From contig NC_092091.1 of assembly GCF_045679555.1 (NCBI RefSeq), forward strand, positions 79,748,144-79,812,143: a stretch of DNA of 64,000 nucleotides, written 5' to 3'. Source of the DNA: Salvelinus alpinus (Eukaryota > Chordata > Actinopteri > Salmoniformes > Salmonidae). How positions within the stretch are numbered: the stretch's first letter is position 1; the number at the start of each line of letters is the position of its first letter. Of this stretch, positions 1 through 64,000 are shown in pieces. A program made the position numbers and the translations under genes. The notes beneath the pieces were generated by a model that worked only from the letters and a program-made list of their open reading frames with translations, did no database searches and was not told the origin of the DNA.

Positions 1-50
1 TCTAACCCCTGGCCTCTCTCTCTAACCCCTGGCCTCTCTCTCTAACCTCT
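1..50. repeat. 20-bp C/T-rich tandem repeat at the window edge
   Basis: Two to three copies of a unit like tctaacccctggcctctctc run from the first base. The array probably continues to the left of the window, inside a naf1 intron. Bases 51-134 are ordinary intron ending in a GT-rich tract and an AG acceptor. Confidence 0.8.
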
Positions 51-134
51 ACTCTGGGAATTCAAAACTTCATGTGAGTAAAAATAAAATTAGCGTCGTA
101 TTCACATGAACATGATGTGTGTTTGTGTGTGTAG

Positions 135-228
135 GAGTTGCCTGCTGTCGAGGAGTTGACTGTTGTTCTACCAGAGGAGGCGGAGATACTGCCCCTAGGA
201 TCAGTCAGCAGTATCATCCAACAGCTGG
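135..228 (+). CDS. naf1: naf1 exon A (start of Gar1-like core domain)
   Basis: The acceptor is a GT-rich tract followed by gtag at 131-134. The exon has 31 codons plus one base and ends CAGCTGG before donor gttagt (229). The next codon would be G+TG (Val), fitting the Val-Ile-Ile that follows in other NAF1 proteins. The last ~35 bases and the donor are the seed of the array that follows. Confidence 0.88.
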
Positions 229-3200
229 GTTAGTCCCTCCACACTACACCTAGGATCAGTCAGCAGTATCATCCAACAGCTGGGTTAGTCCCTCCACCTA
301 GGATCAGTCAGCAGTATCATCCAACAGCTGGGTTAGTCCCTCCACCTAGGATCAGTCAGCAGTATCATCCAACAGCTGGGTTAGTCCCTCCACCTAGGAT
401 CAGTCACCAGTATCATCCAACAGCTGGGTTAGTCCCTCCACCTAGGATCAGTCAGCAGTATCATCCAACAGCTGGGTTAGTCCCTCCACCTAGGATCAGT
501 CAGCAGTATCATCCAACAGCTGGGTTAGTCCCTCCACCTAGGATCAGTCAGCAGTATCATCCAACAGCTGGGTTAGTCCCTCCACCTAGGATCAGTCACC
601 AGTATCATCCAACAGCTGGGTTAGTCCCTCCACCTAGGATCAGTCAGCAGTATCATCCAACAGCTGGGTTAGTCCCTCCACCTAGGATCAGTCAGCAGTA
701 TCATCCAACAGCTGGGTTAGTCCCTCCACCTAGGATCAGTCAGCAGTATCATCCAACAGCTGGGTTAGTCCCTCCACCTAGGATCAGTCAGCAGTATCAT
801 CCAACAGCTGGGTTAGTCCCTCCACCTAGGATCAGTCAGCAGTATCATCCAACAGCTGGGTTAGTCCCTCCACCTAGGATCAGTCAGCAGTATCATCCAA
901 CAGCTGGGTTAGTCCCTCCACCTAGGATCAGTCACTAGTATCATCCAACAGCTGGGTTAGTCCCTCCACCTAGGATCAGTCAGCAGTATCATCCAACAGC
1001 TGGGTTAGTCCCTCCACCTAGGATCAGTCACTAGTATCATCCAACAGCTGGGTTAGTCCCTCCACCTAGGATCAGTCACCAGTATCATCCAACAGCTGGG
1101 TTAGTCCCTCCACACTACACCTAGGATCAGTCAGCAGTATCATCCAACAGCTGGGTTAGTCCCTCCACCTAGGATCAGTCAGCAGTATCATCCAACAGCT
1201 GGGTTAGTCCCTCCACCTAGGATCAGTCACCAGTACCATCCAACAGCTGGGTTAGTCCCTCCACCTAGGATCAGTCAGCAGTATCATCCAACAGCTGGGT
1301 TAGTCCCTCCACCTAGGATCAGTCAGCAGTATCATCCAACAGCTGGGTTAGTCCCTCCACCTAGGATCAGTCAGCAGTATCATCCAACAGCTGGGTTAGT
1401 CCCTCCACCTAGGATCAGTCACCAGTATCATCCAACAGCTGGGTTAGTCCCTCCACCTAGGATCAGTCAGCAGTATCATCCAACAGCTGGGTTAGTCCCT
1501 CCACCTAGGATCAGTCAGCAGTATCATCCAACAGCTGGGTTAGTCCCTCCACCTAGGATCAGTCACCAGTATCATCCAACAGCTGGGTTAGTCCCTCCAC
1601 CTAGGATCAGTCACCAGTATCATCCAACAGCTGGGTTAGTCCCTCCACCTAGGATCAGTCAGCAGTATCATCCAACAGCTGGGTTAGTCCCTCCACCTAG
1701 GATCAGTCAGCAGTATCATCCAACAGCTGGGTTAGTCCCTCCACCTAGGATCAGTCAGCAGTATCATCCAACAGCTGGGTTAGTCCCTCCACCTAGGATC
1801 AGTCAGCAGTATCATCCAACAGCTGGGTTAGTCCCTCCACCTAGGATCAGTCACCAGTACCATCCAACAGCTGGGTTAGTCCCTCCACCTAGGATCAGTC
1901 ACCAGTACCATCCAACAGCTGGGTTAGTCCCTCCACCTAGGATCAGTCACCAGTACCATCCAACAGCTGGGTTAGTCCCTCCACCTAGGATCAGTCACCA
2001 GTACCATCCAACAGCTGGGTTAGTCCCTCCACCTAGGATCAGTCAGCAGTACCATCCAACAGCTGGGTTAGTCCCTCCACCTAGGATCAGTCAGCAGTAT
2101 CATCCAACAGCTGGGTTAGTCCCTCCACCTAGGATCAGTCACTAGTATCATCCAACAGCTGGGTTAGTCCCTCCACCTAGGATCAGTCAGCAGTACCATC
2201 CAACAGCTGGGTTAGTCCCTCCACCTAGGATCAGTCAGCAGTATCATCCAACAGCTGGGTTAGTCCCTCCACCTAGGATCAGTCAGCAGTATCATCCAAC
2301 AGCTGGGTTAGTCCCTACACCTAGGATCAGTCACCAGTATCATCCAACAGCTGGGTTAGTCCCTCCACCTAGGATCAGTCAGCAGTATCATCCAACAGCT
2401 GGGTTAGTCCCTCCACCTAGGATCAGTCACTAGTATCATCCAACAGCTGGGTTAGTCCCTCCACCTAGGATCAGTCAGCAGTATCATCCAACAGCTGGGT
2501 TAGTCCCTCCACCTAGGATCAGTCAGCAGTATCATCCAACAGCTGGGTTAGTCCCTCCACCTAGGATCAGTCACTAGTATCATCCAACAGCTGGGTTAGT
2601 CCCTCCACACTACACCTAGGATCAGTCACCAGTATCATCCAACAGCTGGGTTAGTCCCTCCACACTACACCTAGGATCAGTCAGCAGTATCATCCAACAG
2701 CTGGGTTAGTCCCTCCACCTAGGATCAGTCAGCAGTATCATCCAACAGCTGGGTTAGTCCCTCCACCTAGGATCAGTCACCAGTACCATCCAACAGCTGG
2801 GTTAGTCCCTCCACCTAGGATCAGTCACCAGTATCATCCAACAGCTGGGTTAGTCCCTCCACCTAGGAGCAGTCAGCAGTATCATCCAACAGCTGGGTTA
2901 GTCCCTCCACCTAGGATCAGTCACCAGTATCATCCAACAGCTGGGTTAGTCCCTCCACCTAGGATCAGTCACCAGTATCATCCAACAGCTGGGTTAGTCC
3001 CTCCACCTAGGATCAGTCAGCAGTATCACCCAACAGCTGGGTTAGTCCCTCCACCTAGGATCAGTCACCAGTATCATCCAACAGCTGGGTTAGTCCCTCC
3101 ACCTAGGATCAGTCACCAGTATCATCCAACAGCTGGGTTAGTCCCTCCACCTAGGATCAGTCACCAGTATCATCCAACAGCTGAGTTAGTCCCTCCACCT

Positions 3201-6200
3201 AGGATCAGTCACCAGTATCATCCAACAGCTGGGTTAGTCCCTCCACCTAGGATCAGTCACCAGTATCATCCAACAGCTGGGTTAGTCCCTCCACCTAGGA
3301 TCAGTCACCAGTATCATCCAACAGCTGGGTTAGTCCCTCCACCTAGGATCAGTCACCAGTATCATCCAACAGCTGGGTTAGTCCCTCCACCTAGGATCAG
3401 TCACCAGTATCATCCAACAGCTGGGTTAGTCCCTCCACCTAGGATCAGTCAGCAGTATCATCCAACAGCTGGGTTAGTCCCTCCACCTAGGATCAGTCAC
3501 CAGTATCATCCAACAGCTGGGTTAGTCCCTCCACCTAGGATCAGTCACCAGTATCATCCAACAGCTGGGTTAGTCCCTCCACCTAGGATCAGTCAGCAGT
3601 ATCATCCAACAGCTGGGTTAGTCCCTCCACCTAGGATCAGTCACCAGTATCATCCAACAGCTGGGTTAGTCCCTCCACCTAGGATCAGTCAGCAGTATCA
3701 TCCAACAGCTGGGTTAGTCCCTCCACCTAGGATCAGTCAGCAGTATCATCCAACAGCTGGGTTAGTCCCTCCACCTAGGATCAGTCACCAGTACCATCCA
3801 ACAGCTGGGTTAGTCCCTCCACCTAGGATCAGTCAGCAGTATCATCCAACAGCTGGGTTAGTCCCTCCACCTAGGATCAGTCAGCAGTATCATCCAACAG
3901 CTGGGTTAGTCCCTCCACCTAGGATCAGTCAGCAGTATCATCCAACAGCTGGGTTAGTCCCTCCACCTAGGATCAGTCACCAGTATCATCCAACAGCTGG
4001 GTTAGTCCCTCCACCTAGGATCAGTCAGCAGTATCATCCAACAGCTGGGTTAGTCCCTCCACCTAGGATCAGTCAGCAGTATCATCCAACAGCTGGGTTA
4101 GTCCCTCCACCTAGGATCAGTCACCAGTATCATCCAACAGCTGGGTTAGTCCCTCCACCTAGGATCAGTCACCAGTATCATCCAACAGCTGGGTTAGTCC
4201 CTCCACCTAGGATCAGTCAGCAGTATCATCCAACAGCTGGGTTAGTCCCTCCACCTAGGATCAGTCAGCAGTATCATCCAACAGCTGGGTTAGTCCCTCC
4301 ACCTAGGATCAGTCAGCAGTATCATCCAACAGCTGGGTTAGTCCCTCCACCTAGGATCAGTCAGCAGTATCATCCAACAGCTGGGTTAGTCCCTCCACCT
4401 AGGATCAGTCACCAGTACCATCCAACAGCTGGGTTAGTCCCTCCACCTAGGATCAGTCACCAGTACCATCCAACAGCTGGGTTAGTCCCTCCACCTAGGA
4501 TCAGTCACCAGTACCATCCAACAGCTGGGTTAGTCCCTCCACCTAGGATCAGTCACCAGTACCATCCAACAGCTGGGTTAGTCCCTCCACCTAGGATCAG
4601 TCAGCAGTACCATCCAACAGCTGGGTTAGTCCCTCCACCTAGGATCAGTCAGCAGTATCATCCAACAGCTGGGTTAGTCCCTCCACCTAGGATCAGTCAC
4701 TAGTATCATCCAACAGCTGGGTTAGTCCCTCCACCTAGGATCAGTCAGCAGTACCATCCAACAGCTNNNNNNNNNNNNNNNNNNNNNNNNNNNNNNNNNN
4801 NNNNNNNNNNNNNNNNNNNNNNNNNNNNNNNNNNNNNNNNNNNNNNNNNNNNNNNNNNNNNNNNNNACGGTCAGACACACTGACTACACCCTCTATATCC
4901 TCACTGAGCAGCTACGACGGTCAGTACACACTGACTACACCCTCTACATCCTCACTGAGCAGCTACGACGGTCAGACACACTGACTACACCCTCTACATC
5001 CTCACTGAGCAGCTACGACGGTCACTACACACTGACTACACCCTCTACATCCTCACTGAGCAGCTACGACGGTCACTACACACTGACTACACCCTCTATA
5101 TCCTCACTGAGCAGCTACGACGGTCAGACACACTGACTACACCCTCTACATCCTCACTGAGCAGCTACGACGGTCACTACACACTGACTACACCCTCTAC
5201 ATCCTCACTGAGCAGCTACGACGGTCACTACACACTGACTACACCCTCTATATCCTCACTGAGCAGCTACGACGGTCAGACACACTGACTACACCCTCTA
5301 TATCCTCACTGAGCAGCTACGACGGTCAGACACACTGACTACACCCTCTATATCCTCACTGAGCAGCTACGACGGTCAGTACACACTGACTACACCCTCT
5401 ATATCCTCACTGAGCAGCTACGACGGTCACTACACATGTTTAATTGAAGCTGTGTGTTTTTAGGTTGAAAGGCTCCGACGCGTCCTGGAAGAATGACCAG
5501 GAACCACCACCAGAGGTGAGGAACACACAGGTCCTGTCTGAATACCCAGACTGCCTTCTAAATAGTAGACAGAGGAACACACGGGTCCTGTCTGAATACC
5601 CATACTGCCTTCTAAATAGTAGACAGAGGAACACACAGGTCCTGTCTGAATACCCATACTGCCTTCTAAATAGTAGACAGAGGAACACACAGGTCCTGTC
5701 TGAATACCCATACTGCCTTCTAAATAGTAGACAGAGGAACACACGGGTCCTGTCTGAATACCCATACTGCCTTCTAAATAGTAGACAGAGGAACACACAG
5801 GTCCTGTCTGAATACCCATACTGCCTTCTAAATAGTAGACAGAGGAACACACAGGTCCTGTCTGAATACCCATACTGCCTTCTAAATAGTAGACAGAGGA
5901 ACACACAGGTCCTGTCTGAATACCCATACTGCCTTCTAAATAGTAGACAGAGGAACACACAGGTCCTGTCTGAATACCCATACTGCCTTCTAAATAGTAG
6001 ACAGAGGAACACACAGGTCCTGTCTGAATACCCATACTGCCTTCTAAATAGTAGACTCCTCTGTTCTGTCCTCTCTTGTCTCTCCTTTGTCCTGTCCTCT
6101 CTCCTCTGTCCTGTCCTCTCTCCTCTGTCCTGTCCTTTCTCCTCTGTCCTGTCCTCTCTTGTCTCTCCTCTCTCCAGGCGTTGGACTTCAGTGATGATGA

Positions 6201-9200
6201 GGCAGAACATAAGATGAAGAAGAAGAAGAAGAAGGGGAATGTCCAGAAGAACCAGAGAGCTGACCAACAACCAGGTCAGACACTGTTTCAGAGAGAGAGA
6301 GGACAGAGAGCTGACCCACAACCAGGTCAGACACTGTTTCAGAGAGAGAGGGACGTGAAGTCGGAGAATCTGATGGTCTCGTCGGTTTGACCTCCTTCTG
6401 ACACGAGCAATTCAACAGCCAATCACCACAGAGCACAGGGGCGTTCCCAGAGCACATTGTTGGTGCACAGAAAGCACATAGTGCTGTATTTGATGAAAGG
6501 CAGGCGACATCGTCTTTTGATTTCTCTAGAAAGGTGTTGTGGGTGACGGTGCAAAGCATCAGATTAGGGGAGAATGGGGCTGTGTCACACGGTTATCTGG
6601 GTTGTATTTCTCAACACCAGTAGGTTATCTGATGGTGTATTTCTCATCACCAGTAGGTTATCTGATGGGGTGTATTTCACCTCACCAGTAGGTTATCTGA
6701 TGGGGTGTATTTCTCAACACCAGTAGGTTATCTGATGGGGTGTATTTCTCATCACCAGTAGGTTATCTGATGGGGTGTATTTCTCATCACCAGTAGGTTA
6801 TCTGATGGGGTGTATTTCTCAACACCAGTAGGTTATCTGATGGGGTGTATTTCTCAACACCAGTAGGTTATCTGATGGGGTGTATTTCTCAACACCAGTA
6901 GGTTATCTGATGGGGTGTATTTCTCAACACCAGTAGGTTATCTGATGGGGTGTATTTCTCATCACCAGTAGGTTATCTGATGGGGTGTATTTCTCATCAC
7001 CAGTAGGTTATCTGATGGGGTGTATTTCTCATCACCAGTAGGTTATCTGATGGGGTGTATTTCTCAACACCAGTAGGTTATCTGATGGGGTGTATTTCTC
7101 AACACCAGTAGGTTATCTGATGGGGTGTATTTCTCATCACCAGTAGGTTATCTGATGGGGTGTATTTCTCATCACCAGTAGGTTATCTGATGGGGTGTAT
7201 TTCTCAACACCAGTAGGTTATCTGATGGGGTGTATTTCTCAACACCAGTAGGTTATCTGATGGGGTGTATTTCTCATCACCAGTAGGTTATCTGATGGGG
7301 TGTATTTCTCATCACCAGTAGGTTATCTGATGGGGTGTATTTCTCATCACCAGTAGGTTATCTGATGGGGTGTATTTCTCATCACCAGTAGGTTATCTGA
7401 TGGGGTGTATTTCTCAACACCAGTAGGTTATCTGATGGGGTGTATTTCTCAACACCAGTAGGTTATCTGATGGGGTGTATTTCTCATCACCAGTAGGTTA
7501 TCTGATGGGGTGTATTTCTCATCACCAGTAGGTTATCTGATGGGGTGTATTTCTCATCACCAGTAGGTTATCTGATGGGGTGTATTTCTCATCACCAGTA
7601 GGTTATCTGATGGGGTGTATTTCTCATCACCAGTAGGTTATCTGATGGGTGTATTTCTCATCACCAGTAGGTTATCTGATGGGGTGTATTTCTCATCACC
7701 AGTAGGTTATCTGATGGGGTGTATTTCTCATCACCAGTAGGTTATCTGATGGGGTGTATTTCTCATCACCAGTAGGTTATCTGATGGGGTGTATTTCTCA
7801 TCACCAGTAGGTTATCTGATGGGGTGTATTTCTCATCACCAGTAGGTTATCTGATGGGTGTATTTCTCATCACCAGTAGGTTATCTGATGGGGTGTATTT
7901 CTCATCACCAGTAGGTTATCTGATGGGGTGTATTTCTCATCACCAGTAGGTTATCTGATGGGGTGTATTTCTCAACACCAGTAGGTTATCTGATGGGGTG
8001 TATTTCTCATCACCAGTAGGTTATCTGATGGGGTGTATTTCTCATCACCAGTAGGTTATCTGATGGGGTGTATTTCTCATCACCAGTAGGTTATCTGATG
8101 GGGTGTATTTCTCATCACCAGTAGGTTATCTGATGGGGTGTATTTCTCATCACCAGTAGGTTATCTGATGGGGTGTATTTCTTAACACCAGTAGGTTATC
8201 TGATGGTGTATTTCTCATCACCAGTAGGTTATCTGATGGGGTGTATTTCACATCACCAGTAGGTTATCTGATGGGGTGTATTTCTCATCACCAGTAGGTT
8301 ATCTGATGGGGTGTATTTCTCATCACCAGTAGGTTATCTGATGGGGTGTATTTCACATCACCAGTAGGTTATCTGATGGGGTGTATTTCACATCACCAGT
8401 AGGTTATCTGATGGGGTGTATTTCACATCACCAGTAGGTTATCTGATGGTGTATTTCTCATCACCAGTAGGTTATCTGATGGGGTCTATTTCTCAACACC
8501 AGTAGGTTATCTGATGGGTGTATTTCTCAACACCAGTAGGTTATCTGATGGGGTGTATTTCTCATCACCAGTAGGTTATCTGATGGGGTGTATTTCTCAA
8601 CACCAGTAGGTTATCTGATGGGGTGTATTTCTCATCACCAGTAGGTTATCTGATGGGGTGTATTTCTCATCACCAGTAGGTTATCTGATGGGGTGTATTT
8701 CTCAACACCAGTAGGTTATCTGATGGGGTGTATTTCTCATCACCAGTAGGTTATCTGATGGGGTGTATTTCTCATCACCAGTAGGTTATCTGATGGGGTG
8801 TATTTCTCATCACCAGTAGTTTATCTGATGGGGTGTATTTCTCATCACCAGTAGGTTATCTGATGGGGTGTATTTCACATCACCAGTAGGTTATCTGATG
8901 GTGTATTTCTCATCACCAGTAGGTTATCTGATGGTGTATTTCTCATCACCAGTAGGTTATCTGATGGTGTATTTCTCATCACCAGTAGGTTATCTGATGG
9001 GGTGTATTTCACCTCACCAGTAGGTTATCTGATGGGGTGTATTTCTCAACACCAGTAGGTTATCTGATGGTGTATTTCACCTCACCAGTAGGTTATCTGA
9101 TGGGGTGTATTTCTCAACACCAGTAGGTTATCTGATGGGGTGTATTTCTCAACACCAGTAGGTTATCTGATGGGGTGTATTTCTCAACACCAGTAGGTTA

Positions 9201-12200
9201 TCTGATGGGGTGTATTTCTCAACACCAGTAGGTTATCTGATGGGGTGTATTTCTCATCACCAGTAGGTTATCTGATGGGGTGTATTTCTCATCACCAGTA
9301 GGTTATCTGATGGGGTGTATTTCTCATCACCAGTAGGTTATCTGATGGGGTGTATTTCTCATCACCAGTAGGTTATCTGATGGGGTGTATTTCTCAACAC
9401 CAGTAGGTTATCTGATGGGGTGTATTTCTCAACACCAGTAGGTTATCTGATGGGGTGTATTTCTCATCACCAGTAGGTTATCTGATGGGGTGTATTTCTC
9501 ATCACCAGTAGGTTATCTGATGGGGTGTATTTCTCATCACCAGTAGGTTATCTGATGGTGTATTTCTCATCACCAGTAGGTTATCTGATGGGGTGTATTT
9601 CTCATCACCAGTAGGTTATCTGATGGGGTGTATTTCTCAACACCAGTAGGTTATCTGATGGTGTATTTCTCAACACCAGTAGGTTATCTGATGGGGTGTA
9701 TTTCTCAACACCAGTAGGTTATCTGATGGGGTGTATTTCTCATCACCAGTAGGTTATCTGATGGGGTGTATTTCTCATCACCAGTAGGTTATCTGATGGT
9801 GTATTTCTCATCACCAGTAGGTTATCTGATGGGGTGTATTTCTCATCACCAGTAGGTTATCTGATGGGGTGTATTTCTCATCACCAGTAGGTTATCTGAT
9901 GGGGTGTATTTCTCATCACCAGTAGGTTATCTGATGGGGTGTATTTCTCAACACCAGTAGGTTATCTGATGGGGTGTATTTCTCAACACCAGTAGGTTAT
10001 CTGATGGGGTGTATTTCTCAACACCAGTAGGTTATCTGATGGGGTGTATTTCTCAACACCAGTAGGTTATCTGATGGGGTGTATTTCTCAACACCAGTAG
10101 GTTATCTGATGGGGTGTATTTCTCAACACCAGTAGGTTATCTGATGGGGTGTATTTCTCATCACCAGTAGGTTATCTGATGGGGTGTATTTCTCAACACC
10201 AGTAGGTTATCTGATGGGTGTATTTCTCAACACCAGTAGGTTATCTGATGGGGTGTATTTCTCATCACCAGTAGGTTATCTGATGGGGTGTATTTCTCAT
10301 CACCAGTAGGTTATCTGATGGGGTGTATTTCTCATCACCAGTAGGTTATCTGATGGGGTGTATTTCTCAACACCAGTAGGTTATCTGATGGGGTGTATTT
10401 CTCAACACCAGTAGGTTATCTGATGGGGTGTATTTCTCATCACCAGTAGGTTATCTGATGGGGTGTATTTCTCATCACCAGTAGGTTATCTGATGGGGTG
10501 TATTTCTCATCACCAGTAGGTTATCTGATGGGGTGTATTTCTCAACACCAGTAGGTTATCTGATGGGGTGTATTTCTCATCACCAGTAGGTTATCTGATG
10601 GGGTGTATTTCTCATCACCAGTAGGTTATCTGATGGGGTGTATTTCTCATCACCAGTAGGTTATCTGATGGGGTGTATTTCTCATCACCAGTAGGTTATC
10701 TGATGGGGTGTATTTCTCATCACCAGTAGGTTATCTGATGGGGTGTATTTCTCATCACCAGTAGGTTATCTGATGGGGTGTATTTCTCAACACCAGTAGG
10801 TTATCTGATGGTGTATTTCTCAACACCAGTAGGTTATCTGATGGGGTGTATTTCTCAACACCAGTAGGTTATCTGATGGGGTGTATTTCTCATCACCAGT
10901 AGGTTATCTGATGGGGTGTATTTCTCATCACCAGTAGGTTATCTGATGGTGTATTTCTCAACACCAGTAGGTTATCTGATGGGGTGTATTTCTCATCACC
11001 AGTAGGTTATCTGATGGGGTGTATTTCTCATCACCAGTAGGTTATCTGATGGGGTGTATTTCTCATCACCAGTAGGTTATCTGATGGGGTGTATTTCTCA
11101 ACACCAGTAGGTTATCTGATGGGGTGTATTTCTCAACACCAGTAGGTTATCTGATGGGGTGTATTTCTCAACACCAGTAGGTTATCTGATGGGGTGTATT
11201 TCTCAACACCAGTAGGTTATCTGATGGGGTGTATTTCTCATCACCAGTAGGTTATCTGATGGGGTGTATTTCTCAACACCAGTAGGTTATCTGATGGTGT
11301 ATTTCTCATCACCAGTAGGTTATCTGATGGGGTGTATTTCTCATCACCAGTAGGTTATCTGATGGGGTGTATTTCTCATCACCAGTAGGTTATCTGATGG
11401 GGTGTATTTCTCATCACCAGTAGGTTATCTGATGGGGTGTATTTCTCAACACCAGTAGGTTATCTGATGGGGTGTATTTCTCAACACCAGTAGGTTATCT
11501 GATGGGGTGTATTTCTCATCACCAGTAGGTTATCTGATGGGGTGTATTTCTCATCACCAGTAGGTTATCTGATGGGGTGTATTTCTCATCACCAGTAGGT
11601 TATCTGATGGGGTGTATTTCTCATCACCAGTAGGTTATCTGATGGGGTGTATTTCTCATCACCAGTAGGTTATCTGATGGGGTGTATTTCTCATCACCAG
11701 TAGGTTATCTGATGGGGTGTATTTCTCATCACCAGTAGGTTATCTGATGGGGTGTATTTCTCATCACCAGTAGGTTATCTGATGGGGTGTATTTCTCATC
11801 ACCAGTAGGTTATCTGATGGTGTATTTCTCAACACCAGTAGGTTATCTGATGGGGTGTATTTCTCATCACCAGTAGGTTATCTGATGGGGTGTATTTCTC
11901 AACACCAGTAGGTTATCTGATGGTGTATTTCTCAACACCAGTAGGTTATCTGATGGGTGTATTTCTCAACACCAGTAGGTTATCTGATGGGGTGTATTTC
12001 TCATCACCAGTAGGTTATCTGATGGGGTGTATTTCTCATCACCAGTAGGTTATCTGATGGGGTGTATTTCTCATCACCAGTAGGTTATCTGATGGGGTGT
12101 ATTTCTCATCACCAGTAGGTTATCTGATGGGGTGTATTTCTCATCACCAGTAGGTTATCTGATGGGGTGTATTTCTCATCACCAGTAGGTTATCTGATGG

Positions 12201-15200
12201 TGTATTTCTCATCACCAGTAGGTTATCTGATGGGGTGTATTTCTCAACACCAGTAGGTTATCTGATGGGTGTATTTCTCATCACCAGTAGGTTATCTGAT
12301 GGGGTGTATTTCTCAACACCAGTAGGTTATCTGATGGGGTGTATTTCTCAACACCAGTAGGTTATCTGATGGGGTGTATTTCTCATCACCAGTAGGTTAT
12401 CTGATGGGGTGTATTTCTCAACACCAGTAGGTTATCTGATGGGGTGTATTTCTCAACACCAGTAGGTTATCTGATGGTGTATTTCTCATCACCAGTAGGT
12501 TATCTGATGGGGTGTATTTCTCATCACCAGTAGGTTATCTGATGGGGTGTATTTCTCATCACCAGTAGGTTATCTGATGGGGTGTATTTCTCAACACCAG
12601 TAGGTTATCTGATGGGTGTATTTCTCAACACCAGTAGGTTATCTGATGGGTGTATTTCTCAACACCAGTAGGTTATCTGATGGTGTATTTCTCAACACCA
12701 GTAGGTTATCTGATGGGGTGTATTTCTCAACACCAGTAGGTTATCTGATGGGGTGTATTTCTCATCACCAGTAGGTTATCTGATGGGGTGTATTTCTCAT
12801 CACCAGTAGGTTATCTGATGGGGTGTATTTCTCAACACCAGTAGGTTATCTGATGGGGTGTATTTCTCAACACCAGTAGGTTATCTGATGGGGTGTATTT
12901 CTCATCACCAGTAGGTTATCTGATGGGGTGTATTTCTCATCACCAGTAGGTTATCTGATGGGGTGTATTTCTCAACACCAGTAGGTTATCTGATGGGGTG
13001 TATTTCTCAACACCAGTAGGTTATCTGATGGGGTGTATTTCTCAACACCAGTAGGTTATCTGATGGGGTGTATTTCTCATCACCAGTAGGTTATCTGATG
13101 GGGTGTATTTCTCAACACCAGTAGGTTATCTGATGGTGTATTTCTCAACACCAGTAGGTTATCTGATGGGGTGTATTTCTCAACACCAGTAGGTTATCTG
13201 ATGGGGTGTATTTCTCATCACCAGTAGGTTATCTGATGGGGTGTATTTCTCATCACCAGTAGGTTATCTGATGGTGTATTTCTCATCACCAGTAGGTTAT
13301 CTGATGGGGTGTATTTCTCATCACCAGTAGGTTATCTGATGGGGTGTATTTCTCATCACCAGTAGGTTATCTGATGGGGTGTATTTCTCATCACCAGTAG
13401 GTTATCTGATGGGGTGTATTTCTCATCACCAGTAGGTTATCTGATGGGGTGTATTTCTCAACACCAGTAGGTTATCTGATGGTGTATTTCTCAACACCAG
13501 TAGGTTATCTGATGGGGTGTATTTCTCAACACCAGTAGGTTATCTGATGGGGTGTATTTCTCATCACCAGTAGGTTATCTGATGGGGTGTATTTCTCATC
13601 ACCAGTAGGTTATCTGATGGTGTATTTCTCAACACCAGTAGGTTATCTGATGGGGTGTATTTCTCATCACCAGTAGGTTATCTGATGGGGTGTATTTCTC
13701 ATCACCAGTAGGTTATCTGATGGGGTGTATTTCTCATCACCAGTAGGTTATCTGATGGGGTGTATTTCTCAACACCAGTAGGTTATCTGATGGGGTGTAT
13801 TTCTCAACACCAGTAGGTTATCTGATGGGGTGTATTTCTCAACACCAGTAGGTTATCTGATGGGGTGTATTTCTCAACACCAGTAGGTTATCTGATGGGG
13901 TGTATTTCTCATCACCAGTAGGTTATCTGATGGGGTGTATTTCTCAACACCAGTAGGTTATCTGATGGTGTATTTCTCATCACCAGTAGGTTATCTGATG
14001 GGGTGTATTTCTCATCACCAGTAGGTTATCTGATGGGGTGTATTTCTCATCACCAGTAGGTTATCTGATGGGGTGTATTTCTCATCACCAGTAGGTTATC
14101 TGATGGGGTGTATTTCTCAACACCAGTAGGTTATCTGATGGGTGTATTTCTCAACACCAGTAGGTTATCTGATGGGTGTATTTCTCATCACCAGTAGGTT
14201 ATCTGATGGTGTATTTCACCTCACCAGTAGGTTATCTGATGGGGTGTATTTCTCATCACCAGTAGGTTATCTGATGGGGTGTATTTCTCAACACCAGTAG
14301 GTTATCTGATGGGGTGTATTTCTCATCACCAGTAGGTTATCTGATGGGGTGTATTTCTCAACACCAGTAGGTTATCTGATGGGGTGTATTTCTCATCACC
14401 AGTAGGTTATCTGATGGGGTGTATTTCTCATCACCAGTAGGTTATCTGATGGGGTGTATTTCTCATCACCAGTAGGTTATCTGATGGGGTGTATTTCTCA
14501 TCACCAGTAGGTTATCTGATGGGGTGTATTTCTCATCACCAGTAGGTTATCTGATGGGTGTATTTCTCAACACCAGTAGGTTATCTGATGGGGTGTATTT
14601 CTCATCACCAGTAGGTTATCTGATGGGGTGTATTTCTCATCACCAGTAGGTTATCTGATGGGGTGTATTTCTCAACACCAGTAGGTTATCTGATGGGTGT
14701 ATTTCTCAACACCAGTAGGTTATCTGATGGGTGTATTTCTCAACACCAGTAGGTTATCTGATGGGTGTATTTCTCAACACCAGTAGGTTATCTGATGGGT
14801 GTATTTCTCAACACCAGTAGGTTATCTGATGGGGTGTATTTCTCATCACCAGTAGGTTATCTGATGGGGTGTATTTCTCATCACCAGTAGGTTATCTGAT
14901 GGGGTGTATTTCTCATCACCAGTAGGTTATCTGATGGGGTGTATTTCTCATCACCAGTAGGTTATCTGATGGGGTGTATTTCTCATCACCAGTAGGTTAT
15001 CTGATGGGGTGTATTTCACATCACCAGTAGGTTATCTGATGGTGTATTTCTCATCACCAGTAGGTTATCTGATGGGGTGTATTTCTCAACACCAGTAGGT
15101 TATCTGATGGTGTATTTCACCATCACCAGTAGGTTATCTGATGGGGTGTATTTCTCAACACCAGTAGGTTATCTGATGGGGTGTATTTCTCAACACCAGT

Positions 15201-18200
15201 AGGTTATCTGATGGGGTGTATTTCTCATCACCAGTAGGTTATCTGATGGGGTGTATTTCTCAACACCAGTAGGTTATCTGATGGGGTGTATTTCTCAACA
15301 CCAGTAGGTTATCTGATGGGTGTATTTCTCATCACCAGTAGGTTATCTGATGGGGTGTATTTCTCATCACCAGTAGGTTATCTGATGGGGTGTATTTCTC
15401 ATCACCAGTAGGTTATCTGATGGGGTGTATTTCTCATACACCAGTAGGTTATCTGATGGGGTGTATTTCTCAACACCAGTAGGTTATCTGATGGGGTGTA
15501 TTTCTCAACACCAGTAGGTTATCTGATGGGGTGTATTTCTCATCACCAGTAGGTTATCTGATGGGGTGTATTTCTCATCACCAGTAGGTTATCTGATGGG
15601 GTGTATTTCTCATCACCAGTAGGTTATCTGATGGGGTGTATTTCTCAACACCAGTAGGTTATCTGATGGGGTGTATTTCTCATCACCAGTAGGTTATCTG
15701 ATGGGGTGTATTTCTCATCACCAGTAGGTTATCTGATGGGGTGTATTTCTCATCACCAGTAGGTTATCTGATGGGGTGTATTTCTCAACACCAGTAGGTT
15801 ATCTGATGGGGTGTATTTCTCAACACCAGTAGGTTATCTGATGGGTGTATTTCTCATCACCAGTAGGTTATCTGATGGGGTGTATTTCTCATCACCAGTA
15901 GGTTATCTGATGGGGTGTATTTCTCAACACCAGTAGGTTATCTGATGGGGTGTATTTCTCAACACCAGTAGGTTATCTGATGGGGTGTATTTCTCAACAC
16001 CAGTAGGTTATCTGATGGGGTGTATTTCTCATCACCAGTAGGTTATCTGATGGGGTGTATTTCTCATCACCAGTAGGTTATCTGATGGGGTGTATTTCTC
16101 ATCACCAGTAGGTTATCTGATGGGGTGTATTTCTCAACACCAGTAGGTTATCTGATGGGGTGTATTTCTCAACACCAGTAGGTTATCTGATGGGGTGTAT
16201 TTCTCAACACCAGTAGGTTATCTGATGGGGTGTATTTCTCATCACCAGTAGGTTATCTGATGGGGTGTATTTCTCAACACCAGTAGGTTATCTGATGGGG
16301 TGTATTTCTCAACACCAGTAGGTTATCTGATGGGTGTATTTCTCATCACCAGTAGGTTATCTGATGGGGTGTATTTCTCATCACCAGTAGGTTATCTGAT
16401 GGGGTGTATTTCTCATCACCAGTAGGTTATCTGATGGGGTGTATTTCTCAACACCAGTAGGTTATCTGATGGGGTGTATTTCTCAACACCAGTAGGTTAT
16501 CTGATGGGGTGTATTTCTCAACACCAGTAGGTTATCTGATGGGGTGTATTTCTCAACACCAGTAGGTTATCTGATGGGGTGTATTTCTCATCACCAGTAG
16601 GTTATCTGATGGGGTGTATTTCTCAACACCAGTAGGTTATCTGATGGTGTATTTCTCATCACCAGTAGGTTATCTGATGGGGTGTATTTCTCATCACCAG
16701 TAGGTTATCTGATGGGGTGTATTTCTCATCACCAGTAGGTTATCTGATGGGGTGTATTTCTCATCACCAGTAGGTTATCTGATGGGGTGTATTTCTCAAC
16801 ACCAGTAGGTTATCTGATGGGGTGTATTTCTCAACACCAGTAGGTTATCTGATGGGGTGTATTTCTCATCACCAGTAGGTTATCTGATGGGGTGTATTTC
16901 TCATCACCAGTAGGTTATCTGATGGGGTGTATTTCTCATCACCAGTAGGTTATCTGATGGGGTGTATTTCTCATCACCAGTAGGTTATCTGATGGGGTGT
17001 ATTTCTCATCACCAGTAGGTTATCTGATGGGGTGTATTTCTCATCACCAGTAGGTTATCTGATGGGGTGTATTTCTCATCACCAGTAGGTTATCTGATGG
17101 GGTGTATTTCTCATCACCAGTAGGTTATCTGATGGGGTGTATTTCTCATCACCAGTAGGTTATCTGATGGGTGTATTTCTCATCACCAGTAGGTTATCTG
17201 ATGGGGTGTATTTCTCATCACCAGTAGGTTATCTGATGGGGTGTATTTCTCATCACCAGTAGGTTATCTGATGGGTGTATTTCTCAACACCAGTAGGTTA
17301 TCTGATGGGGTGTATTTCTCAACACCAGTAGGTTATCTGATGGGGTGTATTTCTCAACACCAGTAGGTTATCTGATGGGTGTATTTCTCATCACCAGTAG
17401 GTTATCTGATGGGGTGTATTTCTCATCACCAGTAGGTTATCTGATGGGGTGTATTTCTCATCACCAGTAGGTTATCTGATGGGGTGTATTTCTCATCACC
17501 AGTAGGTTATCTGATGGGGTGTATTTCTCATCACCAGTAGGTTATCTGATGGGGTGTATTTCTCATCACCAGTAGGTTATCTGATGGGGTGTATTTCTCA
17601 TCACCAGTAGGTTATCTGATGGTGTATTTCTCATCACCAGTAGGTTATCTGATGGGGTGTATTTCTCAACACCAGTAGGTTATCTGATGGGTGTATTTCT
17701 CATCACCAGTAGGTTATCTGATGGGTGTATTTCTCAACACCAGTAGGTTATCTGATGGGGTGTATTTCTCAACACCAGTAGGTTATCTGATGGGGTGTAT
17801 TTCTCATCACCAGTAGGTTATCTGATGGGGTGTATTTCTCATCACCAGTAGGTTATCTGATGGGGTGTATTTCTCAACACCAGTAGGTTATCTGATGGTG
17901 TATTTCTCATCACCAGTAGGTTATCTGATGGGGTGTATTTCTCATCACCAGTAGGTTATCTGATGGGGTGTATTTCTCATCACCAGTAGGTTATCTGATG
18001 GGGTGTATTTCTCATCACCAGTAGGTTATCTGATGGGGTGTATTTCTCAACACCAGTAGGTTATCTGATGGGGTGTATTTCTCAACACCAGTAGGTTATC
18101 TGATGGGGTGTATTTCTCAACACCAGTAGGTTATCTGATGGGGTGTATTTCTCATCACCAGTAGGTTATCTGATGGGGTGTATTTCTCATCACCAGTAGG

Positions 18201-21200
18201 TTATCTGATGGGGTGTATTTCTCATCACCAGTAGGTTATCTGATGGGGTGTATTTCTCATCACCAGTAGGTTATCTGATGGGGTGTATTTCTCATCACCA
18301 GTAGGTTATCTGATGGGGTGTATTTCTCATCACCAGTAGGTTATCTGATGGGGTGTATTTCTCATCACCAGTAGGTTATCTGATGGGGTGTATTTCTCAA
18401 CACCAGTAGGTTATCTGATGGGGTGTATTTCTCAACACCAGTAGGTTATCTGATGGGGTGTATTTCTCATCACCAGTAGGTTATCTGATGGGGTGTATTT
18501 CTCATCACCAGTAGGTTATCTGATGGGGTGTATTTCTCATCACCAGTAGGTTATCTGATGGGGTGTATTTCACATCACCAGTAGGTTATCTGATGGTGTA
18601 TTTCTCATCACCAGTAGGTTATCTGATGGGGTGTATTTCTCAACACCAGTAGGTTATCTGATGGGTGTATTTCTCATCACCAGTAGGTTATCTGATGGGG
18701 TGTATTTCTCAACACCAGTAGGTTATCTGATGGGGTGTATTTCTCAACACCAGTAGGTTATCTGATGGGGTGTATTTCTCATCACCAGTAGGTTATCTGA
18801 TGGGGTGTATTTCTCAACACCAGTAGGTTATCTGATGGGGTGTATTTCTCAACACCAGTAGGTTATCTGATGGTGTATTTCTCATCACCAGTAGGTTATC
18901 TGATGGGGTGTATTTCTCATCACCAGTAGGTTATCTGATGGGGTGTATTTCTCATCACCAGTAGGTTATCTGATGGGGTGTATTTCTCAACACCAGTAGG
19001 TTATCTGATGGGGTGTATTTCTCAACACCAGTAGGTTATCTGATGGGTGTATTTCTCAACACCAGTAGGTTATCTGATGGGGTGTATTTCTCATCACCAG
19101 TAGGTTATCTGATGGGGTGTATTTCTCATCACCAGTAGGTTATCTGATGGGGTGTATTTCTCAACACCAGTAGGTTATCTGATGGGGTGTATTTCTCAAC
19201 ACCAGTAGGTTATCTGATGGGGTGTATTTCTCATCACCAGTAGGTTATCTGATGGGGTGTATTTCTCATCACCAGTAGGTTATCTGATGGGGTGTATTTC
19301 TCAACACCAGTAGGTTATCTGATGGGGTGTATTTCTCAACACCAGTAGGTTATCTGATGGGGTGTATTTCTCAACACCAGTAGGTTATCTGATGGGGTGT
19401 ATTTCTCAACACCAGTAGGTTATCTGATGGGGTGTATTTCTCAACACCAGTAGGTTATCTGATGGGGTGTATTTCTCATCACCAGTAGGTTATCTGATGG
19501 GGTGTATTTCTCATCACCAGTAGGTTATCTGATGGGTGTATTTCTCAACACCAGTAGGTTATCTGATGGGGTGTATTTCTCATCACCAGTAGGTTATCTG
19601 ATGGGGTGTATTTCTCATCACCAGTAGGTTATCTGATGGGGTGTATTTCTCATCACCAGTAGGTTATCTGATGGGGTGTATTTCTCAACACCAGTAGGTT
19701 ATCTGATGGGGTGTATTTCTCAACACCAGTAGGTTATCTGATGGGGTGTATTTCTCAACACCAGTAGGTTATCTGATGGGGTGTATTTCTCATCACCAGT
19801 AGGTTATCTGATGGGGTGTATTTCTCATCACCAGTAGGTTATCTGATGGGGTGTATTTCTCATCACCAGTAGGTTATCTGATGGGGTGTATTTCTCATCA
19901 CCAGTAGGTTATCTGATGGGGTGTATTTCTCATCACCAGTAGGTTATCTGATGGGGTGTATTTCTCATCACCAGTAGGTTATCTGATGGTGTATTTCTCA
20001 TCACCAGTAGGTTATCTGATGGGGTGTATTTCTCAACACCAGTAGGTTATCTGATGGTGTATTTCACCTCACCAGTAGGTTATCTGATGGGGTGTATTTC
20101 TCAACACCAGTAGGTTATCTGATGGGGTGTATTTCTCAACACCAGTAGGTTATCTGATGGGGTGTATTTCTCATCACCAGTAGGTTATCTGATGGGGTGT
20201 ATTTCTCAACACCAGTAGGTTATCTGATGGGGTGTATTTCTCAACACCAGTAGGTTATCTGATGGGTGTATTTCTCATCACCAGTAGGTTATCTGATGGG
20301 GTGTATTTCTCATCACCAGTAGGTTATCTGATGGGGTGTATTTCTCACCACCAGTAGGTTATCTGATGGGGTGTATTTCTCATCACCAGTAGGTTATCTG
20401 ATGGTGTATTTCTCAACACCAGTAGGTTATCTGATGGTGTATTTCTCATCACCAGTAGGTTATCTGATGGGGTGTATTTCTCATCACCAGTAGGTTATCT
20501 GATGGGGTGTATTTCTCAACACCAGTAGGTTATCTGATGGGGTGTATTTCTCATCACCAGTAGGTTATCTGATGGGGTGTATTTCTCATCACCAGTAGGT
20601 TATCTGATGGGGTGTATTTCACATCACCAGTAGGTTATCTGATGGTGTATTTCTCATCACCAGTAGGTTATCTGATGGGGTGTATTTCTCAACACCAGTA
20701 GGTTATCTGATGGTGTATTTCACCTCACCAGTAGGTTATCTGATGGGGTGTATTTCTCAACACCAGTAGGTTATCTGATGGGGTGTATTTCTCAACACCA
20801 GTAGGTTATCTGATGGGGTGTATTTCTCATCACCAGTAGGTTATCTGATGGGGTGTATTTCTCAACACCAGTAGGTTATCTGATGGGGTGTATTTCTCAA
20901 CACCAGTAGGTTATCTGATGGTGTATTTCTCATCACCAGTAGGTTATCTGATGGGGTGTATTTCTCATCACCAGTAGGTTATCTGATGGGGTGTATTTCT
21001 CATCACCAGTAGGTTATCTGATGGTGTATTTCTCAACACCAGTAGGTTATCTGATGGTGTATTTCTCAACACCAGTAGGTTATCTGATGGTGTATTTCTC
21101 AACACCAGTAGGTTATCTGATGGTGTATTTCTCAACACCAGTAGGTTATCTGATGGTGTATTTCTCAACACCAGTAGGTTATCTGATGGGGTGTATTTCT

Positions 21201-24200
21201 CATCACCAGTAGGTTATCTGATGGGGTGTATTTCTCATCACCAGTAGGTTATCTGATGGGGTGTATTTCTCAACACCAGTAGGTTATCTGATGGGGTGTA
21301 TTTCTCAACACCAGTAGGTTATCTGATGGGGTGTATTTCTCATCACCAGTAGGTTATCTGATGGGGTGTATTTCTCATCACCAGTAGGTTATCTGATGGG
21401 GTGTATTTCTCAACACCAGTAGGTTATCTGATGGTGTATTTCTCAACACCAGTAGGTTATCTGATGGGTGTATTTCTCAACACCAGTAGGTTATCTGATG
21501 GGGTGTATTTCTCAACACCAGTAGGTTATCTGATGGGGTGTATTTCTCATCACCAGTAGGTTATCTGATGGGGTGTATTTCTCAACACCAGTAGGTTATC
21601 TGATGGGGTGTATTTCTCAACACCAGTAGGTTATCTGATGGGGTGTATTTCTCATCACCAGTAGGTTATCTGATGGGGTGTATTTCTCATCACCAGTAGG
21701 TTATCTGATGGGGTGTATTTCTCATCACCAGTAGGTTATCTGATGGTGTATTTCTCAACACCAGTAGGTTATCTGATGGGGTGTATTTCTCATCACCAGT
21801 AGGTTATCTGATGGGGTGTATTTCTCATCACCAGTAGGTTATCTGATGGGGTGTATTTCTCATCACCAGTAGGTTATCTGATGGGGTGTATTTCTCAACA
21901 CCAGTAGGTTATCTGATGGGGTGTATTTCTCAACACCAGTAGGTTATCTGATGGGGTGTATTTCTCAACACCAGTAGGTTATCTGATGGGGTGTATTTCT
22001 CATCACCAGTAGGTTATCTGATGGGGTGTATTTCTCATCACCAGTAGGTTATCTGATGGGGTGTATTTCTCATCACCAGTAGGTTATCTGATGGGTGTAT
22101 TTCTCATCACCAGTAGGTTATCTGATGGGGTGTATTTCTCATCACCAGTAGGTTATCTGATGGGGTGTATTTCTCATCACCAGTAGGTTATCTGATGGGG
22201 TGTATTTCTCATCACCAGTAGGTTATCTGATGGGGTGTATTTCTCAACACCAGTAGGTTATCTGATGGGGTGTATTTCTCAACACCAGTAGGTTATCTGA
22301 TGGGGTGTATTTCTCAACACCAGTAGGTTATCTGATGGGTGTATTTCTCATCACCAGTAGGTTATCTGATGGGGTGTATTTCTCAACACCAGTAGGTTAT
22401 CTGATGGGGTGTATTTCTCATCACCAGTAGGTTATCTGATGGGGTGTATTTCTCATCACCAGTAGGTTATCTGATGGGGTGTATTTCTCAACACCAGTAG
22501 GTTATCTGATGGGGTGTATTTCTCATCACCAGTAGGTTATCTGATGGGGTGTATTTCTCAACACCAGTAGGTTATCTGATGGGGTGTATTTCTCAACACC
22601 AGTAGGTTATCTGATGGGGTGTATTTCTCAACACCAGTAGGTTATCTGATGGGGTGTATTTCTCAACACCAGTAGGTTATCTGATGGGGTGTATTTCTCA
22701 TCACCAGTAGGTTATCTGATGGGGTGTATTTCTCAACACCAGTAGGTTATCTGATGGGTGTATTTCTCATCACCAGTAGGTTATCTGATGGGGTGTATTT
22801 CTCATCACCAGTAGGTTATCTGATGGGGTGTATTTCTCATCACCAGTAGGTTATCTGATGGGGTGTATTTCTCATCACCAGTAGGTTATCTGATGGGGTG
22901 TATTTCTCAACACCAGTAGGTTATCTGATGGGGTGTATTTCTCAACACCAGTAGGTTATCTGATGGGTGTATTTCTCAACACCAGTAGGTTATCTGATGG
23001 GTGTATTTCTCATCACCAGTAGGTTATCTGATGGGTGTATTTCTCAACACCAGTAGGTTATCTGATGGGGTGTATTTCTCATCACCAGTAGGTTATCTGA
23101 TGGGGTGTATTTCTCATCACCAGTAGGTTATCTGATGGGGTGTATTTCTCATCACCAGTAGGTTATCTGATGGGGTGTATTTCTCATCACCAGTAGGTTA
23201 TCTGATGGGGTGTATTTCTCATCACCAGTAGGTTATCTGATGGGGTGTATTTCTCACCACCAGTAGGTTATCTGATGGGGTGTATTTCTCAACACCAGTA
23301 GGTTATCTGATGGTGTATTTCTCATCACCAGTAGGTTATCTGATGGGGTGTATTTCTCAACACCAGTAGGTTATCTGATGGGGTGTATTTCTCAACACCA
23401 GTAGGTTATCTGATGGGGTGTATTTCTCAACACCAGTAGGTTATCTGATGGGGTGTATTTCTCAACACCAGTAGGTTATCTGATGGGGTGTATTTCTCAA
23501 CACCAGTAGGTTATCTGATGGGTGTATTTCTCATCACCAGTAGGTTATCTGATGGGGTGTATTTCTCATCACCAGTAGGTTATCTGATGGGGTGTATTTC
23601 TCATCACCAGTAGGTTATCTGATGGGGTGTATTTCTCATCACCAGTAGGTTATCTGATGGGGTGTATTTCTCATCACCAGTAGGTTATCTGATGGGGTGT
23701 ATTTCTCATCACCAGTAGGTTATCTGATGGGGTGTATTTCTCAACACCAGTAGGTTATCTGATGGGGTGTATTTCTCAACACCAGTAGGTTATCTGATGG
23801 GTGTATTTCTCAACACCAGTAGGTTATCTGATGGGGTGTATTTCTCATCACCAGTAGGTTATCTGATGGGGTGTATTTCTCAACACCAGTAGGTTATCTG
23901 ATGGGGTGTATTTCTCAACACCAGTAGGTTATCTGATGGGGTGTATTTCTCAACACCAGTAGGTTATCTGATGGGGTGTATTTCTCAACACCAGTAGGTT
24001 ATCTGATGGGGTGTATTTCTCATCACCAGTAGGTTATCTGATGGGGTGTATTTCTCATCACCAGTAGGTTATCTGATGGTGTATTTCTCAACACCAGTAG
24101 GTTATCTGATGGGGTGTATTTCTCATCACCAGTAGGTTATCTGATGGGGTGTATTTCTCATCACCAGTAGGTTATCTGATGGGGTGTATTTCTCATCACC

Positions 24201-27200
24201 AGTAGGTTATCTGATGGGGTGTATTTCTCAACACCAGTAGGTTATCTGATGGGGTGTATTTCTCAACACCAGTAGGTTATCTGATGGGGTGTATTTCTCA
24301 ACACCAGTAGGTTATCTGATGGGGTGTATTTCTCAACACCAGTAGGTTATCTGATGGGGTGTATTTCTCATCACCAGTAGGTTATCTGATGGGGTGTATT
24401 TCTCATCACCAGTAGGTTATCTGATGGGGTGTATTTCTCATCACCAGTAGGTTATCTGATGGGGTGTATTTCTCATCACCAGTAGGTTATCTGATGGGGT
24501 GTATTTCTCATCACCAGTAGGTTATCTGATGGGGTGTATTTCTCATCACCAGTAGGTTATCTGATGGGGTGTATTTCTCATCACCAGTAGGTTATCTGAT
24601 GGGGTGTATTTCTCATCACCAGTAGGTTATCTGATGGGGTGTATTTCTCAACACCAGTAGGTTATCTGATGGGGTGTATTTCTCATCACCAGTAGGTTAT
24701 CTGATGGGGTGTATTTCTCATCACCAGTAGGTTATCTGATGGGGTGTATTTCTCATCACCAGTAGGTTATCTGATGGGGTGTATTTCTCATCACCAGTAG
24801 GTTATCTGATGGGGTGTATTTCTCATCACCAGTAGGTTATCTGATGGGGTGTATTTCTCATCACCAGTAGGTTATCTGATGGGGTGTATTTCTCATCACC
24901 AGTAGGTTATCTGATGGGGTGTATTTCTCATCACCAGTAGGTTATCTGATGGGGTGTATTTCACATCACCAGTAGGTTATCTGATGGTGTATTTCTCATC
25001 ACCAGTAGGTTATCTGATGGGGTGTATTTCTCAACACCAGTAGGTTATCTGATGGTGTATTTCACCTCACCAGTAGGTTATCTGATGGGGTGTATTTCTC
25101 AACACCAGTAGGTTATCTGATGGGGTGTATTTCTCAACACCAGTAGGTTATCTGATGGGGTGTATTTCTCATCACCAGTAGGTTATCTGATGGGGTGTAT
25201 TTCTCAACACCAGTAGGTTATCTGATGGGGTGTATTTCTCAACACCAGTAGGTTATCTGATGGTGTATTTCTCATCACCAGTAGGTTATCTGATGGGGTG
25301 TATTTCTCATCACCAGTAGGTTATCTGATGGGGTGTATTTCTCATCACCAGTAGGTTATCTGATGGGGTGTATTTCTCAACACCAGTAGGTTATCTGATG
25401 GTGTATTTCTCAACACCAGTAGGTTATCTGATGGTGTATTTCTCAACACCAGTAGGTTATCTGATGGTGTATTTCTCAACACCAGTAGGTTATCTGATGG
25501 GGTGTATTTCTCAACACCAGTAGGTTATCTGATGGGGTGTATTTCTCATCACCAGTAGGTTATCTGATGGGGTGTATTTCTCAACACCAGTAGGTTATCT
25601 GATGGGGTGTATTTCTCATCACCAGTAGGTTATCTGATGGGGTGTATTTCTCAACACCAGTAGGTTATCTGATGGGGTGTATTTCTCAACACCAGTAGGT
25701 TATCTGATGGGTGTATTTCTCATCACCAGTAGGTTATCTGATGGGGTGTATTTCTCATCACCAGTAGGTTATCTGATGGGGTGTATTTCTCATCACCAGT
25801 AGGTTATCTGATGGGGTGTATTTCTCAACACCAGTAGGTTATCTGATGGGGTGTATTTCTCAACACCAGTAGGTTATCTGATGGGGTGTATTTCTCATCA
25901 CCAGTAGGTTATCTGATGGGGTGTATTTCTCATCACCAGTAGGTTATCTGATGGGGTGTATTTCTCATCACCAGTAGGTTATCTGATGGGTGTATTTCTC
26001 ATCACCAGTAGGTTATCTGATGGGGTGTATTTCTCATCACCAGTAGGTTATCTGATGGGGTGTATTTCTCATCACCAGTAGGTTATCTGATGGGGTGTAT
26101 TTCTCATCACCAGTAGGTTATCTGATGGTGTATTTCTCAACACCAGTAGGTTATCTGATGGGGTGTATTTCTCATCACCAGTAGGTTATCTGATGGGGTG
26201 TATTTCTCATCACCAGTAGGTTATCTGATGGGGTGTATTTCTCATCACCAGTAGGTTATCTGATGGGGTGTATTTCTCATCACCAGTAGGTTATCTGATG
26301 GGGTGTATTTCTCATCACCAGTAGGTTATCTGATGGGGTGTATTTCACATCACCAGTAGGTTATCTGATGGTGTATTTCTCATCACCAGTAGGTTATCTG
26401 ATGGGGTGTATTTCTCAACACCAGTAGGTTATCTGATGGTGTATTTCACCTCACCAGTAGGTTATCTGATGGGGTGTATTTCTCAACACCAGTAGGTTAT
26501 CTGATGGGGTGTATTTCTCAACACCAGTAGGTTATCTGATGGGGTGTATTTCTCATCACCAGTAGGTTATCTGATGGGGTGTATTTCTCAACACCAGTAG
26601 GTTATCTGATGGGGTGTATTTCTCAACACCAGTAGGTTATCTGATGGTGTATTTCTCATCACCAGTAGGTTATCTGATGGGGTGTATTTCTCATCACCAG
26701 TAGGTTATCTGATGGGGTGTATTTCTCATCACCAGTAGGTTATCTGATGGGGTGTATTTCTCAACACCAGTAGGTTATCTGATGGTGTATTTCTCAACAC
26801 CAGTAGGTTATCTGATGGTGTATTTCTCAACACCAGTAGGTTATCTGATGGTGTATTTCTCAACACCAGTAGGTTATCTGATGGGGTGTATTTCTCAACA
26901 CCAGTAGGTTATCTGATGGGGTGTATTTCTCATCACCAGTAGGTTATCTGATGGGGTGTATTTCTCATCACCAGTAGGTTATCTGATGGGGTGTATTTCT
27001 CAACACCAGTAGGTTATCTGATGGGGTGTATTTCTCATCACCAGTAGGTTATCTGATGGGGTGTATTTCTCATCACCAGTAGGTTATCTGATGGGGTGTA
27101 TTTCTCATCACCAGTAGGTTATCTGATGGGGTGTATTTCTCAACACCAGTAGGTTATCTGATGGGGTGTATTTCTCAACACCAGTAGGTTATCTGATGGT

Positions 27201-30200
27201 GTATTTCTCAACACCAGTAGGTTATCTGATGGGGTGTATTTCTCATCACCAGTAGGTTATCTGATGGGGTGTATTTCTCATCACCAGTAGGTTATCTGAT
27301 GGGGTGTATTTCTCAACACCAGTAGGTTATCTGATGGGGTGTATTTCTCAACACCAGTAGGTTATCTGATGGGGTGTATTTCTCATCACCAGTAGGTTAT
27401 CTGATGGGGTGTATTTCTCAACACCAGTAGGTTATCTGATGGGGTGTATTTCTCAACACCAGTAGGTTATCTGATGGTGTATTTCTCATCACCAGTAGGT
27501 TATCTGATGGGGTGTATTTCTCATCACCAGTAGGTTATCTGATGGGGTGTATTTCTCATCACCAGTAGGTTATCTGATGGGGTGTATTTCTCAACACCAG
27601 TAGGTTATCTGATGGTGTATTTCTCAACACCAGTAGGTTATCTGATGGTGTATTTCTCAACACCAGTAGGTTATCTGATGGTGTATTTCTCAACACCAGT
27701 AGGTTATCTGATGGGGTGTATTTCTCAACACCAGTAGGTTATCTGATGGGGTGTATTTCTCATCACCAGTAGGTTATCTGATGGGTGTATTTCTCAACAC
27801 CAGTAGGTTATCTGATGGGGTGTATTTCTCATCACCAGTAGGTTATCTGATGGGGTGTATTTCTCAACACCAGTAGGTTATCTGATGGGGTGTATTTCTC
27901 AACACCAGTAGGTTATCTGATGGTGTATTTCTCATCACCAGTAGGTTATCTGATGGGGTGTATTTCTCATCACCAGTAGGTTATCTGATGGGGTGTATTT
28001 CTCATCACCAGTAGGTTATCTGATGGGGTGTATTTCTCAACACCAGTAGGTTATCTGATGGGGTGTATTTCTCAACACCAGTAGGTTATCTGATGGGGTG
28101 TATTTCTCATCACCAGTAGGTTATCTGATGGGGTGTATTTCTCATCACCAGTAGGTTATCTGATGGGGTGTATTTCTCATCACCAGTAGGTTATCTGATG
28201 GTGTATTTCTCATCACCAGTAGGTTATCTGATGGGGTGTATTTCTCATCACCAGTAGGTTATCTGATGGGGTGTATTTCTCATCACCAGTAGGTTATCTG
28301 ATGGGGTGTATTTCTCAACACCAGTAGGTTATCTGATGGGGTGTATTTCTCAACACCAGTAGGTTATCTGATGGTGTATTTCTCATCACCAGTAGGTTAT
28401 CTGATGGGGTGTATTTCTCAACACCAGTAGGTTATCTGATGGGGTGTATTTCTCATCACCAGTAGGTTATCTGATGGGGTGTATTTCTCATCACCAGTAG
28501 GTTATCTGATGGGGTGTATTTCTCATCACCAGTAGGTTATCTGATGGGGTGTATTTCTCATCACCAGTAGGTTATCTGATGGGGTGTATTTCTCATCACC
28601 AGTAGGTTATCTGATGGGGTGTATTTCACATCACCAGTAGGTTATCTGATGGTGTATTTCTCATCACCAGTAGGTTATCTGATGGGGTGTATTTCTCAAC
28701 ACCAGTAGGTTATCTGATGGTGTATTTCACCTCACCAGTAGGTTATCTGATGGGGTGTATTTCTCAACACCAGTAGGTTATCTGATGGGGTGTATTTCTC
28801 AACACCAGTAGGTTATCTGATGGGGTGTATTTCTCATCACCAGTAGGTTATCTGATGGGGTGTATTTCTCATCACCAGTAGGTTATCTGATGGGGTGTAT
28901 TTCTCAACACCAGTAGGTTATCTGATGGTGTATTTCTCATCACCAGTAGGTTATCTGATGGGGTGTATTTCTCATCACCAGTAGGTTATCTGATGGGGTG
29001 TATTTCTCATCACCAGTAGGTTATCTGATGGGGTGTATTTCTCAACACCAGTAGGTTATCTGATGGTGTATTTCTCAACACCAGTAGGTTATCTGATGGT
29101 GTATTTCTCAACACCAGTAGGTTATCTGATGGTGTATTTCTCAACACCAGTAGGTTATCTGATGGGGTGTATTTCTCAACACCAGTAGGTTATCTGATGG
29201 GGTGTATTTCTCATCACCAGTAGGTTATCTGATGGGGTGTATTTCTCAACACCAGTAGGTTATCTGATGGGGTGTATTTCTCAACACCAGTAGGTTATCT
29301 GATGGGGTGTATTTCTCATCACCAGTAGGTTATCTGATGGGGTGTATTTCTCAACACCAGTAGGTTATCTGATGGGGTGTATTTCTCAACACCAGTAGGT
29401 TATCTGATGGGGTGTATTTCTCAACACCAGTAGGTTATCTGATGGTGTATTTCTCAACACCAGTAGGTTATCTGATGGGGTGTATTTCTCATCACCAGTA
29501 GGTTATCTGATGGGGTGTATTTCTCAACACCAGTAGGTTATCTGATGGGGTGTATTTCTCAACACCAGTAGGTTATCTGATGGGGTGTATTTCTCAACAC
29601 CAGTAGGTTATCTGATGGGGTGTATTTCTCAGCACCAGTAGGTTATCTGATGGGGTGTATTTCTCATCACCAGTAGGTTATCTGATGGTGTATTTCTCAA
29701 CACCAGTAGGTTATCTGATGGGGTGTATTTCTCATCACCAGTAGGTTATCTGATGGGGTGTATTTCTCATCACCAGTAGGTTATCTGATGGGGTGTATTT
29801 CTCATCACCAGTAGGTTATCTGATGGGGTGTATTTCTCAACACCAGTAGGTTATCTGATGGGGTGTATTTCTCAACACCAGTAGGTTATCTGATGGGGTG
29901 TATTTCTCATCACCAGTAGGTTATCTGATGGGGTGTATTTCACATCACCAGTAGGTTATCTGATGGGGTGTATTTCACATCACCAGTAGGTTATCTGATG
30001 GTGTATTTCTCATCACCAGTAGGTTATCTGATGGGGTGTATTTCTCAACACCAGTAGGTTATCTGATGGTGTATTTCACCTCACCAGTAGGTTATCTGAT
30101 GGGGTGTATTTCTCAACACCAGTAGGTTATCTGATGGGGTGTATTTCTCAACACCAGTAGGTTATCTGATGGGGTGTATTTCTCATCACCAGTAGGTTAT

Positions 30201-33200
30201 CTGATGGGGTGTATTTCTCAACACCAGTAGGTTATCTGATGGGGTGTATTTCTCAACACCAGTAGGTTATCTGATGGTGTATTTCTCATCACCAGTAGGT
30301 TATCTGATGGGGTGTATTTCTCATCACCAGTAGGTTATCTGATGGGGTGTATTTCTCAACACCAGTAGGTTATCTGATGGTGTATTTCTCAACACCAGTA
30401 GGTTATCTGATGGTGTATTTCTCAACACCAGTAGGTTATCTGATGGTGTATTTCTCAACACCAGTAGGTTATCTGATGGGGTGTATTTCTCAACACCAGT
30501 AGGTTATCTGATTGGGTGTATTTCTCATCACCAGTAGGTTATCTGATGGTGTATTTCTCAACACCAGTAGGTTATCTGATGGGGTGTATTTCTCATCACC
30601 AGTAGGTTATCTGATGGGGTGTATTTCTCAACACCAGTAGGTTATCTGATGGGGTGTATTTCTCATCACCAGTAGGTTATCTGATGGGGTGTATTTCTCA
30701 TCACCAGTAGGTTATCTGATGGTGTATTTCTCAACACCAGTAGGTTATCTGATGGGGTGTATTTCTCATCACCAGTAGGTTATCTGATGGGGTGTATTTC
30801 TTAACACCAGTAGGTTATCTGATGGGGTGTATTTCTCATCACCAGTAGGTTATCTGATGGGGTGTATTTCTCAACACCAGTAGGTTATCTGATGGGGTGT
30901 ATTTCTCAACACCAGTAGGTTATCTGATGGGGTGTATTTCTCATCACCAGTAGGTTATCTGATGGGGTGTATTTCTCATCACCAGTAGGTTATCTGATGG
31001 TGTATTTCTCAACACCAGTAGGTTATCTGATGGTGTATTTCTCAACACCAGTAGGTTATCTGATGGTGTATTTCTCAACACCAGTAGGTTATCTGATGGG
31101 GTGTATTTCTCATCACCAGTAGGTTATCTGATGGGGTGTATTTCTCATCACCAGTAGGTTATCTGATGGGGTGTATTTCTCATCACCAGTAGGTTATCTG
31201 ATGGTGTATTTCTCATCACCAGTAGGTTATCTGATGGGGTGTATTTCTCATCACCAGTAGGTTATCTGATGGGGTGTATTTCTCAACACCAGTAGGTTAT
31301 CTGATGGGGTGTATTTCTCATCACCAGTAGGTTATCTGATGGGGTGTATTTCTCAACACCAGTAGGTTATCTGATGGGGTGTATTTCTCAACACCAGTAG
31401 GTTATCTGATGGGGTGTATTTCTCATCACCAGTAGGTTATCTGATGGGGTGTATTTCTCAACACCAGTAGGTTATCTGATGGGGTGTATTTCTCAACACC
31501 AGTAGGTTATCTGATGGTGTATTTCTCATCACCAGTAGGTTATCTGATGGGGTGTATTTCTCATCACCAGTAGGTTATCTGATGGGGTGTATTTCTCATT
31601 ACCAGTAGGTTATCTGATGGGGTGTATTTCTCATCACCAGTAGGTTATCTGATGGGGTGTATTTCTCATCACCAGTAGGTTATCTGATGGGGTGTATTTC
31701 TCAACACCAGTAGGTTATCTGATGGGGTGTATTTCTCATCACCAGTAGGTTATCTGATGGGGTGTATTTCACATCACCAGTAGGTTATCTGATGGGGTGT
31801 ATTTCACATCACCAGTAGGTTATCTGATGGGGTGTATTTCACATCACCAGTAGGTTATCTGATGGTGTATTTCTCATCACCAGTAGGTTATCTGATGGGG
31901 TCTATTTCTCAACACCAGTAGGTTATCTGATGGTGTATTTCACCTCACCAGTAGGTTATCTGATGGTGTATTTCTCAACACCAGTAGGTTATCTGATGGG
32001 GTGTATTTCTCAACACCAGTAGGTTATCTGATGGTGTATTTCTCATCACCAGTAGGTTATCTGATGGGGTGTATTTCTCATCACCAGTAGGTTATCTGAT
32101 GGGGTGTATTTCTCAACACCAGTAGGTTATCTGATGGTGTATTTCTCAACACCAGTAGGTTATCTGATGGTGTATTTCTCAACACCAGTAGGTTATCTGA
32201 TGGGGTGTATTTCTCATCACCAGTAGGTTATCTGATGGGGTGTATTTCTCATCACCAGTAGGTTATCTGATGGGGTGTATTTCTCAACACCAGTAGGTTA
32301 TCTGATGGTGTATTTCTCAACACCAGTAGGTTATCTGATGGTGTATTTCTCAACACCAGTAGGTTATCTGATGGGGTGTATTTCTCAACACCAGTAGGTT
32401 ATCTGATGGGGTGTATTTCTCATCACCAGTAGGTTATCTGATGGGGTGTATTTCTCATCACCAGTAGGTTATCTGATGGGGTGTATTTCTCAACACCAGT
32501 AGGTTATCTGATGGGGTGTATTTCTCATCACCAGTAGGTTATCTGATGGGGTGTATTTCTCAACACCAGTAGGTTATCTGATGGTGTATTTCTCAACACC
32601 AGTAGGTTATCTGATGGGGTGTATTTCTCAACACCAGTAGGTTATCTGATGGTGTATTTCTCATCACCAGTAGGTTATCTGATGGGGTGTATTTCTCAAC
32701 ACCAGTAGGTTATCTGATGGGGTGTATTTCTCATCACCAGTAGGTTATCTGATGGTGTATTTCTCATCACCAGTAGGTTATCTGATGGGGTGTATTTCTC
32801 ATCACCAGTAGGTTATCTGATGGGGTGTATTTCTCAACACCAGTAGGTTATCTGATGGGGTGTATTTCTCAACACCAGTAGGTTATCTGATGGGTGTATT
32901 TCTCATCACCAGTAGGTTATCTGATGGGGTGTATTTCACATCACCAGTAGGTTATCTGATGGGTGTATTTCTCATCACCAGTAGGTTATCTGATGGTGTA
33001 TTTCTCATCACCAGTAGGTTATCTGATGGTGTATTTCTCATCACCAGTAGGTTATCTGATGGGGTGTATTTCTCATCACCAGTAGGTTATCTGATGGGGT
33101 GTATTTCTCAACACCAGTAGGTTATCTGATGGTGTATTTCTCATCACCAGTAGGTTATCTGATGGGGTGTATTTCTTATCACCAGTAGGTTATCTGATGG

Positions 33201-36200
33201 GGTGTATTTCTCAACACCAGTAGGTTATCTGATGGTGTATTTTTCAACACCAGTAGGTTATCTGATGGTGTATTTCTCAACACCAGTAGGTTATCTGATG
33301 GTGTATTTCTCAACACCAGTAGGTTATCTGATGGTGTATTTCTCAACACCAGTAGGTTATCTGATGGGGTGTATTTCTCATCACCAGTAGGTTATCTGAT
33401 GGGGTGTATTTCTCATCACCAGTAGGTTATCTGATGGTGTATTTCTCAACACCAGTAGGTTATCTGATGGGGTGTATTTCTCATCACCAGTAGGTTATCT
33501 GATGGGGTGTATTTCTTAACACCAGTAGGTTATCTGATGGGGTGTATTTCTCATCACCAGTAGGTTATCTGATGGGGTGTATTTCTCAACACCAGTAGGT
33601 TATCTGATGGGGTGTATTTCTCAACACCAGTAGGTTATCTGATGGGGTGTATTTCTCATCACCAGTAGGTTATCTGATGGGGTGTATTTCTCATCACCAG
33701 TAGGTTATCTGATGGGGTGTATTTCTCATCACCAGTAGTTTATCTGATGGGGTGTATTTCTCATCACCAGTAGGTTATCTGATGGGGTGTATTTCACATC
33801 ACCAGTAGGTTATCTGATGGTGTATTTCTCATCACCAGTAGGTTATCTGATGGTGTATTTCTCATCACCAGTAGGTTATCTGATGGGGTGTATTTCACCT
33901 CACCAGTAGGTTATCTGATGGGGTGTATTTCTCAACACCAGTAGGTTATCTGATGGTGTATTTCACCTCACCAGTAGGTTATCTGATGGGGTGTATTTCT
34001 CAACACCAGTAGGTTATCTGATGGGGTGTATTTCTCAACACCAGTAGGTTATCTGATGGGGTGTATTTCTCAACACCAGTAGGTTATCTGATGGGGTGTA
34101 TTTCTCAACACCAGTAGGTTATCTGATGGTGTATTTCTCATCACCAGTAGGTTATCTGATGGGGTGTATTTCTCATCACCAGTAGGTTATCTGATGGGGT
34201 GTATTTCTCATTACCAGTAGGTTATCTGATAGGGTGTATTTCTCGATGCCAGTAGGTGTATCTGATGGGCTGCATCACTCAAGTAGGTTATCTGATGGGG
34301 TGTATTTCTCATCACCAGTAGGTTATCTGATGGGGTGTATTTCTCATCACCAGTAGGTTATCTGATGGTGTATTTCTCAACACCAGTAGGTTATCTGATG
34401 GGGTGTATTTCTCATCACCAGTAGGTTATCTGATGGGGTGTATTTCTCATCACCAGTAGGTTATCTGATGGGGTGTATTTCTCATCACCAGTAGGTTATC
34501 TGATGGGGTGTATTTCTCAACACCAGTAGGTTATCTGATGGGGTGTATTTCTCATCACCAGTAGGTTATCTGATGGGGTGTATTTCTCATCACCAGTAGG
34601 TTATCTGATGGGGTGTATTTCTCATCACCAGTAGGTTATCTGATGGGGTGTATTTCTCAACACCAGTAGGTTATCTGATGGGGTGTATTTCTCATCACCA
34701 GTAGGTTCTCTGATGGGGTGTATTTCTCATCACCAGTAGGTTATCTGATGGGGTGTATTTCTCATCACCAGTAGGTTATCTGATGGTGTATTTCTCAACA
34801 CCAGCAGGTTATCTGATGGGGTGTATTTCTCAACAACCTATAGGCCTACTGGTATCTGATCATAGATAACTATGTTGCTAATTTCCACATGACCTGACCT
34901 AGCAGACTATGATGCTAATTTCCACATGGCTTGACCTAGCAAACGATCGTGCTAATTTCCACATGTCTTGACCTAGCAAACTGTGATGCTAATTTCCACA
35001 TGGCTTGACCTAGCAAACGATGGTGCTAATTTCCACATGGCTTGACCTAGCAAACTATGATGCTAATTTCCACATGGCTTGACCTAGCAAACTATGGTGC
35101 TAATTTTCACATGGCTTGACCTAGCAAACGATGGTGCTAATTTCTACATGGCCTCACCTAGCAAACGATGGTGCTAATTTCCACATGGCTTGACCTAGCA
35201 AACGATGATGCTAATTTCCACATGGCTTGACCTAGCAAACGATGGTGCTAATTTCCACATGGCTTGACCTAGCAAACGATGGTGCTAATTTCCACATGGC
35301 TTGACCTAGCAAACGATGGTGCTAATTTCCACATGGCTTGACCTAGCAAACGATGGTGCTAATTTCCACATGGCTTGACCTAGCAAACTATGATGCTAAT
35401 TTCCACATGGCTTGACCTAGCAAACGATGGTGCTAATTTCCACATGGCTTGACCTAGCAAACGATGGTGCTAATTTCCACATGGCTTGACCTAGCAAACT
35501 ATGGTACTAATTTCCACATGGCTTGACCTAGCAAACTATGGTGCTAATTTCCACATGGCTTGACCTAGCAAACTATGATGCTAATTTCCACATGGCTTGA
35601 CCTAGCGACTCAGAAATACGTTTGAAATATAGCTCTCCATTTCATCTTTTCAACAAACAATTGTTCATATGTAGCATACTTTCACCTCCGATAAAATACA
35701 CACGTTCACCTCAATGTTTTGAGATGCTGACATGAATTTAGCAGGTGGGTTACCTCTGGGTGATCTCTTGCGAAGTCGTCCCACATTTGAATCCCCAAAT
35801 GATTGGGCTATACAACACTCTCTAGATTGGGAGTGACACCAACATGTGGAACCCCCTGCCCCAGTCTCCCCTATTCAGTTATTAGACTGGGCATTGGGCT
35901 ATACAGCACTCTCTAGATTGGGAGTGGAACCCCCTGCCCCAGTCTCCCCTATTCAGTTATTAGACTGGGCATTGGGCTGTTTCATCCTGCATGTTGTAAG
36001 AAATACAAATTGGGACATTTCAATACATAGTGAATACACAGGACAGGCAGAGAGATGAGGAGGAGAGAGGACACAGTGATGAAGAATCAGTACACAGGAC
36101 AGGCAGAGAGATGAGGAGAGGACACAGTGATGAAGAATCAGTACATAGTGAATACACAGGACAGGCAGAGAGATGAGGAGGAGGAGAGAGGACACAGTGA

Positions 36201-36791
36201 TGAAGAATCAGTACACAGGACAGGCAGAGAGATGAGGAGAGGACACAGTGATGAAGAATCAGTACATAGTGAATACACAGGACAGACAGAGAGAGGAGGA
36301 GGAGGAGGACACGGTGATGAAGAGTGAATACACAGCTGTTGACCACCATTCTGACTAAATTACTAGTTGAGCCATGGGGGGGGGGTTTAGTGATTAGTTG
36401 GTTCAGGTTGTGATGGTTGTTGGCTGTATCATTTGAGCTTTAACCCCTCTGTGTGTGTGTGTGTGCGCGCCCTCATTCTCTTTCTCTTCCAGACAGAGAT
36501 TCCGTCACCAGACCACAGATGTCCCAGAGGCCTTTGCAACAGAGTCGTCCACCCCGCCGTGACAACTGGGGTCCCCCACCCCGATACGAAGGGGCTCCAT
36601 ACTACCCACACCAGCCCCACTACCCCTACCCTCCCCCCTACCAGCCCCAGTCCTTCCCCCTCTACCCTCCCCCTCCTCCCCCCCACATGTCCTTCCCCTG
36701 GTCCCCTCCCCCCTCTCACCCCTACCACAACCTCCCCTTCTCTCACCTCCCCCCTCCTCCCCCACCGCCCACTGGCCCCTATCCTCAGTGA
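135..36791 (+). CDS. naf1: naf1, H/ACA ribonucleoprotein assembly factor (C-terminal part of gene, several exons)
   Basis: NAF1 is the nuclear shuttling factor that binds dyskerin early in H/ACA snoRNP and telomerase RNP assembly and is later replaced by GAR1. Exons seen: A 135-228, C ending in a tandem array at 4867-5437, D 5464-5515, E 6178-6274, F 36493-36791 (stop TGA 36789-36791). Exon A reads ELPAVEELTVVLPEEAE then LGSVSSIIQQL, the start of the Gar1-like core. Exon C gives TDYTLYILTEQLR, D gives GSDASWKNDQEPPPE, and E starts ALDFSDDEAE and has a Lys run. F is a Pro/Tyr-rich tail. This order matches vertebrate NAF1, and splice phases agree at every visible junction (C to D 2, D to E 0, E to F 1). 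About 60 residues of the core between A and C are absent and presumably lie in the gap at 4767-4866. N-terminal exons are outside the window. The identification rests on remembered family sequence, not a search. Confidence 0.9.
192..4766 (+). repeat. 48-bp minisatellite made of naf1 exon A 3' end plus its 5' splice site (~95 copies)
   Basis: The unit begins cctaggatcagtcagcagta and ends in gttagtccctcca. About 35 bases of each copy equal the last bases of exon A and the rest is the start of the intron, so each copy carries the donor CTGG/gttagt. Copies are nearly identical. The main variation is one codon (AGC, ACC or ACT) and tat/tac. A few copies have a 7-bp insertion (cactaca). In the exon frame each unit has a TAG just after the donor, so retained intron would stop translation at once. 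The array runs into the N gap. Confidence 0.95.
4767..4866. other. Assembly gap of 100 N inside naf1
   Basis: Exactly 100 N, the usual placeholder for a gap of unknown size. It joins two different arrays and must contain the rest of the exon A intron, the missing core exon(s) of naf1 and the start of exon C. Confidence 0.95.
4867..5437 (+). repeat. naf1: 50-51-bp minisatellite of naf1 exon C 3' end plus donor (~11 copies)
   Basis: Each unit encodes TDYTLYILTEQLRR and then a donor-like gtcagt, gtcact or gtcaga after CTACGACG. The peptide matches the part of NAF1 just before the GSDASWKND exon, so this is an exon end repeated in tandem. Units of 51 bp keep the reading frame and have no stop; units of 50 bp break it. 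The best donor by sequence is gtcagtac at 4920 after the first copy, giving exon C a 3' end at 4919, but any copy could be used. The true start of exon C is in the gap. Confidence 0.88.
5464..5515 (+). CDS. naf1: naf1 exon D
   Basis: The acceptor is ttttag at 5458-5463 and the donor is gtgagg at 5516. One base plus 17 codons: LKGSDASWKNDQEPPPE, a highly conserved NAF1 stretch. The first base completes an Arg codon with CG of exon C. Confidence 0.93.
5516..6056. repeat. 54-bp minisatellite starting at the exon D donor (~10 copies)
   Basis: The unit is like cagaggaacacacaggtcct followed by gtctgaataccc and ccttctaaatagtaga. The first copy differs by a four-base gtga at the donor, so the unit appears to start at the exon D/intron boundary. 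Long open frames occur on both strands here because 54 is a multiple of three; none resembles a protein. Confidence 0.92.
6057..6177 (+). repeat. Pyrimidine-rich tandem tract before exon E
   Basis: Imperfect repeats of cctctctcctctgtcctgt end in the acceptor ctctccag at 6170-6177. The tract forms an unusually long polypyrimidine tract for exon E. Confidence 0.8.
6178..6274 (+). CDS. naf1: naf1 exon E (acidic then lysine-rich segment)
   Basis: The exon encodes ALDFSDDEAEHKM, then six Lys, then GNVQKNQRADQQP plus one base. The donor is gtcaga at 6275. Phase 1 joins correctly to exon F (G+AC gives Asp). A second identical donor lies 51 bases downstream at 6326. Use of it would add 17 in-frame residues beginning GQTLFQRERGQRADPQP. 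Confidence 0.87.
6251..6352 (+). repeat. naf1: Two-copy 51-bp tandem duplication spanning the exon E donor
   Basis: The stretch from cagagagctgacc through ccaggtcagacactgtttca is present twice, so the exon E end and its 5' splice site are doubled. The duplication keeps the frame open. Beyond it, 6353-6590 is intron with no recognised feature. Confidence 0.85.
6591..34836. repeat. Giant 35-bp minisatellite (~28.2 kb, roughly 800 copies)
   Basis: The unit is ggttatctgatggggtgtat followed by ttctcatcaccagta. Two binary variants recur through the array: tcatcacc or tcaacacc, and a G run of four, three or two that makes units of 35, 34 or 33 bp. Rarer units have cacatcacc or cacctcacc. No other sequence interrupts the array apart from a diverged patch near 34225-34285. 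Short open frames in it are by-products of phase. It fills almost all of the naf1 exon E-F intron. Higher-order blocks are described in the findings. Confidence 0.97.
34872..35606. repeat. 37-bp minisatellite (~20 copies)
   Basis: The unit is like tgctaatttccacatggctt followed by gacctagcaaacgatgg, with actatga and acgatgg alternatives. It follows the giant array after about 35 bp of mixed sequence. Bases 35607-35800 hold no recognised feature. Confidence 0.93.
35803..35980. repeat. Direct duplication (~90 bp, two copies)
   Basis: The run from gattgggctatac through ctctctagattgggagtg and ccccagtctcccctattcag to gactgggcatt occurs twice, the first copy with a short insertion. No function is seen. 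Confidence 0.8.
36020..36330. repeat. Tandem repeat of mixed ~50/60-bp units
   Basis: Repeats built on acacaggacaggcagagaga, tgaggagagaggacacagtg and atgaagaatcagtaca form about two and a half ~115-bp higher units. Open frames on both strands here are repeat artefacts. Confidence 0.85.
36493..36791 (+). CDS. naf1: naf1 last coding exon F (proline-rich tail)
   Basis: The acceptor is tctcttccag ending at 36492, after a GT/GC run and pyrimidine tract. The exon encodes DRDSVTRPQMSQRPLQQS, then a Pro/Tyr/His-rich tail with several runs of five to seven Pro, ending TGPYPQ and TGA. Vertebrate NAF1 ends in a comparable Pro-rich tail. Two other frames also stay open here because the sequence is C-rich; the exon E phase and the Pro tail select this one. 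Confidence 0.9.
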
Positions 36792-36873
36792 GGACACACA
36801 CACACACACACACCTAGTGACTGTACACTTTGCCTCCTAGACACTCATCAGCGTTGTTTGACCAAATCAACAC

Positions 36874-37154
36874 ATTAAAGTGTATTTTTACTGTCTGCAT
36901 TTCATGTCTGTTTTAATAGTGTCTGTCCTTAAATCCCCGGTAGTGGGGACTATTGTAGTGATGATGATAACAGCTCTCTACAGTTTAATTAACTATTATG
37001 ATCCTGTTCTGGTCCATAACCTCATCATGTACCTTCCTCTGAAGGCTATATTTGTATGTATTATGGATCCCCATTAGTACCTGGTTAAATAAAAAACGAA
37101 CTGGTGCAAAACCTTATGAAACTTGTACACAGCTGGACTCTGGTGACAAATAAA
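36874..37154 (+). promoter_or_regulatory. naf1: Candidate naf1 polyadenylation signals
   Basis: ATTAAA lies at 36874-36879, and AATAAA at 37088-37093 and 37149-37154. The downstream pair sits close to a stretch (atggatccccattag, cctggttaaataaa) that resembles common fish repeat ends, so which signal is used is uncertain. Confidence 0.5.
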
Positions 37155-37260
37155 ATAAACTATTAAATTCTCTGTTGGTCAATAATTCAGTATTTAATGT
37201 TCAGGCTAATAACTAAATATTTGGCGTTCCCCCAACGTACAAGACCAGCGAATTCAACGT

Positions 37261-37450
37261 TACAAAGCCACGCCCACCGTGCGCTGTGATTGGACAAAGG
37301 GACTGTACTTCCGTATACACAAAGCACAGATGACGTTGCAGTCCGTCCACTAGTCTCTTCCGCCTTCATATCAGGTGTCCATCCTCTGTGTCCCATGACG
37401 GCGAATAACTAATCCTCCAACACCGTCTGGCGTCATTTACTACGGACAAG
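37261..37450 (+). promoter_or_regulatory. pmm2: pmm2 promoter / 5' UTR
   Basis: The stretch upstream of the pmm2 start contains a GC-box-like cgcccac (37271), an inverted CCAAT box (gattgg, 37288-37293), an ETS-like acttccg (37307) and a CRE half-site tgacgt (37331-37336). These fit a TATA-less housekeeping promoter. The assignment is by motif and position only. Confidence 0.5.
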
Positions 37451-37522
37451 ATGAGTGAAGCTGTCGACACCACGACGCTGTGTCTCTTCGATGTGGACGG
37501 GACGCTGACTGCCGCCCGGCAG
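37451..37522 (+). CDS. pmm2: pmm2 exon 1
   Basis: The start ATG is preceded by gacaag. The exon encodes [20 protein letters not shown] then AARQ, 24 codons, with donor gtaagt at 37523, phase 0. It includes the catalytic aspartate pair of the HAD fold. Confidence 0.94.
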
Positions 37523-40500
37523 GTAAGTAGACCAACGATGGTTCCTACGGTACTGCTAACGATAGATCCCCTTCTATAGTCCAATAAACTAACAGACAGG
37601 TAACCCAACGTTAACGTTAGTTCACACCTACCAGCAATTTGTCCAATATAAACTCGTTTTCTTTGCGAAACGTTTTCCGTTTGGAGTAAACTGTTTCTGT
37701 TGCAAAACGGCGTAATGAATAGAACCGTGTTCACTAACCCTGAATAACTCAGACAGGTAAAACGGGGTAATGAACCGTGTTCACTAACCCTGAATAACTC
37801 AGACAGGTAAAACAGGGTAATGAACCGGGTTCACTAACCCTGAATAACTCATAGACAGGTAAAACAGGGTAATGAACCGTGTTCACTAACCCTGAATAAC
37901 TCAGACAGGTAAAACAGGGTAATGAACCGTGTTCACTAACCCTGAATAACTCAGACAGGTAAAACAGGGTAATGAACCGTGTTCACTAACCCTGAATAAC
38001 TCATAGACAGGTGAGATGCTATGTTAGTTCCCACTCCAGACAATAGACAGAGTGTTTAGCTATGTCAGTCTGTCACCAGGTGAATGTACTGTATCCGTGG
38101 TAGCGGCAGGACTGTGTGTGATTGGTTGTTGTAGCACAGTGAGGTGTATCGGTGTGTTTCAGAGGGTGACTCCCGGGATGGACGACTTTCTGCAGCGTCT
38201 GCGGCGGCGTGTTCGAGTCGGCGTGGTGGGGGGGTCGGACTTCGTCAAGATCAAAGAACAACTGGGAGATGATGGTGTGTGTCTGGGGGGGGGTTAAGGT
38301 GTGTCTGGGAGGGGGGGGGTTAAGGTGTGTCTGGGAGGGAGGGGGGGGGGGTTAAGGTGTGTCTGGGAGGGAGGGAGGGAGGGGGTTAAGGTGTGTCTGG
38401 GAGGGAGGGAGGGAGGGAGGGGGTTAAGGTGTGTCTGGGAGGGAGGGGGGGGTTAAGGTGTGTCTGGGAGGGAGGGGGGGGTTAAGGTGTGTCTGGGAGG
38501 GAGGGGGGGGTTAAGGTGTGTCTGGGAGGGAGGGGGGGGTTAAGGTGTGTCTGGGAGGGGGGGGGTTAGGTTGTGCCCCCTGAACATAGACAGGTTCCAC
38601 ACTGAAAATATACCAAAACATGACTTTGATAAAGACGCATTTTAATCCGAATCATTAAGCCTTAGGTTGGAGTCATTCAAACTCATTTTTCAACCACTCC
38701 ACACATTTCTTGTTAACAAACTATAGTTTTGGCAAGTCGGTTAGGACATCTACGTTGTACATGACACAAGTACTTTTTCCAACAATTGTTTACAGACAGA
38801 TTATTTCACTTATCATTCACTGTATCACAATTCCAGTGGGTCAGAAGTTTACATACACTAAGTTGACTGTGCCTTTAAACAGCTTGGAAAATCCCAGAAA
38901 ATGTCATGGCTTTAGAAGCTTCTGATAGGCTAATTGACATCATTTGAGTCAATTGGAGGTGTACCTGTGGATGTATTTCAAGGCCTATCTTCAAACTCAG
39001 TGCCTCTTTGCTTGACATCATGGGGAAATCAGCCAAGACCTCAGAAATAGATTGTAGACCTCCACAAGTCTGGTTCATCCTTGGGAGCAATTTCCACACG
39101 CCTGAAGGTACCACGTTCATCTGTACAAACAATAGTACGCAAGTATAAACACCATGGGACCACGCAGCCGTCATACCGCTCAGGAAGGAGACGCGTTCTG
39201 TCTCCTAGAGATGAATGTACTTTGGTGCGAAAAGTGCAAATCAATCCCAGAACAACAGCAAAGGACCTTTGTGAAGATGCTGGAGGAAACGGGTACAAAA
39301 GTATCTATATCCACAGTAAAACGAGTCTTATATCGGCATAACCTGAAAGGCCGCTCAGCAAGGAAGAAGCCACTGCTCTAAAACCGCCATAAAAAAGCCA
39401 GACTACGGTTTGCAACTACAGATGGGGACAAAGATCGTACTTTTTGGAGAAATGTCCTCTGGTCTGATGAAACAAAAATAGAACTGTTTGGCCATAATGA
39501 CCATCGTTATGTTTGGAGGGAAAAGGGGGAGGCTTGCAAGCCGAAGAACACCATCCCAACCGTGAAGCACGGGGGTGGCAGCATCATGTGGGTGCTTTGC
39601 TGCAGGAGGGACTGGTGCACTTCACAAAATAGATGGCATCATAAGGGAGGAAAATTATGTGGATATATTGAAGCAACATCTCAAGACATCAGTCAGGAAG
39701 TTGAAGCTTGGTCGCAAATGGGTCTTCCAAATGGACAATGACCCAAAGCATACTTCCAAACAGGGCGTCAAGGTATTAGAGTGGCCATCACAAAGCCCTG
39801 ACCTCAATCCTGTAGAAAGTTTGTGGGCAGAACTGAAAAAGCGTGTGCGAGCAAAGAGTCCTACAAACCTGACTCAGTTACACCAGCTCTGTCAGGAGGA
39901 ATGAGCCAAAATTCACCCAACTTATTGTGGGAAGCTTGTGGAAGGCTACCTGAAACGTTTGACCCAAGTTAAACAATTTAAAGGCAATGCTCCCAAATAC
40001 TAATTGAGTTTATGTAAACTTCTGACCCACTGGGAATGTGATGAAAGAAATAAAAGCTGAAATAAATCATTCTCTCTACTATTATTCTGACATTTCACAG
40101 TCTTCAAATAAAGTGGTGATCCTAACTGACCTAAGACAGGGAATTTTTACTTGGATTAAATATCAGGAATTGTGAAAAACTGAGTATAAATATATTTGGC
40201 TAAGGTAAACTTCTGACTTCAACTGTATTATGCAACGTTGTGTTGCTGTTGTAGATAAATAAGCACATGGTTTTTCCAGGCCTTGTGTTCTAAAAATAGT
40301 AAAACATTTTCCATTACTAGTAAAAAGAATAATGCAGTACTGGAACAGTCCAACTAGGTCAAATACCCAAGTACATAGTCTGGTATACTGTCAAATACCC
40401 AAGTACGTAGTCTGGTATACTGTCAAATACCCAAGTACGTAGTCTGATATACTGTCAAATACCCAAGTACATAGTCTGATATACTGTCAAATACCCAAGT

Positions 40501-43500
40501 ACATAGTCTGATATACTGTCAAATACCCAAGTACATAGTCTGATATACTGTCAAATACCCAAGTACATACAGTGAGGGAAAAAAGTATTTGATCCCCTGC
40601 TGATTTTGTACGTTTGCCCACTGACAAAGAAATGATCAGTCTATAATTTTAATGGTAGGTTTATTTGAACAGTGAGAGACAGAATAACAACAAAAATATC
40701 CAGAAAAACGCATATCAAAAATGTTATAAATTGATTTGCATTTTAATGAGGGAAATAAGTATTTGACCCCCTCTCAATCAGAAAGATTTCTGGCTCCCAG
40801 GTGTCTTTCATACAGGTAACGAGCTGAGATTAGGAGCACACTCTTAAAGGGAGTGCTCCTAATCTCAGTTTCTTACCTGTATAAAAGATACCTGTCCACA
40901 GAAGCAATCAATCAATCAGATTCCAAACTCTCCACCATGGCCAAGACCAAAGAGCTCTCCAAGGATGTCAGGGACAAGATTGTAGACCTACACAAGGCTG
41001 GAATGGGCTACAAGACCATCGCCAAGCAGCTTGGTGAGAAGGTGACAACAGTTTCTGCGATTATTCGCAAATGGAAGAAACACAAAAGAACTGTCAATCT
41101 CCCTCAGCCTGGGGCTCGATGCAAGATCTCACCTCGTGGAGTTGCAATGATCATGAGAACGGTGAGGAATCAGCCCAGAACTACACAGGAGGATATTGTC
41201 AATGATCTCAAGGCAGCTGGGACCATAGTCATCAAGAAAACAATTGGTAACACACTACGCCGTGAAGGACTGAAATCCTGCAGCGTCCGCAAGGTCCCCC
41301 TGCTCAAGAAAGCACATATACATGCCCGTCTGAAGTTTGCCAATGAACATCTGAATGATTCAGAGGACAACTGGGTGAACGTGTTGTGGTCAGATGAGAC
41401 CAAAATGGAGTTCTTTGGCATCAACTCAACTTGCCGTGTTTGGAAGAGGAGGAATGCTGCCTATGACCCCAAGAACACCATCCCCACCGTCAAACATGGA
41501 GATGGAAACATTATGCTTTGGGGGTGTTTTTCTGCTTAGGGGACAGGACAACTTCACCGCATCAAAGGGACGATGGACGGGGCCATGTACCGTCAAATCT
41601 TGGGTGAAAACCTCCTTCCCTCAGCCAGGGTATTGAAAATGGGTCGTGGATGGTTACTCCAGCATGACAATGACCCAAAACACACGGCCAAGGCAACAAA
41701 GGAGTGGCTCAAGAAGAAGCACATTAAGGTCCCGGAGTGGCCTAGCCAGTCTCCAGACCTTAATCCCATAAAAAATCTGTGGAGGGAGCTGAAGGTTCGA
41801 GTTGCCAAACGTCAGCCTCGAAACATTAATGACTTGAAGAAGATCTGCAAAGAGGAGTGGGACAAAATCCCTCCTGAGATGTGTGCAAACCTGGGGCCTG
41901 TTGCACAAAACTAGGATAAGGGATTAAGCCAGGATATCTTGGTGATCCTGGCTCAATTGATCCGTAATCCGGTTGCACTAAAGATGGATAGGGGGCAGGA
42001 GGATATGTTATGGTATAAATTACCATGGAGATTTATTCTGTGGAGCTAGCCTGCTCCAGACCAGGCTAAATTCCAGGATCTATTTAATCTCATCCCTAAT
42101 GTCAGTCAGCAGTCACCACAAATGGAAACCAATAGTTATTTCACTGCTCACTATACATTGTTATCACATATAACTAGACCCACTGTTATTATTTAAACGT
42201 TTGTGATCATTAATTTCAATGATTTTGGATAAAAAATGATTTTTAGATGATGTTGCTATCATTAGATAATTTACAGTTTCCCATAGACTATAAGGCTATA
42301 TATAAAATGATAGAATATTAGGGCCACAGAGGGGGAAAAAACACAAGTCATAATATTGTAACCAGTTGTTTTAAAGGAGGACAGTTGTTAAAATGACAGA
42401 TGTGGGGCATTTCGTGAAATTGTACTTCAGTATGGTTTCATAAACAAAGACATGCTGATGTGCCAGAATATTAAGTATCACATTGTCATAAGTATCAAAA
42501 CTGTAAAAACAATATGTAGCTTTTCTGCAGAAAGAACCAGCCTCATAAATTTATGACTTTATCCTTTTTCTTCAGTGTGGCCCTAGTACTCTGTCATATA
42601 AACAAATACACATTCCATATGAATATAAAAACACAATGTGTAACATTATGTTCCTTTATTGAATAAGGACAAAACAAAGCAGGTAAACCATCAGCTCCTT
42701 TCGAAACTGAAGTCACAGTGACTCTACAAGATGGAAAGCACAGAATCCAAGCATATTATACAAAATGATACATACACATTCAAAGGTCTGTATATAACAC
42801 ACCCTGCATGTCTGCACACTAAAATAAATGCAGGACAAATCCATACACATCAACTGAACAGACAAATGAATGGATGCAGTAGCCTCCCTGCAGCCTTGTA
42901 TTACACACAGTATACCGCACAAACATCATAAGAGGCCAAATTCGTCAAAAAACGAACCCAAAAAAACCCAAATTCCTCTGCCACCGCAGGACATATTTAA
43001 CCAAAATTGAAAGCACACATACTAACTAAAATAATTCAACACATATTGGTCCCTCAGCAGCCGACCACTGTCGTCATCAGGGAAGATTGCCGGATTGTCC
43101 CAGTCCATGGCTGGTGGCACTCTGGGGGCCCTCTCCTTCCTCAGGCAGGCCACATTGTGGAGGACAGCACAAGCCACAGTAATATCACATGCCCTAACAG
43201 GGCTGACCCTTAATTTGTGAAGGCAGTGAAAGCGTGCCTTCAGGAGGCCAAAGGTCATTTCAACTCTGGCCCTGGTCCTGGCATGGGCATGGTTGTAGGC
43301 CTGCTGTGCTTCCTGGGGGTCTGTGAAAGGTGTCAGGAGAAAAGGCTGGCAGCCATACCCCCTGTCTCCCAGCAACACACCAGAGAATTCACCTGTCAAC
43401 ACAAAATCTCATCATTACTACCTCATAAACACAGTGATATTCTTGACACAGCCATGATGGTTATAAATAGGGGTTGTGTGGCTTACCTTGTGATAGGCAC

Positions 43501-45672
43501 TGATAGATTTCAGAGGCCCGAAAGATTCTGGAGTCATGGACTGAGCCAGGCCATTTTGCCACAACATTGCTGATCACACAGTCAGCATTGCAGACCATCT
43601 GAAATCATAAGATGAGGAATATTACACCAATCAATGCACATCACTGGCAATGCAGAGTGTTCGTCAATGGACAATATCAAAAAGTTATGTTCACCTGAAC
43701 ATTAATGCTGTGAAAGGATTTCCTATTCACAAAATCGGCCTCATGGGCACCTGAGGGGGCTTTTATCCTTATGTGTGTGCAGTCCACTGCACCAATGACA
43801 TTGGGGAAACCTGTCACACAAAGTAATGAGTATCCTACTATGTGTTAACAGTTGTCCTGTAATTTGTAGATCCTCTTACCTGCAATCCTATAGAACTCCT
43901 CTTTGATGTCACAGAGTCTTCTGTGGCCAGGGAAGGAGATGAAGACATCTGCTAATGCTTTGATAGCCAGACACACACTCCTTATTGTGCGGCAAATTGT
44001 GGCCTTGTTCAGCTGTTCTGCATCCCCCACTGAGTACAGGAAGGCTCCACTAGCAAAAAAGCGCAAGGCCACACAAACCATTTGCTCCACACTCAGTGCA
44101 TGGCTCCGTGCAGTGCGGTGCTTAATCCTGGGACCCAGTAGTCTGCATAGATACCTGATGCCATCTGCAGAAAACCTGTATCTTTCATATAGATGGTCAT
44201 CAGGGAAGGCCAGTGGGTCCAACCGGTCCCTGAAGACCCTTTCTCGCCTGAAGGCTCTCCTCAGCACAAGTGCTTCTTCATCCACCACATCTCGCACGAA
44301 TGGGCATGCCATTGTCAGAGCAGAAAGGAACACACAATTTTGGCCCTTCATATAGGCTAGTGGCCACACCTGGTGCTGGGGGGGTGGGCAAAAGAGGGCG
44401 ATGCCTTATAACGATGACTTGGTTGTACTGATTGCTGGGAAAATAAAAAAAACCTTAGAAAGATGCCACCGTCCTGTGTGCTCACAATAAGAGCTCATAT
44501 GTCATGGCTCACTTGACTTTACGAGAATATACCTAATTTTTATTTTGAGCTGTGTCATCTTCTTGGAGCTGGGGGAGGAAAGAAAAATAATGATTAATAC
44601 ATTTGTGTTACAGTTAGCATACAGTGTACATTGAAGGCATATCTCACCTCCCTCTCAAGTTTTTTTATTTCAAGGTCCAGTTTCCTAATTGTCCTCTTTT
44701 TTATTTCGGACTCCAGTGCAAGATTTTCCATCTTTTTCTTCTTGTACTGAATGTCTATGTCTGCCAGTTCTATTTGGCGCCGGAGGTGGTTGCCATACAA
44801 CTTTCTGATAGCTTGTGAGCTCTGTGAACACAATACAATTAGCGCAGCTGGAATTTGGCAGGATGTGGTGTCCTTTTATTAATACGCACTATGTTGCCAG
44901 GCTGGTTTTCCCACTGTATAGCATCTGGGTCCTGTAAAAGAAATTAGATTTTTTGATTTTGATGAGGACTCCTCACCATTGTAGAGTAAATAGTACTTTC
45001 ACAGTCTTAACATGATACCTCATGCCTTCTGGAATCCAGAGAGATGGTCTCCTCCTCATCATCGTCTCCATCATGTGCTGTTGCTGCTGCACTGGGGCCT
45101 TCACCCTATCACATTTAATCGGATTCATATTGAAGCTAGTAGACAAGACATGCCAGGCCTACAGTATGCCTTTGATGGAGTACTCACTGGATCAGCATCG
45201 TCTGGTGCTTGTGCTGGTGGCTCTAACAGGAACACAGTGCTGCCAGACACTGCAAGGCAATAGGTAAACCAAAGTCAGACAGTCCAAATTGATTCAATAT
45301 GAATGTGGTTGTATCCCATGTAGAGATGGAAGGACATACCTTGAATGAAGCGGGTGGCATCTTGGGAGGAACCTATGCTCGTCTCTTTCCCCCCAGGGAT
45401 CCTCTCTAAGACGGGCCTGCCTTTATTTAGCTCCAAGGCCATGTCCTCTGCTGGGGTAAGGTCAGCCTTTGGTGACCCACCACCCGTGCCTTGTCTGTGG
45501 GTATTCTTTTTCACTGCTAAAACAGTACAGACAATGTGTGAGCAGGCACCTTCTGGGTACAATATATGCTTGTGCTTTGTTAAATATTAGTCAAGGACCA
45601 TACCATTCTGCAGAATGTTCTTGTATTTGATTTTGACCTGCTGCCATGTCCGTTTTGGCCCGTTCATGTTTA

Positions 45673-45746
<74 letters not shown>

Positions 45747-47831
45747 TTAATGGAGTCACACTGCAAAAAATTACTTGGTATTTTTGTCTTGTTTTCAGTA
45801 AAAATATCAAAAAATTTATCATAGCTTTATACAGTGTGATGGAGTTACTTTACACAATTTCACTCATATCTGCAGTGCATTTCAATTAAAAATTTAACCG
45901 TTTCATAATTACAGTACAACTGCATTTTTGGAGATGTGAATTAAATATTTGAATTGTAATTGTGATGTTTCAGCGGAGCGGTGAGTGTGTAATTGTGCAC
46001 TACTTACGCATTCAGGCGGTCTGCAATACTTTGCCACGCTTTTTCTCTTTGCTTTATCACTGTGGCGGTGTTGCCTTTCTTCTTAATTATATCTTTTACC
46101 TCCTCGTATGCCTCCATGAGGATTTGTGCTTCCGACGGGGAAAAGTACGCGGCTCTAGTTGCCATGGTAAATCAGTTAATCTGTGATCTGTGGCGGGGTC
46201 TATTTGAGTGAGCCGTGAGCGCGCACCTATCCAGGATTGGTTTCACCTGGCTTAATGAATCCGTGTCTGCTCATCCTGGCTTGGTCTTTGTGCAACCAAT
46301 TAAGCCTGGACGCACATGTTTTGGCTTCATTGAGCTCAGCTGAGTCATTTATCCCGGATGTCTTAATTCTACTTTTGTGCAACAGGCCCCTGGTGGCCAA
46401 CTACAAGAAACGTCTGACCTCTGTGATTGTCAACAAGGGTTTTTCCACCAAGTACTAAGTCATGTTTTGCAGAGGGGTCAAATACTTATTTCCCTCATTA
46501 AAATGCAAATCAATTCATAACATATTTGACATGCGTTTTTCTGGATTTTTTTGTTGATATTCTGTCTCTCACTGTTCAAATAAACCTACCATTAAAATTA
46601 TAGACTGATCATTTCTTTGTCAGTGGGCAAACGTACAAAATCAGCAGGGGATCAAATACTTTTTTCCCTCACTGTAGTCTGATATACTGTCAAATACCCA
46701 AGTACATAGTCTGATATACTGTCAAATACCCAAGTACATAGTCTGATATACTGTCAAATACCCAAGTACATAGTCTGATATACTGTAAACATGGCTGGAA
46801 TGCTGTTCAACTAGCCAGTTTACTCCTCCAATCAGGCCTTTATGGTAGAGTGGCCAGACAGAAGCCACTCCTCAGTAAAAGGCACATGACAGCCCGCTTG
46901 GAGTTTGACAAAAGGCACCTAAAGACTCTCAAACCATGAGAAACGAGATTCTCTGGTGTGATGAAACCAAGATTGAACTCTTTGGCCTGAATGCCAAGCA
47001 CCACGTCTGGAGGAAACCTGGCACCATCCCCACGGTGAAGCATGGTGGTGGCACCATCCCCACGGTGAAGCATGGTGGTGGCAGCATCCCCACGGTGAAG
47101 CATGGTGGTGGCAGCATCATACTGTGAGGATGTTTTTCAGCTGCAGGTACTGGTAGACTAGTCAGGATCGAGGGAAAGATGAACGTAGCAAAGTACAGAG
47201 AAAACCTGCTCCAGCGCGCTCAGAACCTCAGACTGGGGTTAAGGTTCACCTTCCAATAGGACAACGACCCTAAGCACACAGCCAAGACAACGCAGGAATG
47301 GCTTCGTGACAAGTCTCTGAATGTCCTTGAGTGGCCCAGCCAGAGCCCAGCCTTGAACACGATTGAACATCTCTGGAGAGACCTGAAAATAGCTGTGCAG
47401 CGACGCTCCCCATTCAACCTGACAGAGCTTGAGAGGATCTGCAGAGAAGAATGGGAGAAACTCCCCAAATACATGTGTGCCAAGCTTGTAGCGTCAGACC
47501 CAAGAAGACTCAAGGCTGTAATCGCTGCAAAAGGTGCTTCAACAAAGTACTGAGTAAAGGGTCTGAATACTTATGTAAATGTGATAGTTTTTTATGTGGA
47601 AAAAGTCAAGGGGACTGAATACTTTCCGAATGCCCTGTATTATTACTGTTTCAGCATTCAGGACCCAAACTAACCCGTTTATCATAAATATAAATAAATA
47701 TAATATATATTCTGCTCTGCAGAATCACTGATCAACCAATAACGTGTGTGTGTGTGTGTGAGAGAGTCAACTGATCCGTCAGGTTGTATTTAGCTGCTCT
47801 GACCTTCTCAGCTCTTCTCTGTAAAGGTCGT

Positions 47832-47890
<59 letters not shown>

Positions 47891-48016
47891 ACGCACACAC
47901 AGACACACGCACACACACACACTAAAACATCATTGATCTTTACTGCATGAATGAGTCCGTCACAACGGGTGAGTTTTAGTTAGTCAATAGTTTACTACAT
48001 TAAATAGTTTACCGCA

Positions 48017-48047
<31 letters not shown>

Positions 48048-51000
48048 GTACTGATATATGTATTTGTGTGTCGTAGTGTTGGAGAAGGTGGACTACCTGT
48101 TTGCTGAAAACGGACTGGTGGCCTATCAGAACGGACAGCTGGTAGCAGTACAGGTAAGACCTGACCTCTAACCTTTGATGCTCCCACGTGGTTTATTGAC
48201 CAAGATGGACATGTTGTAGTCACTGGTTGTTTCAGAGGATCCAGGGCTGTGATTGGTTGTTTCAGAGTATCCAGGCGTACATGGGGGAGGATCTTCTTCA
48301 AGACTTCATCAACTTCTGTCTCAACTACCTGGCCAAGATTACACTACCCAGGAAGAGGTACACACTCTCTCTCTCTCACACCATCTCTGTCTGTCTCAAC
48401 TACCTGGCCAAGATTACACTACCCAGGAAGAGGTACACACTGTCTCTCTCTCTCTCTCTCTCTCACACACCATCTCTGTCTGTCTCAACTACCTGGCCAA
48501 GATTACACTACCCAGGAAGAGGTACACACTGTCTCTCTCTCTCTCACACACCATCTCTGTCTGTCTCAACTACCTGGCCAAGATTACACTACCCAGGAAG
48601 AGGTTACACACTGTCCCTCTCTCTCTCTCTCTCTCTCACACCATCTCTGTCTGTCTCAACTACCTGGCCAAGATTACACTACCCAGGAAGAGGTACACAC
48701 TGTCTCTCTCACACTCACACCATCTCTGTCTGTCTCAACTACCTGGCCAAGATTACACTACCCAGGAAGAGGTACACACTGTCTCTCTCTCTCACACCAT
48801 CTCTGTCTGTCTCAACTACCTGGCCAAGATTACACTACCCAGGAAGAGGTACACACTGTCTCTCTCTCTCACACCATCTCTGTCTGTCTCAACTACCTGG
48901 CCAAGATTACACTACCCAGGAAGAGGTACACACTGTCTTTCTCTCTCACACCATCTCTGTCTGTCTCAACTACCTGGCCAAGATTACACTACCCAGGAAG
49001 AGGTACACACTGTCTCTCTCACACCATCTCTGTCTGTCTCAACTACCTGGCCAAGATTACACTACCCAGGAAGAGGTTACACACTGTCCCTCTCTCTCTC
49101 TCTCTCTCTCTCACACCATCTCTGTCTGTCTCAACTACCTGGCCAAGATTACACTACCCAGGAAGAGGTACACACTGTCTCTCTCTCTCACACCATCTCT
49201 GTCTGTCTCAACTACCTGGCCAAGATTACACTACCCAGGAAGAGGTACACACTGTCTCTCTCTCTCTCACACACCATCTCTGTCTGTCTCAACTACCTGG
49301 CCAAGATTACACTACCCAGGAAGAGGTACACACTGTCTCTCTCACACTCACCCCACCTCTGTCTGTGTCTCCTCAGGGGGACGTTTATAGAGTTCCGTAA
49401 TGGAATGTTGAACGTGTCACCTGTCGGGCGGAGCTGCAGTCAGGAGGAGAGGATAGAGTTCTACCAGCTGGACCAAGTATGGAGGGAGGATGTCTGTCTG
49501 TCAGTCTGTGTCCTTAGCTCACTTTGATTGACAGCTGTCTCTCAACAGAAAGAACGAATCAGAGAGAAGTTTGTTGCCGTTCTTCAGGAGGAGTTTAAAG
49601 GCAAAGGACTGACCTTCTCANNNNNNNNNNNNNNNNNNNNNNNNNNNNNNNNNNNNNNNNNNNNNNNNNNNNNNNNNNNNNNNNNNNNNNNNNNNNNNNN
49701 NNNNNNNNNNNNNNNNNNNNCCTCTTATCCGAAGGACTGGACTTCTCTATAGGTGAGTCTGACCTCTAACCCTAAAGACTGGACTTCTCTATAGGTGAGT
49801 CTGACCTCTAACCCTAAAGACTTCTCTATAGGTGAGTCTGACCTCTAACCCTAAAGACTTCTCTATAGGTGAGTCTGACCTCTAACCCTAAAGACTGGAC
49901 TTCTCTATAGGTGAGTCTGACCTCTAACCCTAAAGACTTCTCTAGAGGTGAGTCTGACCTCTAACCCTAAAGACTGGACTTCTCTATAGGTGAGTCTGAC
50001 CTCTAACCCTAAAGACTTCTCTATAGGTGAGTCTGACCTCTAACCCTAAGGACTGACATTCTCTATAGGTGGGTTTGACCTCTAACCCTAAAGACTGACC
50101 TTCTCTATAGGTGAGTCTGACCTCTAACCCTAAAGACTGACCTTCTCTATAGGTGAGTCTGACCTCTAACCCTAAATACTGACCTTCTCTATAGGTGAGT
50201 CTGACCTAACCCTAAGGACTGACCTTCTCTATAGGTGAGTCTGACCTCTAACCCTAAAGACTGACCTTCTCTATAGGTGAGTCTGACCTCTAACCCTAAA
50301 GACTTCTCTATAGGTGAGTCTGACCTCTAACCCTAAAGACTTCTCTATAGGTGAGTCTGACCTCTAACCCTAAAGACTTCTCTATAGGTCTGACCTGTAA
50401 CCTCCTTCTCTCCCTCCAGGTGGTCAGATCAGTTTTGATGTCTTCCCAGAGGGCTGGGACAAGCGTTACTGTCTGGGCCTGGTAGAGAAGGACTCCTATC
50501 AAACCATACACTTCTTTGGAGACAAAACTAAACCTGTAAGTAGCTTTATGGTGACCATGACAACCATGTTACCGCTTTATAATGACAACCATGTTACCGC
50601 TTTATGGTGACAACCATGTTATGGCTTTATAATGACAACCATGTTATGGCTTTATAATGACAACCATGTTAATGCTTTATAATGACAACCATGTTACCGC
50701 TTTATAATGACAACCATGTTACCGCTTTATGGTGACAACCATGTTATGGCTTTATAATGACAACCATGTTATGGCTTTATAATGACAACCATGTTAATGC
50801 TTTATAATGACAACCATGTTAATGCTTTATAATGACAACCATGTTACCGCTTTATAATGACAACCATGTTATAATGACAACCATGTTATAGCTTTATAAT
50901 GACAACCATGTTACCGCTTTATAATGACAACCATGTTAATGCTTTATAATGACAACCATGTTAATGCTTTATAATGACAACCATGTTAATGCTTTATAAT

Positions 51001-52992
51001 GACAACCATGTTATAATGACAACCATGTTATAGCTTTATAATGACAACCATGTTACCGCTTTATAATGACAACCATGTTAATGCTTTATAATGACAACCA
51101 TGTTAATGCTTTATGGTGACAACCATGTTATGGCTTTATAATGACAACCATGTTATGGCTTTATAATGACAACCATGTTAATGCTTTATAATGACAACCA
51201 TGTTAATGCTTTATAATGACAACCATGTTATAGCTTTATAATGACGACCATGTTACCGCTTTATAATGACAACCATGTTAATGCTTTATAATGACAACCA
51301 TGTTAATGCTTTATAATGACAACCATGTTATAATGACAACCATGTTACCGCTTTATAATGACAACCATGTTACCGCTTTATAATGACAACCATGTTAATG
51401 CTTTATAATGACAACCATGTTAATGCTTTATAATGACAACCATGTTATAATGACAACCATGTTATAGCTTTATAATGACAACCATGTTATAGCTTTATAA
51501 TGACAACCATGTTATAATGACAACCATGTTATAGCTTTATAATGACAACCCTGTTAATGCTTTATAATGACAACCATGTTAATGCTTTATAATGACAACC
51601 ATGTTAATGCTTTATAATGACAACCATGTTATAGCTTTATAATGACAACCATGTTATAATGACAACCATGTTATAGCTTTATAATGACAACCATGTTATA
51701 GCTTTATAATGACAACCATGTTATAGACAACCATGTTATAGCTTTATAATGACAACCATGTTACCGCTTTATAATGACAACAACCATGTTATAGCTTTAT
51801 AATGACAACCATGTTATAGCTTTATAATGACAACCATGTTACAGCTTTATGACAACAACCATGTTATAGATATATATTAATGTTGACACTGCTTTAGGGG
51901 GGAAACGATATGATGTGTTAATGTTGTGCTTTAGGGGGGAAACGATATGATGTATTAATTCTGTGCTTTAGGGGGGAAACGATATGATGTATTAATGTTG
52001 ACACTGCTTTAGGGGGGAAACGATATGATGTATTAATGTTGACACTGCTTTAGGGGGGAAACGATATGATGTATTAATTCTGTGCTTTAGGGGGGAAACG
52101 ATATGATGTATTAATGTTGTGCTTTAGGGGGGAAACGATATGATGTATTAATTCTGTGCTTTAGGGAGGAAACGATATGATGTATTAATGTTGTGCTTTA
52201 GGGGGGAAACGATATGATGTATTAATGTTGTGCTTTAGGGGGGAAACGATATGATGTATTAATGTTGTGCTTTAGGGGGGAAACGATATGATGTATTAAT
52301 GTTGTGCTTTAGGGAGGAAACGATATGATGTATTAATGTTGTGCTTTAGGGAGGAAACGATATGATGTATTAATGTTGACACTGCTTTAGGGGGGGAACG
52401 ATATGATGTATTAATTCTGTGCTTTAGGGGGGAAACGATATGATGTATTAATGTTGACACTGCTTTAGGGGGGAAACGATATGATGTATTAATTCTGTGC
52501 TTTAGGGGGGAAACGATATGATGTATTAATGTTGACACTGCTTTAGGGGGGAAACGATATGATGTATTAATGTTGACACTGCTTTAGGGGGGAAACGATA
52601 TGATGTATTAATTCTGTGCTTTAGGGGGGAAACGATATGATGTATTAATTCTGTGCTTTAGGGAGGAAACGATATGATGTATTAATGTTGTGCTTTAGGG
52701 GGGAAACGATATGATGTATTAATGTTGTGCTTTAGGGGGGAAACGATATGATGTATTAATGTTGTGCTTTAGGGGGGAAACGATATGATGTATTAATGTT
52801 GTGCTTTAGGGAGGAAACGATATGATGTATTAATGTTGTGCTTTAGGGAGGAAACGATATGATGTATTAATGTTGACACTGCTTTAGGGGGGGAACGACT
52901 ATGAGATCTATGCAGATCCCAGAACCATCGGACATGAAGTCACCTGCCCTGAAGATACACAACGTATCTGTCAAGACCTGTTCTTCAACTGA
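37451..52992 (+). CDS. pmm2: pmm2, phosphomannomutase 2 (eight coding exons)
   Basis: PMM2 converts mannose-6-phosphate to mannose-1-phosphate in the cytosol, the precursor of GDP-mannose and dolichol-P-mannose for N-glycosylation. Coding exons: 37451-37522, 38163-38274, 48077-48153, 48266-48357, 49377-49476, 49549-49620 plus four bases in the gap, 50420-50535, 52888-52992. All junctions are GT-AG with matching phases, giving about 249 residues (human 246). FDVDGTLT in exon 1 is the HAD nucleophile motif (two Asp), GVVGGSD in exon 2 is a conserved substrate-site motif, and GDKTKPGGND across exons 7-8 is the metal-binding HAD motif. LTFS and GGQISF fit PMM2 better than PMM1. Intron 2 is about 9.8 kb and carries nested transposons; introns 4, 6 and 7 are nearly all minisatellite. 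No coding lesion is seen. Confidence 0.95.
37726..38014. repeat. 50-bp minisatellite in pmm2 intron 1 (6 copies)
   Basis: The unit is like tgaataactcagacaggtaa followed by aacagggtaatgaaccgtgt and tcactaaccc. Each copy has a donor-like acaggtaaa. The array starts about 200 bp after exon 1 and shows no copied exon sequence. Confidence 0.93.
38163..38274 (+). CDS. pmm2: pmm2 exon 2
   Basis: The acceptor is gtgtttcag ending at 38162. The exon has 37 codons plus one base: [17 protein letters not shown], then [18 protein letters not shown]. The donor is gtgtgt at 38275, a non-consensus donor that merges into the repeat that follows. Confidence 0.93.
38275..38575 (+). repeat. G-rich minisatellite starting at the exon 2 donor (~9 copies)
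   Basis: The unit is gttaaggtgtgtctgggagg followed by a variable run of G and GGA. Each copy contains ggtgtgt, the sequence at the exon 2 donor. G runs of three to ten repeat throughout, so G-quadruplexes are possible on the sense strand and RNA. Bases 38576-38660 are ordinary intron. Confidence 0.92.
38661..40225 (+). mobile_element. Sleeping Beauty-like Tc1 element, 5'-truncated
   Basis: Sequence from taggttggagtcattc onward matches the salmonid Tc1 family from which Sleeping Beauty was rebuilt. The outer left repeat has lost its first ~30 bases. The inner left repeat gtcagaagtttacatacact is near 38842 and the inner right repeat, its inverse, near 40009-40033. The right end finishes cttctgacttcaactg at 40225 followed by TA, but a few bases are missing from the outer right repeat (aaggtaaacttctgac). 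The element lies in pmm2 intron 2 on the gene's strand and cannot be mobile. Confidence 0.9.
39020..40003 (+). pseudogene. Dead Tc1 transposase (Sleeping Beauty-like)
   Basis: Pieces of a ~340-residue DDE transposase appear in three frames: paired-type helix-turn-helix segment ([20 protein letters not shown]), then [18 protein letters not shown], then [13 protein letters not shown] and [16 protein letters not shown]. Frame changes, an early in-frame deletion or frameshift after MGKSA, a missing segment between HTS and VKVLEWPSQ, and a stop near the end show that it is decayed. Confidence 0.9.
40355..40569. repeat. 32-bp minisatellite, left part (interrupted by Tc1 insertion)
   Basis: The unit is aagtacatagtctgatatac followed by tgtcaaataccc, about seven copies. 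The same array resumes at 46675. Bases 40226-40354 are ordinary intron sequence. Confidence 0.94.
43022..44312 (-). CDS. HARBI1-type Harbinger transposase (4 exons, intact)
   Basis: Exons on the minus strand are 44312-43880, 43810-43695, 43598-43487 and 43392-43022. All introns are GT-AG and phases agree, giving 343 residues, close to HARBI1 (about 349). The start [15 protein letters not shown] is typical; an upstream in-frame ATG at 44369 would add 19 residues. DDE nuclease residues are visible: Asp in [11 protein letters not shown] (exon 2), Asp in [11 protein letters not shown] (exon 3) and Glu in [15 protein letters not shown] (exon 4). GDRGYG also fits the family. No stop or frameshift is seen. 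It is the element's nuclease, expected to act in the nucleus together with the Myb-like partner. It is not the host HARBI1 gene, because it lies between the element's inverted repeats. Confidence 0.93.
44533..46165 (-). CDS. Harbinger Myb/SANT-like DNA-binding protein (8 exons, intact)
   Basis: Minus-strand exons are 46165-46008, 45674-45604, 45516-45340, 45249-45188, 45105-45019, 44931-44890, 44821-44648 and 44568-44533. All junctions are GT-AG in phase; 268 residues in total. The N-terminus [20 protein letters not shown] with [14 protein letters not shown] and [13 protein letters not shown] has the spaced Trp and helical pattern of Myb/SANT-like trihelix proteins (NAIF1/MSANTD type). Then come a polar linker, an acidic patch (DGDDDEEE), and a charged coiled-coil segment ([20 protein letters not shown] onward) ending [11 protein letters not shown]. 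In Harbinger elements this partner imports the nuclease and binds element ends. Head-to-tail order with the nuclease on one strand. Confidence 0.9.
45676..45746. repeat. CA microsatellite
   Basis: About 34 CA dinucleotides lie in the first intron of the Harbinger Myb-like gene, directly next to the exon 2 acceptor (GT-rich on the sense strand). Confidence 0.95.
46675..46790. repeat. 32-bp minisatellite, right part
   Basis: The array seen at 40355-40569 resumes for about three and a half copies after the Tc1 insertion, beginning with the duplicated TA. Confidence 0.93.
46795..47553 (+). pseudogene. Dead Tc1 transposase fragment with an internal triplication
   Basis: [19 protein letters not shown] is followed by three tandem copies of a 30-bp segment encoding [10 protein letters not shown] or [10 protein letters not shown] (about 47023-47112). 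A TGA after SIIL, a TAG before DNDPKHTAK, and frame breaks follow. The C-terminal part [15 protein letters not shown] to STKY and TGA at 47551 is open. Confidence 0.9.
46795..47639 (+). mobile_element. Third Tc1-like element, 5'-truncated
   Basis: It begins in the middle of the transposase coding region and runs through its end to a terminal repeat (gggtctgaatacttatgtaa ... actttccgaatgccctg) followed by TA. The left half and left repeat are missing. It belongs to a different Tc1 family from the two upstream. Confidence 0.87.
47640..48076. repeat. End of pmm2 intron 2: CA repeats and mixed sequence
   Basis: A short stretch with attcaggacccaaactaacc resembles the element at 55.4-55.8 kb. A GT run is at 47742-47760, CA runs at 47833-47920 and 48016-48046. 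No gene is seen. Confidence 0.75.
48077..48153 (+). CDS. pmm2: pmm2 exon 3
   Basis: The acceptor is gtcgtag at 48070-48076 and the donor gtaaga at 48154. The exon completes a Val codon from exon 2 and encodes [20 protein letters not shown] then LVAVQ, phase 0 at the end. Confidence 0.93.
48223..48280 (+). repeat. pmm2: 30-bp duplication of the exon 4 acceptor
   Basis: The run ggttgtttcagaggatccag is followed 30 bp later by ggttgtttcagagtatccag, so the acceptor of exon 4 exists twice (after 48235 and after 48265). Using the first would add ten in-frame residues, [10 protein letters not shown], without a stop. The second gives the conserved protein. Confidence 0.87.
48266..48357 (+). CDS. pmm2: pmm2 exon 4
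   Basis: The exon encodes [20 protein letters not shown] then [10 protein letters not shown] plus two bases (AG), with donor gtacac at 48358. Phase 2 joins G of exon 5 to give Arg, then GTFIEF. Confidence 0.93.
48315..49340 (+). repeat. 71-94-bp minisatellite of pmm2 exon 4 3' end plus donor (13 copies with the original)
   Basis: Each copy repeats the last ~43 bases of exon 4 (from tctgtctcaactacctggcc to acccaggaagag), the donor gtacac or gttaca, and a variable CT run. All three sense frames stay open for more than 1.1 kb, because the repeat has no stop in any frame, but the exon 4 frame ends in a stop at 49388-49390. It fills intron 4 almost completely. Confidence 0.95.
49377..49476 (+). 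CDS. pmm2: pmm2 exon 5
   Basis: The acceptor is ctcctcag at 49369-49376. One base plus 33 codons: [20 protein letters not shown] then [13 protein letters not shown], nearly invariant in PMM proteins. The donor is gtatgg at 49477. The following intron is only 72 nt. Confidence 0.95.
49549..49620 (+). CDS. pmm2: pmm2 exon 6 (3' end in gap)
   Basis: The acceptor is ctcaacag at 49541-49548. The exon encodes [20 protein letters not shown] then LTFS, and then the N gap begins. By comparison with the copies after the gap, the missing end is ATA G before donor gtgagt. Confidence 0.93.
49621..49720. other. Assembly gap of 100 N at the end of pmm2 exon 6
   Basis: A 100-N placeholder. It begins inside exon 6 and ends inside the array made from that exon's end, so the array itself probably broke the assembly. 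Confidence 0.95.
49721..50395 (+). repeat. 36-42-bp minisatellite of pmm2 exon 6 3' end plus donor (~17 copies)
   Basis: The unit is gactgaccttctctatag joined to gtgagtctgacctctaaccc and taaa. The first part equals the end of exon 6 (GACTGACCTTCTC... in the exon) and the second is a consensus donor. Copies alternate between ggacttctct, gaccttctct and a short form lacking five bases. One copy has gtgggt and one has ctagag. In the exon frame a TAA follows soon after each donor. Confidence 0.93.
50420..50535 (+). CDS. pmm2: pmm2 exon 7
   Basis: The acceptor is ctccctccag ending at 50419 and the donor gtaagt at 50536. The exon encodes [20 protein letters not shown] then [23 protein letters not shown] is the start of the HAD metal-site loop. 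Confidence 0.95.
50541..51868 (+). repeat. 25-bp minisatellite at the start of pmm2 intron 7 (~50 copies)
   Basis: The unit is gctttataatgacaaccatg followed by ttaat, ttacc or ttata. It begins five bases into the intron (gtaagtagctttatgg). Short copies without gctttat are interspersed. Confidence 0.94.
51888..52887 (+). repeat. 36-41-bp minisatellite of the pmm2 exon 8 acceptor region (~26 copies)
   Basis: The unit is gctttaggggggaaacgata followed by tgatgtattaatgttgacact, or a shorter form ending gttgtg or tctgtg. It repeats the exon 8 acceptor gctttag and the first ~16 exon bases in slightly altered form (exon: ggggggaacgactatgag). The copy near 52385 has the exon-like gggggggaacga. The real exon 8 is the last copy. 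With the preceding array it fills intron 7 from end to end. Confidence 0.92.
52888..52992 (+). CDS. pmm2: pmm2 exon 8 (last coding exon)
   Basis: The acceptor is gctttag at 52881-52887. The exon encodes [20 protein letters not shown] then [14 protein letters not shown] and TGA at 52990-52992. GGND completes the metal-binding motif begun in exon 7. Confidence 0.95.
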
Positions 52993-54370
52993 CACACAGC
53001 AGTAATCAGATGTGTGAAGTGCCAAAGAGACAGCATGTCGTCCTGCCCTACCATGTGATCATGTGACCATTAGGGCTTTATGAATTTAGGCCAACGGTTA
53101 ATTAAAAAAGCTTGTACTGCATCTTGGGAGTTCCCTGATGCATACAACACCGCTTTGGTGACACCCCTGTTTAGTAAACGAATGGTTCTGACCGCTGGGA
53201 ACTCTGGGAAATGAAGCTTCTTCCAACCGTGTCTTTCTGCACATAAAATTATTAACTTTATCCACTTCATGGAAACATGAAAACCTGCTATTGGTTCAAC
53301 TATATCGGTTACTGTATCTGCTATTGGTTCAACTATATCTACATTGTTTTAGGCTGGGTGTCTGTGTATCACTTTATTAAAACCTCCTAAAATTAATATT
53401 AAGACTGGTATTTTTTTTAGTTTACGGTTATTGCCCTGGTTGAAACATGTTTTGATACAGTGGATATTGCCCGTTTTCCATGGCTTCTGGTTGGGATATG
53501 TACGTACGGTCACTGGGGACGACATCGATGCACTTATTAATGAAGCCGGTGACTGTTGTGGTAAACTCAATGTTATCGGATGGTTAACAAATGTGACCGA
53601 CCGGCCCGATTCGGTCTTATGTAGCAACATTTGAAATGGTGTTTTTTCATTGGATAAAAGTAGAGACTCTGGGCTAGAAAATGGTAGACCGTACACTGCA
53701 GTTGATGAACAATGGGAAAGTAATTATGCTTAGTTGATAAACTTGTAACCCCACTTTTTAGAAAATGGTCCTTGAATGTTTTGGTACCTACTGGAGAGCT
53801 CTTTGTTCACCCCCTCTTAATCCTTAGCCCCACCCATCTCTTTAAGGATTCACATGAGGCCATGTGCTAAACAGAGGGAGTAGTGTACTGAACAACCAAA
53901 GATTTCAAGACTAAAAGTGGTAACCTACAATCAGGAAAAACTCCATGTAAAAATACACTTTATCTGGTCCTATATTCTAATCTGACTTTGGTGCAGGTCA
54001 TGTTGTTCTTCACATTGCCGTCTCTGGTAAACACACACTATATCACATGAACAGCATACAGAAGGTGTAAACTGTACAGTGGTCATGGTTACTTGCATGT
54101 TTTCATAGTAGCAATATCAGAAACAGAAAGTGTCTGTATAAAAATACATAAATATTAGATGCTGCTTACCCAGACATACTGGTCTAAATTGATGGGTCAT
54201 GTGAAGGACATACTATAACCACATCTAGCTGAGTGGATAGGTCCTGTAATCATCTGTCAAAGTGTTTTATTTACACATCTAGCTAACTAAACAATTAACC
54301 GGCATAATCCCAACTCCTACGTTCTAAATATCACAGTAAGAACTCGGACAATATGAAATCTTAAACCAAG
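52993..54370. other. Region between pmm2 and tmem144, including the pmm2 3' UTR
   Basis: No gene is recognised. A possible pmm2 poly(A) signal ATTAAA is at 53376-53381; no AATAAA is seen close to the stop. Open frames of 66-115 codons here resemble nothing known and have no splice context. Confidence 0.5.
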
Positions 54371-63663
<9,293 letters not shown>

Positions 63664-63682
<19 letters not shown>

Positions 63683-64000
63683 CTGGAGGGAGAGGAGGGG
63701 GAGGGAGGGAGAGAGAGGGGGGAGAGGGGGAGAGATTAGAAAACACAGCTAGGAGAGAACCACTAGAGGGAGAGAGGGGGAGGGAGGGAGAGAGGGGGAG
63801 AGGGAGAAATTAGAAAACACAGCTAGGAGAGAACCACTAGAGGGAGAGAGGGGGAGAGGGAGAGATTAGAAAACACAGCTGGGGGAGAGGGAGGGAGAGA
63901 GGGAGAGAGGGGGAGAGAGAGAGATTAGAAAACACAGCTGGGGGAGAGGGAGGGAGAGAGGGGGAGAGAGGGGGAGAGGGAGAGATTAGAAAACACAGCT
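63664..64000 (-). repeat. G/A-rich minisatellite containing the tmem144 exon acceptor
   Basis: Units of agggagagagggggagaggg and gagattagaaaacacagct recur. Copies near 63749 and 63826 also contain aggagagaaccactagaggg, which is the acceptor and first ~19 bases of the 63682 exon with one change. The array continues past the window end. Confidence 0.87.

Follow-up and report, generated by a model that had tools for sequence, protein, structure and literature searches.

The window analysed here, a 64,000-nucleotide stretch of the Salvelinus alpinus genome (C6:79748144-79812143, within 2.37 Gb), contains the end of NAF1 and all of PMM2, both on the forward strand, and the 3' part of TMEM144 on the reverse strand. 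Twelve 10-kb tiles around the window were added as flanks, which contribute MARCHF1 and the remainder of TMEM144, giving 184 kb and four genes in all. Exons were placed by sequence reading, by Pfam matches and by tblastn with human proteins, and the gene names rest on these matches; the exon lists, array periods, array starts and spanning labels were entered by hand, for a single assembly that has gaps beside arrays. The features considered below are the following, where a donor carries a GT and an acceptor an AG splice dinucleotide, and where a junction is given as the two positions that it separates:

135-228, forward strand: NAF1 exon A, junction 228/229; the exon itself is the first array copy (the TRF row covers 247-4766)
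192..4766, forward strand: NAF1 exon A donor array; 48-bp unit made of 37 exon and 11 intron nucleotides; 94 copies found, all with GT
4767..4866, no strand: 100-N assembly gap, situated where NAF1 exons are expected
4867..5436, forward strand: NAF1 exon C donor array; 51-bp unit, 11 copies with GT
5518..6056, forward strand: NAF1 exon D array, starting 2 bp inside the intron; unit without significant similarity to the exon end
6253..6354, forward strand: NAF1 exon E donor, two copies of 51 bp
C644:4440-5330, on an unplaced contig: NAF1 exons with an acceptor array; eight copies at about 70-bp spacing, each with an acceptor AG
38277..38565, forward strand: PMM2 exon 2 array, just past the donor (junction 38274/38275)
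48224..48278 (approximate), forward strand: PMM2 exon 4 acceptor, two imperfect copies read by eye
48315..49366, forward strand: PMM2 exon 4 donor array; unit of about 77 bp, CT repeats between copies, 13 copies with GT
49721..50378, forward strand: PMM2 exon 6 donor array; unit of about 40 bp, 17 copies with GT; a 100-N gap lies just before it
50557..51867, forward strand: PMM2 intron 7 array, starting 21 bp from the donor
51890..52904, forward strand: PMM2 exon 8 acceptor array, junction 52886/52887; 37-bp unit, 27 copies with AG
55205..55418, reverse strand: TMEM144 last-intron array, ending 13 bp before the acceptor
58685..59404, reverse strand: TMEM144 array beginning 5 bp past the donor at 59409
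59578..60719, reverse strand: TMEM144 exon x donor array, junction 60683/60684; 32 copies with GT
63179..63560, reverse strand: TMEM144 array beginning 3 bp past the donor at 63563
63665..64000, reverse strand: TMEM144 exon w acceptor array, junction 63682/63683; 3 copies with AG found

Within the 184 kb, every array consensus no more than 400 bp away was aligned across each of 45 splice junctions. By this test the array unit contains the exon edge together with its splice site at 9 of 23 donors (MARCHF1 exon 2; NAF1 exons A, C and E; PMM2 exons 4 and 6; TMEM144 exons x, t4 and t2) and at 2 of 22 acceptors (PMM2 exon 8 and TMEM144 exon w)--that is, tandem, minisatellite-like copies span the boundary at 11 of the 45 junctions (NAF1 exon E with two copies only) and at one further acceptor, on the unplaced contig C644. 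At eight additional donors an array starts within about 25 bp, and the remaining six of the 23 (MARCHF1 exon 1, PMM2 exons 1, 3 and 5, and TMEM144 exons z and t1) have no array nearby. For nine of the eleven junction units, the match to the unit's own junction scores 44-87.5, versus a best score of 6.5-12 for arrays elsewhere in the region. The two exceptions are the TMEM144 exon w acceptor unit, which is of low complexity (48 at its own junction, 26.5 elsewhere), and the TMEM144 exon 2 unit (67.5 versus 66), for which the comparison set held other pieces of the same array.

A first-pass annotation of this DNA had reported repeat units holding an exon edge and splice site in NAF1, PMM2 and TMEM144, on both the donor and the acceptor sides, and the alignment test bears this out: every junction array that it named was recovered, save the two-copy acceptor of PMM2 exon 4, which is visible by eye but does not pass the test. 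It had also stated that at least five other arrays begin within a few bases of a splice site. This description suits the NAF1 exon D array (2 bp) and two TMEM144 arrays (5 and 3 bp), but is loose for two or three of the six arrays concerned, namely those at PMM2 exon 7 (21 bp), at the last TMEM144 acceptor (13 bp) and perhaps at PMM2 exon 2, where the array starts 2 bp from the donor by one TRF row and 11 bp from it by the best-scoring row, which was used in the junction test. When the eight arrays that lie near, but do not contain, a donor were compared with the corresponding exon ends, no residual similarity was convincing: the best case was TMEM144 exon t3 (CA-rich on both sides), for which the share of shuffles scoring at least as high was 0.044, followed by PMM2 exon 7 (0.138), with 0.198 or more for the rest. 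The notion that these eight donor-abutting arrays are decayed junction arrays was rejected on this basis.

Outside the window, junction arrays continue in MARCHF1 and in TMEM144 exons 2 and 4. The largest case is TMEM144 intron 2 (C6:79817307-79848044), about 30 kb of DNA that consists mostly of 45-bp copies of the intron's own exon end and donor; of the 564 copies found, 561 keep the GT. Mobile-element insertions lie near one end of this intron, and two near-identical open frames of mobile-element type lie in its last 6 kb. Among the 19 matches listed for a 180-bp piece of the array (three of four candidates scored), 18 are on C6, in its own intron or exon edge, and one weak match (71%) is on contig C34; dispersal of the exon 2 unit was thus rejected, as the matches listed fall, bar that one, at the unit's own locus. 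The TMEM144 paralogues on contigs C7 and C4 have introns at the same exons and no junction array, from which it follows that the TMEM144 introns are older than the arrays; in the paralogue stretches sampled, arrays are absent save for one 46-bp repeat inside a C4 intron. Duplication of the block elsewhere in the genome was likewise considered and rejected, as family searches gave one PMM2 (20 of 20 candidates scored), the rest being read as PMM1, and so was a second TMEM144 of this type, of which a single one was found (23 of 23 candidates scored), the other matches being read as paralogues.

The NAF1 exons that are absent from the window were found, by a Gar1-domain search, on C644 (6,021 bp). 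The sequence of C644 continues into the coding sequence that forms a donor array in the window; because its acceptor array runs into this donor-array coding sequence, one exon appears to carry both an acceptor and a donor array. To judge from exon order, C644 probably belongs in the gap at 4767-4866. Several other repeats occur in the block. One is a 28-kb array in a NAF1 intron (window 6598-34832; 35-bp unit, about 815 copies) that starts about 320 bp after exon E and that the alignment test tied to no junction. Within coding sequence, NAF1 exon 1, about 0.6 kb upstream of the window on C6, contains a 12-bp repeat of about nine copies, and the last NAF1 coding exon (window 36623-36684) contains a proline-rich, low-complexity repeat. 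Intron 3 of MARCHF1, about 43 to 26 kb upstream of the window on C6, holds a 17-kb array with a 37-bp unit and about 467 copies. A second set of the open frames at window 43049-46153, identically ordered, lies some 50 kb upstream on C6; they apparently belong to a two-copy mobile element.

Arrays cover 0.73 of the window, 0.21-1.0 of the 12 flanking tiles and 0.004-0.50 of six arbitrary tiles from elsewhere; two of the latter (0.41 and 0.50) fall within the range of the flanking tiles, so that other array-rich patches exist in the genome. Arrays of at least 60 bp are divided evenly between known gene spans (45, in 10.1 kb of unique sequence) and the DNA outside them (45, in 26.5 kb), and hence are denser per unique base pair inside, in a comparison for which mobile elements were recognised only partly and in which further genes may lie outside the spans. 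Control junctions were taken from PMM1 on contigs C1 and C36, from the TMEM144 paralogues on C7 and C4, and from ten hand-chosen Aldedh regions, which cover 13 of the 19 Aldedh matches listed (12 of 163 candidates scored). Whereas the junction units of the region contain adjoining exon-edge sequence with intact splice dinucleotides, none of the roughly 62 control junctions sampled--a small set of about 30 donors and 32 acceptors, counted by eye--is spanned by an array (11/45 versus 0/62; Fisher P = 3.3e-5, from typed by-eye counts). Similarly, an array of at least 60 bp was found within 25 bp of only one of about 30 control donors, versus 17 of 23 donors in the region (Fisher P = 4.7e-8, again from typed by-eye counts). 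The exceptional control donor belongs to an Aldedh exon far from the window (C8:3245905-3246505), where an array of five copies of a 31-bp unit begins about 10 bp past the donor; the acceptor of the same exon adjoins a GA-rich, low-complexity run.

Whether arrays meet splice junctions more often than expected by chance depends on the null model chosen, and the nulls disagree. In a stratified null, the seeds of 40 arrays were placed randomly within their own introns, over sequence outside of arrays and recognised mobile elements. Under this null, donor-spanning arrays are as numerous as expected (9 versus 8.6; P = 0.50) and acceptor-spanning arrays are depleted (2 versus 8.6; the probability of a count no greater than that observed was printed as 0.000); when arrays within 25 bp are counted as well, there are 20 at donors versus 13.5 expected (P = 0.002) and 8 at acceptors versus 13.5. 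A cruder stratified null, with longer collapsed introns, predicts 5.9 spanning arrays on each side (donor 9, P = 0.094; acceptor 2, P = 0.033). Pooling over introns instead yields an excess of donor-spanning arrays (9 versus 3.2 expected; P = 0.0035) with 2 versus 3.2 at acceptors, and, for spanning or within 25 bp, 20 of 40 arrays versus 5.1 at donors (P = 1.5e-8) and 8 versus 5.1 at acceptors (P = 0.13); three of these 20 donor-near arrays lie behind another array in the same intron. Finally, a per-intron test of 19 of the 20 array-bearing introns (omitting NAF1 intron A, which ends in a gap) finds 8 with a donor-spanning array versus 6.9 expected, or 9.2 when the last 30 bp are barred, and, with that bar, 16 of 19 with an array that spans or lies within 25 bp of the donor versus 11.9 (P = 0.005). 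The comparison with random placement within introns that the first-pass annotation had proposed, carried out here over 184 kb, therefore gives a mixed answer: spanning arrays show no stratified excess and a pooled donor excess, and donor-near arrays are in excess under both nulls, with small numbers.

The shortfall on the acceptor side is partly a matter of which test is applied, being clear under the stratified null but not significant in the plain contrast between donors and acceptors (9/24 versus 3/24 with C644 included; Fisher P = 0.093). The unique sequence left at the two ends of introns also differs, with a median of 2 bp at the 5' end versus 55 bp at the 3' end (Wilcoxon P = 0.035, 19 introns). 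This imbalance fits a constraint imposed by splicing.

The locus is probably best regarded as a vertebrate instance of what have been termed 'mirages' in amphioxus, that is, of minisatellites in which an exon edge happens to fall inside the repeat unit, and as one that short introns and splicing constraint go most of the way to explaining. From this perspective, tandem duplications of roughly 15-120 bp would arise and expand very fast within the block, both inside and outside genes, through some replication or repair process. Because several introns retain merely about 10-130 bp of non-array sequence, a duplication of such a size would often cover a splice junction. Duplication of a donor would be tolerated, inasmuch as the extra copies fall within the intron and the one still attached to the exon can go on serving as the 5' splice site; the outermost copy would then be the one that is spliced. 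The acceptor side would mostly be spared because duplicating that end of the intron would interfere with the polypyrimidine tract and the branch point. The more prosaic of the two interpretations put forward in the first-pass annotation, that arrays simply saturate these short introns, thus accounts for the spanning arrays. It leaves unaccounted for the concentration of arrays in the shortest introns and the abutment of arrays on the donors of several longer ones. The former, which the stratified null hides, involves 16 of the 40 arrays, in introns that now keep less than 150 bp of unique sequence; because unique length is itself partly what the arrays have left over, however, this excess is hard to weigh.

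The latter bears on the other interpretation, namely that a splice donor, or the transcribed stretch immediately behind it, is itself an active seed of tandem duplications, with R-loops or stalled replication at the exon end among the conceivable mechanisms. Eight array-bearing introns keep 150 bp or more of unique sequence; five of these have an array spanning (two) or no more than 6 bp from (three) the donor, versus 1.3-1.4 expected (P = 0.003, post hoc), or four of eight with the 11-bp start for the array at PMM2 exon 2 (P = 0.025, post hoc). Alternative counts point in the same direction: five of eight have an array within 25 bp of the donor versus 1.7-1.8 expected (P = 0.013, post hoc), and counting by arrays gives 5 versus 1.9 (P = 0.033, post hoc). 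Together with the pooled and stratified near-donor excesses and with the array beside the Aldedh donor on C8, these longer introns are what speaks for seeding at donors; at acceptors seeding finds no support. On the other hand, the excess of donor-spanning arrays vanishes once intron length is allowed for, half of the 90 arrays that measure 60 bp or more are located beyond the known gene spans, and the near absence of arrays from control donors implies that donors as such do not seed. Seeding is a rather unlikely explanation of the locus. There is only a modest chance that 5' splice sites, or the first bases of introns, are real hot spots of minisatellite birth in the transcribed genes of this lineage, so that vertebrate introns could be rebuilt almost wholly from copies of their own donors.

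It is very improbable that the arrays are functional, in the sense that their many decoy splice sites regulate the splicing or expression of the host genes. Such a role might be suggested by conservation of the splice dinucleotides: GT is kept in 762 of the 765 copies found in nine donor arrays (the exceptions being those in TMEM144 intron 2) and AG in all 38 copies found in three acceptor arrays, and in none of the seven arrays tested has any ungapped copy lost the dinucleotide. Many other columns are equally intact, however, ranging from 11 of 35 in TMEM144 exon 2 to 54 of 58 in MARCHF1, with 38 of 46 in NAF1 exon A, as homogenisation alone could bring about; hence the intact dinucleotides neither show nor exclude selection on splice sites. 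Moreover, the paralogue stretches of TMEM144 do without such arrays, bar the one repeat on C4, and the same introns here are also filled by arrays without exon sequence. Least probable of all is that collapsed or expanded repeats in the assembly inflate the arrays. Arrays do border on two 100-N gaps, NAF1 exons have ended up on C644 and copy numbers may be wrong. Yet copies differ within arrays (mean column identity 0.965-0.995), the source of the units is the exon next to them and four genes show arrays of this type, so that the arrays themselves would be hard to produce by misassembly.

The locus shows that what had been an oddity of amphioxus genes occurs in a vertebrate too, and in extreme form: a single intron holds upwards of 500 copies of its own donor, in a gene with exons that are still readable. 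Two matters can thereby be put to a natural test, namely how the spliceosome selects one donor when identical ones compete, and how minisatellites originate.

Among known systems, ordinary intronic minisatellites have units of tens of base pairs and high identity between copies. Arrays of this kind, without exon sequence, fill the same introns here; the junction arrays differ from them in that the unit includes a coding edge and a splice site. In fishes, a paper on sea-bream myostatin-2 (PMC3045353) reportedly describes intron repeats, and another (PMC3151243) is said to concern intron insertions in fishes. Zhuo et al. (2007) and Gao and Lynch (2009) are likewise said to have dealt with intron gain by tandem duplication. 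In the Rogers model, which is named in PMC3087553, introns are gained by tandem duplication of segments that contain AGGT, and the likeness to the present arrays is that a duplicated tandem segment carries splice signals. The introns here, however, already existed: for TMEM144, the one gene for which the comparison was made, the paralogues on C7 and C4 have introns without junction arrays, and intron gain from the arrays was accordingly rejected.

The closest parallel is with the mirages themselves, of which the first-pass annotation was unaware when it stated that it knew of no described class of splice-site minisatellites. As characterised in the sections consulted of PMC3087553 and PMC3902484, these are minisatellite-like tandem repeats with units of about 10-160 bp lying across exon/intron boundaries, in the amphioxus genes for Adh3, troponin C and the globins Gb6 and Gb9, with similar repeats in PGBD5; both 5' and 3' boundaries are affected, many copies retain splice signals, RT-PCR suggested normal splicing, and Gb6 has two haplotypes, with 3 and 6 repeat units. 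Within the literature searched, of which coverage was partial, junction minisatellites were recognised only in these two amphioxus papers, and a report from fishes may exist. Membership of the present arrays in this class is judged by sequence features of the DNA of a single assembly. Like the mirages, as far as these sections describe them, the fish arrays are tandem, span the boundary and occur on both donor and acceptor sides; they differ in their host, a fish, in affecting four adjacent genes within a single 184-kb block, and in reaching, in one intron, about 560 copies versus the 3 and 6 of Gb6.
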